A DNA stretch of 64,000 nt from Streptomyces hirsutus (GTDB taxonomy: Bacteria > Actinomycetota > Actinomycetes > Streptomycetales > Streptomycetaceae): positions 20,854 through 84,853 of the forward strand of contig NZ_LIQT01000072.1 of NCBI RefSeq assembly GCF_001418415.1, given 5' to 3'. Position numbers and translations under genes: made by a program. Positions 1 through 64,000 of this stretch are shown here, one piece after another (position 1 is the stretch's first letter; each line of letters starts with the position of its first letter). Below the pieces are notes generated by a model that was given only the letters and a program-made list of their open reading frames with translations, was not told the DNA's origin and did not search any database.

Positions 1-1695
1 GGGAACCAGCAGCCGCCGGGAGATGTCCTCCCACTTCGGGAGTTCGCCGCTGTCCAGCCCGATGCGCTCGAGCACCTCCTGCCGACGCCATACCGGAAGT
101 CTCCGCACCAGTTCCAGGGCGCGGCTGAGGACCCAGGCGGCGGTGACGTTGGTGTAAGCGTTGTCGTCGATGCCGGGGCGGGCGGCGTCCGGGTAGCTGT
201 CGTGGTACTCGTCGGGGCCGACCACGCCGCGGATGCGGTAGCGGCCGATGTCCGGGGCGAATTCCGCGGTGTCCGCCCAGAAGCGGGCGATCTGCAGCAG
301 CATCTCCGCGCCCTTGGTGTGCAGGTACTCGGTGTCGCCGGTCGCTTCGCAGTACTGCCACACGTTGTAGGCGATCGCCGAGCCGACGTGGTGCTGGAGC
401 CGGGAGTTGTCGGGCAGCCAGCGCCCCGAACGGGGGTTGAGATGCAGTTGCTGGGTCTCCTCACGCCCGTCGCTGCCGCTCTGCCACGGGTACATGGCCC
501 CCGCCCGGCCCACCTCGCCCGCCGCACGGCACGCCTGCGGCAGGCGCCGGTGCCGGTAATTCAACAAGGCTCGAGACACTTCTGGAAAGTGCAGGTTCAG
601 GAAAGGCAGCACGAACAGCTCGTCCCAGAAGACATGACCCCGGTACGCCTCGCCGTGCAGTCCCCGGGCCGGCACTCCCACGTCCAGCTCCGCGGTGTGC
701 GGGGAAAGTGTCTGCAGTACGTGGAACAGATGCAGCCGCAGTACGCGGCCCGCCTCACCGGGCACCCGGATGTCCGCGCGCCGCCACAACCGCGCCCACG
801 CGGCGACGTGGGAGTTCACGAGCGCAGTGAAGTCCCCGGCCGCGGTCACCCGGTCGACGGCATCCCCGTACGGGTCGTTGATCGCCAGGTCACGCGAGGT
901 GTGCAGGGCGACGATCTTCTCCACGACGGCAGGCTGTCCCGGGGCGACCGGTATCAGCAGCCGGTGTACCGCACGGCGGCGGGACGGACGAACCTCCGAC
1001 GAATCGGGCGGCGGCCCGATGACGACCGTGCGGGCCGCCATACCGATGCCGACGTCGGAGGCGCTGGTGCGGCACCGCAACCACGTCGTGTCGGCTCCGA
1101 CAGCACCGGTCCGTACGTGGGCCAGATGGTGCCGGTTGAGGGACCGGTAGCGGTGCACGTTGCCGTTCATGACGCCGCCGTCGAGGACGGACTCGACCTC
1201 TATCCGCCCCGACCGCTCCTCGGCCGTGAAGACGGTCCGCAGCGTGGCCAGGTGAGGATCCGCCATATGCACCAGGCGGATCTGCCGCACGCCCAGCACC
1301 CCTGCCTCGGTGTCCCGGTAACGGAACGTGCGCGTCAGTGTGGCACGGCGCAGGTCCAAGATGTGCCGGTAGTCGAACGGCTGTCCCGCGTCGGGAGAGA
1401 ACCAGGGGCCCGCCGATCCGTCCGCCGAGCGGAAACGGAACCGCAGGAGCAGCCAGTTCGGAAGATTCACCAGGTCCTCGTTCACCACCTGCCGTCCCGC
1501 CACGGTCGACTCCAGGCGGTTGTACACTCCCGCCGCGTAGGTGGCCGGGTAGTGCACCAGGCCCGCCCTGCACTCGGGCACGGCGCCGCGGGTGGCGAAG
1601 TAGCCGTTGCCGAGCGTGCACAGCGATTCACGCAACCGCTCGGCAGCGGGGTCGTATCCCTCGTACTCCCAGGTCCATTCCGGCATCCGTCGCAC
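1..1695 (-). CDS. Glycoside hydrolase family 65 protein (maltose/trehalose/kojibiose phosphorylase type), C-terminus beyond window
   Basis: This is the N-terminal ~565 residues of a GH65 disaccharide phosphorylase; the 3' end lies outside the window. Visible features are the GH65 N-terminal beta-sandwich opening (LRESLCTLGNGYFATRGA), a FWDELFVLPFLNLHFPE stretch in the (alpha/alpha)6 barrel, and GPDEYHD near residue 525, where GH65 enzymes carry the general-acid Glu. The family phosphorolyses alpha-glucosides such as trehalose, maltose or kojibiose; the substrate cannot be read from this fragment. GTG at 1695 is chosen because AGGAG lies 7 nt upstream; ATG at 1686 is the alternative. The next gene upstream is a universal stress protein on the same strand, so it may belong to the stress island, possibly mobilising storage sugar. 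Confidence 0.88.
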   Translation of the reverse strand, partial: MRRMPEWTWEYEGYDPAAERLRESLCTLGNGYFATRGAVPECRAGLVHYPATYAAGVYNRLESTVAGRQVVNEDLVNLPNWLLLRFRFRSADGSAGPWFSPDAGQPFDYRHILDLRRATLTRTFRYRDTEAGVLGVRQIRLVHMADPHLATLRTVFTAEERSGRIEVESVLDGGVMNGNVHRYRSLNRHHLAHVRTGAVGADTTWLRCRTSASDVGIGMAARTVVIGPPPDSSEVRPSRRRAVHRLLIPVAPGQPAVVEKIVALHTSRDLAINDPYGDAVDRVTAAGDFTALVNSHVAAWARLWRRADIRVPGEAGRVLRLHLFHVLQTLSPHTAELDVGVPARGLHGEAYRGHVFWDELFVLPFLNLHFPEVSRALLNYRHRRLPQACRAAGEVGRAGAMYPWQSGSDGREETQQLHLNPRSGRWLPDNSRLQHHVGSAIAYNVWQYCEATGDTEYLHTKGAEMLLQIARFWADTAEFAPDIGRYRIRGVVGPDEYHDSYPDAARPGIDDNAYTNVTAAWVLSRALELVRRLPVWRRQEVLERIGLDSGELPKWEDISRRLLVP

Positions 1696-1761
1696 TCGTC
1701 CTCTCCTCGGGAGACGCTCTCCTCGACGAGCCGTGCGGGAGCGCGGCCCGAGGACCGGAGT

Positions 1762-2625
1762 TCAGGCCCGTTGCGGGACGACGGCGACCGGGCACTCGGC
1801 GTGATGCAGCAGGGCGTGGGCGACCCTGCCGAGTTGCAGGCCGAAATGGCCGTGCCGCCTCAGCTCACCCACGACGATCAGGTCGGCGTCGGCCGATGCG
1901 TCCAGAAGGACCGTGTGAGCGGGGCCTTCGACCACTTGCCGATGGACGTCGACCTGCGGGTGCTCCCGTACGGGGGTGCGGAGTGCGTCGGTGAGAAGGG
2001 TGGAGGCTCGTTCCTCATGGACACCGGCGGTGTCGTCCCCGTCCCCCTGCTCGTGGGCGGGACGGCGCCAGGCCCGTACGGCATGGAGCTCGCAGCCGCG
2101 TTTTTCCGCCTCCTGAAAGGCGAACCCCACGGCGGCCGGGCTCACGGTGGAGTCGCCGACGCCGACCACGACACGGCCGAGGGAGCCCTGGCGATTCCGC
2201 TTCCCGCCACGGACCACGACGACCGGGCAGACCGCACGGGCGGCAACCGCGAGACTCACCGATCCCAGCAGCATCCCGGCGACCTCTCCGCGGCCTCGGG
2301 AGCCTGTGACAAGGGCGAAGGATTCAGGACCCGCGTGCAGCAGCACGGACACGGCGTCCTCGGGCAGCACCTCGCTGGAGACCTTCAGCTCCGGATGGCG
2401 CAGCCGGACGCGTTCCGCGCACGAGGCGGCGATGTTCTCCGCCATGATCACCCCGGACGGGGAGTCGGTACTGATGGAGGGAAGACGTCGCTCGTACCGC
2501 TCCCACAGGAAGCCGTGGACAAGCCGCACCGGCAGCCCGTGGTGCGCCGCCTCGTCCGCTGCCCAGTCCACCGCCTCCAGACTGGAATCCGACCCGTCGA
2601 CGCCCACGACCAGCGGGAGTTCCAT
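1762..2625 (-). CDS. Universal stress protein, tandem UspA domains
   Basis: About 287 residues with two UspA domains in tandem. The first opens with LVVGVDGSDSSLEAVDWA and the second with VVVGVGDSTVSPAAVGFA. The ATP-binding signature is seen as GSRGRGEVAGMLLGSVS, and each domain ends in a CPVVVVRG or CPVAVVPQ strand. Tandem-domain Usps of this size are typical of actinobacterial dormancy/hypoxia regulons (mycobacterial Rv2005c and Rv2028c types). ATG at 2625 is preferred; an in-frame GTG at 2634 is possible, and purine-rich sequence precedes both. It is one of four such proteins in the first 29 kb (also 5016, 27176, 28067), which supports a common stress role. Ligand and partner are unknown. 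Confidence 0.9.
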   Translation of the reverse strand: MELPLVVGVDGSDSSLEAVDWAADEAAHHGLPVRLVHGFLWERYERRLPSISTDSPSGVIMAENIAASCAERVRLRHPELKVSSEVLPEDAVSVLLHAGPESFALVTGSRGRGEVAGMLLGSVSLAVAARAVCPVVVVRGGKRNRQGSLGRVVVGVGDSTVSPAAVGFAFQEAEKRGCELHAVRAWRRPAHEQGDGDDTAGVHEERASTLLTDALRTPVREHPQVDVHRQVVEGPAHTVLLDASADADLIVVGELRRHGHFGLQLGRVAHALLHHAECPVAVVPQRA

Positions 2626-2898
2626 CGTCCCCACCGCCTTTCTGCCCGGTCACCGCGAGAATCCCCTGTAAACACCGTCGCACCGCCCTCGGCCCACCGC
2701 GACACATGCCTCGGCTCCCGGAGTTGTCTTCGCCCGGGTTGCGCCACGCCGGTTTGCGGCGATCGTGGAGTCATGCGGCCGGCAGGAGGACACCGCTGGA
2801 TCCGCCCTCCGCAGCCATGGCCCGGCCGCGTGCCGAGGCGTCCGTGGCCGGACAGGAGCCCGGCTCCGCTCCGAGGTCGCGGAGAAGGGACGGCCATC

Positions 2899-3356
2899 AT
2901 GGTCATGCGGACCGGCGTCTTCGGCGTCATGACCAGGGAGCATCGCGAGCAGTTCATCTCACTCGCTCGTGAGGTGTCGTTCGCGGAAGGCGGGCGCATC
3001 CTCAACGAGGGCGACAAGGCGGACCGCCTCTGGACCCACCCGCACGGGCACGGTGACTCTCGGCCTTCACGCGCCGGGACGGCGGGCAGCGGTCGTTGAG
3101 GCATTCGGTGTCGGAAGACCGCTGGGCTGGTCCTGGCTGGTCCTTTGCCGTCACTGGAAGCCGGGCCGGGGCCGGCAGCCCGGTGCGTGCCCACGAGTTC
3201 GGCGCGGCGACGGTTCGTGAGATGTGCGCGAAGGGCCCGAGGCGGACTCACGAGCTGTGCGCTCATGTCTCCGGCGTGCTCGCGCGCCGGCTCCGGTCCG
3301 CCCGGGTGCGACTGCTCGACCTGCGTGCGCCCTACGGTGCGGACGAGGTTCCCTGA
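2899..3356 (+). pseudogene. Crp-like cyclic-nucleotide-binding-domain protein, broken by two frameshifts
   Basis: Three reading frames in succession encode parts of one small CNMP-binding-fold protein. The first frame gives MVMRTGVFGVMTREHREQF and ILNEGDKADRLW. A second frame, from about 3035, gives RTGTVTLGLHAPGRRAAVVE and PLGWSW. A third, from about 3170, gives SPVRAHEFGAATVREMC and ends in VLARRLRSARVRLLDL. An AAGGGA ribosome site precedes the ATG. Streptomycetes often carry intact homologues of about 150 residues beside Usp and CBS genes. Two independent shifts make a sequencing error unlikely as the full explanation, so I call it decayed. It lies between a divergent Usp gene and the CBS-BON gene. 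Confidence 0.75.
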
Positions 3357-3376
3357 ACGAGACGAGGTGCTTCGAA

Positions 3377-4063
3377 GTGCCGCATACTCCGCACATCGTG
3401 AGTGATGTGATGACCCAGACGGTCGTGGCTGTCGGACGCGACGCGCCCTTCAAAGAGATCGTCCGGACCCTGGAACAGTGGAAAGTCAGTGCCATGCCCG
3501 TCCTCGAGGGCGAAGGCCGCGTGATCGGTGTCGTCTCCGAAGCCGACCTGTTGCCCAAGGAAGAGTTCCGTGACAGCGACTCGAGCCTCTTCGAGCAACG
3601 CCGGCGTCTGTCCGATGTCGCCAAGGCCGGGGCGGCGAAGGCGGAGGAACTCATGAGCACCCCAGCCATCACGGTCCACCCCGACGTCACCCTGACCCAG
3701 GCAGCCAGGATCATGGCTGTCCGGCGCGTCAAGCGTCTGCCCGTGGTCGACGACGTCGGCATGCTCCAGGGCATCGTCAGCCGTGCCGATCTGCTGAAGG
3801 TGTTCCTGCGGTCCGACGAGGACATCGAGGAGGAGGTTCGCCGCACCGTGGTGTCCTCCCTCTTCCCGGCCTTCAGCCACGCCGTCCATGTGAAGGTGCA
3901 CGAGGGAGTCGTCACCCTCCGCGGGCACATCCGCGACACCTCGCTCATCTCGGTCGCCGTGCGCCTCGTGCGTGCCGTGGAGGGCGTCGTGGACGTCGAT
4001 CCCCAACTCACCGGTGAGTCCGCCACTCCGGCCGGACCGGGGGCCGAACCGGCGTCGGAATGA
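3377..4063 (+). CDS. CBS domain pair plus BON domain protein
   Basis: About 228 residues. Two CBS motifs fill residues 5-60 (VSDVMTQTVVAVGRDAPFKE; VIGVVSEADLL) and 95-150 (EELMSTPAITVHPDVTLTQA; LQGIVSRADLLK). A BON domain follows (residues ~150-215), with VHEGVVTLRGHIRD and VEGVVDVD. CBS pairs bind adenine nucleotides and BON domains are associated with membrane or phospholipid binding, so this is probably an energy-sensing accessory protein. A mycobacterial CBS-pair parallel is DosR-regulated Hrp1 (Rv2626c), though Hrp1 lacks BON. GTG at 3377 is chosen because GAGG lies 9 nt upstream and homology starts there; the frame stays open upstream through the Crp remnant. Confidence 0.88.
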   Translation: MPHTPHIVSDVMTQTVVAVGRDAPFKEIVRTLEQWKVSAMPVLEGEGRVIGVVSEADLLPKEEFRDSDSSLFEQRRRLSDVAKAGAAKAEELMSTPAITVHPDVTLTQAARIMAVRRVKRLPVVDDVGMLQGIVSRADLLKVFLRSDEDIEEEVRRTVVSSLFPAFSHAVHVKVHEGVVTLRGHIRDTSLISVAVRLVRAVEGVVDVDPQLTGESATPAGPGAEPASE

Positions 4064-4119
4064 GGCACCGTGCGGTCGAGCACGGTACGTACCGGGCAGG
4101 CGAGTCCGGCAGGCATTCC

Positions 4120-4615
4120 TCACGCGACCGAAGCAATGCGGTGCCCGGTGATGCGTGTGGGCTCGATCGGCACCCACATCTCGCGTTCGCCCCCGGCCAC
4201 GGCTTGGTGTGGGCCAGGTCGGTCGGTCTCCGTACAGCGTCGGGCTCGGTGACCATCCGCGCATGTCCGGCGACGAGTACGCTCCAGCCCTGGCTCATGG
4301 CCTCCTCCACATGGTCGACCTCGAAGGCGACCTGTGATCCCGCGGCCGCCGCGGGGAGGGACTTCGGCGCGGTGCGGAACGCGATCCCACCGTTGATGAC
4401 GTCGTAGTTGACCGGAACCACCGCCGGGCCGTCAGGTGTCGACACCGCGAAGCGTCCCACGCCGTGTGGGGAGATGCGGGCGCGGCATTCCTCGGGGTCC
4501 AGGTCCCGCGGCTGAGGCCGGAACCCCGTCTTCGATACGGTGGCGGACCTTGCCAGTGAGTGCGGCCAGTCGCTCGGAGGTCACCGCCCGTGGTGCAAGG
4601 GGTTTCCGGATCGGA
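4120..4615 (-). pseudogene. XRE-PPOX (pyridoxamine 5'-phosphate oxidase-like) protein remnant, frameshifted
   Basis: The body (VGRFAVSTPDGPAVVPVNYD, VAFEVDHVEEAMSQGWSVLV, MVTEPDAVRRPTDLAHTKPW) is closely similar to the PPOX half of the intact protein at 25003-25911. At 4190-4194 one base is missing from a C run (five where six are needed). Restoring it recovers GEREMWVPIEPTRITGHRIA and a stop at 4120. Upstream, DLDPEECRARISPHG continues the similarity, and a further frame change near 4520 leads to SERLAALTGKVRHRIEDG, which resembles the linker or HTH region of the paralogue. The DUF1918 and HTH parts are not recognisable. The 5' boundary is approximate. Confidence 0.65.
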
Positions 4616-5015
4616 GGTGCTGCCGACGGAAGCCCGGCCGGGTCAGTGGCGCATCCGAAGGGCGCACGCCCGTAGCGACGGGGCTCCGAAATCCCCGTTG
4701 TCCAGCCGCATCGCCGAGCCGGTCGCAAGGCCCGGGTCCCACAGCACGCGGGCCGCGACACGGGGCCCCTCGACTCTCAGGCCGGACTTCATGCCCGTCC
4801 GTTCGCCGCCGTTTCGCGGACCACATGCGCTGCGAGGAGATCTGGGGTACTCCTCGATGGAGAAGCGTCGTGCCCAACGCATCGACCAGACGCTCCTACG
4901 GCGCACGGAGCACGCCCCAGGATCGGCCTGCACGGCCCCGACGCTCGGGGCACCGGCAGCCTGACCGCAGCCCCACACCGTTCTCCCGGCTTCGTACGAG
5001 ACGGAGGCAGTCGCC
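4616..5015 (+). other. Gene-free stretch before the second universal stress protein
   Basis: No open frame here looks like a protein family I recognise, on either strand. It probably contains further decayed sequence upstream of the PPOX remnant and the promoter of the Usp gene at 5016, but I could not identify promoter elements with confidence. Confidence 0.4.
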
Positions 5016-5894
5016 ATGGAACGAGTCCTCACCGTGGGCCTAGACGGCTCACCCGAGAGCCTTGCCGCCGCCCATTGGGCCGCCGACGAAGCCCAGCGGC
5101 GCAAACTCACGCTGCGACTGCTGCACGCATGGCCCCTGCTGGCACCGGAACCGACCGGCGTCCCCGCGGAAGTGGACCAGAACTACTGGGCGAAGCGGCT
5201 CGTGCACAACGCCCGGACGGAACTCCAGGCGCACCACCCGGGCCTCACCGTCGTCGGCAACCTGGTCGCCGACGACGCCCAGGGCGCACTGCTCCGAGCG
5301 GCGTCGGAGTCCGAGATGCTCGTGCTCGGCTCGCGCGGCCTGACTCCCGTGGAGAGCTACTTCCTCGGCGACATCAGCATGATCGTCGTGGGACGCGCCG
5401 AGCGGCCGGTGGTCCTGGTACGTGCCGAGGAGCGGGCGGAAAGGCCCTCGACACCCGAACCAGGTGCGACAGGCGACGTAGTGGTGGCACTGAAACTGCA
5501 CGCCCCGTACGACGAACTGCTCGATTTCGCCTTCACCACCGCCGCGGCGCGGAGCTTGCCGCTCCGCGCCGTCCACGGCCGCGGCACTCCGCTCCACGCG
5601 TACACCCCCTGGGGCGTGGACCACACCGTGACCCAGGAGATCGTCCAGGAGGCGCAGAAGGACCTGAATCAGGCGCTCCGTCCCTGGCGCGAGAAGTTTC
5701 CGGGCGTGAGCGTCGCCGACACCATCCGTCTCGACAGTCCTGCCAGGGCCGTTGTAGCAGCCGCAGAGGACGCCGAACTGCTGATCGTCGGCCGACGCAA
5801 GCACCACCCCAACCTGGGACCGTACCTGGGCCCGGTGGCCCAGGCCGCCGTTCACCACGCGCACTGCCCTGTCGCCGTCATCCCCCATGACTGA
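5016..5894 (+). CDS. Universal stress protein, tandem UspA domains
   Basis: 292 residues, two UspA domains. Domain 1 runs from VLTVGLDGSPESLAAAHWAA to RPVVLVRAEE, with GSRGLTPVESYFLGDISMIV as its nucleotide-binding loop. Domain 2 starts near VVVALKLHAPYDELLDFAF and ends VAQAAVHHAHCPVAVIPHD. The second-domain loop is less canonical (VGRRKHHPNLGPYLGPVAQA). A GGAGG site sits 8 nt before the ATG. It is a cytoplasmic stress protein of the Usp family, role by family only. The same frame stays open for about 90 codons after the TGA (see 5895-6649). Confidence 0.9.
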   Translation: MERVLTVGLDGSPESLAAAHWAADEAQRRKLTLRLLHAWPLLAPEPTGVPAEVDQNYWAKRLVHNARTELQAHHPGLTVVGNLVADDAQGALLRAASESEMLVLGSRGLTPVESYFLGDISMIVVGRAERPVVLVRAEERAERPSTPEPGATGDVVVALKLHAPYDELLDFAFTTAAARSLPLRAVHGRGTPLHAYTPWGVDHTVTQEIVQEAQKDLNQALRPWREKFPGVSVADTIRLDSPARAVVAAAEDAELLIVGRRKHHPNLGPYLGPVAQAAVHHAHCPVAVIPHD

Positions 5895-6649
5895 GCCGAG
5901 CTCGGGCAGCAAGCCGTTGATGTCGGAGCGGCGGGCCGACGCGTCCGCACTCCGGCCCGGTGCCGCCTCACCAGCCGCGCACCCGGGGCGTCCGATGCAG
6001 GTCCCGACGTGGCCACCGTCATGGCGGCCATGGAACCGCCGTGGTGGGAAGCCGTCAAGGCCGAAACGAGCGGGCCCCTGGAGACCGCCGTGGTCCAGGC
6101 ACTGGCAGCGATTCGACCCCACGCCGATGGCCGGGCCCCGGTCTTCCGTCGCCCCTGCACGGAGCCGGACTGAGGGCTCGCAGAGAATCAACCTGTTGCT
6201 TCCCGTGATTCAGCTCGTCGGTGTGGTGTGCGCGTTTCCGAGTCGATCTGGCGGGGCCACGCACCGTATGCCCGTCACGGCCTCGAGCGAGGAGGCCGCC
6301 GTGGCTGAACCGAGACCTCCTGACCCTGGCGCGGCGGGCCGTGGCTGCTTGCTTCCTCGCCCCCTTCCCGCTGCTCGCGCAGCGCTGAATCCACTTCCCG
6401 AGGGACCGCCCAGGACCGCCTGGGAACGCGGCCGCGCCCAGCCGACGGCACCTCGGTCGGGGTGTACTGGGAGAACCGCCCCGGCAGTGACTGGGCGAAG
6501 GACCCTGCAGCGGGCCGGGCGAGAGTGCTGTACCGAACAGGTCCGCCATTGCGGCCCAGCCGCACACGGGTCCGCCAGTCCCAGTTGCCCGAACGTGCTG
6601 TGAGAGCGACGGTGGAGGGGCAGCCGGGGGAGTCAGGGAGTGGGTGATC
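5895..6649 (+). other. 750-bp stretch without a confident gene; in-frame open tail behind the Usp gene
   Basis: After the Usp stop at 5894 the same frame stays open to a TGA at 6171-6173. Its last ~55 codons have coding-like third positions (segment TVMAAMEPPWWEAVKAETSG, then ETAVVQALAAIRPHADGRAP). I recognise no family and see no ribosome site. The rest (6174-6640) holds no supported gene. A perfect CCCAGG-ACCG-CCTGGG inverted repeat lies about 240 bp before the alcohol dehydrogenase. Confidence 0.4.
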
Positions 6650-7705
6650 ATGCGAGCACTCGTCTACCACGGCCCCGGACGGATTGCCTGGGACAAGGTC
6701 ATGGATCCGGCGATCGAGGATCCGACCGACGCGATCGTGCGCGTCGACGCCACCACCATCTGCGGCACCGATCTGCACATCCTGCACGGGGAACTCCCCG
6801 AAGTGAAGCCCGGAACGGTCCTCGGCCACGAGGCTGTCGGCGAGGTGATGGACGTCGGCCGCGAGGTCCACTCCATCAGCCCGGGCGATCAGGTGATCGT
6901 GTCGTCCGTCACGGCCTGCGGCCACTGTCAGCCCTGCCGGGACAACACGTTCGGACAATGCCGCGGCGGGGGCGGGTGGATGCTCGGGGATCTGATCAAC
7001 GGCACCCAGGCCGAGTTCGTACGGGTGCCCTTCGCCGATTACTCCACCCGGCGGACGCCCGGCACCCTGGCGCTCGATGACGCCGTCCTGTTCTCCGAAG
7101 TCCTCCCCACCGCCTACGAGGTCGGTGTGCGCAACGGACACGTGAGCCCCGGAGACACCGTCGTCGTCGTGGGCGCCGGTCCGATCGGACTCGCCGCGGT
7201 CATGACCGCGCGGATCTACTCACCGCGCAGAATCATCGCGGTGGACCTGTCCTCCTCCCGGCTGGAAGCCGCCGGCCGGCTGGGAGCCGACGCCGCCGAG
7301 CTGCCCGGACGGCTGATGGCCGATCTCGCGGACGGACCCGGCGCCGACGTGGTCATCGAGGCCGCCGGAGCTCCGGACAGCTTCGTCCTGTGCACCCGGG
7401 CCGTCCGCTCGGGCGGGCACATCGCCAACATCGGCATGCACGGCAAACCGGCCACACTGCATCTCGAGGCGCTGTGGCGCAAGAACGTGACGATCAGCAC
7501 CGGCCAGGTCGACACCTCCTCCACGCCCTGGCTGCTCGACCTGGTGACCTCCGGACGCCTTCACATCTCCCCGCTCGTCACCCACACCTTCGGGCTCAGC
7601 CGGATGGAGAACGCCTACGAGGTCTTCTCCCACGGCACCGACACCGGCGCCCTCAAGGTCGTACTGCACCGCGAAGAGAGCGCCCTCTCCGGTGACCGGC
7701 CGTGA
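6650..7705 (+). CDS. Zinc-dependent alcohol dehydrogenase (MDR family)
   Basis: About 351 residues of the medium-chain dehydrogenase/reductase family. The catalytic zinc site is TTICGTDLHI (Cys) with GHEAVGEV (His-Glu). The four structural-zinc cysteines are in CGHCQPCRDNTFGQC. The Rossmann motif VVGAGPIG lies around residue 175. It would interconvert an alcohol and an aldehyde or ketone with NAD(P)H. ATG at 6650 has GGGAG 9 nt upstream; GTG at 6644 is an alternative. Zinc alcohol dehydrogenases are found among hypoxia/dormancy genes of Streptomyces coelicolor, which fits the neighbours. A decayed second one lies at 18739. The substrate is not predictable. Confidence 0.9.
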   Translation: MRALVYHGPGRIAWDKVMDPAIEDPTDAIVRVDATTICGTDLHILHGELPEVKPGTVLGHEAVGEVMDVGREVHSISPGDQVIVSSVTACGHCQPCRDNTFGQCRGGGGWMLGDLINGTQAEFVRVPFADYSTRRTPGTLALDDAVLFSEVLPTAYEVGVRNGHVSPGDTVVVVGAGPIGLAAVMTARIYSPRRIIAVDLSSSRLEAAGRLGADAAELPGRLMADLADGPGADVVIEAAGAPDSFVLCTRAVRSGGHIANIGMHGKPATLHLEALWRKNVTISTGQVDTSSTPWLLDLVTSGRLHISPLVTHTFGLSRMENAYEVFSHGTDTGALKVVLHREESALSGDRP

Positions 7706-8052
7706 GGGCGGACCTGCAGCTCCACCGAGCCGTCCGACTCCCGTGCCCGGACCACCCGCGCCAACGAAGCTGAGCCACCCGACCAACCGGCCGGTACAGG
7801 AGCCGCGGTGGGAGTGTCCGGCCTCGCCCGACGGGCGCCGCGGCCGTCCCGGTGGGCAGCAGCCGTGGTCAGATGCGGCTCCCAGGGAGGCCTGTGTCCG
7901 CCTACTCCTCAACGTGCCCTGGTGCAACCCGTGGCTGTCTCTCTCGGCGAGTGCTGGACACCGGCGTCCTCGACGCCGGTGCAGCAGGCTGGCCGGCGTC
8001 CCTGTCCTGAGCCGCCCTACGGCTGCGAAAAAGCCACAAGGAGGTGCCTCCC

Positions 8053-8169
8053 ATGGGCGTCCTCGTCGGATACGCGACCGTCCACGGTTCCCCCCGGACG
8101 ATCGCCGAGCGGATCGCTTCCGTGCTGAGCGGTGCGGGACTGAACACAGAGGCCTCGACCTGGACCTGA
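8053..8169 (+). pseudogene. Truncated flavodoxin, N-terminal fragment only
   Basis: A perfect AAGGAGGTG ribosome site precedes an ATG that opens a 38-codon frame starting MGVLVGYATVHGSPRTIAER, the FMN-phosphate-binding start of a flavodoxin-domain protein (usual length about 150-180). The frame then ends at TGA, and the following ~110 bp up to the convergent lipoprotein gene keep no flavodoxin features. It is probably a remnant with an intact translation start. The rest of the gap 7706-8278 holds nothing else I can name. Confidence 0.6.
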
Positions 8170-8278
8170 CCACCCGGGCGGTGACGGTGCCCGACTCGCG
8201 CGCCCCAGGTGACGACCACGCCGAGCAGCACTCGTCAGCACGCACGGCTGGTGGCTCCGGCCAGGGGCGGCCGTGGGG

Positions 8279-9025
8279 TCAGTGCTCGCTGGTGGCGATG
8301 TAGGTGCCGTGCCAGGTGTGGTCCCACACGGCGCCGGTGGAGGCGTTGACCGACAGCATGCCGGTGATCTTCCCGGAGCGCAGGGTGTGCAGGGTGTAGT
8401 AGCCGGGGAACGCCTCGGCCTCACCGGCGGTCAGGTCACCGCCCCGCTCGCGCAGCCACTGCTGGGCGCGGTCCTGGGCCTGGTCGGCGGAGATCCGGGT
8501 CTCGGTCCGGCCGCCGCCGTGCATCCCGTAGTCGGTGTTCCACATCATCGCGGGTCCGTACTCGATCCCGGTGTCACCGTCGGCCGGGTCGACGAGGATC
8601 TCGGTGGCCGGTTTCCCGTCAGGGTTTTCCAGTTCGGCGTAGAAGTTCTTCGAGAACTGCATGACCTCACCGACACGCAGATCGAGCCGGTCGGCGAAAG
8701 CCTCGGCCCGCTGTCGGGCCTGGTCCAGGGTCGTCACCGGGGTGCCGCCGCCCCGCTGCCAGTAGTGCCCGCCCATCATGCCCGGCCCCCACGAGCAGTC
8801 CTCGCGGCCCATCATGCCCGGTCCCATGCCGGGCCCCCACGAGCCCCAGTCGTCCCAGTCATCGCCCGACATGCCCGACCTCCAGCAATCGCCGGCGGAG
8901 GAACTGGCTGGGGCGGTGGCCGGGTGGAGGGAGGTGCTGTCGCCCGACGCGCATCCGGCGGCCAGAGTGCCGGCCAGCGCGAGGGCCGCCAGCGCGGCGG
9001 CGGTCCGCCTGCTCGTGCTGGGCAT
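8279..9025 (-). CDS. Secreted lipoprotein with Met/Trp-rich segment and PepSY-like domain
   Basis: About 248 residues. The N-terminus is a lipoprotein signal: MPSTSRRTAAALAALALAG followed by lipobox LAAGC. A low-complexity linker follows, rich in Met, Gly, Trp and Asp, with GPGMGPGMMG and GPGMMGGHYW. The C-terminal half has a PepSY-like pattern: ISADQAQDRAQQWLRERG, FPGYYTLHTLRSGKI, GMLSVNASTGAVWDHTWHG. Methionine/histidine-rich segments of this kind often bind copper, but that is inference. ATG at 9025 is used; in-frame ATG 9031 and GTG 9034 also exist, and GGAAGAG precedes the group. The gene converges on the flavodoxin remnant and diverges from the metal-transporter remnant at 9167. Confidence 0.75.
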   Translation of the reverse strand: MPSTSRRTAAALAALALAGTLAAGCASGDSTSLHPATAPASSSAGDCWRSGMSGDDWDDWGSWGPGMGPGMMGREDCSWGPGMMGGHYWQRGGGTPVTTLDQARQRAEAFADRLDLRVGEVMQFSKNFYAELENPDGKPATEILVDPADGDTGIEYGPAMMWNTDYGMHGGGRTETRISADQAQDRAQQWLRERGGDLTAGEAEAFPGYYTLHTLRSGKITGMLSVNASTGAVWDHTWHGTYIATSEH

Positions 9026-9166
9026 GATCATCACTCTTCCGGGTCGTTCCTGTCCCGACCGCCCGACCCGGCGGACGCGGGTCTGTCCCCTCCAGCCTCT
9101 CTCCGGGCGCAAGGACTGCCCAGGGCCGTCCGGACCCGGCCGGTGCACCGATCGGCCCGTGCATGA

Positions 9167-9532
9167 GACGAGATCAAGAGCGGTGAGCCGGACGAGGTCA
9201 AGGAGCGCCGGGCGCTGAAGTTCATCGCGCTCACGTTCTTCGCGCTCGCTGTCCACGCCACCGTCGAGGGCATCCGCGACCTGATCGGCGGGGAGAAGCC
9301 CGACACCTCCCTCGTCGGTATCGTCCTGACCGGCCTGTCGATCGTGATCATGCCGTGGCCGGCGCGGGCCGAGCGCGAGGCGGGCCTGGAGATGGACTTC
9401 CCGCTTGGTCGTCGTCGCCGACGCCGCCGAGACCAGGTTGTGCGCCTGGCTGAGCGTGTCCACCTTCGCCGGCCTGCCGGCCTTCGCCCTGTTCGGCTGG
9501 ACCCGGTCGCCCGGTCGCCGGATTCGTCACGC
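9167..9532 (+). pseudogene. Cation diffusion facilitator (CDF) transporter fragment
   Basis: An open stretch (EPDEVKERRALKFIALTFFA, EGIRDLIGGEKPDTSLVGIV, LTGLSIVIMPWPARAERE) matches the middle of streptomycete CDF metal-efflux proteins: an export helix, then the residues before the next helix. A frame change near 9405 leads into ADAAETRLCAWLSVSTFAGL, the expected continuation. A second shift around 9500 gives LDPVA...GFV. There is no start (TGA lies just before 9167), and the sequence stops where the transposase remnant begins. N- and C-terminal transmembrane parts are missing. Confidence 0.65.
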
Positions 9533-9979
9533 TGAGGTACTTGTCTCCTCGCCGTAGTTGTACGAGAACAGGGCCGGGGAGGAGTCGATCACCGCCCGCG
9601 ACCAGTCGAGCTGTTTCGCTGCTCGCAGCCTGGTCGGCAGCACGGCGTGGAGCCGGTCCCGGACGCCGGCCTCGTTCCACGCGGCAGGCCGCCGCCGGCA
9701 CGTCATGCCCGAACCGAAGCCCAGCTCCTGCGGCAGGTAATCCCGCTGGATCCCGGTATGCAGCACGAACAGGATCCCGCACAGCGCCTGCCGGTCAGGC
9801 ACCCTCGGCCGGCCGGCTACCCGCTTTGGCCCCGGCTCGGGCAGCAACGGCTCGATCAGCGACCACAGTTCATCCGAGACGGTCCATGGAGGCGACTCCC
9901 TCTTCCCTACGAACAGACCAACGAGCATCCAAGCCGACAGTCGCATCATCAGAGACTTCTGTGAGGACCTCTTGGGCAC
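9527..9979 (-). mobile_element. IS5-family transposase, N-terminal part only
   Basis: 150 codons. The N-terminal region is typical of IS5-type transposases: VSDELWSLIEPLLPEPGP, GRPRVPDRQALCGILFVLHT, LPQELGFGSGMTC and LDWSRAVIDSS, the last carrying the first catalytic Asp. Just after DSS the sequence diverges and the frame runs into the CDF remnant, so the second Asp and the Glu of the DDE site are missing. No terminal inverted repeats or target duplication could be found. It is probably the scar of an insertion followed by deletion that also trimmed the CDF gene. Confidence 0.65.
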
Positions 9980-10038
9980 GACCGAAACAGGAACGTCCTC
10001 CCTCCCCGTGGGATTTCCGGCTGTCTGACGACGCCGGT

Positions 10039-10695
10039 CTACTGAAAGGCCGCGTGGATCTCCCGCTCGGTGGCGGCGTGGGAGACGACGAGGAGTTCGT
10101 CGCCGGGCTGCAGCCGCATCCCGGGAGCGGGGACCGTGGGCCGGCCCTCCCGGATGACGGTCGCGATGACGGTGCCCGCGGGGAGGGCGATCTCGGCGAG
10201 TGTGCGGCCCGCGGCGCGGGACTGCGGGGTGATGGCGGTTTCGATGACGTCGACGCCCGCCTTGCTCAGCCGCAGCAGGGCGACGGTGTCGGTGGCGCCG
10301 GTCGCTTCCTCGATGAGGGAGATCAGTGGCGTGGCGACGGGGACCGCGGTGTCCACTCCCCAGTTCTGGTCGAAGAGCCAGGTGTTCTCCTCGTCGTTGA
10401 CGCGTGCCGCGACCCGGGGCACGGCGAACTGCCGCTTGGCGAGAAGACTGATGACGAGGTTGTCCTCGTCGTTGCCGGTGGTGGCGATGACGAGGTCTGC
10501 GGTGAGCGCTCCGGCATGCTCCAGGAAGGTGGGTTCGCAGGCGTCTCCCACCATGGTGCGTACGGGCAGACGGCCCTCGAGTTCCGTGATGCGGTCGTCG
10601 TCGATGTCGACGAGGGTGACGTCGTTGCGGGCGGCGGCGAGGACCTGAGCGATCTGAGTGCCCAGGCGTCCGGCGCCGGCGATGAGGGCTTTCAC
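10039..10695 (-). CDS. TrkA-family K+ uptake regulatory protein (second of pair)
   Basis: 218 residues: TrkA_N (RCK) Rossmann domain with GAGRLG near residue 7 and an acidic ribose-binding strand end (VTLVDIDDD), then a TrkA_C domain (~residues 135-218; SRAAGRTLAEIALPAGTVIA, MRLQPGDELLVVSH). Such subunits bind NAD(H) or ATP and gate Trk/Ktr potassium channels from the cytoplasm. Its ATG overlaps the stop of the preceding trkA by 4 nt, so it is the last gene of the operon starting at 18485. No TrkH/KtrB pore protein is adjacent; the closest pore-like protein is the channel at 22928. Confidence 0.9.
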   Translation of the reverse strand: MKALIAGAGRLGTQIAQVLAAARNDVTLVDIDDDRITELEGRLPVRTMVGDACEPTFLEHAGALTADLVIATTGNDEDNLVISLLAKRQFAVPRVAARVNDEENTWLFDQNWGVDTAVPVATPLISLIEEATGATDTVALLRLSKAGVDVIETAITPQSRAAGRTLAEIALPAGTVIATVIREGRPTVPAPGMRLQPGDELLVVSHAATEREIHAAFQ

Positions 10696-11351
10696 GTCCC
10701 CAGCTCCTTGTCCAGGAAGCCGCGCAGTCTGCCGAGCGAGGTGGCGGCGACCGCGAAGGTGACCAGATCTCCGGGCTCGGCCGGGGTGCTGTGCGCGGGG
10801 ACGAGCGAGCGGCCCGCCCGGGTCACCTCGACGACGCGGATTTCGCCGTCCATGTCGAACTCCGTCAGCCGCCGCCCGGTGAGATAGCCAGGCAGCTGTG
10901 AGCGGACCAGCAGCGTTTCGCCGTTGCCGAAGCTGAGTTCGGGGGTGAGGTGACGGTGCAGCAGCATCTGGTGGATCTCATGCACCGTCCAGCGGACGCT
11001 GGCGATGGTGGGGATGCCGAGTTCACGGTAGAGGTCGGCGCGGCGGGGGTCGTAGACGCGGGCGAGGACGATCGGTACCCGGTAGGTCTCCTTGGCCGTC
11101 CGCGCGCTGACCATGTTGCTGTTGTCGCCCGAGGTGACGGCGACGAACGCGTCCGCGTGCTCGATCCCGGCGGCCTCAAGGACTGTACGGCTGTATCCGT
11201 TGCCCACGTGGAACTGGCCCGGGAAGCCGGCGGGCAGCAGCCTGCGCGTCCTGGCCACGCGGTCCACGATCCGTACGTCATGGCCTTCGGCGGCGAGTTG
11301 GGCGGCGAGCAGGGACCCGGCCCGTCCGCAGCCGACGATGATCACTCTCAT
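10692..11351 (-). CDS. TrkA-family K+ uptake regulatory protein (first of pair)
   Basis: 219 residues. The RCK Rossmann domain begins MRVIIVGCGRAGSLLAAQLA with the acidic strand end VRIVDR. GDNSNMVSARTAKE follows, and a TrkA_C domain sits from about residue 140 (ELSFGNGETLLVRSQLPGYL). Regulatory subunit of a Trk-type potassium system by family. ATG at 11351 overlaps the stop of the upstream P-type ATPase (11348) and its own stop overlaps the next trkA start, so translation of all three is likely coupled. Paired TrkA genes are usual in actinobacteria; being attached to a formate dehydrogenase operon is not. Confidence 0.9.
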   Translation of the reverse strand: MRVIIVGCGRAGSLLAAQLAAEGHDVRIVDRVARTRRLLPAGFPGQFHVGNGYSRTVLEAAGIEHADAFVAVTSGDNSNMVSARTAKETYRVPIVLARVYDPRRADLYRELGIPTIASVRWTVHEIHQMLLHRHLTPELSFGNGETLLVRSQLPGYLTGRRLTEFDMDGEIRVVEVTRAGRSLVPAHSTPAEPGDLVTFAVAATSLGRLRGFLDKELGT

Positions 11352-14125
11352 CGCGTCCCTCCTTTCGGGTCTGCGGGCGTACGGCGGCGCAGCCACGCCT
11401 TCCTGAGTTCCTCGGCGACCAGCAGCAGCACGCCGAGCCCGGCGAGGACGGCCCAGTCGCCCGCGGCCAGTGGGGCGGTGTTGAACAGGGCCTGCAGCGG
11501 GGGCAGATAGCTGATGCCCGCCATGAGGGTGATGCCGAAACATCCGGCGGCCAGCAGCCAGGGGTTGGACAGCAGGCCGATGCGCAGCAGGCTCTGCCGG
11601 TCGGTGCGCACGGCGAGGGCGTTGAAGAACTGACTGACCACGATTCCGGCCTGGACCATCGTGATCGCCTCCCGGTAGACGGTGTCCTCCTCGGTGAACT
11701 CGGAGTACGCGATCCCCGAGGCGTGGATGTGCCAGAAGAAGACGGCGGTCACGCCGAGAGCCTGGATGCCGCCCAGGAACAGGATGCGACCCATGACGGC
11801 CCTGGAGAACAGCTGCTCCTTCCGTGAGCGTGGTGGGCGGTCCATGACGTCGGGTTCCGGCGGCTCGGCGCCCAGCGCCAGCGCCGGCAGGACGTCGGAG
11901 CCGAGGTCGATGGCGAGAATCTGCACGGCGCTGATCGGCACCAGCGGAAAGCCGGCCAGGGTCGCCGCGAGGATCGGCACGAGTTCGGCGATGTTGTGGC
12001 TGAAGAGGTAGATGAGGAACTTGCGGATGTTCTGGTAGACCGACCGGCCCAGCCGCACCGCCGCGGCGATGGAGGCGAACGAGTCGTCCAGCAGCACCAT
12101 CACTGCGGCTTCCCGGGCGACATCGGTGCCGGAGGCGCCCATCGCCACACCGATGTCGGCGTGCTTGAGGGCCGGGGCGTCGTTGGCGCCGTCGCCGGTG
12201 ACCGCGACGACCTCGCCGCGCCGGTGCAGGGCGCCCACGACCCGCATCTTGTCCTCGGGGCTGACCCTGCACAACAGCAGCTCACCCGGCCGGTCGAGCA
12301 GGGCGTCCAGGCCGTCGTCGTCCAGCGCCTCGAACTCGGCGCCGGTCGCCACGGTGGGGGTTGATCCGGTGACGATGCCGACCCTGCGGGCGACGGCCTC
12401 GGCGGTCAGCGGATGGTCCCCGGTGACCATCACGATCCGGATGCGGGCCCGCCGGCAGGTGGCGACCGCGTCGCTGACCTCGGGCCGCGGCGGATCCAGC
12501 ATCCCGACGAGTCCCAGCAGCGTCAGCTCCGACTCGGCCGTGTCCTGGCGCGGACGGGCGTCGGGCACCGGCCGCCGGGCCACCGCCAGCACGCGCAGCC
12601 CCTGGGAGGCCAGCTCGTCGTTCGCGGCGATGACCTCGGCCCGCAGCGCGTCGGTCAACGCGCGGCGCTCTCCCGCCCAGTCGGCGACGGTGCAACGGTC
12701 GAGGAGTTCCTGCGGTGCGCCCTTGACGTACACGCGGTAACCACCGCCGTCGGTGCCCTTGTGCACGGTGCTCATGAGCTTGCGGCCGGAGTCGAAGGGG
12801 TACTCCGCGACGCGCGGTGCCGCGGCCTCCTCCGCGGCCACATCAAGCCCTGCCTTGGCCGCGGCCACGAGCAGCGCCCCCTCGGTGGTGTCGCCGAGCA
12901 CCCGCCAGCCCGCCTGCTCCGACGGCGGGACCAGCCGAGCGTTGCAGCACAGGGCCCCCGCCCGCAGCAGCCCACGGACCGGCTGCGGGTCGACGACCTC
13001 GCCGTCGGGCGCGTACCCCACGCCGGTCACCGTGTGCTCCGCCCCGCCCGCCCACACCCGTACGACGGTCATCTCTGCTCGGGTGAGGGTGCCCGTCTTG
13101 TCCGTGCACACCACCGTGGTGGACCCCAGCGCCTCCACCGCCAGCAGTCGCTTGACCAGGGCGTGCCGCCGGGCCATGCGCCGTACGCCGATCGCCAGGG
13201 ACACCGACAGGGTCGCGGGCAGGCCCTCGGGGACGAGGGCGACCATGACGCCGAGGGCGAAGACGAAGGTCTCGACGAACGGCTGCCCGGTGGGCAGGCG
13301 CACCAGGAACAGCAGCGCCCCGATCGCAAGGGCCGTCCCCGCGACCCTGCGGGCCATCAGGGCGACCTGGCGCTGCAGCGGGGTCTTCTGGCGGGGTGCC
13401 GCGGCCGTGAGCCGGAAGATCTTGCCGAACTCGGTGGCCGTGCCGGTGGCGAACACCACGGCCTTCGCGGAGCCCGCCACCACATCGGTGCCCATGAACA
13501 CACAGTTGCGGGCCTCGAGCACCGGCCCGGCGGCCACGGGGTGGGCGGTGCGGCCGACGGCATCGCTCTCCCCCGTCAGTGCCGCGTTGTTCACGGAGAC
13601 CTCGTGCGCCTCCACCAGACGGCAGTCCGCGGGCACCGCGTCCCCGGCCTCCAGCACCACCACGTCCCCGGGCACCAGCTCCCGCGACGGCACCTCTCGT
13701 CTCTCCCCGTCGCGCAGCACCCGGCAGGTGTGTCTGACCATCGCCTGCAACGACTCGGCCGTCCGCTCGGCGGAGTACTCCTGGGCGAAGCCGATGGCGG
13801 CGTTCAGCACCACCACGCACAGGATCGCCACGGCGAGTTGCAGCGTGCCCAGGTCCCGGGGGTCCTGAAGTCCATAGGCCAGGAAGGTGATCGCCGACGC
13901 GACGAGCAGGACGACGGCGAACAGATCGGTGAACTGGCCGGCCAGTTCCCGCCACAGCCGCGTCCGACCCGCGGAAGGGAGCGCGTTGGGGCCCAGACGG
14001 CCCTGCAGCGCCGTGGCGTCCGCCGACGTCAGCCCGCGCGGCGAGGTGTCCAGCGCCGCGAAGACCGCCCCGGTCGGCAGAGTTTGGACGGTGGGAGCGG
14101 AGCGCCCGGCTTCCTGTTCCGTCAC
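11348..14125 (-). CDS. P-type (P2) cation-transporting ATPase
   Basis: 925 residues, a full-length P2-type ATPase. Visible in order: the N-terminal cytoplasmic stretch, LFAVVLLVASAITFLAYGL (M1), LCVVVLNAAIGFAQEY (M2), the actuator motif LTGESD, PEGLPATLSVSLAIG (M4), the phosphorylation site CTDKTGTLT, and the hinge VTGDGANDAPALKHADIG. C-terminal helices include LVPILAATLAGFPLVPISAV. The pattern is closest to the CtpF/PMA-like group for Ca2+ or other cations; CtpF of M. tuberculosis is in the DosR regulon. GTG at 14125 overlaps the TGA of the formate dehydrogenase gene (14122), and the stop overlaps trkA. The ion is not determinable from sequence alone. Confidence 0.9.
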   Translation of the reverse strand: MTEQEAGRSAPTVQTLPTGAVFAALDTSPRGLTSADATALQGRLGPNALPSAGRTRLWRELAGQFTDLFAVVLLVASAITFLAYGLQDPRDLGTLQLAVAILCVVVLNAAIGFAQEYSAERTAESLQAMVRHTCRVLRDGERREVPSRELVPGDVVVLEAGDAVPADCRLVEAHEVSVNNAALTGESDAVGRTAHPVAAGPVLEARNCVFMGTDVVAGSAKAVVFATGTATEFGKIFRLTAAAPRQKTPLQRQVALMARRVAGTALAIGALLFLVRLPTGQPFVETFVFALGVMVALVPEGLPATLSVSLAIGVRRMARRHALVKRLLAVEALGSTTVVCTDKTGTLTRAEMTVVRVWAGGAEHTVTGVGYAPDGEVVDPQPVRGLLRAGALCCNARLVPPSEQAGWRVLGDTTEGALLVAAAKAGLDVAAEEAAAPRVAEYPFDSGRKLMSTVHKGTDGGGYRVYVKGAPQELLDRCTVADWAGERRALTDALRAEVIAANDELASQGLRVLAVARRPVPDARPRQDTAESELTLLGLVGMLDPPRPEVSDAVATCRRARIRIVMVTGDHPLTAEAVARRVGIVTGSTPTVATGAEFEALDDDGLDALLDRPGELLLCRVSPEDKMRVVGALHRRGEVVAVTGDGANDAPALKHADIGVAMGASGTDVAREAAVMVLLDDSFASIAAAVRLGRSVYQNIRKFLIYLFSHNIAELVPILAATLAGFPLVPISAVQILAIDLGSDVLPALALGAEPPEPDVMDRPPRSRKEQLFSRAVMGRILFLGGIQALGVTAVFFWHIHASGIAYSEFTEEDTVYREAITMVQAGIVVSQFFNALAVRTDRQSLLRIGLLSNPWLLAAGCFGITLMAGISYLPPLQALFNTAPLAAGDWAVLAGLGVLLLVAEELRKAWLRRRTPADPKGGTR

Positions 14126-16803
14126 GAGACGACCACGCGGACCGCCGTGACCTTGTACTCGGGGCAGGACGTCACGGTGTCGGCGTGGCCGGAGGTGAGA
14201 CGGTTGACCCCGCTGGCGGGGAAGTGGAAGGAGCAGAAGACCTGGCCGGGCGCGGTCTGCTCGCCGACGCGGGCGATGAGCCGGGCCCGGCCGTGCCGGC
14301 TTTCCACCGTGACCGGCTCGCCGTCGCGCACGGCGTACCGGGCCGCGTCGCCGGGGTGGAGGTCGAGGAAGTCGACCGGGTCGAGGGCGAGGTTGGCGCC
14401 GCGCCGGGTCATGCTGCCGGAGTTGTAGTGCGCCCAACGCCGTCCGGTGACCAGGACCAGCGGGTAGTCGTCGTCGGGGTGTTCACCCGGCGGGAGATAG
14501 GGCGCCGCAGCCAGGTGGGCACGGCCGTCGGCGGTGGCGAACCGATCCCGGTAGAGCTTCGCCTCGCCTGGCTGGGCAGGGTCCCGGCAGGGCCACGGAA
14601 CGGCGCCCTCCCGGTCCAGCCGGTCGTGGGACAGACCGGCGAAGACGGGGGCGACCCGACCGCACTCGGCCAGGGCCGCGGTCGGGGTCGGGCAGTTCAG
14701 GTCGGCACCCATGGCCGACGCCACGGCGTGGACGACGTCGAAGTCGCTGCGGGCTTCTCCAGGCGGGGGAACGGCGGGGCGGACCCGCTGGAACCGGCGG
14801 TCGAGGTTGACGAAGGAGCCGTCCTTCTCCAGCCAGGACGCGACCGGCAGCACCACGTCGGCGCGGCGGGCGGTCTCGGACAGGAACAGTTCGCTGCACA
14901 CCACAAGCGGGCACGCCTCCAGGGCCGCGGCAACCTCGTTCGCGTCGGGGTCGGTGGCGCAGACGTCCTCCCCGATGACCCACAGTGCCCGAAGTTCTCC
15001 CCCTCGCGCGGCTGCGAACATGTCGGGAATCCGCAGGCCGGGCCGCTCGGGAACCGGCACGCCCCACACCGCCTCGGCCCGGGCCCGCGCCGCCGGGTCG
15101 ATCACCTTCCCGTAGCCGGGCAGGAGGTCGGGCAGCGCGCCCATGTCGGAGGCACCCTGGACGTTGTTCTGGCCACGCAGTGGATTGACCCCGTGCCCTC
15201 GGTCGGTGCCCACGGCACCGCGCAGGATCGCCAGGTTGGCCAGGGACCGCACTCCGTCCGTGCCGTGCAGGTGCTCGGTCACCCCCAGGCCGTAGACGAT
15301 CGCGGGACGCCGGGCCCGGCCGTAGAGCCGGGCGGCGGCGATCAGGTCGGCGGCGGGCACGCCGGTGATGTCCGCGACCCGGTCCGGCGGGTAGCCGGCC
15401 AGCAGCTCGATGAGTTCCGGCAGGCCGGTGACCCGCTCCCGCAGGAACTCCTCGTCGGTCAGGCCTTCGGCGAGCAGGACGTGGGCGAGTCCGTGGCAGA
15501 GCGCGACATTGGTGCCGGGGCGGGGCCGCAGATGCACATCGGCGTGCACGGCGAGGCCCACGGCGCGCGGGTCGGCGACCACCAGCCCGGCCCCGCGCAG
15601 CACGCGCCTCAGCAGCCGCGCCCCGACCACCGGATGGGCCTCGACGGGGTTGGCCCCCACCACGAGCAGGCAGTCGGCCCGCTCGACGTCGTCGAAGCTG
15701 TCGGTGCCGCCGGACAGGCCGAAGGACGCGGTCAGGCCGGCGGCGGACGGGGAGTGGCACAGGCGGGAGCAGTTGTCGACGTTGTTCGTGCCGATGACCA
15801 CCCGCATGAACTTCTGGACGAGATAGTTCTCCTCGTTGGTGGCGCGGGCCGAGGAGATCGCCGCCACGGCGTCCGGACCACCGGCGGCGACGGCCGCGCG
15901 CAACCCTCGGGCGACATGACCGAGTGCCTCGTCCCAGCCGGCGGGCTCCAGGCGGCCGTCACGTCGCAGCAGGGGCCGGGTGAGCCGCTCGGATGAGGTG
16001 AGGTAGCCGTGGGCGAAACGGCCCTTGACGCAGGCGTGGCCCTGGTTTACCGGGCCGTCCCTGGCGGGCAGTACGGCCGTGACCTCGCCGTCGGAGGTGA
16101 CGACGTCCAGGGCGCAGCCGACGCCGCAGTATCCGCACGTCGTTCGGGTCGCAGCCGGCCGGTGGGCGGAGGTGAGCCCGCGCGCCGGGCCGGGTTCGGT
16201 GAGCGCGCCGGTGGGGCAGGTGTCGACGCAGCCGCCGCAGGCCACACAGTCCGACTCGGCCCAGGACCCGCCGGTGCCGGGCGCGACCACGGTGTCGGCA
16301 CCCCGGCCGACCAGGGTCAGGGCGAAGGTGCCCTGCACCTCGGCGCACATACGGACGCACCGTCCGCAGGCGATGCACAGGTCCCGGTCCAGGTGGACGT
16401 ACGGGTGGGAGTCGTCCCCGCCCCGGCCTCCGGCACCCTGCGCCGTATCGGGGCCGATGCCCGACGACCGGCAGACCTCGGCCAGTTCACTGGGGTTGCC
16501 GTCGGCGAGGGCGCGGGGCGGCAGGGCGGAGGCGATGACCTGCACTGCCTCCCGGCGCAGCTGCCGGAGATCATCGGTGGCGGTCTCGACGTGGGCACCG
16601 GAGGCGGCCGGGGTCACACAAGCCGCCACGATCCGCCCGCCGGCACGGACGAGGCAGGTACGGCAGGAGCCGGCCGGGCTGAGCCGGTCGTCGGAGCACA
16701 GCGCGGGCAGGTCGATCCCGGCCGCCCGCACCGCCGCAAGCAGGGACGCTCCCTCGGCCACGGCGACGCTCGTGCCGTCGACCTGGATCTCGATTCCGGT
16801 CAT
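14122..16803 (-). CDS. Formate dehydrogenase alpha subunit (molybdopterin, Cys type, NuoG-like N-terminus)
   Basis: 893 residues. Order: plant-type [2Fe-2S] domain (cysteines in CSDDRLSPAGSCRTC), an NDH-1 subunit G-like segment, two [4Fe-4S] clusters (CIACGRCVRMC; CVACGGCVDTCP), the proximal cluster motif CGYCGVGC...CVKGRF, the molybdopterin oxidoreductase core, and a C-terminal dinucleotide-binding domain (VLVTGRRWAHYNSGSMTRRG). In NCSRLCHSPS the molybdenum ligand is Cys in the place of the selenocysteine of E. coli FdhF. It should oxidise formate to CO2 and pass electrons to the NuoEF-like partner upstream, reducing NAD+. ATG at 16803 overlaps that partner's stop; ATG at 16812 is the alternative. 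The GTG of the ATPase overlaps its stop. Confidence 0.9.
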   Translation of the reverse strand: MTGIEIQVDGTSVAVAEGASLLAAVRAAGIDLPALCSDDRLSPAGSCRTCLVRAGGRIVAACVTPAASGAHVETATDDLRQLRREAVQVIASALPPRALADGNPSELAEVCRSSGIGPDTAQGAGGRGGDDSHPYVHLDRDLCIACGRCVRMCAEVQGTFALTLVGRGADTVVAPGTGGSWAESDCVACGGCVDTCPTGALTEPGPARGLTSAHRPAATRTTCGYCGVGCALDVVTSDGEVTAVLPARDGPVNQGHACVKGRFAHGYLTSSERLTRPLLRRDGRLEPAGWDEALGHVARGLRAAVAAGGPDAVAAISSARATNEENYLVQKFMRVVIGTNNVDNCSRLCHSPSAAGLTASFGLSGGTDSFDDVERADCLLVVGANPVEAHPVVGARLLRRVLRGAGLVVADPRAVGLAVHADVHLRPRPGTNVALCHGLAHVLLAEGLTDEEFLRERVTGLPELIELLAGYPPDRVADITGVPAADLIAAARLYGRARRPAIVYGLGVTEHLHGTDGVRSLANLAILRGAVGTDRGHGVNPLRGQNNVQGASDMGALPDLLPGYGKVIDPAARARAEAVWGVPVPERPGLRIPDMFAAARGGELRALWVIGEDVCATDPDANEVAAALEACPLVVCSELFLSETARRADVVLPVASWLEKDGSFVNLDRRFQRVRPAVPPPGEARSDFDVVHAVASAMGADLNCPTPTAALAECGRVAPVFAGLSHDRLDREGAVPWPCRDPAQPGEAKLYRDRFATADGRAHLAAAPYLPPGEHPDDDYPLVLVTGRRWAHYNSGSMTRRGANLALDPVDFLDLHPGDAARYAVRDGEPVTVESRHGRARLIARVGEQTAPGQVFCSFHFPASGVNRLTSGHADTVTSCPEYKVTAVRVVVS

Positions 16804-18485
16804 GGCTCCCATCCCGCCAATCGGTCGCCGTAGACGTGGGCGAGGCTGTGCACGGTGGGCGGGATACGCCGCCCGAAAGCGCACAGGCTCGCCTCGGTCA
16901 GCACATGCGCGAGCCGTTTCCACTCGGCACCGGGCGGAGTGTCGGCCAAAGCCAGCTCCAGGCCACGGCCCGAGCCCACGCGGCAGGGGGAGCAGGCGCC
17001 GCAGCTCTCCGCTGCCGCGAACTCCCACACCTGCCGCAGCATGTCCTCCGGTGCCACACGCCGGTCGAAGGCGACCAGTCCGGCATGGCCCAGTGCGGCG
17101 CCGCGGGCAGCGATGCCGGCGGTGGTGAGCGGTACGTCCAGCGCGTCGGGGGCGAGGAAACCGCCCAAGGGGCCGCCCACCTGGACAGTGGTCAGCTCGC
17201 TGCCGCCCTTCAGGCCGCCTCCCAGCTCGGTGACAATGCGCAGCAGCGAGGTGCCCAGCTCGACCTCGTACGCTCCCGGCCGGGCGAACCGCTCCGACAG
17301 ACAGACCAGTTTCGTCCCCGTCTCGTCCGGCGTCCCGCGCCGGGCGTACGCGTCGCCGCCCCGGGCCACGATCCACGGAACGGCTGCGAGGGTCTCCACG
17401 TTGTTCACCACGGTCGGCGCATCCCACAGTCCGCGCCCGGTCGGGTACGGCGGGCGCGGCCGGGCGCAGCCCCGGTCCCCTTCCAGGCGTGCGATCAGCG
17501 CGGTCTCCTCCCCGGCGACGTACGATCCGGCGCCCTCCACCACCTCGACGTCCAGGGCCGTGTCCGTGCCGTGCGCGGAGGGGCCGAAGTGCCCGTCGGC
17601 GTAGGCACGCTCCACTGCTTCACGTATGTGTGCCAGTGCCTGCGGATACTCCGAGCGCACCAGCACCACGCCCCGGCGGGCGCCGCAGGCGAAGCAGGCC
17701 AGCGCCAGGCCCTCCAGCACCCGCTCCGGATCGGTCTCCATCAGCAGCCGGTCGGCGTACGATCCCGGGTCCCCCTCGTCTCCGTTGGCCACCACCACGG
17801 TGCCGGGCACCCGGCCGGCCGCCTCCCACTTCGCCGCCACCCGGAAGCCCGCTCCTCCACGTCCCCGCAGCCCGGAGGCAGCCACCTCCCCGTGGACCTG
17901 GTCAGCACTGCCGGCCGTCACGATTCCCGGCCACACCTGCCACGCCGGCTCACCGGCGACCACCCCTGCCAGCAGCACAGGGTCACCGGTGTCGTCGGCC
18001 ACCGGCATCCGCGGAGCCGACGGTGGCTCGCGCCCTGCCAACTGGGCGGCGAGCGCAGGGCCCGTGCAGGGCGTGTCGCCGTCGAGCGCGGCGGGGCCGG
18101 CGTAGCAGTACCCAAGACAGCGGACGGCCTGCAGCGACGTCTCTCCGCCCGGCGAGACGGTGCCCACCGTGACGCCCAGTTCCTCTTCTATCTGGGTGAG
18201 TTGCCGTCCCGCCTGCGCCGCGAAGCAGGCCGTCGCCGTGCAGACCCGGACGTGACGGCTCCCGTGCGGGGCGACGAGGTCCGCGTAGTGGGCGGCCGGT
18301 CCGAGTGCGGCGGCGGCAGGCAGGCCGAGGCCGGCGGCGACCGCCGGAGCCCAGCTGGCGGGGCCGTCCCCCGTGCCCGCTCTGGTGCGGGTCAGGCTTT
18401 CCATCAGCCGCTCACCGGCTCTTCCGCGCCGCTCGGAGAGGGCGCGGAAGGCGTCGTAACGGCCAGCAGGACGAATGGAAGGCAT
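16800..18485 (-). CDS. NAD-dependent formate dehydrogenase beta subunit (NuoE-NuoF fusion)
   Basis: About 561 residues. An N-terminal NuoE-like thioredoxin-fold [2Fe-2S] domain (cysteines in VCTATACF and RCLGYC) is fused to a NuoF-like diaphorase. GLRGRGGAGF binds FMN/NADH, ANGDEGDPGSYADR and the VVNNVETLA motif follow, and CGACSPCR with a later Cys in EASLCAFG binds [4Fe-4S]. It accepts electrons from the formate dehydrogenase catalytic subunit and reduces NAD+, as in soluble actinobacterial and proteobacterial NAD-FDHs. The start is uncertain: ATG 18485 keeps the helical NuoE part, GTG 18518 and ATG 18404 are alternatives, and none has a strong ribosome site. It is the first gene of a five-gene overlapping operon. 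Confidence 0.87.
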   Translation of the reverse strand: MPSIRPAGRYDAFRALSERRGRAGERLMESLTRTRAGTGDGPASWAPAVAAGLGLPAAAALGPAAHYADLVAPHGSRHVRVCTATACFAAQAGRQLTQIEEELGVTVGTVSPGGETSLQAVRCLGYCYAGPAALDGDTPCTGPALAAQLAGREPPSAPRMPVADDTGDPVLLAGVVAGEPAWQVWPGIVTAGSADQVHGEVAASGLRGRGGAGFRVAAKWEAAGRVPGTVVVANGDEGDPGSYADRLLMETDPERVLEGLALACFACGARRGVVLVRSEYPQALAHIREAVERAYADGHFGPSAHGTDTALDVEVVEGAGSYVAGEETALIARLEGDRGCARPRPPYPTGRGLWDAPTVVNNVETLAAVPWIVARGGDAYARRGTPDETGTKLVCLSERFARPGAYEVELGTSLLRIVTELGGGLKGGSELTTVQVGGPLGGFLAPDALDVPLTTAGIAARGAALGHAGLVAFDRRVAPEDMLRQVWEFAAAESCGACSPCRVGSGRGLELALADTPPGAEWKRLAHVLTEASLCAFGRRIPPTVHSLAHVYGDRLAGWEP

Positions 18486-18540
18486 ATTTTCATGGTGGCG
18501 GTAGACACATTGCCCCACAATTCAGACTTTTAGAGCGCAT
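18486..18540 (-). promoter_or_regulatory. AT-rich promoter region of the formate dehydrogenase operon
   Basis: A short stretch far richer in A/T than its surroundings (ATATTTTCAT, CACAATTCAGACTTTTAGAG on the + strand) sits just before the first gene of the FDH operon. It is the most likely promoter location. No factor-specific box could be assigned. Confidence 0.4.
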
Positions 18541-18738
18541 GGTCGAACCGGCCGGCGGCGACACCCGCATCGCTCCGGCCGCGGTGTCCGCAGTCAAGGG
18601 TTGCCCGGTCACCTTCCTCGGGTCCGCGAGCGGGAGCACCGGGCGCCGTGCAGCAGCGCATTGTGCGGAAGGTGCGGCCGACGGAACGATCTGTGTTCCG
18701 ATCCGTCCCGAACGGGCACTTGTGTCACGGGTTCGGCC

Positions 18739-18915
18739 ATGGGTACCCACCGGGACCTGCGCGAGGTGCTCGCGCTGCACGCCGCCGGACGTACCAGGTC
18801 ATCGTGCGGACCTCTGCAGCCGCCGACGAGTTCATCGCCGAAGTCCTGGACGGGCGGTAGTCCTGGACGGGCGGTTCAGGACACGCATCGTCCTCGAGAT
18901 GCAATTCGACCGCAG
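18739..18915 (+). pseudogene. C-terminal remnant of a zinc alcohol dehydrogenase
   Basis: MGTHRDLREVLALHAAGRT matches the conserved stretch near the C-terminus of AdhP/AdhA-type zinc alcohol dehydrogenases (GSFMGTRxDLxEVL...). After a frame change, VIVRTSAAADEFIAEVLDGR follows, then RTRIVLEMQ, the usual terminal strand. About 250 N-terminal residues are missing. The remnant lies between the FDH operon promoter and the pyruvate phosphate dikinase gene. 18541-18738 contains no recognisable gene and may be further decayed parts. Confidence 0.5.
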
Positions 18916-18935
18916 CCGGAAGGAAGAGCACCGCC

Positions 18936-20282
18936 ATGGTCCACTACGTGTACGCGTTCACCGAGGGCGGCCGGGACATGGCCGGCCTGCTCGGCGGCAA
19001 GGGCGCCAATTTGGCCGAGATGACCAGCTTGGGCCTGCCGGTGCCGCCCGGCTTCACGGTGACCACTGAAGCTTGCCGCTCATTCCTCACCACGGGCAGC
19101 GAGCCGGCCGGCCTCGCCCGCGAGATCTCCGATCATCTGGCCATGCTGGAGCAGGTCGCCGGGCGGCGGCTGGGACAGCCGGACGACCCGCTGCTGCTGT
19201 CGGTCCGTTCCGGGGCCCGCTTCTCCATGCCCGGCATGATGGAGACGATTCTCGACATCGGTCTCAACGACGACTCCGTCCTGGGCCTCGCGAAGTCCTC
19301 CGGGAACGAGCGCTTCGCCTGGGACTCCTACCGCCGCCTCGTGCAGATGTTCGGCAGTACCGTCATGGGTGTCGACAGCGCCCTGTTCGAGAGCACCATG
19401 GCCCGGCTCAAGCAGGCGCGCGGCGCGGTCGACGACCTGGGGCTGGACGCGGCCGATCTGGCCGGGCTCGTCGAGGCGTACAAGGAGCTGATCCGCCGGG
19501 AGACGGGCGAGTCCTTTCCGCGGTCCCCGGCCGAACAGTTGCGGCGGGCGGTCCTGGCCGTCTTCCGGTCGTGGAACGTCGAGCGGGCCCGCGTGTACCG
19601 CCGTCGTGAGCACATCCCCGATGGCCTCGGCACCGCGGTCAACGTGCAGACCATGGTCTTCGGCAACCTTGGTCCCGACTCCGGCAGCGGCGTCGCCTTC
19701 ACCCGCGACCCGGCCACCGGCCGCTCCGGCCTGTACGGCGACTACCTGCCCAACGCGCAGGGCGAGGACGTCGTCGCGGGCATCCGCAACACCGTGCCGC
19801 TGGACGAACTCGGCCGGCTGGACCCCGACGCGTTCACCCGGTTGCGCGACCACATGGCCACGTTGGAGGCCCACTACCGCGACCTGTGCGACATCGAGTT
19901 CACCATCGAGCGCGGCCGGCTGTGGATGCTGCAGACCCGGGTCGGCAAACGTACGGCGGAGGCCGCGTTCACCATCGCCGCCGAGCTGGCCGACGATCGG
20001 CTCATCACCCCGGACGAAGGCCTGGCGCGGGTCAGCGGCGACGAACTGGCCCGGCTGATGTTCCCCCGGTTCGACACCTCCGCCGTCGCCGAGGGCCGCG
20101 CCGCACGGCCCGGCCTGAAGATCGGCGTCTGCGGTGAACACGGTGGCGACCCGGAGTCGGTGCACTTCTTCCACGCCGCCGGTCTCGACTACGTCTCCTG
20201 CTCCCCGTTTCGCGTTCCGGTCGCCCGCCTGGAGGCAGGGCGGGCCGCGCTCTCCGGGACCGAGGTCAGCGACAGCAGGTGA
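18936..20282 (+). CDS. ppdK: Pyruvate phosphate dikinase with large in-frame internal deletion
   Basis: 448 residues; PPDKs are normally about 870-900. Residues 1 to ~375 are the complete N-terminal ATP-grasp region: GGKGANLAEMTSLGLPVPPG, SVRSGARFSMPGMMETILD, MVFGNLGPDSGSGVAFTRDP and LMFPRFDTSAVAEG. At RAARPGLKIG the sequence jumps directly to the C-terminal end of the PEP/pyruvate barrel: GVCGEHGGDPESVHFFHAAG and SCSPFRVPVARLEAGRAAL. The phosphohistidine swivelling domain, with its catalytic His, and most of the TIM barrel are gone. The reading frame is preserved, so a protein may be made, but it cannot catalyse the full PPDK reaction (ATP + Pi + pyruvate to PEP). A GGAAGGA ribosome site lies upstream. 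Confidence 0.85.
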   Translation: MVHYVYAFTEGGRDMAGLLGGKGANLAEMTSLGLPVPPGFTVTTEACRSFLTTGSEPAGLAREISDHLAMLEQVAGRRLGQPDDPLLLSVRSGARFSMPGMMETILDIGLNDDSVLGLAKSSGNERFAWDSYRRLVQMFGSTVMGVDSALFESTMARLKQARGAVDDLGLDAADLAGLVEAYKELIRRETGESFPRSPAEQLRRAVLAVFRSWNVERARVYRRREHIPDGLGTAVNVQTMVFGNLGPDSGSGVAFTRDPATGRSGLYGDYLPNAQGEDVVAGIRNTVPLDELGRLDPDAFTRLRDHMATLEAHYRDLCDIEFTIERGRLWMLQTRVGKRTAEAAFTIAAELADDRLITPDEGLARVSGDELARLMFPRFDTSAVAEGRAARPGLKIGVCGEHGGDPESVHFFHAAGLDYVSCSPFRVPVARLEAGRAALSGTEVSDSR

Positions 20283-20309
20283 CCGGCGGCCGTCCGGCCC
20301 GGACATCCG

Positions 20310-20562
20310 GGCTTACGGACCATCGTCAACGCGCCTTCCCCGCAGGGCTCGACGGCGGCGTCCACAACGGCCTGCTGCCGTCACCGACACTGGGCTGCGG
20401 CTCGTCGGGCAGCACGTTCGTGCCCAACGACGTCTCCGTCGGCCGACTACGCATGCACGCCCGGTGTGGCGACCGTCGACCCGCTGCCGACCACCAAGAC
20501 GACCCGGCGTCGGCGGCCGACGGCGGCTTCGACGCCCTGACCCACGTCGTCGAGGCGTAGCA
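20310..20562 (+). pseudogene. Remnants of AdhE-type acetaldehyde/alcohol dehydrogenase
   Basis: Short pieces in changing frames match bifunctional AdhE in the right order. RTIVNAPSPQG and, after a frame change, HNGLLPSPTLGCGSSGSTFV correspond to the end of the aldehyde dehydrogenase half. GVATVDPLPTTKT and ADGGFDALTHVVEA correspond to the iron-dependent alcohol dehydrogenase half. Where the latter normally continues with Tyr there is a TAG stop. Most of the ~880-residue protein is deleted. AdhE would make ethanol from acetyl-CoA under oxygen limitation, consistent with the island's theme. Confidence 0.55.
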
Positions 20563-21003
20563 GGGGCGGGAGGCGGAATCCGCGGCGCCGGTGGGGGAGT
20601 CGCGAACTGCCGTGATGCTCATCCCTTCCAGAGGGCGACGCAGGACGTGGACGACTCTCCTCGCCTCTTCGACGTCTCGCGTCACGGACATCCGCCATAG
20701 GGGCCGCAAGGCCTGGACAGCGGGCCGAACGCCCCCTGGGCGAAGCCCTGTTGGTAGGCCGTGAGCCGTCCGCTCCTGCCAGGCTCACCCGGTCGGGACG
20801 CGTGGGACGTACTCGGAGTCGACTCGACGCCCTGTCAGACCCATCGGCATGCGGCGGGTGTCCGCAAGCCCTCCCGAGGGTTCCGAGAAAAGGACGACAC
20901 CCCGGCGCCACCGGTGATGGCCGCCGCTCGCTCGTCGAGACGTTCCAGCACGGCCTCCTGAACCAATGGTCCCTACGAAGAATCGCCAGGGACGACAGGC
21001 CGG
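20563..21003 (+). other. Gene-free stretch between AdhE remnant and CBS protein
   Basis: I see no supported gene. Near the end (about 20965-20993) there is a TGGTCCCT ... AGGGACGA inverted repeat with a 13-nt spacer, downstream of the CBS gene. It could be a weak terminator. The rest looks like degraded sequence. Confidence 0.35.
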
Positions 21004-21423
21004 TCAGGATGTCGCGCAGACCGCCTCGACGAAGCGACCCACCTGGTCCTCGGGCAGGTGACGTGCGAGGTCCGCCTCGCTGATCATGCCGACGAGGCGA
21101 TGGTTGTCGGTCACCGGCAGCCGACGGATCCTGTGCTCCTCCATGGTGTGCAGGACCTGGCCGGCATCGGCCTTGGCATCGATCGTGACCGGCTTGCCCT
21201 GCTCCAACTGGCCGGCACTCATGGTCCGGGGGTCCTTGCCCCTGGCGAGACACTTCACCACGATGTCGCGGTCCGTGATGATCCCGTGGAGCCGGTCGTC
21301 CGGTCCGCAGATCGGCAGGGCTCCGACGTCCAGTTCCTTCATCCTGCGTGCCGCGTCCTGAAGCGTTTCGTTCTCCTGTACGCAGGTGGCACCGGCGTGC
21401 ATGATCTCCTGGGCAGTCGTCAT
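21004..21423 (-). CDS. CBS domain pair protein (Hrp1-like)
   Basis: 139 residues made up of a CBS pair: residues 5-60 (AQEIMHAGATCVQENETLQD; LHGIITDRDIV) and 75-130 (TIDAKADAGQVLHTMEEHRI; LVGMISEADLARHL). Size and sequence pattern are close to Rv2626c (Hrp1), a DosR-regulated protein, so a dormancy role is inferred. CBS pairs bind AMP/ATP-type ligands. A GGAAGG ribosome site precedes ATG 21423. The gene stands alone; the upstream ATPase remnant on the same strand ends 134 bp away. Confidence 0.9.
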   Translation of the reverse strand: MTTAQEIMHAGATCVQENETLQDAARRMKELDVGALPICGPDDRLHGIITDRDIVVKCLARGKDPRTMSAGQLEQGKPVTIDAKADAGQVLHTMEEHRIRRLPVTDNHRLVGMISEADLARHLPEDQVGRFVEAVCATS

Positions 21424-21556
21424 GGTCGTGTCCTTCCGGCGTCGCTGCCGGAGCGGGAGGAGGTCGTGGAGTCCGACCCGCTCCGGCCGGTCTCGTCCTT
21501 CAGACCAGTGTCGGCTGCTCTCCGCCCTTGCGCATGCCGGGGGAGAGGCGGTCGCG

Positions 21557-22809
21557 TCACCGCGTGGCGATGTGTTCGACGACGTCTCGGGTCGCCGATG
21601 GGCCCCCGCGCGGCGGGCGTTCCGGTCCGAACCCTGTCTGGAGCCGCATGACGACAGGGCCGAGGCCGGACAGCGCACAGGCGATCACCAGGTCGGTGGG
21701 AGACAGAGGCTCCGTACCCAGCAGGTCCTGGAGGGGCGGCAGGTAGACGCCGGCTGCCTGCAGGCTCAGTGCCGTCCCCACCGCGATCAGCAGGAACGGG
21801 TTGGTCAGGCTGCCGGGACGCGCCCGGGACCCGAGTGCCACGCCGAGCTGGGTCGCCCCGAGCACCAGGAAAATCATGGACTGCCAGGGGCGTCCGGTCT
21901 CCCGGGCCCAGATGCCGGCCGCGAGAGTCACGGTGGCGATGAAGGCGCCCATGAACAGGCTCCGCGGCCACAGACCCGCCCCCAGCGCACTCTCCGCGGG
22001 AGGCCGGGGCGGGTGGCGCATCGTGGCCGGGGCGACGGGTTCCGCGCCGAGAGCGACGCCGGGCAGGCCATGTGTGAGCAGGTTGATCCACAGGATCTGT
22101 GCGGGCAGGAGCGGTAGCGGCATTCCCAGGAAGGGGCCGAGGAGCATGACCAGGATCTCCGCCGTGCCACCGGCGAGGGCGCTGTCGGCCCCGGTGGCGG
22201 TCACGTCGACCCGTCCGTGGCCCCGGACGATGACCGTGCCCGCCGACACCGTCCCGCGCGTGCCGTCCCCGTCGGGGGCCTTCTCCACCGGAGCGGACTC
22301 ACCCGTCAGCGACGACTCGTCCGCCAGCAACGACGCCGCGGCGAGCACGTCCGCGTCTGCGGGGACGACGCCCCCTCGGCCACCAGGACCAGGTCGCCCG
22401 GAACCACCTCGCTCGCCGCGACGGAGCGTTCCTCACCGTCCCGCACCACCCTGGCGGCGGGGGCGTTCATGGCGGACAGGGCCGCTACCGCCTGTTCCGC
22501 CCGCACCTCCTGCACGACGCCGACCACGGTGTTCACGGTGAGCACGAGCAGGATCACGGAGGCGTCGGAGAGATCGCCGGTGGCGATCGTCAGGGCGGCC
22601 GCCACGAGCAGGACGAGGACCAGCGGGTCGCGCAGTTGCTGCAGCACCCGCCGCCACACCGGGATCCGCGGTTCTGAGGGGATCTCGTCGGGCCCGTGGC
22701 GCGTCAGACGCCGTGCCGCCTCGTCCGACGACAGACCTGTAGCGGGAGTCACATCCGGGCGTCGGCCTGCTTCGGCAGCGGGTTTCCGGCTGCCACCGGG
22801 GCGGTTCAC
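21557..22809 (-). pseudogene. P-type cation ATPase with internal deletion and frameshift
   Basis: The N-terminal part from GTG 22809 shows GLSSDEAARRLTRHGPDEIP, VVGVVQEVRAEQAVAALSAM and VVPGDLVLVAEG. At 22371-22375 one base is missing from a C run, shifting frame. The next frame continues correctly with LADESSLTGESAPVEKAP and GHGRVDVTATGADSA. There the whole nucleotide-binding and phosphorylation region (DKTGT, GDGANDA; roughly 450 residues) is absent, and LAGGTAEILVMLLGPFLGMP, the late membrane domain, follows directly in frame through to the C-terminus (IATR). It cannot be an active pump. The intact P2-ATPase of the window is at 11348-14125. Confidence 0.8.
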
Positions 22810-22927
22810 CGCCGTCGCTGAGGTGTGTCCGGACGGCTCTGCGTGCTGGGTGCCATGACCGCTCCCGTCCTGTGACCGGCCGCCCCGAGGGACGGAACCC
22901 CCTTCTCAGAGTGCCGCCCCTGCCCGC

Positions 22928-23806
22928 TCAGGGCTGGGCGCCGTCGCGGCCGTGGTCGGCGGCGTAGGCGGCGAACACGGCCGCCGGCGGGCCGCCCGTA
23001 CGGAGGAAACGCTGGTCGAGGATGGCGGCGAGGTCCTTCAGCGCGCCGGCGAGCAGGGCGCCGGCCAGTCGTACCTCCGGCCGTCGGGCCGCCTGCCCGT
23101 GTCGGGTGAGCACGGTGGCGTAACCGACCATGGCCGCCAGCGACGAGTGGTCCTCCCCGTCATGGAAGTAGTACGCCTCGGCGTACTGGGTGAAATCGAT
23201 GCGGACACGTGCGACTTCGCCGGCCAGGCTGTCCAGCAGCAGCGCCCCCGCGGTGCAGTCGAGCTGCCGCGTCGTCGGACCCGCTTCGCGCAGCAGAGCC
23301 AGCCGGAGGGCCAGAACCCTCCTGCGGGTCAGCGCCGGATAGATCTCCAGCACCCAGGAGACGGTGGCCGTCAGGAGGACGAAACCGACGAGGGCTTCGA
23401 GCGGTGAGACCAGACGGAGCCAGTCCTCGCCGGGTGCGATGTCACCCAGCCCCAGGGTGGCCACCGTGACCAGAGACAAGTACACGGAGTCGAGCAGAGC
23501 CGGCTCCTGCGCCGCCTGGGAACCGGGGGAGAAGGTGAACGCCCCGGGCATGTGGGGCCAGTAGACGATCGCCCAGCCGAGGACGACGGTGACGGTCCAC
23601 ATGCTCACCACCGTGACCATGGCGAGCGGCCCGACGAGCCCGACCACGCGCCCGGGCGCACGGAAACGCCGGGCCAGTCGCCAGAGCGCCGTCATCACGA
23701 GGCGGCTCAGCCCTCCGTGGCGTGTGGGGTGCCAGAGTGTGTGGAACAGGTCCCGCAGGGTGACCATGACGAGCCCGGCTCCGACCAGCGAGACCAACCA
23801 CTTCAT
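22928..23806 (-). CDS. Two-TM potassium channel family protein
   Basis: 292 residues. An N-terminal membrane anchor (MKWLVSLVGAGLVMVTLRDL) is followed by a second hydrophobic segment (LAMVTVVSMWTVTVVLGWAI) and a pore loop with VTVATLGLGDIAP, a variant of the K+ filter TVGYGD. The pore helix ends in LEALVGFVLLTATVSWVLEI. The cytoplasmic C-terminal ~150 residues are mostly helical and have no RCK domain, so ligand gating could come from separate proteins. The filter TLGLGD lacks the usual GYG and selectivity is uncertain. GGGGAG lies 7 nt before ATG 23806. It could be the membrane partner of the orphan TrkA pair, but that is speculation. Confidence 0.82.
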   Translation of the reverse strand: MKWLVSLVGAGLVMVTLRDLFHTLWHPTRHGGLSRLVMTALWRLARRFRAPGRVVGLVGPLAMVTVVSMWTVTVVLGWAIVYWPHMPGAFTFSPGSQAAQEPALLDSVYLSLVTVATLGLGDIAPGEDWLRLVSPLEALVGFVLLTATVSWVLEIYPALTRRRVLALRLALLREAGPTTRQLDCTAGALLLDSLAGEVARVRIDFTQYAEAYYFHDGEDHSSLAAMVGYATVLTRHGQAARRPEVRLAGALLAGALKDLAAILDQRFLRTGGPPAAVFAAYAADHGRDGAQP

Positions 23807-23952
23807 CCGCGTCTCCCCACGGTCCTGTCGAATGGACGGAAACCCACCACGGGAGCCCGGGGCAGGTGAGGGTGCGCCGGACACGCCGGTCGGGTGCCAC
23901 CGGCCGGTGACCGGCGCAGGAGGCGTGAACGCGGGCCGTGAACAGCCCGGGG

Positions 23953-24945
23953 TCAGGGTTCGATGCCGAGTACCTCCGCCACGGGGCGGCGCGGCGTGCC
24001 GGGACCGTTCGGGCCGTATCCCAGGCGCAGCAGGACCTGCGTATAGCCCGTCCCGGTCATCGGGTCGCGCAACGGCCAGCGCAGGTCCGTCCATTCGAGA
24101 GGCTGGGTCGCGAAGGAGCTGGAGAGACCCTCACGGGTGGCCAGCAGGAGGACACGTTGCATGGCCTGGCCCGCGCGGAGCCAGTTCTCCGGGCGGTCGT
24201 GGTCCGTGCTGATGAGGGCCAGCTGCGGGGTCTGTTCGAAGTCCGCGGCGTCGCGCCCGGCCACCTGTCGGGGGCCCGCGAAGTCACGCATGGGCGCCTT
24301 ACCCCCGCGCTTGCGCGGCCCGAAGGCGTAGTGCGGGACTCCGTCGTCGGCGGTGCTCACCGACGGGGCGTCGATACGCGTCCACCGGGCCAGGTCCTGG
24401 TCGCTGCCGCGGTCGGTGATGTTGCGTGCCTCGGCTTCCTGGACCGCTTCCAGTACCTCCCGCAGATGCCATGAGGTGGGGAACATCAGTGCCGCTCCCT
24501 CGACGCGAGCGGCCGCGCCGAGAGCCTCCCGCACGGCTCCGGGGATCCGCCGTTCCTCGAACGGGTGGCGGCTGCTGTGGCGTTGGTGGATCGCCGGATA
24601 CAGCGCGCCGAGGCCGCTCTCGTCGTGCGTAGGGCCGGCCAACCGTACTCTTGCCAGGAACGCCTGGTCAGCGGGGTCGGGCAGGAGCCGGGTTTCCGGG
24701 TGCCGGCCCTCGTGGACGATGGCGGCCCTCAGATTCAACAGGGCGGCACCGCAGCCAAGATGAATGCCGCGGGTGTCGGGGTCGGAGTGCGGCATGGCGC
24801 GCTCGAAGTCGGCCCGCACCTCGAAAGTGCGGCTGCGCCGGTGATAAAGGAAGCGCCAGGGCTGCGCGTTGTGCATCGACGGGGCGGCCACCGCGTCGTG
24901 CACCAGGGCGGCCACCCACTCGTCGGACGGTACTGGCCGGCTCAC
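23953..24945 (-). CDS. Acg-family nitroreductase-like protein
   Basis: 330 residues. Nitroreductase-fold features are APSMHNAQPWRF at residues 21-32 (FMN-phosphate region), a central RHSSRHPFEERRIPG, the second subdomain with MQRVLLLATREGLSSSFATQ, and the end TQVLLRLGYGPNGPGTPRRP. This is the pattern of the Acg subfamily (Rv2032 of M. tuberculosis, DosR-regulated and adjacent to hspX), which are flavin-sequestering proteins rather than active nitroreductases. Here too an Hsp20 gene, now decayed, lies close by (26033-26294). A GGAGG site precedes the ATG. Confidence 0.9.
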   Translation of the reverse strand: MSRPVPSDEWVAALVHDAVAAPSMHNAQPWRFLYHRRSRTFEVRADFERAMPHSDPDTRGIHLGCGAALLNLRAAIVHEGRHPETRLLPDPADQAFLARVRLAGPTHDESGLGALYPAIHQRHSSRHPFEERRIPGAVREALGAAARVEGAALMFPTSWHLREVLEAVQEAEARNITDRGSDQDLARWTRIDAPSVSTADDGVPHYAFGPRKRGGKAPMRDFAGPRQVAGRDAADFEQTPQLALISTDHDRPENWLRAGQAMQRVLLLATREGLSSSFATQPLEWTDLRWPLRDPMTGTGYTQVLLRLGYGPNGPGTPRRPVAEVLGIEP

Positions 24946-25002
24946 CGGAACCTCCTTCGAGAGTCGTGGGGACGGGACCGCTCCGCGGTGGCCCGCGTCC
25001 GG

Positions 25003-25911
25003 TCATCCATCGGCCGGGGTGATGCGGCGGCCCGTGAGCTGTGCGGGCCGGATCGACACCCACATCTCGCGTTCACCGCCCGGCCATGGTGTGGTGTGGG
25101 CGTGTCCGGTGAGTCTGCGCACGGCGTCAGGCTCCGTCACGACGCTCGCGGGGCCGACGGCGAGGACGCTCCAGCCCTGACTCAGGGCCTCGTCCATGTG
25201 ATCGACCTCGAAGGCGACCTCCGTTCCGACAGCCGCTGCGGGCGTGGAGTTCGGCGCGGTCCGGAAGACGATCGCGTCATCCACGACGTCGTAGTTGACC
25301 GGAACGACCGCCGGGCGGCCGTCGGACGCCGACACCGCGACGCGCCCCACCCCGTGCGTCGAGAGCAAGATGCGGCATTCCTCCGGGCCGATGTCCCGCA
25401 GCCGAGGACGCAGCAGCGCCTGTCCTTGGCCGGGTGGCAGATCCACTCCTCCGCCGCGCAGCGTGGTGACGGTGGTGCCCAGCGCGTCGGCCAGCCTGAT
25501 GAGGGTTGCCGCACTCGGGTCGGCAGGCCGTTCCTCCAGGTACTCCAGGTAGCCGGGGGACATTCGGGCGCGGCGGGCCGTCTCCTCGCGGCTGAGCCGC
25601 TGCCTCCGGCGTTCGACGGCCACGCGCCGGCCGATGTCACCGGGGCGGGGTGTCCCGGGCACCGCGGTCTCCTCCTCGGCCGGATCGGGGCCGGAAGGGG
25701 AGCGGGCGGTCCCGGGGTGCCCGTGTTCGAGATGCCGGATGTGCGCGTCGGGCCCGGGGAACACGAGCGTTGTCTCGCCCGTGTCCGACCAGCGCACGTC
25801 GTAGGGCGGAGTCCCGTCCTCGTGATGGAGTCCGATGATCTCGCCGTCGCGCCTGGGACCGTCGGCCGTCGTGCTTTCGATGACGAGCTGATCGCCGAGA
25901 TGAGCTCTCAT
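25003..25911 (-). CDS. DUF1918 - XRE HTH - PPOX three-domain protein
   Basis: 302 residues. Residues 1-60 form a DUF1918 domain (MRAHLGDQLVIES; PYDVRWSDTGETTLVFPGPD). Residues ~90-160 form an XRE helix-turn-helix (RRVAVERRRQRLSREETARR; LEYLEERPADPSAATLIRLA). Residues ~165-300 form a split-barrel PPOX domain (VGRVAVSASDGRPAVVPVNY, FEVDHMDEALSQGWSVL, PWPGGEREMWVSI). It may be a flavin- or ligand-sensing transcription factor. DUF1918 proteins such as Rv0569 belong to the mycobacterial DosR regulon. GAGGG precedes ATG 25911. A frameshifted copy of its C-terminal half lies at 4120-4615. Confidence 0.87.
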   Translation of the reverse strand: MRAHLGDQLVIESTTADGPRRDGEIIGLHHEDGTPPYDVRWSDTGETTLVFPGPDAHIRHLEHGHPGTARSPSGPDPAEEETAVPGTPRPGDIGRRVAVERRRQRLSREETARRARMSPGYLEYLEERPADPSAATLIRLADALGTTVTTLRGGGVDLPPGQGQALLRPRLRDIGPEECRILLSTHGVGRVAVSASDGRPAVVPVNYDVVDDAIVFRTAPNSTPAAAVGTEVAFEVDHMDEALSQGWSVLAVGPASVVTEPDAVRRLTGHAHTTPWPGGEREMWVSIRPAQLTGRRITPADG

Positions 25912-26032
25912 GACGCCGCCCTCTTCTCGAAGTGGTGCTGTATCCAACGTGCCACGCGCGACGGGCGGCCGCACGGGGCGAGCAGACCTGGAGACCGGCC
26001 ACCGCGCCCCGCACGCCCGTCGGCCGATCCGG

Positions 26033-26294
26033 CCGGTGATCTCGATACGCCGAGCCTCGCCCTCCTCGGTCTTGGGGACCTTCACCGTGAGGACCCCGTC
26101 GGTCGGACAGGTAGGCGTCGTCGGTGTCCTCGACGTCGGCCAGGGGCGCCCATGGCTCGGTCGCACCGAACCCGGGGGAAGCCGCCACCGGGAAAGGCGG
26201 CGCGCACGAGCTGGCCCACCCCGGCGCGCGGGTCCTCCAGCTCCCGCAGGACTGCCGGAAGCCCACCTCTGCCGTGTCGTGCGGGGTGTGTCAC
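26033..26294 (-). pseudogene. Hsp20/alpha-crystallin remnant with central deletion
   Basis: A good start (GAGGAGGG before GTG 26294) opens GGLPAVLRELEDPRAGVGQL and VRAAFPGGGFP, the N-terminal arm of streptomycete Hsp20 proteins. After a frame change, WAPLADVEDTDDAYL begins the alpha-crystallin domain. The next ~60 residues are absent and another frame resumes at TDGVLTVKVPKTEEGEARRI, the C-terminal strand pair, then EIT. The N-terminus, first strand and last strand survive; the body does not. HspX (Rv2031c) is the mycobacterial counterpart in a DosR regulon, next to acg as here. Confidence 0.65.
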
Positions 26295-26343
26295 GGGTGA
26301 TCCCTCCTCGACTTCTGCCTTGGCGTCGCTGTGTCGCCGTCGG

Positions 26344-26631
26344 TCACGTGGGCCACCCGGCGACCTTCCGGCCGTGCGGCCGCGGTGTGCCCATGCCCTC
26401 GATGTCGCGCTCGGCGGTCTTCAGCAGCCGCCGGGCCAGGTCGTTCAGGGCCCGGCCCGCGGCCAGCTCGTCACCGATCTCCGGCACGTTCGCGTCCGCC
26501 GGATGGCAGTGCGCGGTCCCGTGACCGGTGAGCTCTGTGGTGCCGGTGTCCAGGATCAGATGGGCCTTCGTCGTGCCCTCGTCGTCCTCGAACAGATGAA
26601 GACGAACCGTCCATTCCGATGTGTGCGGCAT
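26344..26631 (-). CDS. DUF1876 protein (Rv1738-like)
   Basis: 95 residues matching the DUF1876 family: WTVRLHLFEDDEGTTKAHLI near the N-terminus, TGHGTAHCHPADANVPEIGD, and ELAAGRALNDLARRLLKTAE. The Mtb member Rv1738 is strongly DosR-induced and structurally resembles ribosome-hibernation factors, so a role in translational shutdown is plausible but unproven here. A GAGGAGAG ribosome site precedes ATG 26631. It lies just upstream of the Hsp20 remnant on the same strand. Confidence 0.88.
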   Translation of the reverse strand: MPHTSEWTVRLHLFEDDEGTTKAHLILDTGTTELTGHGTAHCHPADANVPEIGDELAAGRALNDLARRLLKTAERDIEGMGTPRPHGRKVAGWPT

Positions 26632-27175
26632 CGCTCTCCTCCTCACCTCGCTGCGGACCGATGCGATCCGGCCGGGCTTCGTTCTGAGACCTGGGGCCGT
26701 GCGGAGGTGGCCGACAGCTGTTTCCCGATATGGCGCCGGACGCGGGCGGTGAGCACACCGAGCGACACCGAGCGACTCGGAGCCGTCGCGCGGGGTGCGA
26801 TCGGCCACCGGATCCGGCGGGCGGCTGAGGACGGCCTGCCCGGGGCTGCGGCGAATCCACCCGGTACTCGTCGAGCGTGGGCCTCCGGCCGGTGTGCCGC
26901 CCGTTCCGCATCACCGTCTCCACCAGCGCAACGCCGTCGTCGGGGAGTTCGCGCCCTGGGGCGCGTGATCTCCGCGCCTCGACGGCGGACCGGAGGTGCG
27001 GGGCGAACCTTGTGCGCTCATGAGTCAGTCTCCCGTGACTCGTCGGCGGTCCCCCCACCACCTGCTCCCACCGTCGAACGGCGTTGGGCTCGGGGCAGGG
27101 GGCCGAAAGTCCCTGCGGGCCGGTTTCCGGCCCGATTCCACCGGCTGCCGTCATGGTCCCCCTCTGCCGCCGTGG
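26632..27175 (-). other. 540-bp stretch without a supported gene
   Basis: On the minus strand one segment (DDGVALVETVMRNGRHTGRR, then PTLDEYR) reads like a protein, but it has no clear start, no ribosome site and an unbroken neighbour in other frames. I could not assign it to a family. It may be a decayed small regulator. Confidence 0.35.
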
Positions 27176-27997
27176 TCATATCTGCGGAACGACCGCGACA
27201 GGACACGGCGCGTGATGCAGCAACGCGTGATTGATCAGGCCCAGTTGCAGGCCCGGGTGCCCCTGCCGCCTGTGTGCGCCGACGACCAGCAGGTCCGCCG
27301 CCGACGCCGCGTCCAGCAGCGCTCGGCGGGCCGGGCCCTCAATCACCCTGGGGTCCACCCGGGTGTGGCGATACGGATCCGCCGGGCCGCGCAGGGCGTC
27401 GTCGAGCACCTGGGACGGTGGGCGCCGATGGGTCTCCAGGGCGTACCACGATGAGGCCGGCCGTGGGGTGAGAGCCCTGGACGACGGGTTCCAGGCGTGC
27501 ACCGCCGTCAGCCGGCAGTTCCGCACATGGGCCTCGCGGAACGCGAACTGCAGGGCCGTGCCGCTGCCCTCCCCCTCCTCGACACCGACGACGATGTTCC
27601 CGAACAGGCCGTCCCGGTGCTCCGCGGTACCACGCACCACGACGACCGGGCAGTCCGCTCGTGCCGCCACGGCCAGACTGACCGTGCCCAGGAGCATTCC
27701 GGTGAGGTCTCCGAGCCCTCTGGACCCGAGTACCAGCGCGAAGGCGTTGCGCCCCTTGTGGATGAGGGCGGAGACGGCGTCCTCGTGCGGCGCCTCGCTT
27801 GCCGGCCGGACCGTGGGAGCTCTTTGCCTGGCGCGCTCCGAGGCGGCACCGATCACGCCGGACGCCTCGTGGTCACCGGCCGCCGCATGCAAGAGGTGGA
27901 GCGGCACACCATGCCGGACTGCCTCGTCGGTGGCCCAGTCCACCGCCTCCAGACTCGCTTCGGATCCATCGATGCCGACCACCAGGGGAATCGCCAT
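27176..27997 (-). CDS. Universal stress protein, tandem UspA domains
   Basis: 273 residues. Domain 1: IPLVVGIDGSEASLEAVDWA, loop GSRGLGDLTGMLLGTVSLAV, end CPVVVVRGTA. Domain 2: NIVVGVEEGEGSGTALQFAF, loop VGAHRRQGHPGLQLGLINHA, end CPVAVVPQI. The N-terminus is close to the Usp at 1762 (LVVGVDGSDSSLEAVDWA), so the two are likely duplicates flanking the island. GGAGG precedes ATG 27997; an upstream GTG at 28042 is less likely. Confidence 0.9.
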   Translation of the reverse strand: MAIPLVVGIDGSEASLEAVDWATDEAVRHGVPLHLLHAAAGDHEASGVIGAASERARQRAPTVRPASEAPHEDAVSALIHKGRNAFALVLGSRGLGDLTGMLLGTVSLAVAARADCPVVVVRGTAEHRDGLFGNIVVGVEEGEGSGTALQFAFREAHVRNCRLTAVHAWNPSSRALTPRPASSWYALETHRRPPSQVLDDALRGPADPYRHTRVDPRVIEGPARRALLDAASAADLLVVGAHRRQGHPGLQLGLINHALLHHAPCPVAVVPQI

Positions 27998-28066
27998 CGC
28001 ACCTGCCTCCTCCGCCTCGACCACCCGGCCGTGCGCGGGCACGGTGCCCCCGGGCCGTTCGGCGCT

Positions 28067-28939
28067 TCACACCGGGACCACGATGACGGGGCAGTGGGCA
28101 TGGTGCAGTACCCCCTGGCTCACCGAGCCCAGCAGCATGCCCGTGAACCCTCCGTGCCCGCGGGCTCCCACGACCAGGCCCAAGGCGTGTTCCGAGGCTT
28201 CCGTCAGGACTTGCACGGGGTGACCTCGCACGACTTCGTGGTGCAGCTCGACTCCCGGGTGCGTCGCGGTGCGGCCCGCGACCGTCTCGGACAGCACACG
28301 GCGGCACTCCCGCACCGCGGCGTCCTCGTCCAGGACACCGAGGAGCGGCGGATGCCACACGTACAGGGCTCTGAGGTTCGCTCCCCGCAGGGCCGCCTCC
28401 TCGAACGCCACATCCACAGCCGCGACCGCGTGCGGACTGTCGTCGACGCCGACCACGAAGTAAGCGGGTTCCTGGGTGGTGTGCTCCGGCTCCGGGACGA
28501 CGACGACCGGGCAGGGCGCGTGAGCGATGAGCGGGAGGGAGACGGAGGCCGAGGTGAACAGTTCGTGCCGGGTGCTCAGATGCCAGGAGCCCACCACGAC
28601 CAAGGAAGCGTTCCGCGCCTCCTCACGCAGAACCCACGCCGGCTCGCCCTCCGCCAGCAGGGTCGACATCTCCACCGTCGGCCGCCGGGATTCGACGAAG
28701 GCGACCGCCCCCTCGAGCACCTCGACACCCGTTTCGTGCAGCGTCCGGTTCCACTGCTCCCAGGACGGCTGGGTCTTGCCCGACCGGTATCCCCCCGTCG
28801 GTACGCCTTGGGCGTGGACGAGCCGCACCGGCAGGCCGCGGCGATCCGCCTCGTCGGCGGCCCAGGCGAGTGCCAGCCGCTTCGCGGGGTCGGGGTCGAT
28901 ACCCACCACGATCGGTTTACGGCCGTCCGCACCGCTCAT
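28067..28939 (-). CDS. Universal stress protein, tandem UspA domains
   Basis: 290 residues. Domain 1 starts KPIVVGIDPDPAKRLALAWA and ends CPVVVVPEPE. Its loop (GSWHLSTRHELFTSASVSLP) lacks the usual Gly spacing of ATP-binding Usps. Domain 2 starts YFVVGVDDSPHAVAAVDVAF with a canonical loop GARGHGGFTGMLLGSVSQGV and ends CPVIVVPV. One nucleotide-binding site may therefore be lost. GGAGGTGCC precedes ATG 28939. It is 69 bp upstream of the Usp gene at 27176 on the same strand, so a two-gene operon is likely. Confidence 0.9.
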   Translation of the reverse strand: MSGADGRKPIVVGIDPDPAKRLALAWAADEADRRGLPVRLVHAQGVPTGGYRSGKTQPSWEQWNRTLHETGVEVLEGAVAFVESRRPTVEMSTLLAEGEPAWVLREEARNASLVVVGSWHLSTRHELFTSASVSLPLIAHAPCPVVVVPEPEHTTQEPAYFVVGVDDSPHAVAAVDVAFEEAALRGANLRALYVWHPPLLGVLDEDAAVRECRRVLSETVAGRTATHPGVELHHEVVRGHPVQVLTEASEHALGLVVGARGHGGFTGMLLGSVSQGVLHHAHCPVIVVPV

Positions 28940-29098
28940 GGCACCTCCAGGAAATCCCGTTCCGCCGCCCGTCCTCTGCCCTTCCAGCGTGACCCCAGCC
29001 GTCGGAAGCCGCCAGGTGGCCGACCGCGCGCGGTGGGGCCCCTGATACGGGGCGCCGCATGCCGACGAGTCTCGACGGACGCAGACGGAGCCCTCGGC

Positions 29099-29132
29099 TC
29101 GGCCGCCCCGGGACATCGGCCGCCCCGGGACA
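29099..29132. repeat. 17-bp tandem duplication
   Basis: Two perfect adjacent copies of TCGGCCGCCCCGGGACA lie in the 680-bp stretch upstream of the Usp pair. No function is evident; each copy contains a CCCGGG palindrome. Confidence 0.7.
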
Positions 29133-29202
29133 GCGGAGCACCTGCGGCAGCGGTCGTTCGAGGGCGACGGTCGTGGCGTGGCAGGGAGAGCCGGCAGGGG
29201 AG

Positions 29203-29550
29203 TCAGAGACTCCGGCCGGCTGCGGTGTGGGTCGATGGCTTGCGGGAGGCCGGGTGCAGCGGTGTTGGGCTGTGCGGTTCCGCGCTGCGCTCCCGACTTC
29301 GTGCGGCTTCGGCTCCGGCTCCGGCTCCGGCTCCGGTGATCGGCGTGTTGACCAATTGCTGCGGCGGCGCCCTGTCCGGTTGGTGGGTCCGTCCGGCCTG
29401 CGCCGCCGTCGCGGCAGCCGGGACGGCGGAGGTCGCGATGTGGCGGACGAGTTGCTCGGCCGCCACCAGGTGCTGCTGGAGCTGCGTGACGTGCTGGTTC
29501 GACCGGTCAGCGCGACGCTTATGGGAACGGGCTGCCCGGCGGTAGTGCAC
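29203..29550 (-). CDS. Possible small hypothetical protein
   Basis: A 115-codon frame from GTG 29550 reads like a basic, Ala/Gln/His-rich protein (RSNQHVTQLQQHLVAAEQLV), and the C-terminal third contains an Ala-Gly run encoded by a CGGCTC hexamer repeat (29304-29336). There is no clear ribosome site and no family match that I know. It is the only candidate gene in 28940-29621; the opposite strand is also open. Treat as doubtful. Confidence 0.3.
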   Translation of the reverse strand: MHYRRAARSHKRRADRSNQHVTQLQQHLVAAEQLVRHIATSAVPAAATAAQAGRTHQPDRAPPQQLVNTPITGAGAGAGAEAARSRERSAEPHSPTPLHPASRKPSTHTAAGRSL

Positions 29551-29621
29551 GGCCGGGCCGGCCGGTCGGCGCCACGGGTGATGCGGAGGAAGCTACGAGG
29601 CGAGGCGGTGGTCTCCCGCCG

Positions 29622-30398
29622 TCACCGCTCGTCGTACGGCAGCAGTTCGGGGCGCTTGGGCGGGCGGCCGTCGCCCGAGGAGCGGCCGGTGAGACGGCGG
29701 CCGATCCACGGCAGCAGGTGCTGCCGGGCGAACCGGGCGTCCGCGGCGCGCCGTGTCGTCCAGCCCGGTGGCAGCGAGGCCGGCGGGGGCAGCTGCCACT
29801 CGGGATCCTCGGGTGGGTAGCCCAGCGACTGCCACACCGCCTCCGCGACCCTGCGGTGCCCGTCGGCCGTCAGGTGCAGCCGGTCCACGTCCCACAGCCG
29901 CTGATCGCCGAGCGAGGGCGCCCCGTACAGGTCGACGACCAACGCGCCGTTCCGTTCGGCCAGTTCGTCGATACAGGTGAACAGCGCCTCCATGCGTGGC
30001 CGGAACCGCTCCTGCACGGGGCCCTGGCGGGCCGGGCTGCGCATCAGCACCAGTTGCTTGCAGTGCGGGGCCAGCCGCTCCACCGCCTCGGTCAGCAGAT
30101 CCCGCACCATGACCATGTCGCACTTGGGCCGCAGCGTGTCGTTCAGCCCGCCGACCAGGGTGACCACGTCGGCCCGCATGGCCGCCGCCGTGTCCACCTG
30201 TTCGTCGACGATCTGCCGGATCAGCTTGCCGCGCACCGCGAGATTGGCGTACCGGAACCCGGGAGCGACGGCCGCCATCCGCGAGGCGAGGAGGTCGGCC
30301 CACCCCCGGTACGTGCCGTCGGGCAGCAGGTCCGACATGCCCTCGGTGAAGGAGTCGCCGACCGCGACCAGGCTGGTGTGAGTGGGGTTCGTCTGCAT
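29622..30398 (-). CDS. SGNH/GDSL-type hydrolase
   Basis: 258 residues with the SGNH blocks: VAVGDSFTEGMSDL (nucleophile Ser), LVGGLNDTLRPK (Gly and Asn of the oxyanion hole) and WDVDRLHLTADGHRRVAEAV (Asp/His). There is no signal peptide, so it is probably a cytoplasmic esterase or lipase-like hydrolase of unknown substrate. It stands alone downstream of the CNNM genes with the ATG at 30398. The N-terminal MQTNPTHTSLVAVGDSFTEG is typical of streptomycete family members. Confidence 0.9.
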   Translation of the reverse strand: MQTNPTHTSLVAVGDSFTEGMSDLLPDGTYRGWADLLASRMAAVAPGFRYANLAVRGKLIRQIVDEQVDTAAAMRADVVTLVGGLNDTLRPKCDMVMVRDLLTEAVERLAPHCKQLVLMRSPARQGPVQERFRPRMEALFTCIDELAERNGALVVDLYGAPSLGDQRLWDVDRLHLTADGHRRVAEAVWQSLGYPPEDPEWQLPPPASLPPGWTTRRAADARFARQHLLPWIGRRLTGRSSGDGRPPKRPELLPYDER

Positions 30399-30524
30399 GG
30401 CGACAGAGATGATATCCCGTGCACATACCCGTTGGTCGGTCGGCTCCTTTCCTGCTCCAGGACCATCGGCCCTCGTGCTCCGTCCCCGTTCGCCCCCGGC
30501 CGGAAAACCCGGCCGGGGGACCGC

Positions 30525-31538
30525 TCAGACCCGCTGGCCGAACAGCTTCTGCAGCACGTCCTCCATCGTCACCAGCCCCGCCAGCCGCCCGTCCGACCCG
30601 AGCACGGCCGCCAGATGCGTGCGGCTGCCGCGCATCGCGGTGAGGACGTCGTCCATCGGCGTGCTCTCCCGCACCCGTGCGATGGAACGCATGTCCCGCA
30701 GCAGGAACGGCATGTCGCGCGGAGAGGCGTTGAGGGCGTCCTTCACGTGCAGGTAGCCGACGATCCGCCGGCCCTCGTCCACCACCGGGAAGCGGGAGTA
30801 CCCGGACTCGGCCGAGAGCTCCTCCAGCCCCTCGGGAGTGACGCCCACGCGCGCGTAGACCACGCTCTCCAGCGGCAGCACCACGTCCCGCACCGGCCGG
30901 CGGCCGAGTTCCAGCACGTCGTTCAGGCGCTCCTGCGCGCGGTCGTCGATCAGACCCGCCTCGCCGGAGTCCTTCACCATCTGCGCCAGCTCCGCGTCGG
31001 AGAAGGTCGCCACGACCTCGTCGCGCACCTCGACCCGCAGCAGCCGCAGCAGTGTGTTGGCGAAGGTGTTGATCGTGAAGATCACCGGGCGCAGCGCCCG
31101 GGACAGCGCCACCAGCGGCGGACCGAGCAGCAGCGCGCTGCGCACGGGTTCCGCGAGGGCGATGTTCTTCGGCACCATCTCGCCCAGCAGCATGTGCAGG
31201 TACGTCGCGAGCGACAGGGCGATCACGAAGGACACCGCGTGCCCCGCGCCGGCCGGCACGCCCAACGAGTGGAACGCCGGTTCCAGCAGGTGCGCGATGG
31301 CCGGCTCCGCGACCACACCGAGGACCAGGGTGCACAGCGTGATGCCGAGCTGCGCGGCCGCCATCAGGGCGGACACGTGCTCCAGGCCCCACAGCACCTT
31401 CTTGGCGCGCCGGTCGCCCTGCTCGGCGTGCGGCTCGATCTGACTGCGGCGCACCGAGATCAGCGCGAACTCGGCGCCCACGAAGAAGGCGTTGACGACC
31501 AGCGTCGCCAGACCGATCAGCAGTTGTACGGCAATCAT
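30525..31538 (-). CDS. CNNM/CBS membrane protein (hemolysin-like), no CorC domain
   Basis: 337 residues. The N-terminal CNNM (DUF21) domain has about four hydrophobic segments (LLIGLATLVVNAFFVGAEFA; VSFVIALSLATYLHMLLGEM), with the conserved EMVPKNIALAEP motif. A CBS pair follows (residues ~205-330; DVVLPLESVVYARV, LVTMEDVLQKL). CNNM proteins are implicated in Mg2+ transport. It lacks the C-terminal CorC_HlyC domain of its neighbour. ATG 31538 overlaps the stop of the upstream paralogue by 4 nt, so they probably form a heteromeric pair. Confidence 0.9.
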   Translation of the reverse strand: MIAVQLLIGLATLVVNAFFVGAEFALISVRRSQIEPHAEQGDRRAKKVLWGLEHVSALMAAAQLGITLCTLVLGVVAEPAIAHLLEPAFHSLGVPAGAGHAVSFVIALSLATYLHMLLGEMVPKNIALAEPVRSALLLGPPLVALSRALRPVIFTINTFANTLLRLLRVEVRDEVVATFSDAELAQMVKDSGEAGLIDDRAQERLNDVLELGRRPVRDVVLPLESVVYARVGVTPEGLEELSAESGYSRFPVVDEGRRIVGYLHVKDALNASPRDMPFLLRDMRSIARVRESTPMDDVLTAMRGSRTHLAAVLGSDGRLAGLVTMEDVLQKLFGQRV

Positions 31539-32935
31539 CGCCGGGCCCCCTTCTCACGCGTCATGCCGTGCCTCCTGCCGTCCGACTCGGCCCCCGGCCC
31601 CTCGTCCGTCGCGTCCTGCGGGTGCGCGTCGGCGAGCGGCGCGTGCAGCAGCACGCGTGCCGCGCGGCGTCCCGCGGCGTCCAGCACCTCCATCCGCCAG
31701 CCGGCGACCTCCAGGGTGTCGCCGACGGCGGGGATCCGGCCCAGCTCGGTGGCCACGAGCCCGGCCAGGGTCTCGTACGGCCCGTCCGGCACGCGCAGGC
31801 CGACGCGCGCGAGCTGGTCCACGCGCGCCGAGCCGTCGGCCGAGAACAGGTCGTGCCCCTCCTCGTCCGAACCCGTCCGGGCCAGGTCGGGGGTCTCATG
31901 CGGGTCGTGCTCGTCGCGGACCTCTCCGACCACCTCCTCGACGATGTCCTCCAGCGTGGCCACGCCCGCCGTACCGCCGTACTCGTCGATCACCACGGCC
32001 ATGGTGCGCCGACCGGAGAGCCGGTCCAGCAGCCGGTCGACGGTGAGCGATTCCGGGACCAGCAGCGGCTCGCGCATCATCTCCGACACGGGAACCCGGG
32101 TCCGGCGCTCGGCGGGCACCGCCAGTACGTCCTTGATGTGCGCGGTGCCGACCACCGAGTCGAAGGTGCCGCGGTACACCGGGAACCGGGACAGGCCCGT
32201 CGCCCGGGTCGCGTTCGCCACGTCCTCGCAGGTTGCCTGGACCTCCAGCGCGACGACCTGGACGCGCGGGGTCATCACGTTCTCCGCGGTGAGATCGGCG
32301 AGGTTCAGGGTGCGGACGAACAGCTCCGCCGTGTCGGCCTCCAGGGCGCCCTTCTTGGCGGAGTGCCGGGCCAGCGCCGCCAGCTCCTGAGGGCCGCGCG
32401 CGGAGGCCAGCTCCTCCGCGGGCTCCACACCGAAAAGGCGCACTATGCGGTTGGCCGTGTTGTTCAGGTGCGAGATGAAGGGGCGGAAGGCGGCACTGAA
32501 CCAGCGCTGCGCGTTGCCCACGTTCTTGGCGACGGCCAGCGGCGACGAGATCGCCCAGTTCTTGGGCACCAGTTCGCCGACCACCATCAGGAAGACGGTC
32601 GACAGCGCCGTGCCGAGCACCAGTGCCAGGGAGCTCGCCACCGAGTCGGAGACTCCGACGCTCCTCAGCGGGCCGGAGATCAGCGCGGCGATCGACGGCT
32701 CGGCGAGCATGCCGACCACCAGGTTGGTGACCGTGATGCCGAGCTGCGCACCGGAGAGCTGGAAGGTCAGGTTCCGTACGGCTTTGAGCGCACCGGGGGC
32801 GCCGCGCTCGCCGCGCTCCGCCGCCCGCTCCAGGTCGGACCGCTCGACCGTGGTGAGGGAGAACTCGGCCGCGACGAACGCGCCGCACGCGAGGGAGAGC
32901 AGGATCGCCACCAGGAGAAGGAGTACCTCGGTCAC
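31535..32935 (-). CDS. CNNM/CBS/CorC membrane protein (hemolysin family)
   Basis: 466 residues. CNNM domain: LLLLVAILLSLACGAFVAAE, the conserved ELVPKNWAISSPLAVAKNVG. CBS pair: ENVMTPRVQVVALEVQATCE; VVIDEYGGTAGVATLEDIVE, the latter the signature of CorC/HlyC-linked CBS domains. A CorC_HlyC domain occupies ~residues 355-440 (VDQLARVGLRVPDGPYETLA, LGRIPAVGDTLEVAGWRMEV). By family it acts in divalent cation (Mg2+/Co2+) homeostasis in the membrane. GTG 32935 is the start; it is coupled to the shorter paralogue downstream. Confidence 0.9.
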   Translation of the reverse strand: MTEVLLLLVAILLSLACGAFVAAEFSLTTVERSDLERAAERGERGAPGALKAVRNLTFQLSGAQLGITVTNLVVGMLAEPSIAALISGPLRSVGVSDSVASSLALVLGTALSTVFLMVVGELVPKNWAISSPLAVAKNVGNAQRWFSAAFRPFISHLNNTANRIVRLFGVEPAEELASARGPQELAALARHSAKKGALEADTAELFVRTLNLADLTAENVMTPRVQVVALEVQATCEDVANATRATGLSRFPVYRGTFDSVVGTAHIKDVLAVPAERRTRVPVSEMMREPLLVPESLTVDRLLDRLSGRRTMAVVIDEYGGTAGVATLEDIVEEVVGEVRDEHDPHETPDLARTGSDEEGHDLFSADGSARVDQLARVGLRVPDGPYETLAGLVATELGRIPAVGDTLEVAGWRMEVLDAAGRRAARVLLHAPLADAHPQDATDEGPGAESDGRRHGMTREKGARR

Positions 32936-33143
32936 CGGGACACCCCCGCCCCACGACCGGACGGGAGGAGAACGAGTATGCGATGCGATGTGCGGCGACG
33001 TCGGGTACTTCGATGCCGCGTTCTACTGGGGGGCTCGCCCATGGGCGGACGCACACAACCTTTCATGAAGGACCGGGTTACCCTCCCAGAGTAAAGGACC
33101 AGCAAAGGTCTTCGGCGAGGTCATCCGCCGTCCGTCCGCACGC

Positions 33144-33411
33144 TCAGGGCCTGCCGTCCGGAGTGTCACCCGGCAGCGGCTTGACCCAGCGGCGCCAGTG
33201 TTCCTCGGGCGCGTACCCGGCGGCGCCCCACGCGCGGTGCGCGGTCTCGTTGCGCCGCAGCACCATGGCGTCCGCGCGGCGCCCGCCGAGGCGCGCGAAC
33301 CGCTCCTCGGCGGCGGCAGGCAGTGCGGAGGCGATGCCCTGCCTGCGGTGTTCCGGGTGCACCGCGAGGCGGTACAGGTGGCAGCGCCAGCCGTCGGATC
33401 TTGGCGGCTCA
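33144..33411 (-). pseudogene. GNAT acetyltransferase, C-terminal fragment
   Basis: The readable frame (DGWRCHLYRLAVHPEHRRQG, then IASALPAAAEERFARLGGRR and HWRRWVKPLPGDTPDGRP) is a near copy of the C-terminal half of the intact acetyltransferase at 33439-33858. The acetyl-CoA loop (HRRQGIA) is kept, but the N-terminal half is replaced by the 55-bp repeat at 33393. It is probably a tandem-duplication remnant. Confidence 0.65.
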
Positions 33412-33447
33412 CAAACGTCCGTGGAGTCCTGCCCGTGCTTACAGCGG
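33393..33447. repeat. 55-bp dispersed repeat, copy A
   Basis: Matches 35613-35667 at 44 of 55 positions without gaps. Shared cores are CACAAAC, CTGCCCGTGC and TACAGCGG. It overlaps the broken 5' end of the GNAT fragment and the stop of the intact GNAT gene. Confidence 0.65.
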
Positions 33448-33858
33448 CTTGACCCAGCGCCGCCAGTGGTCCTCGCGATGGTAGCCAGTGGCGGCCCAGG
33501 TGTGGTGGGCCTGTGGGTTGGCTTCCAGGACCATGGCGTCGACGCGTCGTCCGCCGAGGGTGGCGAAGCGTTGTTCGGCGGCTTCCAGCAGGACGGTGGC
33601 GATGCCCTGTCGGCGGTGGTCGGGGTGTACGGCGAGTCGGTAGGCGGAGCATCGCCATCCGTCGAAGCCGGCTATGACGGTTCCCGTGAGGACGCCGTCG
33701 CGCTCGGCGAGGAGCAGGGCTTCGGGGTCTCGTGTGATGAGGCGGGCCACTCCGTCGTGGTCGTCGCTGATGCTGGTTCCTTCCGCGGCCTCGCGCCAGA
33801 ACCGCAGCACGGTGTCGATGTCCGAGAGGGTGGCGCAGCGGATGTGAAGATCACTCAT
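33439..33858 (-). CDS. GNAT family N-acetyltransferase
   Basis: 139 residues covering a whole GNAT fold: IRCATLSDIDTVLRFWREAA (beta1-alpha1), LITRDPEALLLAERDG, YRLAVHPDHRRQGIATVLLE (acetyl-CoA pyrophosphate loop Q/RxxGxG/A) and the C-terminal AHHTWAATGYHREDHWRRW. The acceptor is unknown. ATG 33858 is chosen because the family sequence begins there; the frame is open further upstream into the heptamer repeat array. A truncated copy follows directly. Confidence 0.88.
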   Translation of the reverse strand: MSDLHIRCATLSDIDTVLRFWREAAEGTSISDDHDGVARLITRDPEALLLAERDGVLTGTVIAGFDGWRCSAYRLAVHPDHRRQGIATVLLEAAEQRFATLGGRRVDAMVLEANPQAHHTWAATGYHREDHWRRWVKPL

Positions 33859-33941
33859 GGGGTGAGCCAAGCAGAGCGCCGCCCCGTCCGGCGAACGGTT
33901 TTGCCGAGGAAACGAGAGAGGGTGGGCCTGGTACCTGGCTT

Positions 33942-33997
33942 CCGCAAGCCGCAAGCCGCAAGCCGCAAGCCGCAAGCCGCAAGCCGCAAGCCGCGAG
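33942..33997. repeat. Heptamer tandem repeat (CCGCAAG)x7 plus one variant
   Basis: Seven perfect CCGCAAG units followed by CCGCGAG, in the 180-bp space between the GNAT gene and the NTPase gene. No spacers, so not a CRISPR. It may be a hypervariable slippage locus. Confidence 0.9.
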
Positions 33998-34038
33998 CCC
34001 GTCGGCCGATCCTCATGGCTGTGCCCGGGTGACGGTCG

Positions 34039-34572
34039 TCATGGCCCCTCAAGCCGTGCTGCCAGATCTTCGGGGAGGGCGTCCCGATTGGTCCGGGTCA
34101 CTTGGACGAGTGCGATGTCTGGGCGCTGCTTGAGGGTGTCGGTGAACGGGGCACTGTGGGCGTGGACTGTGGCGACGATGTCGATGTCGGACTCGAACAG
34201 GCACCGGACCGTGTCCTGGAACGCGGTGCACGCCAGCTCCATACGCCCGAGCTCGTCGATCAGCACGAGATCTCCAGGAGCAGGATCCGCTGCAGCCGAC
34301 CTGAGCGGCGGCAGCGCGAGCCGCTCCATGACGCCCAGATCGACGCCGTACCGGCCCACCCTCGGTGGGCCCGGGAAGTCGACATGGGCGAGCACGGCTC
34401 GCAGACCGCCCTCCAGTGTTTCCAGCGCGAAACCGCTCCGGGTACCGCCGTGCCGTATCTCCTCCGTGGTGAAGCCGACAGCCCTACGGGTGCGCAGGAG
34501 CGCGGCCAATCGGCGAACGATGGTCGTTTTGCCCGCGCCGGGGCGTCCCTCGAGCAGGATTCTCGTCGGCAT
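34039..34572 (-). CDS. THEP1-type nucleoside-triphosphatase (NTPase_1 family)
   Basis: 177 residues. A Walker A motif is at the very start (ILLEGRPGAGKTTIVRRLAA), Walker B is VLIDELGRMELACTAFQ, and VGFTTEEIRHGGTRSGFALE matches the THEP1 signature. Known members hydrolyse ATP/GTP slowly; the cellular role is unknown. ATG 34572 is preferred because GGAG lies 6 nt upstream; ATG 34584 is in frame too. The gene is single and diverges from the PEBP gene at 34695. Confidence 0.85.
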   Translation of the reverse strand: MPTRILLEGRPGAGKTTIVRRLAALLRTRRAVGFTTEEIRHGGTRSGFALETLEGGLRAVLAHVDFPGPPRVGRYGVDLGVMERLALPPLRSAAADPAPGDLVLIDELGRMELACTAFQDTVRCLFESDIDIVATVHAHSAPFTDTLKQRPDIALVQVTRTNRDALPEDLAARLEGP

Positions 34573-34694
34573 CTCGTGCTCCATGTCAAGTCCGTCTTAC
34601 AGATTCCCGGTGCGCTGGTCGGCGTACTCGGCCAATGAGGTGTTCGGCCCGCCTGGGCCGGTGCCGGCCACGCCGTTCCGGGTAGAGCCGCGAT

Positions 34695-35147
34695 ATGACC
34701 GGAATTGAGCTCACGAGCGTGGCGTTCGGCGACCATGCAGCGATCCCTCGCAGTCACAGCGGGGAGGGCGACGACGTCTCGCCACCGCTGACCTGGTCGG
34801 TGGTGCCGGACGCTGCGTCGGAGTTGGTCCTGCTCTGTGAGGATCCTGATGCCCCGGGCGGGACGTTCCTGCACTGGCTGGTCACCGGTATCGATCCGCG
34901 GAGTACCGGTGCGGTGGAGGGGGAGCCGCCTCCCGGCGGCCAGGAGTGGCCCAACGGTTTCGGCCGGATGGGCTGGGGCGGTCCGATGCCTCCGCCGGGG
35001 CACGGGGCGCACCGCTACTTCTTCCGATTGTGGGCCGTGTCGGAGTCGCTTCCCCTGCACGGCCGGCCGACAGCCGACGCAGTGCATCGTGCCGTGAAGG
35101 GCAGGGAGTTGGCGAGCGGCACGCTCGTGGGCACGTACCAACGCTGA
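34695..35147 (+). CDS. YbhB/YbcL family PEBP (Raf kinase inhibitor-like) protein
   Basis: 150 residues of the bacterial phosphatidylethanolamine-binding-protein family: DDVSPPLTWSVVPDAASELV, LVLLCEDPDAPGGTFLHWLV, GPMPPPGHGAHRYFFRLWAV. These motifs line the ligand pocket (the DPDAP and GxHRY/F elements). Cytosolic, ligand unknown. ATG 34695 lies right after CGCGAT without a clear ribosome site. Confidence 0.9.
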   Translation: MTGIELTSVAFGDHAAIPRSHSGEGDDVSPPLTWSVVPDAASELVLLCEDPDAPGGTFLHWLVTGIDPRSTGAVEGEPPPGGQEWPNGFGRMGWGGPMPPPGHGAHRYFFRLWAVSESLPLHGRPTADAVHRAVKGRELASGTLVGTYQR

Positions 35148-35283
35148 CCACCATCGCGGAGATTGGTGGAGATGCCCATGGGTGCCGTGCGGGCGGTAGG
35201 AACTCGGGGCGATGTGACGGCGCGAGCGACAAGCCCGCCGGGATGTTCGCCAGGCGCGCTTCGGGTCCCGCATGCCGCATTGC

Positions 35284-35508
35284 TCACCACCAGGCGCGAC
35301 CGGCCAGCAGGGTGTCCGTGGTCAGCTCGACGCGCTCGCCGTTGGCGTCGTAGCCGAACATGCGGGTGGGCGCGTTGAGCGCCTCGGTGTGGCTGGGATA
35401 GGTGAAGTAGAGGAGTTCGCCGCAGTGTTCGGCGGCGTCGTCCAGGAGCGACTCCTGGCAGGTGCCCAGCACCGTGATGCCGTGTTCCTGCGTGCTCTTG
35501 GCCAGGGC
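35284..35508 (-). pseudogene. Unrecognised protein fragment
   Basis: An open frame ending in TGA at 35284 reads ALAKSTQEHGITVLGTCQES and TEALNAPTRMFGYDANGERV, clearly protein-like with good third-position bias, but a TAG at 35509-35511 sits directly in front. The frame has no normal start except GTG 35472. I do not recognise the family. The upstream sequence looks rearranged. Confidence 0.45.
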
Positions 35509-35612
35509 CTAGGAACGGTGTGCACATCGCCCGGCGCGTGGTGACCTCGGTCGTCAGGCGGCGACCGCCGCTTGGAAGCCGCCTGCAACAAGGCCATCGC
35601 GGTCGGCGACCC

Positions 35613-35667
35613 GTCGAATCCTGGCTGCGCACAAACACCCCCGGAGCGCTGCCCGTGCCTACAGCGG
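35613..35667. repeat. 55-bp dispersed repeat, copy B
   Basis: 80% identical to 33393-33447, same orientation, 2.2 kb away. Its right end abuts the palindrome at 35665. Confidence 0.65.
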
Positions 35668-35696
35668 GTCTGTACGGTGTTCACCGTGCAGACCCG
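35665..35696. promoter_or_regulatory. 15+15 bp palindrome, TetR-operator-like
   Basis: Left arm CGGGTCTGTACGGTG and right arm CACCGTGCAGACCCG are reverse complements with one mismatch, separated by TT. The core ACGGTGTTCACCGT resembles operators of TetR-family repressors. No intact regulator gene borders it. No U-tract follows, so an intrinsic terminator is less likely. Confidence 0.5.
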
Positions 35697-35857
35697 ATGC
35701 AACAAGGCTCACTGGTCTTTGTGGGGCCGGGATGGTCTTCGAGGGGCTCTGGGAGAAGGTCTTCTCCCGGGTTTCTCCTCAGCGGCGGTGCTGCGGTCCG
35801 GCACATGCGGCTGCCTGGCAGGGTGCTTGGGCAAATGTGCTCCGACTGGTGGCTTGC

Positions 35858-36223
35858 TCAGGCGGGGTACGGGTCGTAGCAGTCCAGAGCCGGGTGGTAC
35901 AGCACCTGCCAGGTGCGGCCCTCGATGACACCGTTCTGCGGCAGGCCGTGGCAGCCCTGGATCCACTCGAGCTTCTTCAGCATGGCTGAGTCGAACGCCC
36001 CGTCGAGGGCCAGCTTGGGCGGCTGACCTCCCCACATGTTGCTCAGGCACTGCGCCTGCTTGACCGCCGCACCGGTGTCACCGTGCGTAAGCGTGGGCCG
36101 ATACGTCGATGATGTGTAGGAACAGCGGTCGGGGGAGGCCAGGGCGGAATGCGGTGCCACCAGGCCCAGTGCTGCGGCTGTGCACAGCCCCGCTCCTAAG
36201 GTGAGCAATCTGCGCTGTCTCAT
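35858..36223 (-). CDS. Secreted peptidoglycan-binding-domain protein
   Basis: 121 residues. A Sec signal peptide (MRQRRLLTLGAGLCTAAALG, cleavage likely after ALA-S) is followed by one PG_binding_1 domain: LTHGDTGAAVKQAQCLSNMW, LALDGAFDSAMLKKLEWIQG, GLPQNGVIEGRTWQVL. Four cysteines may form two disulfides. It is probably an extracellular cell-wall-binding protein without a catalytic domain. GGAAGGA precedes ATG 36223. Confidence 0.85.
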   Translation of the reverse strand: MRQRRLLTLGAGLCTAAALGLVAPHSALASPDRCSYTSSTYRPTLTHGDTGAAVKQAQCLSNMWGGQPPKLALDGAFDSAMLKKLEWIQGCHGLPQNGVIEGRTWQVLYHPALDCYDPYPA

Positions 36224-36421
36224 GCCGTTCCTTCCGGTCCGTCCATTTGCTGGCGAGGCCCGGCGTCCGGGAGCGATGTACACCCTCATCATGCCCACAC
36301 TCAACAACGACCGCGAGTTACGACCCGTACGCACAGAGAGTGCGCCGCGGGCCATACGGCACATTCTCGAGCGGCGGTAGGAGCGGGGGGAACGGTGGCG
36401 ACGCCCTCCCGACAGGCGCGT

Positions 36422-36779
36422 TCAGCGTAGGCGTAGTGCCTCGCGGATCGTGGTGAACAGGTCGGTTGGGACTGGTCCGGGCGTTGGTCGAGAAAGTGTG
36501 TCCAGGGCATGACGCAGCCGGGCGGCCCGGACCGTACGGGCGAGCCGCCCGGCTGCGGCTTGCGCTGCGACGGGCCGCGGCCGCGGTGCGGTGAGGCGTC
36601 CGGTTCGGGCGAGGGCCGCGACCGCTGCGGCGCAGGCTGTCCCGGTCGCGGTCAGAGCAGCCCAGGTCAGCCAGGTGGCATCATGGCGACCTGCGAAGTC
36701 CCAGAGTGCTCCGGTGCCGAGGTTGCCCAGAGTGATGCCCAGGCCGGAGACGGTGTTGTAGAAGCCGTAGTGGGTGGCT
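36422..36779 (-). pseudogene. MFS transporter, C-terminal fragment
   Basis: The frame ending in TGA at 36422 reads HYGFYNTVSGLGITLGNLGT, LWDFAGRHDATWLTWAALTA and AAVAALARTGRL: the last two helices and tail of an MFS drug exporter. The upstream ~300 residues are absent and the sequence breaks at ~36780, where an IS4-type transposase fragment begins on the other strand. Confidence 0.65.
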
Positions 36780-36786
36780 GCTGGCG

Positions 36787-37374
36787 GTGATGGCCCTGGC
36801 GGAGACCGGGACGCGGGCCCTGCTCGGCGCGGTCGTCGGCCCGTATCGCGGTGAGGTGGAGGCCGCCTTGCAGCTGGTCGGCCACCTGCGACAGGACATG
36901 CTGGTGCTCGCCGACCGCGGCTTCGACGCGAACGTCTTCATCCGCGCCGTGCACGCCTCACGGGCTGCGCTGCTGCTGCGGATCCGCTCCTCACGCAGGC
37001 CCGCCGCGCTGCAGATCCTGGCCGACGGTTCCTTCCGGTCGGTCATCGCTGGGGTCCCGGTCCGTGTCATCACCGCGACCGTCACCGTCACCTGCGCGGA
37101 CGGCAGCACCCATCGGGGCGAGTACCGGCTGGTGACCACGCTGACCGACGCGCGCCGCCACCCGGCCGAAGATCTGCTGGCCTTCTACCACGAGCGGTGG
37201 GAGATCGAGGTGGCGTTCCTGGCGATCCGCCACACCATGCTCAAGGACCGCATGCTGCGCTCGGGCGACCCGCAGGGCCTGCGCCAGGAGATGCGGGCGC
37301 TGCTGAGGATCCACCAGCTCCTGGCGCAGGCCCTGCGGGTCACCAAGAACATCGGCCTGCCCACCCAGGGCTGA
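36787..37374 (+). mobile_element. IS4-family transposase, C-terminal fragment
   Basis: 195 codons: MALAETGTRALLGAVVGPYR, MLVLADRGFD (second Asp region of DDE), and YHERWEIEVAFLAIRHTML, the YREK-type motif with the catalytic Glu. The N-terminal ~200 residues and the first Asp are missing, so it is inactive. It joins the truncated MFS gene directly. No intact terminal inverted repeat was found at the junction. Confidence 0.75.
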
Positions 37375-37533
37375 GCACCGGCCCGCGCCTCACGTGATGA
37401 TGTGGCGACAGCCGTGCCCAAGGGAAGCGAGCCGCAGCCGCAGAAACTCGCCAAGAAGAAGGCCCACGCCGTCGTCGACGCCGCTGAACCGGTCCGGCAC
37501 CCGGAGCACCGGGACAACCACTGGCCATGTGTG

Positions 37534-37580
37534 AGGGGGATGGGACGGGGACGCCGGGCATCGCCCGAGTCCCCATCCCC
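37534..37580. terminator. Hairpin between IS4 remnant and sigma factor gene
   Basis: GGGGGATGGGA pairs imperfectly with TCCCCATCCCC about 25 nt downstream. It lies 3' of both the converging transposase fragment and the ECF gene, so it may be a bidirectional terminator or a piece of IS end. 37375-37533 holds no recognised gene. Confidence 0.4.
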
Positions 37581-37610
37581 ACCGTGATCTTGGCCTTGCA
37601 GGCGCGCGGG

Positions 37611-38501
37611 TCACACCTTGACCGCCGTGAGTTTCTCCGGGTTGCGGACGCAGTAGACGGCCGTCACGACACCGCCGCGGATCTCGACTGAGGTCAGCTG
37701 ATCGAGTTTGCCGTCGATGAGCACCGCGAGGGAGTACATCTCGTTGTAGGTGCCGATGCGGACGTCGAGTTCGCCCATGCGGGCGCCCTTGGCCAGGAGT
37801 CCGAGAAGCAGCCTGGCCACCCTGTCGGGCCCGACCACGGGGCGCCGCACCGCGTTCACGACCCCGCCGCCGTCAGCCAGGAACACCACATCGGGTGCGA
37901 GCAGGTCCATGAGGCCTTGGACGTCACCGGTCGCGGCCGCCGTCAGGAACTGTTCGGCGACCGGCCGTGCCTCGGCAGGGGTGGCGACTGCGGTGTGTCG
38001 CCTCGCGCGCACGCTGTTGCGGGCGCGCTGGTTCAACTGCCGCACCGCGGCCTCGGACTTGCCCACCGTGGCGGCGATCTCCGCGTAGTCGAAGCCGAAC
38101 ACTTCGCGCAACACGAACACCGCGCGCTGGGTAGGGGTCAGGGCCTCCATCACCAGCAGCATCGCGGTGGTCACGGCCTCGCCGGTGAGCACATGGTCGA
38201 TGCCGTCGGGTGCGTCGCGGGCAGCGTCGGTCACCAGCGGCTCGGGCAGCCACGGCCCCACGTACTGCTCCCGGCGGCGGACGGCCGACCGCAGTACGCC
38301 GAGCGCCTGCCGGGTGACGATCTGCGCCAGGTAGGCCCGGGCGTTCTCCACCGAGGTGTGGTTCACCGACCGCCACCGCAGGTAGCTGTCCTGCAGGACG
38401 TCTTCGGCGTCGGCCACTGACCCGAGGATCTCGTAGGCGATCGAGAACAGCAGGGCCCTGTGCGTGGTGAACTCGTCCGCGGGATCCGGCTGCTCGGTCA
38501 C
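37611..38501 (-). CDS. ECF sigma factor, ECF41-like (SigJ type) with SnoaL-like extension
   Basis: 296 residues. Sigma-2 region: RALLFSIAYEILGSVADAED and VLQDSYLRWRSV. Sigma-4 region: ALTPTQRAVFVLREVFGFDY and YAEIAATVGKSEAAVRQLNQ. A C-terminal ~110-residue SnoaL-like domain ends VYCVRNPEKL, a form of the NPDKL motif typical of ECF41. In this group the extension, not an anti-sigma factor, tunes activity, and the genomic partner is usually an oxidoreductase, carboxymuconolactone decarboxylase or epimerase. Here the FAD oxidoreductase gene directly upstream overlaps (GTG 38501 over TGA 38498), matching that pairing. Confidence 0.9.
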   Translation of the reverse strand: MTEQPDPADEFTTHRALLFSIAYEILGSVADAEDVLQDSYLRWRSVNHTSVENARAYLAQIVTRQALGVLRSAVRRREQYVGPWLPEPLVTDAARDAPDGIDHVLTGEAVTTAMLLVMEALTPTQRAVFVLREVFGFDYAEIAATVGKSEAAVRQLNQRARNSVRARRHTAVATPAEARPVAEQFLTAAATGDVQGLMDLLAPDVVFLADGGGVVNAVRRPVVGPDRVARLLLGLLAKGARMGELDVRIGTYNEMYSLAVLIDGKLDQLTSVEIRGGVVTAVYCVRNPEKLTAVKV

Positions 38502-39595
38502 TTCGAGCCCCGCAGCCAGGCGTAGGTGGCGGTGCGGGCACCGAACCTCGCGTAGCGACAGATTCGCTCCTTGACCACGGCCGCGGTGCGCCCGGCGAAG
38601 TAGAGCCGGCGCACGGTGTCGTTCCTGTGGCTGACCTGCAGCAGCCCGTCGCGCCGGCCCAGGCTCACCGCCTGTCCGGCGTACCCCATGGAGTAGGGCT
38701 TGGGCTTACGGCCTTGGAGCATCCGCGCCAGCGTATCCGCTGCGTGTGCGCCCTGAGGCAGGGCCGTCGCGCAGGCCGCTCGCGAGCCGGGAACCGCCGC
38801 GCAGTCGCCGACGACGAAGATCCGCGGGTCGGTCACGCTGCGCAGATGCTCGTCGACCACCGCCCGCCCGTCGGCATCCACCTCAAGTCCGCTGCGGGCG
38901 GCCAGGTCGGGCACGCTCCCGATGATCGCCCACAGCGTGAGGTCGGAGGTGAACTGCGGGCGCGAGTGGAGACGCACCATGTCGCCTCGTCCCTCCCCGG
39001 CGCCAGGGTCGATCTGCGCGACGGAGTCCTCCACGACCTCCACGTTCAAGCGGTCCAGGCCGGTGCGCACACGCTTCTGCGCTCCTGCCGACAGGCTCGC
39101 GGCGATCGTCTGTCCCACGATCCGCACGCGGAGGTCGGGTCGGCCGAAGGCGATCTCGGATGCCGTCTCGATGCCCGTCAGCCCGCCACCGATGACGGTG
39201 ACCGCCCTCCCGCCAGGCAGCCCGGCCAGCGCGGCCCGCGCCTTCTCCGCGCCCTCCCAGGTCCCCACCGCAACGGTGCCCGGCAGCGGTGCGACCGTGC
39301 TGCCCACAGCGAGGAACAGGTAGTCGAAGCCGAGACTCGCCCCGTCGCCGAGAGTGAGCTGACCGTCGCCGATCTTGTCGACGGTGCCCACCCGCGTTGC
39401 GACCCCTTCGCCCACCATCGACGTCAGCGGGGTCGCCGCGGCTCCGGTCCCGGCGATCTGTTCGTGCAGCCGCACTCGCTCGACGAAGTCCGGGCGGGGG
39501 TTGATCACCGTAATCTCCGCTGCCTTCACCTTCCTGGCCAGCCGGTTCGTCGCGACCGTCCCCGCGTAGCCAGCTCCCGCCACCACGACCCTCAT
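38498..39595 (-). CDS. NAD(P)/FAD-dependent oxidoreductase (NDH-2-like), ECF41 partner
   Basis: 365 residues. FAD-binding start VVVAGAGYAGTVATNRLARK, NAD(P)-binding AVTVIGGGLTGIETASEIAF near residue 150, and the second FAD motif DPRIFVVGDCAAVPGSRAAC near residue 285. The overall pattern is that of type-II NADH dehydrogenase-like reductases. It is likely the sensor or target linked to the coupled ECF41-type sigma factor; ECF41 factors commonly transcribe their own partner operon. CAGGAGG precedes ATG 39595. A TCACAAA element lies 60-70 nt upstream, but I could not match a full ECF41 promoter. Confidence 0.9.
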   Translation of the reverse strand: MRVVVAGAGYAGTVATNRLARKVKAAEITVINPRPDFVERVRLHEQIAGTGAAATPLTSMVGEGVATRVGTVDKIGDGQLTLGDGASLGFDYLFLAVGSTVAPLPGTVAVGTWEGAEKARAALAGLPGGRAVTVIGGGLTGIETASEIAFGRPDLRVRIVGQTIAASLSAGAQKRVRTGLDRLNVEVVEDSVAQIDPGAGEGRGDMVRLHSRPQFTSDLTLWAIIGSVPDLAARSGLEVDADGRAVVDEHLRSVTDPRIFVVGDCAAVPGSRAACATALPQGAHAADTLARMLQGRKPKPYSMGYAGQAVSLGRRDGLLQVSHRNDTVRRLYFAGRTAAVVKERICRYARFGARTATYAWLRGSK

Positions 39596-39978
39596 GTGTG
39601 CCTCCTGTTGCGGAATCAGTTCACACACGGGATACAGCCCACCTCGCGTTTGTGACGGGCAAGCCGAGTGACCTGCATCACTCACGGACCTTTCGCCCGC
39701 CGGCGAACGTACCAACCGTCCATCAAAGCCCTCACCAGGCCGGATACGCCCTCACAGCCTGATGGATCCTCCCTGAGGATGAGCCGCCCCCTCGACCGGG
39801 TCGCCCACGCATCCAGCCCGGCCCGCGACACACAATTCCATGATCCGGACGCGTCGCCCGTCCGCATGCCACCCGGCCCGCATGCCACCCGGCCCATACG
39901 GACGCCCGGCCCGTACGTCACCCGTCCAAGTGCGTACGCCGCAGGAGCGGCCACGCCCAGGGAGCCCGCCCGCGCGTG
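39596..39978 (-). other. Intergenic region upstream of the oxidoreductase-sigma operon
   Basis: No gene seen. It must hold the promoter of the 39595 gene and the 3' region of the ABC permease. Two adjacent copies of GCATGCCACCCGGCCC (about 39865-39896) form a short tandem repeat. Confidence 0.4.
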
Positions 39979-42546
39979 TCACTCGTGCGCGATCGCCTCC
40001 AGGACGTTCATCCGCGACGCGCGCAGGGCCGGCAGGAGGGCCGCCGCGATGCCGACCACCGCCGCACCGATGACGACCGCCACGACGGTGCCCCAGGGGA
40101 TCGCGAGCGCGGTCATGCCCTCCAGCGCCAGCACCTGGTGTATGCAGACGCCCCACACCAGCCCCAGCACGAGCCCCAGCACCGCGCCGAACACCGCGAT
40201 CACCACCGCCTCCAGCCGGATCATCCGGCGCAGTTGCCGCCGGCTCAGCCCGATGGCCCGCAGCAGCCCGATCTCCCGGGTGCGCTCCACCACCGAGAGC
40301 GCCAGGGTGTTGACCACGCCGAGCACCGCGATGATGATCGCCAGCCCCAGGAGGGCGTAGACGAGGTACAGCAGGACCGCGATCTGGTCGTGCACGAGGT
40401 CCTTGTAGTCGGCCTGGTCGCGTGCCTGGACCTGCGGATACGGGGCGAGCGTCGTCTCCAGCCGGTCACGGAGCTCATCCGCGCTCGTGCCGTCGGCGGC
40501 GTTCACGTACAGCGCGGAGTCCTGCCCGCCGGGCACGTACTTCTCGATCGCCGCGATACCGAGGAACAGTCCGCCCCGCACGCCGAGGCCCTCGCCGCTC
40601 TCCATGTCGGTGAGGGCGCCCACGGTCAGCCCGGTGCGCTGCCCGCCCGGGAACTCGACAGGGACCGTGCTGCCCGCCCGGACGCCGTGGTCCGCGGCGA
40701 AGCCGGCGTCCATGGCGATGCCGCCGTCGGCCAGCGCCGCCGCCGTGTCGCCGCTCGCGTAGGTGATCCGGGCGACGTCGTCGACCCGGTCTTCGTACCC
40801 GGCGGCGGTCGTCTCGACCCGCTCCCCGTCCGGCAGCCGCACCGCCACCGGCGCGAACCGCTGCCGTACGACGACGCCCACGCCCTCCGTGTCCCGCACC
40901 TGGTCGGTGACCTCCTGGGAGAACGGCAGGAAGTTGGCGTTCTGGATGACGAAGTCGGCGCCCAGCGTCCTGTCGATCTGCTCGTCGAAGGAGCGGGACA
41001 TGGAGGCGCTGGCCACCGACATGCCGCCGACCAGGGCGAGTCCCACCATCAGTGCGGCGGCGGTGGCACCCGTACGGCGGGGATTGCGCAGGGCGTTGCG
41101 CTGGCTCATCCGGCCCACCGGCCCGAACAGGGCGGGGAAGGCACCGCCCAGCACCCGGATCACCGGCCGCACCAGCAACGGACCGGCGACGACCGTCGCG
41201 ATCAGGGTCAGCACGACGCCCAGCCCCAGCAGGGAAGCGGCCGGCCCCGTCCCGGTCGAGACGGCGCAGCCCGCCAGGGCGGCGGCGCCGAGCGCCCCGA
41301 CGACGGAACCCACCACCGCGCGGGTCCGCAACGGGCGGCCCACCCCGGCGATCTCGGCGTCGGCGAGGGCGGCCATCGGGGACACCTCTGCCGCGCGGCG
41401 GGCCGGAAGGTACGCCGCCACGAAGGTGACCCCGACCCCCACCGCATATGCCGTGACGGGCGTGACCCACCCGATGACCATCTCCGTGGTGTTCAGGTTC
41501 ATGCCGAAGACGCTCATCAGCCGGATCAGCCCGTAGGCGAACCCGATACCGGCGGCCATGCCCAGCGTCGAGCCGAACAGGCCGAGCAGCACCGCCTCGG
41601 TGAGCACCGATCGGCGCACCTGCCGCCGGTCGGCGCCGAGCGCCCGCAGCAGCCCGAGTTCGCGGGTGCGCTGCGCGATCAGCATCGAGAACGTGTTGAC
41701 GATCAGGAAGATGCCGACGAGCACGGCGATCCCGGCGAAGCCGAGCATCACGTACTTGATCACGTCGAGGAACTCGCCCAGCTCGTCGGTGGCCGTCGCG
41801 GCCTGCTCGTCGGCCGTCTCCACCCGGTAGGTGCCGGCGCCGAGTGCCTCGGTGACACGGTGGTCGACCTCCTCGGCGGTCACGCCCGGCGCCGCTTCGA
41901 CGGCGATGCTCGTGGCCCGGTCCGCCGAGCCCAGCAGCTCGACGGCGGCGACCTCGGGATCGAGGAAGACGAGGGCTGAGCCCGGGTTGGGGGCGGTGAA
42001 GGCGGCGATCCCGACGATCTCGACGCGGAAGGTGCCCGGTTGCGCCTGCACCGACAGGGTGTCGCCGATCGCCAGGTCCTCGGCGTCGGCGGTGTCCGCG
42101 TCCAGCACGGCCTCTCCGGCGCCGCGCGGAGTGCGGCCGGAGGTCAGCTCCACGACACTGCGTTCGTCGGCGGACCAGCCCACCGCGCGCGTGGGTGAGC
42201 CGGTCGTCGGCCCCACCGGCTCGTTGTCGCTGTCGACGACCGTGATGTTCCCCGCCCTGACGTCCGGGCGGGCGGATTCGACCCCCTCGATCCCGGCCAG
42301 CCGCTCGGCGAGCGAGGCAGGCACGGTCCGGACCTGGCCGGTGGGCACGGCCGCTTCCAGGTCCTTCGGGGGCGCCACGGTCACGTCGGCGGAGGTGGAG
42401 GCGAAGAGCCGGTCGAAGGTACGTGCGACGGTGTCGGAGAAGATCAGGCTGCCCGCGACGAACGCCACGGACAGGACGACAGCCAGCGCGGACAGCAGCA
42501 GTCGCCCCTTGTGGGCGAGGAAGCTCCTGAGCGTCGCCTTCAGCAC
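39979..42546 (-). CDS. ABC transporter permease, double FtsX domain (MacB/LolC type)
   Basis: 855 residues with the layout TM1 - extracytoplasmic domain - three TM (FtsX) - extracytoplasmic domain - three TM (FtsX). Examples: LLLSALAVVLSVAFVAGSLI (TM1), VMLGFAGIAVLVGIFLIVNT followed by AQRTRELGLLRALGADRRQV (first coupling region), and IAVLLYLVYALLGLAIIIAV followed by VERTREIGLLRAIGLSRRQL (second). These permeases work as mechanotransmission or export machines with a dedicated ATPase, which lies 4 bp upstream. GTG 42546 is the start. The substrate is unknown. Confidence 0.9.
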   Translation of the reverse strand: MLKATLRSFLAHKGRLLLSALAVVLSVAFVAGSLIFSDTVARTFDRLFASTSADVTVAPPKDLEAAVPTGQVRTVPASLAERLAGIEGVESARPDVRAGNITVVDSDNEPVGPTTGSPTRAVGWSADERSVVELTSGRTPRGAGEAVLDADTADAEDLAIGDTLSVQAQPGTFRVEIVGIAAFTAPNPGSALVFLDPEVAAVELLGSADRATSIAVEAAPGVTAEEVDHRVTEALGAGTYRVETADEQAATATDELGEFLDVIKYVMLGFAGIAVLVGIFLIVNTFSMLIAQRTRELGLLRALGADRRQVRRSVLTEAVLLGLFGSTLGMAAGIGFAYGLIRLMSVFGMNLNTTEMVIGWVTPVTAYAVGVGVTFVAAYLPARRAAEVSPMAALADAEIAGVGRPLRTRAVVGSVVGALGAAALAGCAVSTGTGPAASLLGLGVVLTLIATVVAGPLLVRPVIRVLGGAFPALFGPVGRMSQRNALRNPRRTGATAAALMVGLALVGGMSVASASMSRSFDEQIDRTLGADFVIQNANFLPFSQEVTDQVRDTEGVGVVVRQRFAPVAVRLPDGERVETTAAGYEDRVDDVARITYASGDTAAALADGGIAMDAGFAADHGVRAGSTVPVEFPGGQRTGLTVGALTDMESGEGLGVRGGLFLGIAAIEKYVPGGQDSALYVNAADGTSADELRDRLETTLAPYPQVQARDQADYKDLVHDQIAVLLYLVYALLGLAIIIAVLGVVNTLALSVVERTREIGLLRAIGLSRRQLRRMIRLEAVVIAVFGAVLGLVLGLVWGVCIHQVLALEGMTALAIPWGTVVAVVIGAAVVGIAAALLPALRASRMNVLEAIAHE

Positions 42547-42550
42547 GGTC

Positions 42551-43513
42551 TCAGTCCTTGCGGGGGGCCGGTTCGTCGGACCGCACGGCATCCCCGGTGG
42601 CGGGGCCCGCTCCGGGAACGGGGTCCGGGGCCCGGTGGGAAGCCGGGCCGGGGGCGAGGCCGGAAGCCGGTTTCGGGGTGAGGTCCGGGGTGAGGCCGGA
42701 AACGCGGCCCGGAGTCGGGATGCCGTCGACGGACCGGGCGCGGATCACGTCGAATCGCTTCATCCGGTCGAGTACCGCCTGTGCCGTGGGCCGCTCCATC
42801 TCGTCGACGATCCGCCCGTCGGCCAGGAACAGCACCAGATCGGAGTGGGCGGCGGCGCCGGGGTCGTGGGAGACCATCACCACGGTCTGGTTCAGCCGGT
42901 CCACGGCCTCGCGCAGAAAACCGAGCACCTCCAGCCCCGCGCGCGAGTCGAGATTGCCGGTCGGCTCGTCCGCGAAGATCAGCTCGGGCCGGGAGGCCAG
43001 CGCCCGCGCACACGCCACGCGCTGCTGCTGGCCGCCGGACAGCTGCGCCGGCCGGTGCCCGAGCCGGTCCCGCAGGCCCAGCGTGTCGATGACCTGGTCC
43101 AGCCACTTCTCGTCGGGCTTCCGGCCCGCGATGTCCATGGGGAGCGTGATGTTCTCCAGCGCGTTCAGCGTCGGGATGAGGTTGAACGACTGGAACATGA
43201 AACCGATCCGGTCCCGGCGCAGACGGGTCAGCTCCCGGTCCTTCAGCCCCGTGATCTCGGTATCGCCGAGCCACACCCGGCCGGCCGAAACGGTGTCGAG
43301 CCCGGCCAGACAGTGCATCAGCGTCGACTTTCCCGACCCCGACGGTCCCATCACCGCCGTGAACCGGCCGCGCGCGATGTCCACGTCCACCGCGTCCAGG
43401 GCGAGCACGGTCGTCTCGCCGGATCCGTACGCCTTCGTCAGGCCGCGGGCGCGGGCCGCGATCGAGTCGGCCGACGTGAGGCCGGGGGTGTGCTCCGCAG
43501 CGGGTGTGGACAA
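42551..43513 (-). CDS. ABC transporter ATP-binding protein (MacB/LolD type)
   Basis: About 320 residues. Walker A VMGPSGSGKSTLMHCLAGLD, Q-loop FMFQSFNLIPTLNALEN, signature LSGGQQQRVACARALAS, Walker B LIFADEPTGNLDS, H-loop VVMVSHDP. The last ~60 residues are a Pro/Gly/Ala-rich tail that is unusual for LolD-type ATPases. It powers the FtsX-type permease next to it. The start is read as TTG 43513 because GGAGGA lies 7 nt upstream and no ATG/GTG in frame is close enough; the next in-frame start, 43624, has no ribosome site. Confidence 0.88.
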   Translation of the reverse strand: MSTPAAEHTPGLTSADSIAARARGLTKAYGSGETTVLALDAVDVDIARGRFTAVMGPSGSGKSTLMHCLAGLDTVSAGRVWLGDTEITGLKDRELTRLRRDRIGFMFQSFNLIPTLNALENITLPMDIAGRKPDEKWLDQVIDTLGLRDRLGHRPAQLSGGQQQRVACARALASRPELIFADEPTGNLDSRAGLEVLGFLREAVDRLNQTVVMVSHDPGAAAHSDLVLFLADGRIVDEMERPTAQAVLDRMKRFDVIRARSVDGIPTPGRVSGLTPDLTPKPASGLAPGPASHRAPDPVPGAGPATGDAVRSDEPAPRKD

Positions 43514-43988
43514 GACCGTCTCCTCCGTGTAGGCCTCGGGCCGTGCCGGTCGTGCTCGTCGCGCCCGACGATAGTGTGATCCGGCCCACACCGAATATCC
43601 CTCGTAAGTGCAAGGGCGCGCCATTCCGGTGTAAGGGACACCGTCCTGCTTCCCGGCGGGAGCCGGGCAACGGAGCCGGAGGCGGCTGCGGACGAGGGAC
43701 GCTTCGGTGAGCCGGCCGCCGCGCGGTGAACGGGCCGGCCGCTCCGTTCACCGGCCCCTGCCGTGCCATGGCGTCGGCTTCGAGGCAGGGCCGGGACCCA
43801 GTCGAACGTACGTGTGGACGAGGGTGCCGCCCGAGCGGCGCGGGAACGTGCCTCGGCCCGCGGGATGAGCGTCAACCGTTCCCTCGGGCGACCGGTCCGG
43901 CAGGACGCCGATGAGGCCTCCGCACCTCCGTGGACGACATTGCCGCCGAGTTGCGCCGATGGAGCGAGAGGGCGGCTCGGGCCAGTGG
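43514..43988 (-). other. 475-bp intergenic region, ABC operon promoter side
   Basis: No gene is supported. 43560-43630 is locally A/T-richer (CTATCGTC, GATATTC on the minus strand) and is the likely promoter of the ABC operon. The rest shows only weak, shadow-like frames. Confidence 0.4.
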
Positions 43989-44693
43989 TCAGCTCCGGCC
44001 CGTCGGCGGGTCGTCCGCCGTATCGCGTGCGGGCCGCCAGGCGGTGCCCAGCACGCAGTACGACGTCGGCAGCTTCGGCCCTTTCTCCGGCATCAGCGTG
44101 CGCCGGTACGGGCCGATTTCGAACCCCGCCTCCCGCAGAGCGCCGACCGGTTCCCGCGCCACATGGCAGCCACCTGCCAGCGGCGGCCACACCGTCCGGT
44201 CCAGGGTGCGCTGGGTGAACCGCATGACCCGGCCGCCGCCCCGCCCGTGCTCGAAGAACCGCACCTCGCCGCCCGGCCGCAGCACCCGCCTGAGCTCCGC
44301 GAGCGCCCGCGGCACGTCCCGCACACTGCACAGCACCAGGGAGACGACCGCCGCGTCGAACGCCTCGCTCTTGACCGGCAGCGCCTCCGCCGCACCCGGC
44401 GCGACATCCACCGGGACACGGGCGCGCAGAGCGGCCTCCACGGCCAGCCCGCGCAGCATCCGTTCCGGTTCGATCGCGACCACCTCGGAGACGGTGCCCG
44501 GATAGTGCGCGAAGTTGAGGCCGTTGCCCGCGCCGACCTCGATCACCCGCCCGGACAGCCCGCCGAGCAGCCTCTGCCGGATTGCGGCCATACCCATGCG
44601 GGTCTCCGCGGCCACACTGACCCGTGCGTAGGAGCGGGCGAACAGCGGGTGGTGCACGGGATCCCGCGCCGTCTTCGCGGAGCCGGCCGCCAT
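43989..44693 (-). CDS. Class I SAM-dependent methyltransferase
   Basis: 234 residues. Motif I VIEVGAGNGLNFAHYPGTV, acidic end of beta2 VVAIEPERML, motif post-I VAPGAAEALPVKSEAFDAAV, and VLRPGGEVRFFEHGRG. The last motif with EHGR and C-terminal RTVWPPLAGGCHVAR resembles the METTL7/phospholipid-methyltransferase-like group (methyltransferase domain 11). The substrate is unknown. GGGAGG lies 8 nt before ATG 44693. 44694-44895 contains only two copies of a 16-bp GC repeat (44826-44857). Confidence 0.87.
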   Translation of the reverse strand: MAAGSAKTARDPVHHPLFARSYARVSVAAETRMGMAAIRQRLLGGLSGRVIEVGAGNGLNFAHYPGTVSEVVAIEPERMLRGLAVEAALRARVPVDVAPGAAEALPVKSEAFDAAVVSLVLCSVRDVPRALAELRRVLRPGGEVRFFEHGRGGGRVMRFTQRTLDRTVWPPLAGGCHVAREPVGALREAGFEIGPYRRTLMPEKGPKLPTSYCVLGTAWRPARDTADDPPTGRS

Positions 44694-44895
44694 GGGCGTA
44701 CCTCCCTGCCTGGACGAACCCGGGAACCGGGGCGGGACAGGGGACCGTCGCCTCCCCGCAGGACGGGTCCCGGGCTGGGGACCCACCGCGATTGTCCCCC
44801 GTGAGAAGCCTCCGCACCCCTCCCGGGGCCCCCGGGACCACGGGCCCCCGGGACCACGGGCCTCCAGGACTGGGACCCGCGTGCCGCGCGGGAGA

Positions 44896-45612
44896 TCAGC
44901 CGGCCTCCCGTCCCCGGAACGCCGCCGCGTCCCACGTGCCGTCCAGCCGTGACGCCAGCCATCGTGGCGCCGACGCGCGGAAGCAGGCCGGGGGCAGGCC
45001 GGCCGCACCGGCAGGAACCGCGCCCAGCAGCGGCACCCCCGTCACCTCCGGCAGGTCCCGCACGTTGCAGCGCGCGGCCAGATCGGCCTCGGCGGGCCAG
45101 CTGCCGATCACCAGGCCCACCGGGTCGAGCCCGCGCGAGCGCAGTTCACGGGCCGTCAGCTCCGTGACGTTCAGGGTGCCGAGACCCGCCGCCGCCACCA
45201 CGAGCACCGGCGCCGACAACAGCGCCGCCGCGTCCGCCAGCGTCCCGCCGTCCTCGTCGAACCGGACGAGCAGCCCGCCCGCGCCCTCCACGAGCACCAG
45301 ATCGTGCTCGGCGGCCAGTTTGGCGGCGGTCTCGGCCACCTCGCGCGGACGCACCGCCGCCCGGCCCGCCCGCCGGGCGGCGGTGGCGGGTGCCAGCGGG
45401 TCCGGATACCGGGCGAGTTCCGCGGTCGTGACGGCCCCGGCGAGCCGCGCGACCTCCTCGGCGTCCCCGGGTTCGTCCGGCCGCACCCCGGTCTGCGCCG
45501 CCTTCAGCACGGCCACCGACCGTCCGGCCGCCAGCGCCGTCGCGGCCACTGCGGCCGTCACCACCGTCTTGCCCACCTCGGTGCCCGTGCCCGTGATCAC
45601 CAGTACCGGCAT
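44896..45612 (-). CDS. bioD: Dethiobiotin synthetase
   Basis: 238 residues. P-loop [20 protein letters not shown], the DAPA-binding LKAAQTGV region, [19 protein letters not shown], and [20 protein letters not shown]. It makes dethiobiotin from 7,8-diaminopelargonate, CO2 and ATP, the step between BioA and BioB. The start ATG 45612 is 1 bp after the bioA stop (45614), so it is the third gene of bioB-bioA-bioD. The final ~25 residues vary in the family. Confidence 0.93.
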
Positions 45613-45613
45613 G

Positions 45614-46894
45614 TCATCCCTCCTCGGCCGCCGCGCACACCGCGTCCGCGATCCGGGCCACGTCCGTGTCACCGGTGACGTACGGCGGCATGGTGTAGAC
45701 GAGATCGCGGAACGGCCGCAGCCACACACCCCGGCGCACCGCCGCGCGCGTGGCCGCCTCCATGTCCACGGCGCGATCGAGCTGGACGACGCCGATGGCG
45801 CCGAGGACCCGCACGTCACGGACGCCCGGCAGACCGGCCGCCGGCGCCAGCCCGTCCCGCAGGCCCGACTCGATGCGTTTGATCTCCGCGAGCCAGTCCT
45901 GCCCGAGCAGCAGCTCGATCGAGGCGCAGGCCACGGCGGCCGCCAGCGGATTGCCCATGAACGTCGGACCGTGCGCCAGCACCGGTACGTCGCCGCGCGA
46001 GATGCCGTCGGCCACGCGCGCGGTGCACAGCGTCGCCGCCAGGGTCAGATAGCCGCCGGTCAGTGCCTTGCCCACGCACATCACGTCGGGCGTCACCGCC
46101 GCGTGCCCGGCCGCGAACAGCGCGCCCGTACGCCCGAACCCGGTCGCGATCTCGTCGAACACCAGCAGCACGTCGTGCGCGTCGCACGCCTCGCGCAGCA
46201 CCCGCAGATACGCGGGGGAGTGGAAGCGCATGCCGCCCGCCCCCTGCACCACCGGCTCCACGATCACGGCCGCCAGCTCCCCGGCGTGCCGCCCGATCAG
46301 CTCCCGCAGGTGCTCGGCGTACGACTCCTCGTACTCGGCCGGCGGGGCCTGCGCGAACACCTGCTCCGGGAGCACCCCGGTCCACAGCTCGTGCATCCCG
46401 CCCTCGGGATCGCAGACCGACATCGGCTGCCAGGTGTCGCCGTGGTAGCCGCCCCGCCAGGTCAGCAACCGCCGCTTCTCGGGCTTTCCGAGCGAACGCC
46501 AGTACTGCAGGCACATCTTGACGGCCACCTCGACCGACACCGAGCCCGAATCGGCGAGGAAGACATGCTCGAGGCCGTCGGGTGACATGTCGACAAGGAG
46601 CTTCGCCAGCCGGACGGCGGGCTCGTGCGTGAGCCCGCCGAACATCACATGGCTCATCCGCCCGAGCTGGTCGCGCGCGGCCTCGTTCAGCACCGGGTGG
46701 TTGTAGCCGTGGATCGCCGACCACCAGGACGACATCCCGTCGACCAGCTCGCCCGAGCCGTCGGCGAGCCGCAGCCGCACCCCGTTCGCCGACTCCACGA
46801 CGAGCGGTTCCCGGCGGCCCGGCATGGGACCGTACGGATGCCAGACGTGTCGTCGGTCCAGCTCGAGGAGTTCGGGTACGGACCACTCAGGCAT
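45614..46894 (-). CDS. bioA: Adenosylmethionine-8-amino-7-oxononanoate aminotransferase
   Basis: 426 residues, fold-type I PLP enzyme. HVWHPYGPM at the N-terminus and [13 protein letters not shown] are BioA-specific, [20 protein letters not shown] follows, [15 protein letters not shown] holds the PLP-ring Asp, and [16 protein letters not shown] contains the Schiff-base Lys. It converts KAPA to diaminopelargonate with SAM as amino donor. It overlaps the bioB 3' end by 8 nt and touches bioD. Confidence 0.95.
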
Positions 46895-48149
46895 TGGGCG
46901 CGAGATCCGTTCCGGCACCCCGTCGGCGGACGGCGACGAGATCGGTACGCGGCCCGTCGGCCGGACCGGCTTCCTCCGTGGCCGTCCCCGGGCCCGAGGC
47001 CCCCTCCGCCCCTGCGCCCGTGCCCGTGTCCGAGGACGCCTCCGCGCCCCCGCACACACCCGCGCCGGAGGAGGCCGACCCGCACCCGCCGCCCTCGTGG
47101 GACCCGCATCCGCCGCCTTCGTGGGTTCCGCACCCGCCCACGCCGACCCGGTGTTCCGGCAGGGTCACCCGGTCGGTGCCCTCCACCTCGAACCCGGCGT
47201 CCGCGATCATCTCCAGGTCGGCCCGGCCTGCCTGACCCTCGCTGGTGAGATAGTCGCCGAGGAAGATCGAGTTGGCCAGGTGCAGCGCGAGCGGCTGCAT
47301 GGTGCGCAGATGCACCTCCCGGCCGCCCGCGATCCGTACCTCGACGTCCGGGCACACGAACCGCACCATCGCCAGGATCCTGAGGCACCGCTGCGGGCTG
47401 AGGTTCCATTCCTTCGCGAGGGGCGTGCCCTCGAACGGGATCAGGAAGTTCACCGGCACCGAGTCCGGGTCCAGCTCGCGCAGCGCGAAGACCACGTCGA
47501 CCAGGTCCGCGTCGCTCTCACCCATGCCGGCGATCAGACCGGAGCAGGCGGACAGACCGGCCGCGTGCGCCTTGTGCACGGTGTCCACACGGTCGGCGTA
47601 CGTGTGCGTGGTGGTGATGTCCCCGTAGGTGGCCTCGGAGGTGTTGAGGTTGTGGTTGTAGGCGTCCGCGCCCGCCTCGCGCAGCCGCTCCGCCTGCCCC
47701 TCGGAGAGCAGTCCGAGGCAGGCGCACACCTCGACACCCTCGTTGCCCTCCTTGATCGCCCTGATCGTGTCGGAGACACGGTCCACGTCACGGTCGGTCG
47801 GACCGCGGCCGCTGGCCACCAGGCACACCCGCTTGGCGCCGCCCACCAGCCCGGCCGCGGCCGCCTGCGAGGCCTGGTCGGGCTTGAGCCAGGTGTACTT
47901 CAGGATGTCGGCCTTCGAGCCGAGCCGCTGGGAACAGTAGGAGCAGTCCTCCGGGCACAGGCCGGACTTGAGGTTGACCAGATAGTTGAGTTTCACCCGC
48001 CGTCCGAACCAGTGCCGCCGCACCTTTCCGGCCGCGGCCACCACGTCGAGCAGGTCGTCGTCGGACGTCCCGAGGACGGCCAGCGCTTCCGCACGGGTCG
48101 GCGTCTCGCGCCGAAGCCCCTTGTCCACCAGCGTGTTCAGCAGGTCCAT
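46887..48149 (-). CDS. bioB: Biotin synthase with Cys/His-rich C-terminal extension
   Basis: 420 residues; BioB is usually 320-350. The radical-SAM cluster motif CPEDCSYC is near residue 65, followed by [34 protein letters not shown] and [20 protein letters not shown]. It inserts sulfur into dethiobiotin. After residue ~335 there is an added tail with six cysteines and two His in repeats ([18 protein letters not shown], then [16 protein letters not shown]), then an acidic/Ala-rich end. The tail might bind a metal or cluster, which is inference. First gene of the bioBAD operon, divergent from bioF. Confidence 0.94.
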
Positions 48150-48295
48150 GAGAGCCGATCCTGTCCTATTCGGCCGCCCCGGCCAAGGAGGGTTCGTACA
48201 ACAGAGGCGCCATCGGCTGTGGGCATGGCCACACAGTGGTCCGGCGGCCGTCCCGCTAGTGTCTGTTCACTGCCTACAAAAGCACCGGAGGAGCC
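48150..48295. promoter_or_regulatory. Divergent bioB/bioF promoter region
   Basis: 146 bp between the two divergently transcribed biotin units. It must carry both promoters. AGTG-N6-CACT (48258-48271) is a short symmetric element near the bioF start that could bind a repressor such as BioQ, but the match is too short to name. Confidence 0.5.
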
Positions 48296-49423
48296 ATGGC
48301 GTTCGGCTGGATCGACGAGCAGGCGGAGCTGCGCCGCCGGGCCGGGCTCGTACGGACCCTGCGCCCGCGGGCCGCCGGTGCCCCGCTCCTCGATCTGGCG
48401 AGCAACGACTACCTGGGTCTGGTCCGTCATCCGGAAGTGGCCGAGGGCGCGGCGCGGGCCGCCCGGACCTGGGGCGGCGGGGCCACCGGGTCCCGGCTCG
48501 TCACCGGCACCACCGAGCTGCACACCGAGCTGGAACGCGAGCTGGCCGACTTCTGCGGCTTCGAGGCGGCGCTCGTCCTCTCCTCCGGATACGCGGCCAA
48601 CCTCGCCGCCGTCACCGCGCTGGCCCCGCACGGCTCGCTGATCGTGTCCGACGCCGGCAACCACGCCTCCCTGATCGACGGCTGCCGGCTGGCCCGGGGC
48701 AGGACGCAGGTCGTGGCGCACGCCGATCCGGACGCCGCGCGCAAGGCGCTGAGCGGGCACGACGGAACCGCCGTCGCCGTGTCCGACACGGTCTTCTCGG
48801 TCGACGGGGACGCCGCACCGCTCGCCGCGCTGGCGGAAGCGTGCCGTGAGCACGGCGCGGGGCTGGTGCTCGACGACGCCCACGGCCTCGGGGTGCTCGG
48901 GGACGGCGGACGCGGCGCCCCGCACGCGGCGGGGCTCGCCGGCGCCGAGGACGTCGTGGTGACACTCACGCTGTCCAAGTCGCTCGGCAGCCAGGGCGGA
49001 GCCGTGCTCGGCCCGGCACGGGTCGTCGAGCATCTGGTCAACACGGCCCGGACGTTCATCTTCGACACGGGCCTCGCCCCGGCGGCCGCGGGTGCCGCGC
49101 TCGCGGCCCTGCGACTGCTGCGCCGTGAACCCGGGCGTGCGGCGCGGGCGGGCGCGGTGGCGCGCGACCTGCACCACCGGCTGACGGCCGCGGGCCTCGA
49201 AGCCGTACGCCCCGATGCCGCGGTCGTCTCCGTGCGTGCCCCGTCCCCGGAGCAGGCCGTGCGATGGGCGGCCGACTGCCGGGCGGCCGGCCTGTCCGTG
49301 GGCTGCTTCCGTCCTCCTTCCGTGCCCGACGGCATCTCACGGCTCAGACTGACCGCCCGCGCGGACCTGTCCGGGGCCGAGATCGAACGCGCTGTGCAGG
49401 TGATCGGCGACACGCGGCCATGA
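48296..49423 (+). CDS. bioF: 8-amino-7-oxononanoate synthase
   Basis: 375 residues, alpha-oxoamine synthase family. LLDLASNDYLGLVRHPEVAE at the N-terminus, SDAGNHASLIDGCRLARG, LVLDDAHGLGVLGDGGRG with the PLP-binding Asp/His, and LTLSKSLGSQGGAVLGPAR with the Schiff-base Lys. It condenses pimeloyl-ACP/CoA with alanine to KAPA, the first committed step of biotin ring synthesis. GGAGGAG lies 3-5 nt before ATG 48296. Confidence 0.94.
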   Translation: MAFGWIDEQAELRRRAGLVRTLRPRAAGAPLLDLASNDYLGLVRHPEVAEGAARAARTWGGGATGSRLVTGTTELHTELERELADFCGFEAALVLSSGYAANLAAVTALAPHGSLIVSDAGNHASLIDGCRLARGRTQVVAHADPDAARKALSGHDGTAVAVSDTVFSVDGDAAPLAALAEACREHGAGLVLDDAHGLGVLGDGGRGAPHAAGLAGAEDVVVTLTLSKSLGSQGGAVLGPARVVEHLVNTARTFIFDTGLAPAAAGAALAALRLLRREPGRAARAGAVARDLHHRLTAAGLEAVRPDAAVVSVRAPSPEQAVRWAADCRAAGLSVGCFRPPSVPDGISRLRLTARADLSGAEIERAVQVIGDTRP

Positions 49424-49490
49424 GTCGGCGTGACACGGCCGTGAGCTGCCCGATGACGGACGGGCGGACGAGTGCCGGCGGACCGGCGGG

Positions 49491-49715
49491 TCAGTGAACC
49501 GCGGCCACGAACTCCGCCCAGCTCCCGGGGGAGACGAGCAGCGCGGGTCCGGCCGGGTTCTTGGAATCGCGCACGGCGAGCAGTCCGGCTCCGGGGCCGA
49601 AGGCCGGCCGGGCCGTCTCCACGCAGTTGTTCGCGCCCGTGCTGTAGCTGCTGCGCAGCCACCGCACACCGTGCAGGTCGGTGCTGGAGGGAAGGGTCCG
49701 AGGCGGAGCGGGCAT
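49491..49715 (-). CDS. DUF397 protein
   Basis: 74 residues matching DUF397: LHGVRWLRSSYSTGANNCVE, VRDSKNPAGPALLVSPGSW, EFVAAVH. These small proteins accompany DUF5753 HTH regulators in streptomycetes, as at 49725 directly upstream (9 bp gap). The pair is related to the whiJ/abaA-type loci affecting development. Molecular role unknown. Confidence 0.93.
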   Translation of the reverse strand: MPAPPRTLPSSTDLHGVRWLRSSYSTGANNCVETARPAFGPGAGLLAVRDSKNPAGPALLVSPGSWAEFVAAVH

Positions 49716-49724
49716 CGTACCTCC

Positions 49725-50585
49725 TTACACGCCGGCAGCTGTCCCGGCGATGAAATCCAACGAGTCCTCTGGCGAAAGGGCGTGGACCGAGAGGGCGTTG
49801 AAAGCCTCCGAGTACGCCCGGAGGTCTTCTTTCCACTCCAGATAGAGGCTACTCGTCAAGTGGTCGAGAACTACAACGTCTAGATCAGAAGTGCGCGAAA
49901 ATGAGAAGATTACGAAAGGCCCGGTGACGCCGATGTGCGCCCCGGCAGTGAACGGCAGTACCTGAAGCCTTACCTGGGGAAGGCGCGCCGCCTCCACCAG
50001 CCGTTCCAGCTGACGGGTCATGACACCGGGACCGCCGACCTGCCGCCGCAGCACCGCCTCGTCGAGGACCGCGCTCAACTCCAGTGGCGGATCCGCCCGC
50101 AGGACGTCCTGTCTGGCCAGCCGTACCTCCACCAGTGTGTCCAGCCGCTCCTCGGAGGCGCCCTCCAGGGCGGCCTCGGTCACCGCCCGCGCGTACTCGG
50201 GCGTCTGCAGCAGTCCGGGAACCACTGTGGTCTCCAGGGTGCGCATGGCGCTGGCCTGTGACTCCAGGCTGATGAAGTCCCGGTAGGTGGGCGGCAGTAC
50301 CCCGCGGTACGCGTGCCACCAGTGGTGCCGTCCGCCGTTGTCGTCGGACCCCGCCAGGACCAGCAGCAACTCCCGCAACTGGACGTCGGCCAGACCGTAG
50401 GCGTCGAGCAGTAACCGCACATCGGCCGGTTTCACCCCGCTCGTGCCCGTCTCGATGCGGCTCACCTTCGACTGGTGCCAGCCCACCAGCCGGGCCGCCT
50501 CACCACTGGTGAACCCCGCCGACGTGCGCAACGAGCGCAGTTCGGCGCCCAGTTTCCGGCGGCGTACCGCGGGACCGTGCTGCAT
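49725..50585 (-). CDS. XRE-family HTH regulator with DUF5753 domain
   Basis: 286 residues. N-terminal HTH_31 (RRRKLGAELRSLRTSAGFTS, GWHQSKVSRIETGTSGVKPA), then DUF5753 (FISLESQASAMRTLETTVVP, LLQTPEYARAV, SFSRTSDLDVVVLDH). This is the common streptomycete type that acts with a DUF397 partner, here downstream, and often a HATPase protein, here divergent at 50798. It is a probable DNA-binding developmental regulator. GGGGGAAGCC precedes ATG 50585. Confidence 0.93.
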   Translation of the reverse strand: MQHGPAVRRRKLGAELRSLRTSAGFTSGEAARLVGWHQSKVSRIETGTSGVKPADVRLLLDAYGLADVQLRELLLVLAGSDDNGGRHHWWHAYRGVLPPTYRDFISLESQASAMRTLETTVVPGLLQTPEYARAVTEAALEGASEERLDTLVEVRLARQDVLRADPPLELSAVLDEAVLRRQVGGPGVMTRQLERLVEAARLPQVRLQVLPFTAGAHIGVTGPFVIFSFSRTSDLDVVVLDHLTSSLYLEWKEDLRAYSEAFNALSVHALSPEDSLDFIAGTAAGV

Positions 50586-50797
50586 GGCTTCCCCCCTTAC
50601 TCCCTTGATGTCACCCAAATACGGTCTCCCGTCGCAGAGTTCACCGCTTTGAGCGACAGATATATGCATATCTCGGCTGTATCGCCGCCGACGGCCTGCG
50701 GTGATGGCAGTCTGACGACGAAGCACCAGTGCGGGACCGTACTCGAATCAGCCGCTCCGTGTCGGACTGCGGTCCCGTGGAAAGGGACGACATCGCC

Positions 50798-51265
50798 ATG
50801 GCAGACCATCTGGAAGCATCCATCACTCTGCCGAGCGATCCCGCCTCGGTCTCCGCGGCGCGCGCCCATGCGGTGGGCACGCTGGCGGAGTGGGGCATGC
50901 CGGAGGACACGGAAGTGTCCGACACCGTCCGGCTGATCGTGTCCGAACTCGCGACCAACGCCGTGCAGCACACCCTGGGGCAGTCGCCCACGTTCACCGT
51001 GGACCTCGCCCTCGACCGCGACGACCAGCTGTGCATCGGGGTCACCGACAGCCACCCGAGGTTCCCCAAGCGGCTCCCCGCGGCGGTCCAGCAGGACAAC
51101 GGCCGGGGGCTGGTCATCATCCGCTGGCTGACCGTGGAATGCGGCGGCAGGATGAGGGTCCGCCCCACCGGAGAGGGCGGGAAGACCGTCTCCGTCGTCC
51201 TCCCGTGGCCCGTCCCCGCAGAGCCGGCCACGGCGGTCGACGCGGCAGGGCGGCAGGAACCGTAG
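50798..51265 (+). CDS. Anti-sigma-factor-like HATPase (RsbW/SpoIIAB type)
   Basis: 155 residues. A GHKL ATPase with N-box VSDTVRLIVSELATNAVQHT, G1 box IGVTDSHPR, and G2 box DNGRGLVIIRWLTVECG. Streptomycetes have dozens of such kinases, some of them anti-sigma factors. It diverges from the DUF5753/DUF397 pair, the usual three-gene arrangement. The ribosome site (AAGGGA) is about 12 nt before ATG 50798. Confidence 0.92.
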   Translation: MADHLEASITLPSDPASVSAARAHAVGTLAEWGMPEDTEVSDTVRLIVSELATNAVQHTLGQSPTFTVDLALDRDDQLCIGVTDSHPRFPKRLPAAVQQDNGRGLVIIRWLTVECGGRMRVRPTGEGGKTVSVVLPWPVPAEPATAVDAAGRQEP

Positions 51266-51452
51266 GCGGTCACGGCAGGAACGAGGACGAGGGCGGGAGG
51301 CGGGGCGAGCGGACGCGGAAAGGCGAAAAGAGGACCTGCGCACCCGTTCGGGCGATACGCAGATCCTCGAGCCGCCGCACCGGTGCGTGGTCCGGGCGTC
51401 GTGCGGAGCGTTGGGCGGGGCGGCGGCAGAGGGGTGCCGCCGCCCTCGCGGA

Positions 51453-51926
51453 TCACTTCACCCGGCCGTACCAGACGCTGCGGGTCCAGATCTTCTGCAG
51501 GCGCACCACGTCCCCGGTCTTGGGCGCGTGCCAGAGCTTGCCCTGGCCCGCGTAGATGCCCACGTGGTAGACGTTCGATCCCGAGTGGAAGAAGACCAGG
51601 TCCCCCGCCTTGCGGTTCGAGGCGGAGATGTGGCGGGTCTTGTTGTACTGCTGGGCCGCAGTACGGGGCAGCTGTTTGCCCGCCTTCTTGAACGAGTAGA
51701 GGGTGAGTCCGGAGCAGTCGAAGCGGCTCGGTCCGGTGGCACCCCACCGGTAGGGCGCGCCCTTCTTGGATGCGGCGATCTTGAGGGCCTTGGTGGCTGT
51801 AGTCGCGGCCGCCGCCTCCGAGGCGGCGCCGGGGAGGACGATCGAGCCGCCCACGGCGGCAAGGGTGAGGGCCGAGGCCGTGCCGGCCCTGGCCATGAGA
51901 GACGGGACACGATTGAGCGCGGTCAT
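51453..51926 (-). CDS. Secreted NlpC/P60 endopeptidase
   Basis: 157 residues. Signal peptide (MARAGTASALTLAAVGGSIV, AASEAAA) followed by an NlpC/P60 domain with the catalytic Cys in RFDCSGLTLYSF, His in VYHVGIYAGQG, and the third residue near LWHAPKTGDVV. It cleaves peptidoglycan stem peptides outside the cell, as in growth, germination and lysis. A c-di-AMP riboswitch-like leader lies just upstream (51935-52070), the arrangement known for Streptomyces cell-wall hydrolase genes. Confidence 0.93.
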   Translation of the reverse strand: MTALNRVPSLMARAGTASALTLAAVGGSIVLPGAASEAAAATTATKALKIAASKKGAPYRWGATGPSRFDCSGLTLYSFKKAGKQLPRTAAQQYNKTRHISASNRKAGDLVFFHSGSNVYHVGIYAGQGKLWHAPKTGDVVRLQKIWTRSVWYGRVK

Positions 51927-51934
51927 GCGCAACC

Positions 51935-52070
51935 CTTCGTCAGCCGCCTGTGAAGGATGACCTGTCGGATTCGGGCTGGCGAAGTTGCCCGGCCGCACGA
52001 GTGCGGCTTCACCCCAAGGGCTGCTCGGCGCGGGAATCGAACTCCCGTTCCGGCAACCCGTCTTGCTCGG
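51935..52070 (-). promoter_or_regulatory. Probable c-di-AMP (ydaO/yuaA) riboswitch
   Basis: On the minus strand, directly before the NlpC/P60 gene, a run of ydaO-like elements is present: TTGGGGTGAAGCCGC, a small GCACTCGTGC hairpin, GGGCAAC, AGCCCGAATCCGACAG and GGCGGCTGACGAAGGG. These are the conserved patches of actinobacterial ydaO aptamers in the right order. The GAAGGG at the end could serve as part of an anti-ribosome site. Bound c-di-AMP would lower expression. The 5' boundary is approximate. Confidence 0.75.
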
Positions 52071-52475
52071 GTCCTCCACTCCTGCCGATCCACTCCTGTC
52101 GACCGGTCATCCGGGCGGCGGCAGGACTCGGCGTCCGCCCGGATCGCCCCGCCGCGGCGGCGGGGTCTTGTCGTCAGTGAGCGATCTTGGCAACCGTCGG
52201 CCCGAAATCCCAATGGAACCGGGGGTTTGTGTTGTTACTCACCACTCATCCGTTCGAGTGGACAGCTCCGCGTCCGGGCTGCCGTCCGGAGTGCCGAGGA
52301 GGCCCGGACCAGCATCGGAATGACCTGTTCCGGTAAGTGGCCACGCGGGGTGCGCAACTGGGGCGGCCCGAAAAGAAGTGGTCGTCTACGCCGGTTGGCG
52401 GTACCCCCTTTGGTCCGTTTCAACTTCGGTGCGGACGCGGCACCGACACCGTCCCCGGCCGGACCGGTACAGGCG
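52071..52475. other. Stretch between riboswitch and hypothetical gene
   Basis: No gene seen on either strand. It holds the promoter of the riboswitch transcript (the GC-rich region around 52140-52260) and the 3' flank of the gene at 52476. Confidence 0.4.
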
Positions 52476-52784
52476 TCAACTGCCGGAGCCCGGCGGCAGC
52501 GTGACCCGGGCCGTGCGCCGGTCGCCGTCCAGCACCCGCAGGGCCCGGGCCAGCGTGGCGGCGTGCAGTTCGGTCTCGCCGCGCCGGTGCATCAGGGTCA
52601 GCGCGTCGCGCAGTGCGACGGCTTTGCCGACCAGTGCCTGTGCGGCGCGCAGTCCACGATAGGTGTCGCCGTCGCGGGCCGGGTTGATCCGGCCGAGCAG
52701 GTCGACGGCCTCGAGGTAACAGTCGATCAACTCCGCCTCCGCGCGGGTCAGTGCGGGCAGCGGTGGCAGTTCGGGAGGCAGCAT
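52476..52784 (-). CDS. Small conserved helical protein downstream of clpP-like gene
   Basis: 102 residues, no family I recognise. The middle (AEAELIDCYLEAVDLLGRIN, LRAAQALVGKAVALRDALTL) is helical with amphipathic heptads. GAGGTGA lies 8 nt before ATG 52784, itself only 7 bp after the ClpP-like stop, so it is co-transcribed and may be an accessory to it. Confidence 0.6.
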   Translation of the reverse strand: MLPPELPPLPALTRAEAELIDCYLEAVDLLGRINPARDGDTYRGLRAAQALVGKAVALRDALTLMHRRGETELHAATLARALRVLDGDRRTARVTLPPGSGS

Positions 52785-52791
52785 CGGCGGC

Positions 52792-53424
52792 TCACCTCGC
52801 GCCGGGAGTGGGACGCGGGATCTCACGGCCGGTCAGGACCCGGTCGGCGAGGCCGTACTCCACTGCCGCCCGCGCATCGAGGACGGTGTCCCGCTCGATG
52901 TCCGACCGAGCCTGCTCCGGGGTGCGGTGGGTGTGCCGGACCAGTATCTCCTCGATCCGGTCCCGGACCCGCGACGCCTCCTCCGCCTGGACGGCCGGAT
53001 CGCTCACGCTTTCCGCCGGCTCCGGCAGTACCGGCTGACGGAGCACCAGCCGCGCCCCCGGCAGGACGTACCGCTTGCCCGGCGTCCCGGCGGCCAGGAG
53101 CAGGGCGGCCGCCCCCTCGGCCCGGCCCGTGCAGACCGTCTCCACCTCGCAGGTGACGAAGCGCAGGGTGTCGTAGAGCGCCGACATGGCGTGGAAGGAG
53201 CCGCCGGGGGAGTTGACGTAGAGGGCGATGTCCCGGTCGGGGGCCCGGTGCTCCAGGTGCATGAACCGGGCGATCAGGTCGTTCGCGGAGGTCTCGTCGA
53301 TCGGCGTCCCCAGGAGGACGATCCGCTCCTCCATCAGCTTCGCGTACGGATCCGTGGTCCGGTGCCCGAACGCCGTGTGGCCGGTGAACCCGGGCACGGC
53401 GTGACGGGCGAACGGTCGGGGCAT
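52792..53424 (-). CDS. ClpP-like protein lacking the catalytic Ser and His (ClpR-like)
   Basis: 210 residues with the ClpP fold: [40 protein letters not shown] and [16 protein letters not shown]. Where active ClpP has GQAASMGA with the nucleophile Ser, this protein has GRAEGAAA, and where the catalytic His sits (IHQP) it has LRQP. The third triad residue (Asp in [12 protein letters not shown]) remains. The frame is intact and codon use is normal, so it is likely a non-catalytic member of a mixed ClpP ring rather than a pseudogene. GAGGAG precedes ATG 53424. It diverges from the Phd-like gene at 53521. Confidence 0.85.
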
Positions 53425-53494
53425 GGGCTCCTCCTCATGGCAGCTGTCCGCATGGGGGCTGTCCGCGCGGCGGCTATCGGTGAAAAATGTACAG

Positions 53495-53520
53495 GACGTA
53501 CGTGACGTTATGATGGGGGT
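53495..53520 (+). promoter_or_regulatory. Promoter/operator before the Phd-like antitoxin
   Basis: AT-rich ACGTACGTGACGTTATGAT is found just before the ATG at 53521: a -10-like TTATGAT and overlapping short palindromes (GTACAGGACGTAC) that could be the autoregulatory operator. The leader is only a few bases plus GGGGGT. Confidence 0.45.
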
Positions 53521-53817
53521 ATGGCCTACGAGATTCCAGTGACACAGGCGAGGGCTGAGCTCGCCGACCTGATCAACCGTGTGGTGTACGGCGGTGAGCG
53601 CGTCGTTGTGACCCGGCACGGAAAGCCCCTCGTCGCCCTTGTTTCCGCCGATGACCTGCGCCGACTCGATCAGCTCCAGGAGCTCGACGAGGACCGGGAG
53701 CCCGTCGGCGAGCGGATGGTCAGCACGGTGGCCGGGGTCCACGGGGCCGCGTCCGCTCCCCGCGAACAGCAGCGCTTCGGCATCGCCGCGGAGCACCGGG
53801 GAACAGCCACGTCGTAG
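53521..53817 (+). CDS. Phd/YefM-family antitoxin, no toxin adjacent
   Basis: 98 residues. The N-terminal Phd/YefM fold is clear: [54 protein letters not shown]. The C-terminal ~35 residues, which would bind toxin, are Ala/Arg-rich and not conserved. No RelE/Doc/YoeB-like toxin gene follows: downstream is a terminator and an acyltransferase gene on the other strand. Orphan Phd genes next to clp genes are known in streptomycetes. Confidence 0.88.
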
Positions 53818-53889
53818 GCGGCCAGGCGGCCAGGCGGCGAGGGGTCCCGGTGGTCCGTCGCCCTCACGGTCCGGCCCGGCGGACGAGCA

Positions 53890-53925
53890 GTGAGGGGCGG
53901 CCGGACGACTCCGGCCGCCCCTCAC
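53890..53925. terminator. Bidirectional hairpin terminator between antitoxin and acyltransferase genes
   Basis: A 16-bp perfect inverted repeat (GTGAGGGGCGGCCGGA, loop CGAC, then its complement) between two converging genes. No U-tract, as usual in this GC-rich group. Confidence 0.75.
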
Positions 53926-53985
53926 TCATGGGCTGCTCATGCGCTTACCGGGCCGGTGGCCCGCTCGGCCCGTCCGGCGGGCGGT

Positions 53986-54711
53986 TCAGCTCCGCGGCAA
54001 CCGCGGGAACCGGCGCTTCTCCTCCGCCTTGCGCTCGGCCTCCTCGGCCTTGGCGACGGCCGCGTACTGGTCGACGTACTCCTGCCCGGACAGCTTCAGG
54101 ATGGCGTACATGATCTCGTCGGTGATGGCCCGCAGGACCGCCCGCTCGTCCTCCATGCCTTCGTAGCGCGAGAAGTCGAGGGGTTCGCCGAAGCGGATCA
54201 CCACGGGGTGGAGGTTGGGGATGATCTTGCCGGGCGGCTGCGCCTCGAAGGTGCCGATCATCGCGCACGGAATCACCGGGGCGCCGGCCTTGAGGGCCAT
54301 CACCGCGACCCCGACCTTGCCCTTGTAGAGGCGCCCGTCGTGCGACCGCGTGCCCTCCGGGTAGATGCCGAGCAACTCCCCCTTGCCCAGTACCCCCAGG
54401 CCTTCCCGGATGGCGGCCTGGCCTGCGTCCTTGCCGGAGCGGTCGACCGGGATCTGCCCCGCGCTGTGGAAGAAGAACGCCGTCAGCCGGCCCTTGATGC
54501 CGGGGCCGGTGAAGTACTCGGCCTTGGCGAGGAACGTGATGCGCCGCTTGAGGATCGAGGGCATCAGGAAATGGTCCGAGAACGACAGATGGTTGCCGGC
54601 GACGATGGCCGCACCGGACGACGGCACATGCTCCAGGCCCTCTATTCGAGGCCGGAAGACCAGTCTCAGCAGCGGGCCCACAAGTACATATTTCAGCAGG
54701 TAGTAGAACAA
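53986..54711 (-). CDS. 1-acyl-sn-glycerol-3-phosphate acyltransferase (PlsC family)
   Basis: 241 residues. Acyltransferase motifs: GNHLSFSDHFLM (NHX4D), GIYPEGTRSHDGRLYKGK (EGTR), and VIPCAMIGTFEA. An N-terminal hydrophobic anchor (FYYLLKYVLVGPLLRLVF) places it at the membrane for phosphatidic acid synthesis. A charged C-terminal tail is rich in Glu/Arg/Ala. The start is read as TTG 54711, with GGAG about 9 nt upstream; no ATG fits the family N-terminus. Confidence 0.88.
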   Translation of the reverse strand: MFYYLLKYVLVGPLLRLVFRPRIEGLEHVPSSGAAIVAGNHLSFSDHFLMPSILKRRITFLAKAEYFTGPGIKGRLTAFFFHSAGQIPVDRSGKDAGQAAIREGLGVLGKGELLGIYPEGTRSHDGRLYKGKVGVAVMALKAGAPVIPCAMIGTFEAQPPGKIIPNLHPVVIRFGEPLDFSRYEGMEDERAVLRAITDEIMYAILKLSGQEYVDQYAAVAKAEEAERKAEEKRRFPRLPRS

Positions 54712-54965
54712 GGGCGCGCTCCTCGACTCCGTCGGACGGGCCCAGCGGCGTGTTGCAGCAGGTCAACCGGCACGTCGTGGGGTTGTCAGTGTAGGTCGGG
54801 GCGGGACTGTCCGGCACCATGTACGACAGGGCCGGGGTGGAGCCCGCCGGACGGATGAACGTCCGTCAGTGCACGGGCGGGCGCGGACGTGTGCCGCCGC
54901 GGTCCTTCGCCCGGGCCCGCTTCACGGACGGAGCGCCCCGAGAGGGCTCCGTTAGGCTTCGTACC

Positions 54966-55424
54966 ATGCGGATCTCCGTCTCCTCCGACATGGACGAACC
55001 CGTGGCCCGCGCCCTGCTCGCCGAGCTGCGCGAGCGCGGCCACGAGGTGCGCGTGCACGGTGCCCTGAGTCCCGGGAGCGACGCGCGGTGGGCGTTCTGC
55101 TCCGAGGCGGCCGCCCGCGACGTCGCCGACGGGACCGCGGACCAGGCGGTGGTGTGCTGCTGGACCGGCACGGGTGCCTCGATCGCGGCCAACAAGGTGC
55201 CGGGCGTACGGGCGGCCCTGTGCACGGACGCCTACACGGCGGACGGCGCGCGCCGCTGGAACGACGCCAACGTGCTGGCGCTCGGCCTGCGGCTGACGTC
55301 CGAACCGCTGCTGAAGGAGATCCTCGACGCCTGGTTCGCCCCGGTGTCCGGCCGGGACGAGGAGGACCGGCGCAACGTGGACCGGGTGGCCCGGCTCGAC
55401 GACACACGCCTCACCCGCGGCTGA
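54966..55424 (+). CDS. RpiB/LacA/LacB-family sugar-phosphate isomerase
   Basis: 152 residues. SVSSDMDEPVARALLAELRE at the N-terminus, then AVVCCWTGTGASIAANKVPG, the ribose-5-phosphate-isomerase-B active-site loop with Cys and Thr-Gly-Thr-Gly, and ARRWNDANVLALGLRLTSEP. It is related to RpiB but lacks its HxxG phosphate motif near the start, so the substrate is uncertain. The ATG at 54966 has TAGGCT 7 nt upstream, so it is probably leaderless. Confidence 0.87.
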   Translation: MRISVSSDMDEPVARALLAELRERGHEVRVHGALSPGSDARWAFCSEAAARDVADGTADQAVVCCWTGTGASIAANKVPGVRAALCTDAYTADGARRWNDANVLALGLRLTSEPLLKEILDAWFAPVSGRDEEDRRNVDRVARLDDTRLTRG

Positions 55425-55455
55425 CCGGACCCGTCTTCGGACGTGGCGCGAACCG

Positions 55456-56685
55456 TCACAGCCGGACGACGATCAGCGCGGTGTCGTCGATGGCGCCGCC
55501 GGGTGGCAGCAGCTCCAGCAGCACGATGTCCGCCAGTGACTCCGGATCCCGTGTCCGGTGGCGGCGCAGCGACTCGGCGAGCCGGAACAGCCCGGTGTCG
55601 ATGTCCTCCCGGCGGCGTTCGACCAGACCGTCGGTGTAGAGCACCAGGGTGGACCCGGGCGTGAAGGCGGCCGTCGCCTCGGACCTCGGGGCCGGTTCGG
55701 GGAGGGCGTCGAGCGGGGGATCGGTGGCCCGGTCGAGGAACTCCACCCGCCCGTCGTGGTGGACCAGCACGGGAGGGAGATGACCGGCGCTGCTGTACGT
55801 GATGGTGTGCCGGTCGAAGTCGACGAAGGTGGTGACCACGGTCGCGGACTCGGCGCCGTCGACCACGTGGGCGTAGCGCCCCACGACGTCCAGGGCCTCG
55901 GCGGGCCCTGCCGCGACCCGCGAGGCGGCGGTGAGAGCGCTGCGCAGCTGGCCCATGACCCCGGCCGCCTCCAGCCCGTGCCCGACGACGTCGCCCACGG
56001 ACACGCCGATGCGGTGGCCGCTCACCAGGTCGACCAGGTCGTACCAGTCCCCGCAGACGTTGAGCGCGCCCACCGCCGGTCGGTAGCGCACGGCGGCCCG
56101 GTGGTGGCCCACCTGCCGGGGGGCGGGCAGCATCGCCTCCTGCAGCACCAGCGCCACCTGCCGCTCCCGGGCGTGCGCCTGGCGCAGCCGATGGTTGAGT
56201 TCCTGCAGTTCGCGGGCGCGTGTGTACAGCTCGGCCTCCAGGACCCGGCCCTGGTCGATGCCGACACGGTCGCGGGCCCGCATCAGCTCGGTGACCTCCT
56301 CGACCCGGTGCACGATCAGGACCACGCTGCCGTCACTGCTCAGCACCGGCGTGTTCACCGGGCTCCAGTAGCGCTCCTCCCACTCGCCGGGGTGCTCCCG
56401 GCTCTCGACGTCGTAGCGCTGCAGGGCCATGGTGTCGCGCTCGCCGGTGGCCATGACGCGCAGCAGCGAGGCGTGCAGGTTGCGCGCGCCGGAGGAGCTG
56501 GGATTGTTCGGGTTGTCCGGAAAGACGTCGAACAGATAGCGGCCCAGCAGCTCCTCCCGGGAGAGCCCGGTGCCCTCGAGGAACGCCTCGTTGACATCGG
56601 CGTACACCAGACCCGGGGTCAGGATCGCCACCATGCCGGGCAGGGCGTGGTACACCGCTGCGTAGTCGATCGCCGTTCGTGTCAT
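55456..56685 (-). CDS. PAS - SpoIIE-family serine phosphatase (PP2C)
   Basis: 409 residues. PAS domain (~residues 10-120): LPGMVAILTPGLVYADVNEA, LGRYLFDVFPDNPNNPSSSG, VLIVHRVEEVTELM. A coiled linker (ELQELNHRLRQAHARERQVA) leads to the PP2C/SpoIIE domain (AVGALNVCGDWYDLVDLVSG, GVSVGDVVGHGLEAAGVMGQ, LVLYTDGLVERR) with acidic metal ligands. It dephosphorylates anti-anti-sigma-type proteins in partner-switching stress signalling by family. Confidence 0.92.
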   Translation of the reverse strand: MTRTAIDYAAVYHALPGMVAILTPGLVYADVNEAFLEGTGLSREELLGRYLFDVFPDNPNNPSSSGARNLHASLLRVMATGERDTMALQRYDVESREHPGEWEERYWSPVNTPVLSSDGSVVLIVHRVEEVTELMRARDRVGIDQGRVLEAELYTRARELQELNHRLRQAHARERQVALVLQEAMLPAPRQVGHHRAAVRYRPAVGALNVCGDWYDLVDLVSGHRIGVSVGDVVGHGLEAAGVMGQLRSALTAASRVAAGPAEALDVVGRYAHVVDGAESATVVTTFVDFDRHTITYSSAGHLPPVLVHHDGRVEFLDRATDPPLDALPEPAPRSEATAAFTPGSTLVLYTDGLVERRREDIDTGLFRLAESLRRHRTRDPESLADIVLLELLPPGGAIDDTALIVVRL

Positions 56686-56783
56686 GACCGGTGCCCCATT
56701 GTCGGAATTGCATCATTTTTTCACATCATGAGCGAATTAGGGGCGGCAGGGGTGCCGACGGGAGACGCGCGGTGCCGGAGGCG

Positions 56784-59291
56784 TCAGCCGAGGAGAGGCT
56801 CGTCCGGGCCGGTCAGCGACTGCTCGGCCCAGATGACCTTTCCGTCGGGAACGAAGCGGGTGCCCCACTGCTGGGCGAGCTGTGAGACCAGCAGCAGGCC
56901 GCGTCCGCCCTCGTCCATGGCGCGGGGATGGCGCAGATGGGGTGTGGTCGCCCCGCCGTCGTACACCTCGCAGACCAGCGCGCGCTCACGGATCAGCCGC
57001 AGCCGGACGGGACCGGTGGCGTACCGGATGGCATTGGTGACCAGTTCGCTGACGATCAGCTCCGTGGTGAAGACCAGCTCGTCCAGGCCCCAGCGGCCCA
57101 GCTGCCGGGTGGCCGTCCTGCGGGCCTCGGCCACCGCGGCCGGATCCGTCGGCAGGTCCCAGAACGCCACCTGGCCGGCGTCCAGGAGCCGGGTACGGGC
57201 CAGCAGCAGCGCCACGTCGTCGTACGGGCGGGTCGGCACCAGGGCGTCCACCACCGTCCGGCACAGTGTTTCCAGCGAGGGCGCGGACCCTTGCAGTGCC
57301 TGTCGCAACCGGTCCTGACCGCCCGCGGTCGAACCGGTCACCGTGTCGGTCAGCAGACCGTCGGTGTGCAGGGCGAGTGTGCTGCCCTCGGCCAAAGACA
57401 ACTCCCTCGCCTCGAACGGCGGGCCACCCACGCCGAGCGGGGGCCCCGCCGACAGCTCGACGAAGCCGGCCGTGCCGTCCGGCGACACCAGTGCGGGCGG
57501 GGGATGGCCCGCGGCGGCCATCGCGCACCGGCCGTCGACCGGGTCGTAGATGACGTACAGGCAGCCGGAGCCCACGGCCTGGCCGTAGGTCCCCACCGGG
57601 TCCGAGCCTTCCTCCCGCGCGGACCGCGCCACCAGGTCGTCGAGATGCGCGAGTACCTCCTCGGGCGGCAGATCCAGCGCGGCCAGGGTCCGTACGGCGG
57701 TCCGCAGCCGGCCCATCGCGGCGGCGGCGTCGATGCCGTGCCCGGGGACCTCGCCGACGACGAGGGCGACGCGGGCACCGGGCAGCGGGATCAGGTCGTA
57801 CCAGTCGCCGCCCAGACCTGTCAGCTCGTCGGCCGGGCGGTAGCACGCGGCCACCTCGACGGCGTCCTGCTCCGGGAGCAGGCGGGGCAGCAGGCTGCGC
57901 TGCAGCGCGAGCGCCGCGTCCCGCTCCCTGGTGTAGCGGCGGGCGTTGTCCACACTGACGGCGGCGCGGGAGACGAGGTCCTCGGCGAGGTTCAGGTCGT
58001 CCTCGCGGAAGGGGTCCCTGCGGCGCCGGAAGAACACGGTGACGCCCAGGGTGACCCCCCGGGCGCGGATCGGCACGACCATCACACTCTGCAGCCCCAG
58101 CTCCAGGAACGTGGCCTCCCGGTGGCCGGGCGCGCTCGCGGCCCACCCCGGGGCGAGCGGGTCGAGTTGCTCCTGACGCCAGGACCGGCCCGTGGCCAGG
58201 CAGCGGACCGGCGGTGAACCGGGCAGGTAGGAGACCGGCGTGCCGATGTCCCGGACCGTGCGCGGCAGGTCCTCGTGCACCGACCGGTGGCCCGCGCGGT
58301 GCAACGGCGCCCCGTCCGTCTCGGTGAGCGGGCCCGGCGGGAGTTCGGCGCCCCGCAGCACCGTCTCCAGAAGATCCACGGTCACGAAGTCCGCGAGCTC
58401 CGGGACGGCGACGTCGGCCAGCTCCTGTGCGGTGTGCATGACATTCAGGGTGCGGCCGATGAGCCGGCCGGCCCGGTCGAGCAGCGCGAGGCGCTGGCGC
58501 GCGCGGTGCCGATCGGTGATGTCGACGACGCTGTAGCAGACGCCCATCGGGTGGCCCCGGTCGTCGTCGAGCCGGGTGAACGACAGCATGTGCGCGGTTT
58601 CCCGCAGCGGCGCCGAACGGGCCTGGCCGACCTGCTCGAAGTCGGTCACCGACTCGCCGGTTTCCAGGACGTGGCGCATCTGCGCCTCGACGAGTTCGGC
58701 GTCCAGGCCGGGCTGGACATCGGCGAACCGCAGCCCCAGCCGCTGCTGGGCGGGGCCGCCGCCGAACTGCTCGAGCGCGGGGTTCGACCACACGTACCGC
58801 AGGTCCGTGTCCACGATCGCGAACCCGATCGCCGATCCGACGACCATCTGCTCCAGCATCGTGCGGCTCATGTTCCAGCCGGGGGAGCCGGCCAGCTCCG
58901 ACAACAGCACCAGCAGGGACGAGCGGCCCTGCGGCTTCACGGTTTGCAGCACCCTGACCATGACGGGGACCGGATGTCCGTCCTGGTGCCGGGCCGTCAT
59001 CAGGCCCGCCCAGCCGCCGTCGGCCCGGCAGCGCCCGACCAGCTCCGGCACCCGCTCGGCGTTCTCGGCGGTCAGCAGATCGGACAGCTTTCCCCCCACC
59101 GCCTCGGGCGCCGTGTAGCCCAGCAGCCGCTCGGCCGGTCCGGTCCAGTTCGTCACCACGCCCTGCGGATCGAGCAGCAGGGGAGCGGCGTCGGCCACGT
59201 CGAACCCCTGCCGGGCAGCGTCCTGCTCCCCGTGTCCGCTCACGTGTCCGCCCACGGCCGACCTCATCCGTCGCTGGGAGTGGTCCTCCAC
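56784..59291 (-). CDS. PAS-PAS-GAF-SpoIIE-HATPase signalling phosphatase
   Basis: 835 residues. Two PAS domains (~35-130 and ~155-265: GVVTNWTGPAERLLGYTAPE; FAIVDTDLRYVWSNPALEQF), GAF (~285-455), PP2C/SpoIIE (~470-690; ELTGLGGDWYDLIPLPG, GEVPGHGIDAAAAMGRLRTA, LALHTDGLLTDTV), and a C-terminal HATPase anti-sigma domain (ELIVSELVTNAIRYATGPVR, GGRGLLLVSQLAQQW). One polypeptide thus carries both phosphatase and RsbW-like kinase activities. The start is uncertain: GTG 59291 or ATG 59267. It begins only ~26 bp after the terminator of the ornithine operon. Confidence 0.9.
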   Translation of the reverse strand: MEDHSQRRMRSAVGGHVSGHGEQDAARQGFDVADAAPLLLDPQGVVTNWTGPAERLLGYTAPEAVGGKLSDLLTAENAERVPELVGRCRADGGWAGLMTARHQDGHPVPVMVRVLQTVKPQGRSSLLVLLSELAGSPGWNMSRTMLEQMVVGSAIGFAIVDTDLRYVWSNPALEQFGGGPAQQRLGLRFADVQPGLDAELVEAQMRHVLETGESVTDFEQVGQARSAPLRETAHMLSFTRLDDDRGHPMGVCYSVVDITDRHRARQRLALLDRAGRLIGRTLNVMHTAQELADVAVPELADFVTVDLLETVLRGAELPPGPLTETDGAPLHRAGHRSVHEDLPRTVRDIGTPVSYLPGSPPVRCLATGRSWRQEQLDPLAPGWAASAPGHREATFLELGLQSVMVVPIRARGVTLGVTVFFRRRRDPFREDDLNLAEDLVSRAAVSVDNARRYTRERDAALALQRSLLPRLLPEQDAVEVAACYRPADELTGLGGDWYDLIPLPGARVALVVGEVPGHGIDAAAAMGRLRTAVRTLAALDLPPEEVLAHLDDLVARSAREEGSDPVGTYGQAVGSGCLYVIYDPVDGRCAMAAAGHPPPALVSPDGTAGFVELSAGPPLGVGGPPFEARELSLAEGSTLALHTDGLLTDTVTGSTAGGQDRLRQALQGSAPSLETLCRTVVDALVPTRPYDDVALLLARTRLLDAGQVAFWDLPTDPAAVAEARRTATRQLGRWGLDELVFTTELIVSELVTNAIRYATGPVRLRLIRERALVCEVYDGGATTPHLRHPRAMDEGGRGLLLVSQLAQQWGTRFVPDGKVIWAEQSLTGPDEPLLG

Positions 59292-59316
59292 CTCTTGACC
59301 CCATCTTCACCCGGGA

Positions 59317-59364
59317 ACCGGGCCGGGGGCTTCCTGGGCGAGGCCAGGAAGCCCCCGGCCCGGT
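59317..59364. terminator. Strong hairpin terminator of the ddaH-rocD operon
   Basis: 21-bp perfect inverted repeat (arm CCGGGCCGGGGGCTTCCTGG plus one A-T pair, loop GCGAGG). It lies 105 bp after rocD and just 26 bp before the first possible start of the 835-residue phosphatase gene, both on the minus strand. Confidence 0.85.
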
Positions 59365-59468
59365 GAACAACGGGGGGACGGGTGGACGGGGCGCAGAGAC
59401 TGGTCCGTCTGCCCGTCTGCCCGTCCCCGTCCGCCGCGGGTCGGGCGGGGACGGGCACGAGACGAAGG

Positions 59469-60695
59469 TCAGCCGCCCTGGCCCAGCACCTTCCCCAGCG
59501 TCTCCAAAGCGTCCCGCAGTTCCTCGCCCCGGACGGTGAGCGGCGGGGCCAGCCGGATGGTGGACCCGTGGGTGTCCTTGACCAGGACTCCCTCCCGCAT
59601 CAGCCGCTCACTGACCTCACGGCCGGTGCCGAGCGCGGGGTCGACGTCGACGCCCGCCCACAGTCCGCGCGAGCGGAAGCCGACGACGCCCTTGCCGACC
59701 AGGGCTTCCAGTCCGCCGCGCAGCACCACGCCCAGTTCCGCCGCCCGACGCTGGAACTCGCCCGTCTCCAGCAGCTCCACCACCGCCGTGCCGACGGCCG
59801 CGGCCAGCGGATTGCCACCGAACGTCGAGCCGTGCTCGCCGGGGTGCAGAACTCCGAGCACCTCGCGGCGGGCCACCACCGCCGACACCGGGACGATGCC
59901 GCCGCCCAGTGCCTTGCCGAGCAGCACCATGTCCGGGACGACCGACTCGTGGTCCACGGCGAGCGTGTGCCCCGTACGGCCGAGCCCCGACTGGATCTCG
60001 TCCGCGACGAACAGGCACCCCGCGCGGCGCGTCAGTTCCCGTACGCCCGCCAGATAGCCGTCGTCGGGGATGTTCACCCCCGCCTCGCCCTGGATCGGCT
60101 CGATCAGCACCGCCGCCGTCGTGTCGTCGACCGCCGCCTCCAGAGCCGCCAGGTCGTTGTACGGGACGACCCGGAAGCCGGGGGTGAAGGGCCCGAAGCC
60201 GGCGCGGGCGGTCTCGTCCGTCGAGAAGCTGACGATGGTCGTCGTCCGGCCGTGGAAGTTGTCCGCGGCGACCACGATCGTCGCCCGGTCGGCCGGGACG
60301 CCCTTCACGTCGTAGGCCCACTTGCGGGCCACCTTCACCGCGCTCTCGACCGCCTCCGCGCCGGTGTTCATGGGCAGCACCATGTCCAGCCCGGTCAGCG
60401 CGGCCAGCCGCTCGGCGAACTCGGCGAGCCGGTCGTTGTGGAAGGCGCGCGAGGTCAGCGTGAGACGGTCCAGCTGGCGGTGCGCCGCCTCGATCAGCGC
60501 GGGATGCCGGTGGCCGAAGTTGAGCGCCGAATAGCCGGCCAGCATGTCGAGGTAGCGGCGGCCCTCCACGTCCTCCACCCACGCGCCCTCCGCGCGGGCG
60601 ACGACCACGGGCAGCGGGTGGTAGTTGTGCGCGAGGACCGGCTCCTCCGCACCGATCAGCTCGGCGGACGAACGGGTACGGGTGGCAGTGGTCAT
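59469..60695 (-). CDS. rocD: Ornithine-oxo-acid transaminase
   Basis: 408 residues, PLP aminotransferase class III. HNYHPLPVVVARAEGAWV at the N-terminus, LDMLAGYSALNFGHRHPALI, MNTGAEAVESAVKVARKW, LFVADEIQSGLGRTG with the PLP-ring Asp, LLGKALGGGIVPVSAVVA with the Schiff-base Lys, and HGSTFGGNPLA. It converts ornithine and 2-oxoglutarate to glutamate semialdehyde. ATG 60695 overlaps the ddaH stop by 4 nt. Confidence 0.94.
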   Translation of the reverse strand: MTTATRTRSSAELIGAEEPVLAHNYHPLPVVVARAEGAWVEDVEGRRYLDMLAGYSALNFGHRHPALIEAAHRQLDRLTLTSRAFHNDRLAEFAERLAALTGLDMVLPMNTGAEAVESAVKVARKWAYDVKGVPADRATIVVAADNFHGRTTTIVSFSTDETARAGFGPFTPGFRVVPYNDLAALEAAVDDTTAAVLIEPIQGEAGVNIPDDGYLAGVRELTRRAGCLFVADEIQSGLGRTGHTLAVDHESVVPDMVLLGKALGGGIVPVSAVVARREVLGVLHPGEHGSTFGGNPLAAAVGTAVVELLETGEFQRRAAELGVVLRGGLEALVGKGVVGFRSRGLWAGVDVDPALGTGREVSERLMREGVLVKDTHGSTIRLAPPLTVRGEELRDALETLGKVLGQGG

Positions 60696-61504
60696 GAGCG
60701 GATCTCCTGAGTGCAGCACTTGATCCCGCCGCCCGCCTTGTGGAACTCGGACAGGTCGACGGGGACGGGAACGTAACCGCGCTCGGCGAGCCGCGCGGTG
60801 AGGGCCGTGGCCTCCGGGGAGACGAACACATGGCGTCCGTCGGAGACGGAGTTCAGGCCGAAGGCCATGGCGTCCTCGCGGGTCGCGGTCACCGCGTCCG
60901 GATACAGCCGGGCCAGCACCTCGCGGCTCCCCGGCGAGAACGCCTCCGGGTAGTACGCGATGTTCTCCTCGTCCAGCGCGAACAGCGCCGTGTCCAGGTG
61001 GTAGAAGTACGGATCCACCAGCGTCAGGCCGATCACGGGCACCCCGAAGAACTCCTGTGCCTCGGCGTGTGCCCCGCGGGTGGTGCGGAACCCGGTGCCG
61101 GCGAGGATCCAGCGTCCGGCGGGAACCAGGTCGCCCTCGCCCTCGCACACCGACTCGGGACGGTGGACGTCGAAGCCCTCCGCCTTGAACCAGGTCTCGT
61201 ACGGCACGGACTCGGGGCGCCGCTCGGGCGGCAGGAACAGGGAGCCGAGGACACGGCCCCCGACGACGACCGCCGCGTTCGCGGCGAACACCATGTCGGG
61301 CAGGCCGGGTACCGGTTTCACGCTGTCCACGGTATGGCCGTGGGCGCGGTAGACGTCGACCAGCGTGCGCCACTGGCGCTGGGCCAGGGCGAGGTCGACG
61401 GGACGGTCGGGACGCATCCAGGGGTTGATCGCGTACCGCACGTCGAAGTGTCCGGGATCGCAGACGAGATAGCGCCGTCGGGACGGCACACGGGCATCGG
61501 TCAC
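60692..61504 (-). CDS. ddaH: Dimethylargininase / arginine deiminase-superfamily hydrolase
   Basis: 270 residues of the guanidino-modifying superfamily. LVCDPGHFDVRYAINPWM, LPDMVFAANAAVVVGGRVLG, ESVCEGEGDLVPAGRWILAG, YFYHLDTALFALDEENIAYY (catalytic His), and GGGIKCCTQEIRS (nucleophile Cys). It would hydrolyse dimethylarginine or a related guanidino compound to citrulline. The coupling to rocD suggests arginine/ornithine catabolism. GTG 61504 has GGAGG 9 nt upstream; ATG 61579 is unlikely. Confidence 0.88.
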   Translation of the reverse strand: MTDARVPSRRRYLVCDPGHFDVRYAINPWMRPDRPVDLALAQRQWRTLVDVYRAHGHTVDSVKPVPGLPDMVFAANAAVVVGGRVLGSLFLPPERRPESVPYETWFKAEGFDVHRPESVCEGEGDLVPAGRWILAGTGFRTTRGAHAEAQEFFGVPVIGLTLVDPYFYHLDTALFALDEENIAYYPEAFSPGSREVLARLYPDAVTATREDAMAFGLNSVSDGRHVFVSPEATALTARLAERGYVPVPVDLSEFHKAGGGIKCCTQEIRS

Positions 61505-61598
61505 AGAGGGGTGCCTCCGCTTCCACGCGGTGTCATCAGGGGTACGTCCACGGTAGAAAGCGACCAGGCCGGACGACAAGGAACATGAGTTGCGCGCT

Positions 61599-61617
61599 CA
61601 CGCAGTAATGCTGCGTG
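61599..61617. promoter_or_regulatory. Lrp/AsnC-type operator before ddaH-rocD
   Basis: CACGCAG-TAATG-CTGCGTG, a perfect 7-bp inverted repeat with an AT-rich centre, flanked by TTGCG steps on both sides. It lies between lrp (stop 61660) and ddaH (start 61504). The geometry fits AsnC/Lrp-family boxes. Confidence 0.65.
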
Positions 61618-61659
61618 TTGCGACTGCTCCACGCACGTCTGCTGCGCCTTGTGCGGTCC

Positions 61660-62142
61660 TTACGGAGCCGGCTGGCTCGCGCCCGCCTCCGGACTCTCCG
61701 GGATCAGATGGGACAGCACCATCACACTGATCGTCTTCCGGATGAACGGCTCCGCACGAATCCGCTCCAGCACTTCCTCGAAGTGCTCCACGTCCCGTGC
61801 CCGCAGATGCAGCAGCGCGTCGGCACCCCCGGTCACCGTCATCGCCGCGGCGATCTCCGGATGGTTGCGCACCACCTCCGCCAGCCGCCGGGGCGGCGCC
61901 GCCCCCTCGCAGTACACCTCGACGTACGCCTCCGTCCGCCAGCCCAGCGCCGACGGCCGCACCGTCGCCGTGAACCCGGTGATCACCCCCGTCTCGCGCA
62001 GACGGTCCACCCGGCGCTTGACCGCCGTCGACGACAGGCCGACCGCCGCGCCGATCTCGGCGAAGGACGTCCGGGCGTTCGCCATCAGCGCGGTGACGAT
62101 CTGTCGGTCGAGCTCGTCGAACGGCGCGGGCCTGCTGCTCAT
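61660..62142 (-). CDS. Lrp/AsnC-family transcriptional regulator
   Basis: 160 residues. AsnC-type HTH (FDELDRQIVTALMANARTSF, AEIGAAVGLSSTAVKRRVDR) and RAM ligand-binding domain (AYVEVYCEGAAPPRRLAEVV, MTVTGGADALLHLRARDVEH, TISVMVLSHLIPESPEAG). It is encoded just upstream of ddaH-rocD in the same direction, so it is likely the regulator of arginine/ornithine catabolism, sensing an amino acid through the RAM domain. Confidence 0.92.
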   Translation of the reverse strand: MSSRPAPFDELDRQIVTALMANARTSFAEIGAAVGLSSTAVKRRVDRLRETGVITGFTATVRPSALGWRTEAYVEVYCEGAAPPRRLAEVVRNHPEIAAAMTVTGGADALLHLRARDVEHFEEVLERIRAEPFIRKTISVMVLSHLIPESPEAGASQPAP

Positions 62143-62321
62143 ACCCGCACTGTAACCAGCGCCGGCCGGCCTCCGCCGTCACGCGGCGACCGGTGCCGGT
62201 CGCGGCGGCGCCCGTACACCGCCCCGAGTCCGCGAAACCGTCCGGGGCCCCTCCCGGACGACGGAAAAGCCCACGTCCGAGCCATGTCCAGACGTGGCAA
62301 TCCCCTTTAGACTCCACCTTC

Positions 62322-63092
62322 ATGCTGCGCGCCCTGGCCGTCGACGACGAACGCCCCTCGCTGGAGGAACTGCTCTACCTGCTGCACGCGGACCCCCGCA
62401 TCGGCAGTGCCGAGGGCGCCGGCGACGCGACCGAGGCGCTGCGCCGCATCAACCGCGCCCTGGAGTCTGGGCCCGACGGACCCGAGGCCGTCGACGTCGT
62501 CTTCCTCGACATCCAGATGCCCGGCCTCGACGGACTCGATCTCGCCCGGCTGCTCGGCGGGTTCGCCCGGCCGCCGCTGGTCGTGTTCGTCACCGCACAC
62601 GAGGACTTCGCCGTGCAGGCCTTCGACCTCAAGGCCGTCGACTACGTCCTCAAGCCCGTCCGCAAGGAGAGACTGGCCGAGGCGGTCCGTCGCGTCGTCG
62701 AACTGCGCGCCGCCGCGCAGCGCGGCAGCGCCCCGCGCATCCCCGTGCACGAACCCGACCCGGACCACATAGCCGTCGAACTCGGCGGGGTGACCCGCTT
62801 CGTCGCCGTCGACGACATCACGCACGTGGAGGCCCACGGCGACTACGCCCGCCTGCACACCGACCGGGGCAGCCACCTCGTCCGCATACCGCTGTCCACC
62901 CTGGAGGAACGCTGGCGCTCGCGCGGCTTCGTCCGCATCCACCGCCGCCATCTGGTCGCCCTGCGCCACATCGGGGAACTCCGCCTCGACGCGGGCACCG
63001 TGAGCGTCCTGATCGGCTCCGAGGAGCTCCAGGTCAGCCGGCGGCACGCCCGTGAACTGCGGGACCTGCTGATGCGCCGGACCACGAGCTAG
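62322..63092 (+). CDS. LytTR-family response regulator
   Basis: 256 residues. Receiver domain (residues 1-120): LAVDDERPSLEELLYLL, phosphorylatable Asp in VVFLDIQMPGLDGLDLARLL, Thr in VVFVTAHEDFAVQAFDLKAV, Lys in DYVLKPVRKE. LytTR DNA-binding domain (~150-250): ITHVEAHGDYARLHTDRGSH, FVRIHRRHLVALRHI. The cognate LytS-type kinase is not in the window. TAGACT lies 8 nt before ATG 62322, so the transcript may be leaderless. It probably controls the adjacent symporter genes. Confidence 0.93.
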   Translation: MLRALAVDDERPSLEELLYLLHADPRIGSAEGAGDATEALRRINRALESGPDGPEAVDVVFLDIQMPGLDGLDLARLLGGFARPPLVVFVTAHEDFAVQAFDLKAVDYVLKPVRKERLAEAVRRVVELRAAAQRGSAPRIPVHEPDPDHIAVELGGVTRFVAVDDITHVEAHGDYARLHTDRGSHLVRIPLSTLEERWRSRGFVRIHRRHLVALRHIGELRLDAGTVSVLIGSEELQVSRRHARELRDLLMRRTTS

Positions 63093-63103
63093 GGGGAGAA
63101 AGC

Positions 63104-63463
63104 GTGCCCCAGGACCCGACCGAACGCCGCGTGGTCGTCACCGGCCCGCCCCGCCGCGCCCGCCGCTCCTTCGGCTACTACCGCCCGCGCACCGAGATCG
63201 ACGAGCAGACCACCCTCGGCCACACCTACGTCCGTTCCCTGATGCGCATCCAACTGCGCACCGGACTGACCGTGTTCGCCGTCCTCGTCCTGCTCATCGG
63301 CCCCCTCCCGCTGGTCTTCGCGGCCGCCCCGGACGCACGCAGGCTGGAATGGGCGGTCCTCGGCTTCGGGCTCTACCCCCCGCTGGTCCTGCTCGCCCGC
63401 TGGTACGTACGCCGCGCCGAACGCAACGAACGCGACTTCGTGCGGCTCGTCGAGGACCGCTGA
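63104..63463 (+). CDS. Small membrane protein of a symporter operon (DUF485-like size)
   Basis: 119 residues. Two hydrophobic segments (LTVFAVLVLLIGPLPLVFAA; WAVLGFGLYPPLVLLARWYV) are separated by a short loop, with basic N- and charged C-termini. It resembles the small membrane partner found in front of acetate/solute:Na+ symporters, but I could not assign a family. GTG 63104 has GGGGGAG 5 nt upstream and follows the LytTR gene by 11 bp. Confidence 0.7.
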   Translation: MPQDPTERRVVVTGPPRRARRSFGYYRPRTEIDEQTTLGHTYVRSLMRIQLRTGLTVFAVLVLLIGPLPLVFAAAPDARRLEWAVLGFGLYPPLVLLARWYVRRAERNERDFVRLVEDR

Positions 63464-63478
63464 GGGAACGCAGGCACC

Positions 63479-64000
63479 GTGAACTCCAGTTACGCCGTAC
63501 CCGCCGTGGCCCTCGTCGTCCTGGCGACCATCCTCGTCGGCGCCTTCGGCCTGCGGATCTCGCGCACCACCTCCGACTTCTACGTCGCGTCGCGCACGGT
63601 CGGCCCGCGCCTGAACGCGGCCGCCATCAGCGGCGAGTACCTCTCCGCCGCGTCCTTCCTCGGCATCGCGGGCCTGGTCCTGGTCCAGGGCCCCGACATG
63701 CTCTGGTACCCGGTCGGCTACACCGCCGGCTACCTGGTGCTGCTGCTGTTCGTCGCCGCCCCGCTGCGCCGCTCCGGCGCCTACACGCTGCCCGACTTCG
63801 CCGAGGCCCGGCTCGCCTCGCAGGCCGTGCGGCGGCTCGCGGGCGCCTTCGTCGTCGGCGTCGGCTGGCTGTACCTGCTGCCGCAGCTCCAGGGCGCGGG
63901 GCTCACCCTGACCGTGCTGACCGGTGCCCCCGACTGGCTCGGCGGAGTGATCGTCGCCGTCGTGGTCACCGTCATCGTCGCCGCCGGCGGCATGCGCAGC
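63479..64000 (+). CDS. Sodium/solute symporter (SSS family, ActP-like), 3' end beyond window
   Basis: The first 174 residues of an SSS transporter. VALVVLATILVGAFGLRISR (TM1), TTSDFYVASRTVGPRLNAAA and SGEYLSAASFLGIAGLVLVQ (substrate/Na+ site motifs of acetate symporters), then DMLWYPVGYTAGYLVLLLFV (TM3). It imports acetate or pyruvate-like monocarboxylates with Na+. GTG 63479 is 15 bp after the small membrane protein; the LytTR regulator is the first gene of the operon. Confidence 0.9.
   Translation, partial: MNSSYAVPAVALVVLATILVGAFGLRISRTTSDFYVASRTVGPRLNAAAISGEYLSAASFLGIAGLVLVQGPDMLWYPVGYTAGYLVLLLFVAAPLRRSGAYTLPDFAEARLASQAVRRLAGAFVVGVGWLYLLPQLQGAGLTLTVLTGAPDWLGGVIVAVVVTVIVAAGGMRS

Follow-up and report, generated by a model that had tools for sequence, protein, structure and literature searches.

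A partly broken OsdR/DevR-type dormancy block in Streptomyces hirsutus, with a likely oxygen-sensing switch on another contig

A stretch of DNA from Streptomyces hirsutus is best read as an OsdR/DevR dormancy block that is partly broken, some of whose surviving genes are likely induced at low oxygen by an intact OsdR–OsdK pair encoded on another contig; we put the probability of this reading at roughly 0.8. A dormancy island of the OsdR/DevR type is known from S. coelicolor, and it is found here in a rearranged and eroded form. The block is predicted to aid survival at low oxygen, and we infer its control by OsdR, its induction under hypoxia and the cargo of the cation pump that it encodes. 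The window, i.e., the whole stretch analysed, comprises 64,000 nt (GCF_001418415.1, NZ_LIQT01000072.1, 20,854–84,853), and coordinates below are window positions. The assembly is a draft of 783 contigs (completeness 99.85%, contamination 0.17%). The findings suggest that tuberculosis bacteria and soil streptomycetes share a dormancy set in the form of an island that shuffles and erodes, and whose master switch can be located outside it.

Gene content and known counterparts

An earlier note on this DNA had confined the block to positions 1762–28939. These limits proved too narrow: a fifth universal stress protein (Usp) gene (−3758..−2889), an alcohol dehydrogenase (ADH) gene at −2454 and a glycoside hydrolase family 65 (GH65) gene lie on the left, and a CNNM pair collinear with a block of S. 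fungicidicus lies on the right. The genes other than the broken ones (listed further below) are as follows.

1..1686, minus, reaching beyond the left edge of the window to −713: GH65 protein, 799 aa, 80% identical to the orthologue in locus L059
1762..2625, minus: tandem-domain Usp (PF00582, two stretches)
3407..4063, plus: CBS-BON protein, open frame (PF00571 twice, PF04972)
5016..5894, plus: tandem-domain Usp (PF00582, two stretches)
6644..7705, plus: zinc ADH, open frame (PF08240/PF00107)
8279..9034, minus: small exported-looking protein that resembles a PepSY lipoprotein on visual inspection; neither Pfam nor NCBIfam gives a match, and a gene of L014 is 50% identical
10039..10695, minus: TrkA (RCK) protein 2 (PF02254, PF02080)
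10692..11345, minus: TrkA (RCK) protein 1 (PF02254)
11348..14125, minus: P2-type cation-transporting ATPase, open frame (IDLGSD in M6, SQFF in M8)
14122..16812, minus: formate dehydrogenase alpha subunit, FdhA (TIGR01591, 758 bits against a cut-off of 666)
16800..18518, minus: NuoE-NuoF-like fused NADH subunit (PF01257, PF01512), the likely partner of formate dehydrogenase
21004..21423, minus: Hrp1/Rv2626c-type CBS-pair protein (1xkf, E 6e-47)
22928..23806, minus: ion-channel-type membrane protein (PF07885)
23953..24945, minus: Acg-type nitroreductase-fold protein (PF00881; 2ymv, E 1e-19, a weak match that spans the full length)
25003..25911, minus: DUF1918-HTH-PNPOx protein (PF08940, PF13560, PF12900)
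26344..26631, minus: DUF1876/Rv2632c-like (Rv1738-type) protein (PF08962; 4wpy/Rv1738, E 1e-15)
27176..28042, minus: tandem-domain Usp (PF00582)
28067..28939, minus: tandem-domain Usp (PF00582)
30525..32935, minus: CNNM/'hemolysin'-family pair, collinear with the S. fungicidicus block

The DosR-regulon families that had been proposed (four tandem-domain Usps and Hrp1-like, Acg-type, DUF1918 and DUF1876 proteins) hold on profile search, and Usp, Hrp1, Acg and Rv1738/Rv2632c all occur together in the block as judged from Pfam profiles and PDB matches. Three of these, Rv2626c/Hrp1, Acg and Rv1738/Rv2632c, are shared with the DosR/DevR regulon of Mycobacterium tuberculosis through PDB matches; the Usp, Hsp20, nicotinate phosphoribosyltransferase (NAPRTase), P-type ATPase and pyridoxamine-5′-phosphate oxidase-like (PNPOx) families, known from that regulon, are also shared. 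Unlike in M. tuberculosis, the genes stand in a different order and several members are broken, and we know of no TrkA partners in the mycobacterial regulon.

The earlier note was right that S. coelicolor has a similar OsdR-controlled set: OsdR binds and activates at the promoters tested in its block SCO0167–SCO0219 (PMC5069765). The Usps, ADH, nitroreductase, PNPOx, 16-bp palindrome, OsdR and OsdK of that regulon are all found in S. hirsutus, and its Crp-type regulator and pyruvate phosphate dikinase (PPDK) are present but broken. In contrast to S. coelicolor, osdRK lies on another contig, a set of genes for formate dehydrogenase, a pump and two TrkA proteins is present, and nitrate reductase is not seen among the block genes. 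A fuller counterpart is carried by plasmid p1 of S. fungicidicus TXX3120 (NZ_CP023408.1, approximately 294–361 kb), which shares the Usps, the pump-TrkA-TrkA genes (pump 90% identical), nitroreductase, GH65, PPDK, ADH, CBS-BON-like protein, PNPOx and the CNNM row. On this plasmid, full coding sequences are annotated for PPDK, Hsp20, NAPRTase, flavodoxin and a cyclic-nucleotide-binding protein, osdR (89.5% identical, with sites before it) and nar genes lie inside the block, and formate dehydrogenase is unannotated, just its two ends being matched beside the pump.

The OsdR–OsdK pair and its predicted sites

The earlier note had considered the regulator absent and control perhaps lost, and had proposed a search of the genome for OsdR/OsdK homologues and for an OsdR-type motif before the genes. 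Both searches speak for its reading of the block. The regulator is indeed outside the window but not absent from the genome, as both homologues are encoded on contig C645 (locus L011), in frames that are open as far as the sequence tells. The osdR homologue (5184–5840; RR and GerE domains) matches DevR (3c3w) with an E-value of 6.7e-79 across 210 residues. It adjoins the osdK homologue (5859–7667; GAF-GAF-HisKA_3-HATPase), whose first GAF domain matches DosT (2vzw, E 1.4e-48), as well as DevS, and retains the HHPPM segment found in DosT. At C645:5019, before osdR, there is a perfect match to the 16-bp OsdR consensus, and osdK is followed by another GH65 gene. This pair is likely the oxygen-sensing switch of the block. 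It is unlinked to the block (contig C690) in this draft assembly, and the linkage was probably lost through rearrangement. Another contig, C592, was considered as a possible second block and rejected: it has Usps, and osdRK is absent among its seven frames scanned.

Three intergenic sites were found in the block:

9122..9137, no strand given: OsdR-like site AGGGCCGTCCGGACCC, score 14.4, lying some 95 bp upstream of the start called for 8279..9034
27099..27114, no strand given: OsdR-like site GGGGCCGAAAGTCCCT, score 14.8, about 470 bp before the DUF1876 gene, with a counterpart at the corresponding position of L059 (20883)
28051..28066, no strand given: OsdR-like site CGGGCCGTTCGGCGCT, score 13.7, with a usp gene on either side and 9 bp from a called usp start

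Three is a small number, drawn from only 8.8 kb of intergenic DNA, for sites scoring at least 12.5; permuted matrices gave a mean of 0.18, and none of 200 reached three. Most block genes, including the whole formate dehydrogenase-pump-TrkA set, have no site of this score before them in the matrix scan. Among relatives, 113 intergenic sites stand against 23 genic ones in 73 loci (the same counts in the 72 loci with called genes), and 40 permuted matrices gave on average 5.3 intergenic sites and at most 15. No site was found 10–320 bp upstream of any of 18 Hrp1-type, eight GH65, 118 TrkA or five osdR-labelled genes in these relatives, two alone of the last five being at least 85% identical and one of those two lying at a contig edge. 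Matrix scoring with intergenic controls gave a usable signal where genome-wide patterns did not: the OsdR pattern was uninformative with at least 264 matches vs. at least 309 for the reversed control, and so was a tighter one (at least 110 vs. at least 98).

A predicted course of events is as follows: OsdK would sense oxygen via its heme GAF domain and phosphorylate OsdR, which in the phosphorylated form would bind the predicted sites at 9122, 27099 and 28051 and raise transcription of the genes for the exported-looking small protein, the DUF1876 protein and one Usp. The Usp, Hrp1, Rv1738-type and Acg-type products would help to keep the cell non-growing, NADH would come from formate dehydrogenase, and cation balance would be maintained by the P-type pump together with its TrkA partners. 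The five-gene set of formate dehydrogenase, pump and TrkA proteins is predicted to be under another signal because no OsdR-like site precedes it.

Decay of the block and alternative readings

At least 10 genes or pieces in the block are broken, PPDK and the Hsp20 remnant included, which bears out an earlier count of at least eight.

2896..3341, plus: Crp/Fnr-type cNMP-binding gene, broken across three frames (tblastn with L064 and L060 proteins; the L064 protein is PF00027)
4143..4523, minus: PNPOx gene, broken (PF12900 partial, tblastn)
5961..6170, plus: AAA_33 kinase-type protein, C-terminal 70 residues of about 520 aa
8053..8154, plus: flavodoxin, N-terminal 34 residues
9527..9979, minus: IS4/5 transposase piece (PF13340)
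18694..18885, plus: ADH, C-terminal remnant
18936..20282, plus: PPDK with a 446-codon in-frame deletion (448 aa vs. 894)
21599..22659, minus: second P-type ATPase, broken, middle missing
26090..26260, minus: Hsp20, N-terminal remnant
26828..26944, minus: NAPRTase, C-terminal remnant

The flavodoxin, ADH, Hsp20 and NAPRTase remnants are short tblastn matches of 29–66 aa; for Hsp20 and NAPRTase, a match to S. fungicidicus that is collinear at the DNA level lends support. PPDK lacks residues approximately 383–828 of the 894-aa orthologue and is not whole by TIGR01828 (627 bits against a cut-off of 843). With the truncated called genes of the window left unmasked, the 32.7-kb block holds five remnant clusters; masked as in relatives, it holds three, or 0.92 per 10 kb, the average over 60 relatives being 0.49 (13 non-streptomycete loci of the 73 having been dropped beforehand). 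Decay is above average but neither exceptional nor unique among such blocks, because nine of the 60 relatives are at or above this density.

Such erosion could mean that the island is regulatory dead wood, an OsdR block by origin from which osdRK has moved away, with most promoters lost and induction gone. The number of broken pieces and the missing site before most genes speak for it, and so does the PPDK deletion: none of the other genomes among 101 matches its junction over the whole length, so that loss looks recent and ongoing. Nevertheless, osdR and osdK are open frames, three sites remain, a regulator acting in trans needs no linkage, and relatives too have broken pieces. The dN/dS values against relatives, moreover, are 0.09–0.37 in 12 gene comparisons, the exception being 8279..9034 (0.96, a distant pair). 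We hold this outcome to be unlikely, if the least so of the alternatives. That the breaks are errors of sequencing or assembly is highly improbable, even in a draft genome and with a Crp-type piece broken, as far as seen, by frame shifts alone. Most breaks are large losses rather than frame slips, like those of 446 PPDK codons or the middle of the second ATPase, and Hsp20, flavodoxin, ADH and NAPRTase survive as ends alone; neighbouring long genes are open, and the completeness and contamination values also argue against such errors.

An ordinary stress-gene cluster that shares DosR families and answers to other regulators, e.g., Crp-type proteins or sigma factors, would fit the wide occurrence of the Usp, CBS, ADH and Hsp20 families and the fact that the formate dehydrogenase-pump set, and several family members in relatives, have no OsdR-like site. 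The motif, however, is enriched over permuted controls both in the block and in relatives, and five Streptomyces loci (L040, L048, L050, L053, and L063) have osdR or osdK (at least 74% identity) no further than about 10 kb from the pump. Together with osdR inside the S. fungicidicus block and the OsdR-bound and -activated block of S. coelicolor, this makes an ordinary cluster very unlikely, and the reading as an OsdR/DevR block with surviving induction is preferred.

The formate dehydrogenase-pump-TrkA unit

The best-kept unit is NuoEF-FdhA-P-ATPase-TrkA-TrkA, whose frames touch or overlap; it is likely one operon, which would couple the oxidation of formate with ion pumping. Formate dehydrogenase, PPDK and ADH had been taken to fit anaerobic survival: the families are present; PPDK is broken, and no OsdR-like site precedes the operon of formate dehydrogenase. 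No exact match to Rex, Crp/Fnr or FNR consensus patterns occurs within the window. Of the 72 loci, 57 have the pump-TrkA-TrkA row; eight relatives have the NuoEF-like label, two of which, at 35% identity, were excluded as a different gene.

A P-type ATPase of the block had been called CtpF-like; the intact pump is probably not simply of that kind. In M6 it has Asp...Asp (IDLGSD), with Asp where SERCA has Asn, and in M8 Gln takes the place of the SERCA Glu, an arrangement like that of Na,K-ATPase. A 53-aa M5–M6 piece scores by small margins higher with H,K alpha2 (37 bits) and Na,K (31) than with LMCA1 (30) and SERCA (29). Longer comparisons favour Ca pumps: P2C (TIGR01106, 572 bits) is exceeded by TIGR01522 (631) and TIGR01116 (583), all below cut-off, and the last 240 residues give 109 bits with SERCA vs. 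at most 80 with Na,K/H,K; M4 reads PEGLP. The M6 pattern is unmatched in two plasmid pumps (Mycolicibacterium and Rhodococcus) and hence silent on their M6. No TrkH/KtrB channel accompanies the TrkA genes, as the genome's single TrkH match lies on C445.

CtpF, a P2A calcium pump of M. tuberculosis named in the DosR/DevR context, is likewise a P2-type pump in a DosR-type gene set (PMC7525011; PMC3573892); the present pump has the M6 Asp and M8 Gln noted above and two TrkA genes behind it. A family-2 Ca-ATPase is reported absent from S. coelicolor (PMC3924187). According to PMC10117811, RCK subunits of the CpeA/KhtT type are also encoded beside a cation transporter other than a Trk/Ktr channel, but those subunits serve an antiporter and bind c-di-AMP, whereas here the neighbour is a P-type pump and the c-di-AMP signature quoted in that paper is absent from both TrkA proteins.

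It is a bold proposal that this pump moves monovalent cations and is steered by the RCK (TrkA) subunits. In its widest form, which we consider quite unlikely, the core that persists in many Streptomyces OsdR-type islands would be a pump of a new kind, a P2-type ATPase with a Na,K-ATPase-like site, in which an NAD(H)-binding RCK (TrkA) pair replaces the beta subunit and sets Na/K pumping by the redox state of the starved cell, the formate dehydrogenase of the same operon feeding the NADH signal in this clade. An RCK-steered pump would tie the redox state of an oxygen-starved cell to its ion balance, a link of which the searched literature, as available in excerpts, held no description. What the findings single out as kept in such islands is the pump with its two putative RCK partners, joined in some species to formate dehydrogenase.

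Composition of the block

The gene block at about 1762-28939 of the window, with its flanks, is a genuine island of the OsdR/DevR type, which is a known kind. Its additions to that kind are a regulator on another contig, breaks that fuller relatives serve to define, and a unit of a P-type ATPase and two TrkA genes that is conserved and merits direct testing. The draft genome amounts to 8.5 Mb in 783 contigs and is 99.85% complete; the window covers 20854-84853 of its contig C690. Open frames were picked by a purpose-built codon-usage model and scanned against Pfam, NCBIfam and PDB sequences; all families named in the earlier note were present where it had placed them. Its claim of likeness to Mycobacterium tuberculosis held for the three small genes searched in the PDB: each has as its nearest relative of solved structure an M. 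tuberculosis protein of the expected kind, namely Rv2626c/Hrp1 for the CBS-pair gene (E 6e-47), Acg for the Acg-type gene (E 1e-19) and Rv1738 for the DUF1876 gene (E 1e-15). In a homologue search, the close relatives of the P-type ATPase were nearly all from Streptomyces, and the genome was accordingly assigned to that genus. Directly left of the leftmost usp gene lie transposase-type frames (rve, HTH; 15789-17011 of L001, the locus around the window).

Regulator pair and OsdR-like sites

The sensor and regulator, absent from the window according to the earlier note, are indeed not in it, but a genome search for GAF_2 led to homologues of both OsdR and OsdK (DevR/DevS) on another contig, C645 (osdR 5184-5840, osdK 5859-7667). 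The response regulator aligns with DevR across 210 residues (E 6.7e-79). The kinase directly behind it has the domains GAF-GAF-HisKA_3-HATPase, and its first GAF domain matches DosT (E 1.4e-48) and DevS. It retains the HHPPM segment of DosT, a segment with a role in heme binding. An exact copy of the OsdR consensus given in PMC5069765, AGGGCCGATCGGCCCT, lies at C645:5019 and precedes osdR by about 110-165 bp, according to which start codon is used. Two genes at C645 2813-4710, one of flavohemoglobin type and the other small and unknown, are divergent to osdRK. Several further OsdR-like sites lie between osdR and the flavohemoglobin-type gene, and NO detoxification may belong to the OsdR-type regulon.

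Within the genus, an OsdK-type kinase (E 1e-150 or better) occurs in 43 of 61 genomes, the present one included. At least eight of those 43 have a PPDK-like segment within about 10 kb of it (positions compared by eye), and five fetched Streptomyces loci (L040, L048, L050, L053 and L063) have osdR or osdK (at least 74% identity) no more than about 10 kb from the ATPase. Because osdRK is near the ATPase or PPDK in relatives and on a separate contig here, linkage of the block to osdRK is common elsewhere and broken here, as far as the draft can tell.

The 25 sites in Table 1 of PMC5069765, many of them predictions of that paper, were combined into a symmetric matrix. Over 35.4 kb of the block, 8.8 kb of it intergenic, it gave three sites at a score of at least 12.5 (9122, 27099 and 28051), all intergenic; permuted matrices gave a mean of 0.18 intergenic sites and none of 200 reached three, which bears out the expectation of OsdR/DevR-type sites in the block. 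At a score of 10.5, five of seven sites were intergenic, matched by 1 of 200 permuted matrices. The 34.5 kb right of the block has one site at a score of at least 13. Site 27099 has a counterpart in L059, a locus of a relative, where the spacing to the usp gene is nearly identical. The relatives (73 loci, 1.54 Mb) have 113 intergenic and 23 genic sites, as against means of 5.3 and 26.7, with a maximum of 15 intergenic, for 40 permuted matrices in the 72 loci with called genes.

Genes of relatives with an OsdR-like site 10-320 bp upstream
CBS-BON: 12/41
ADH: 5/19
Acg: 7/31
DUF1918-type: 6/28
usp: 21/128
ATPase-labelled: 14/99
Unlabelled (comparison group): 47/719

By the same count no site was found for genes labelled NuoEF (0/8), FdhA (0/7), Hrp1-type (0/18), TrkA (0/118), GH65 (0/8) or osdR (0/5, only two of the five being close orthologues), and each of these counts against the OsdR reading. 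Window 8279-9034 encodes a methionine/glycine-rich, exported-looking protein with no Pfam match and a well-placed predicted site in front; its sole relative among the fetched loci is in L014. Another OsdR-like site (58915-58930, score 14.9) lies within the 5' part of frame 56784-59306, which also has a GAF_2 match.

Decay of block genes

At least eight broken neighbours had been proposed; tblastn with whole proteins of relatives, plus Pfam on those proteins, raised this to ten or more, broken genes and pieces counted together. The flavodoxin, ADH, Hsp20 and NAPRTase pieces are less sure in identity than the PPDK and P-ATPase breaks because the matches of the first three span no more than 29-66 residues (E about 1e-7 to 1e-9) and that of NAPRTase (39 residues) was scored only within a joint match. 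The Hsp20 and NAPRTase pieces have support from S. fungicidicus, whose Hsp20-DUF1876-NAPRTase row matches window 26108-26928 collinearly in DNA. PPDK (18936-20282) has 448 aa vs 894 aa in three orthologues, having lost 446 codons in frame at an apparent two-residue repeat. Among the matches listed (101 genomes), a 283-base probe over the junction matched end to end in the present genome only, and covered one side of the junction in the others. A recent loss agrees with the dN/dS of 0.16 to L034 in the open front part. A 934-aa open frame in C9, with a whole PEP-utilizers_C domain, is likely the genome's other PPDK.

Plasmid p1 of S. fungicidicus TXX3120 (NZ_CP023408.1, about 294-361 kb) has NAPRTase-DUF1876-Hsp20-nitroreductase in one row, an AAA-type gene, flavodoxin, PPDK, a cyclic-nucleotide-binding gene and CBS genes, GH65 adjoining a usp gene, osdR (89.5% identical) adjoining nar genes, and a CNNM row matching window 30536-32956. 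The lost block genes probably resembled these counterparts. The p1 stretches examined carry no annotated formate dehydrogenase; only the two ends of the FDH genes match, beside the ATPase (19746-19921 of the p1 stretch L090), and are likely a deletion scar. A short annotated hypothetical protein overlaps this remnant. Since p1 keeps genes broken here and is without annotated formate dehydrogenase, different members appear to have been lost in different strains.

The ATPase-TrkA unit and its possible cargo

The best-kept unit runs from 18518 to 10039, its adjacent called frames overlapping or 2 bp apart:
16800-18518, NuoEF-like
14122-16812, FdhA
11348-14125 (-), P2-type ATPase (the pump)
10692-11345, TrkA 1
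10039-10695, TrkA 2

Its DNA is 87-89% identical to S. toyocaensis and S. marokkonensis over about 8.5 kb, and its genes have dN/dS of 0.09-0.33 to L058 or L014. Two TrkA genes directly follow the pump in 57 of 72 loci; they are missing from the eight loci whose pumps are about 40% identical and from three of Actinoplanes type (64-66%). A looser count gives 58 loci with the trio; of these, 57 also have one or more DosR-type families in the fetched stretch and 43 one or more intergenic OsdR-like sites. NuoEF orthologues (at least 79%) occur in 6 of 72 loci. The genome's only TrkH match is elsewhere, away from the TrkA genes. Searches of open-licence PMC papers turned up no Streptomyces P-type ATPase described as having TrkA partners, and one for formate dehydrogenase together with hypoxia and universal stress protein in the genus yielded a single paper, an unrelated review.

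Over its whole length the pump best matches SPCA (523 bits), LMCA1 (518), Na,K-ATPase (514) and SERCA (461) in the PDB. Only the general P-type model TIGR01494 of NCBIfam is above cut-off; among cation-specific models, all under cut-off, the Ca models outscore the Na,K model. The last 240 residues favour SERCA (109 bits) over Na,K/H,K (at most 80), whereas the 53-residue M5-M6 piece best matches H,K-ATPase alpha2 (37) and Na,K-ATPase (31), with LMCA1 (30) and SERCA (29) behind by small margins. In M6 the pump has IDLGSD, as against IDLGTD in H,K alpha2/Na,K and VNLVTD in SERCA; in M8 it has Gln at the SERCA Glu position. Each of the 56 TrkA-linked long pumps carries both Asp-Leu-Gly-Ser/Thr-Asp in M6 and SQF in M8. 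Because 6 of 29 ATPases without TrkA in the same loci, all six in non-streptomycete loci, have the Asp-Asp pair (others having INLLTHG or being of other classes), the pair is older than the TrkA link. A monovalent cargo is accordingly put forward as a novel case only. Two Cellulosimicrobium loci (L073 and L085) combine a DosR-type gene set (Usp, Acg, ADH, OsdR-like genes) with a pump of 41% identity that has the Asp-Asp pair in M6, and they lack TrkA genes.
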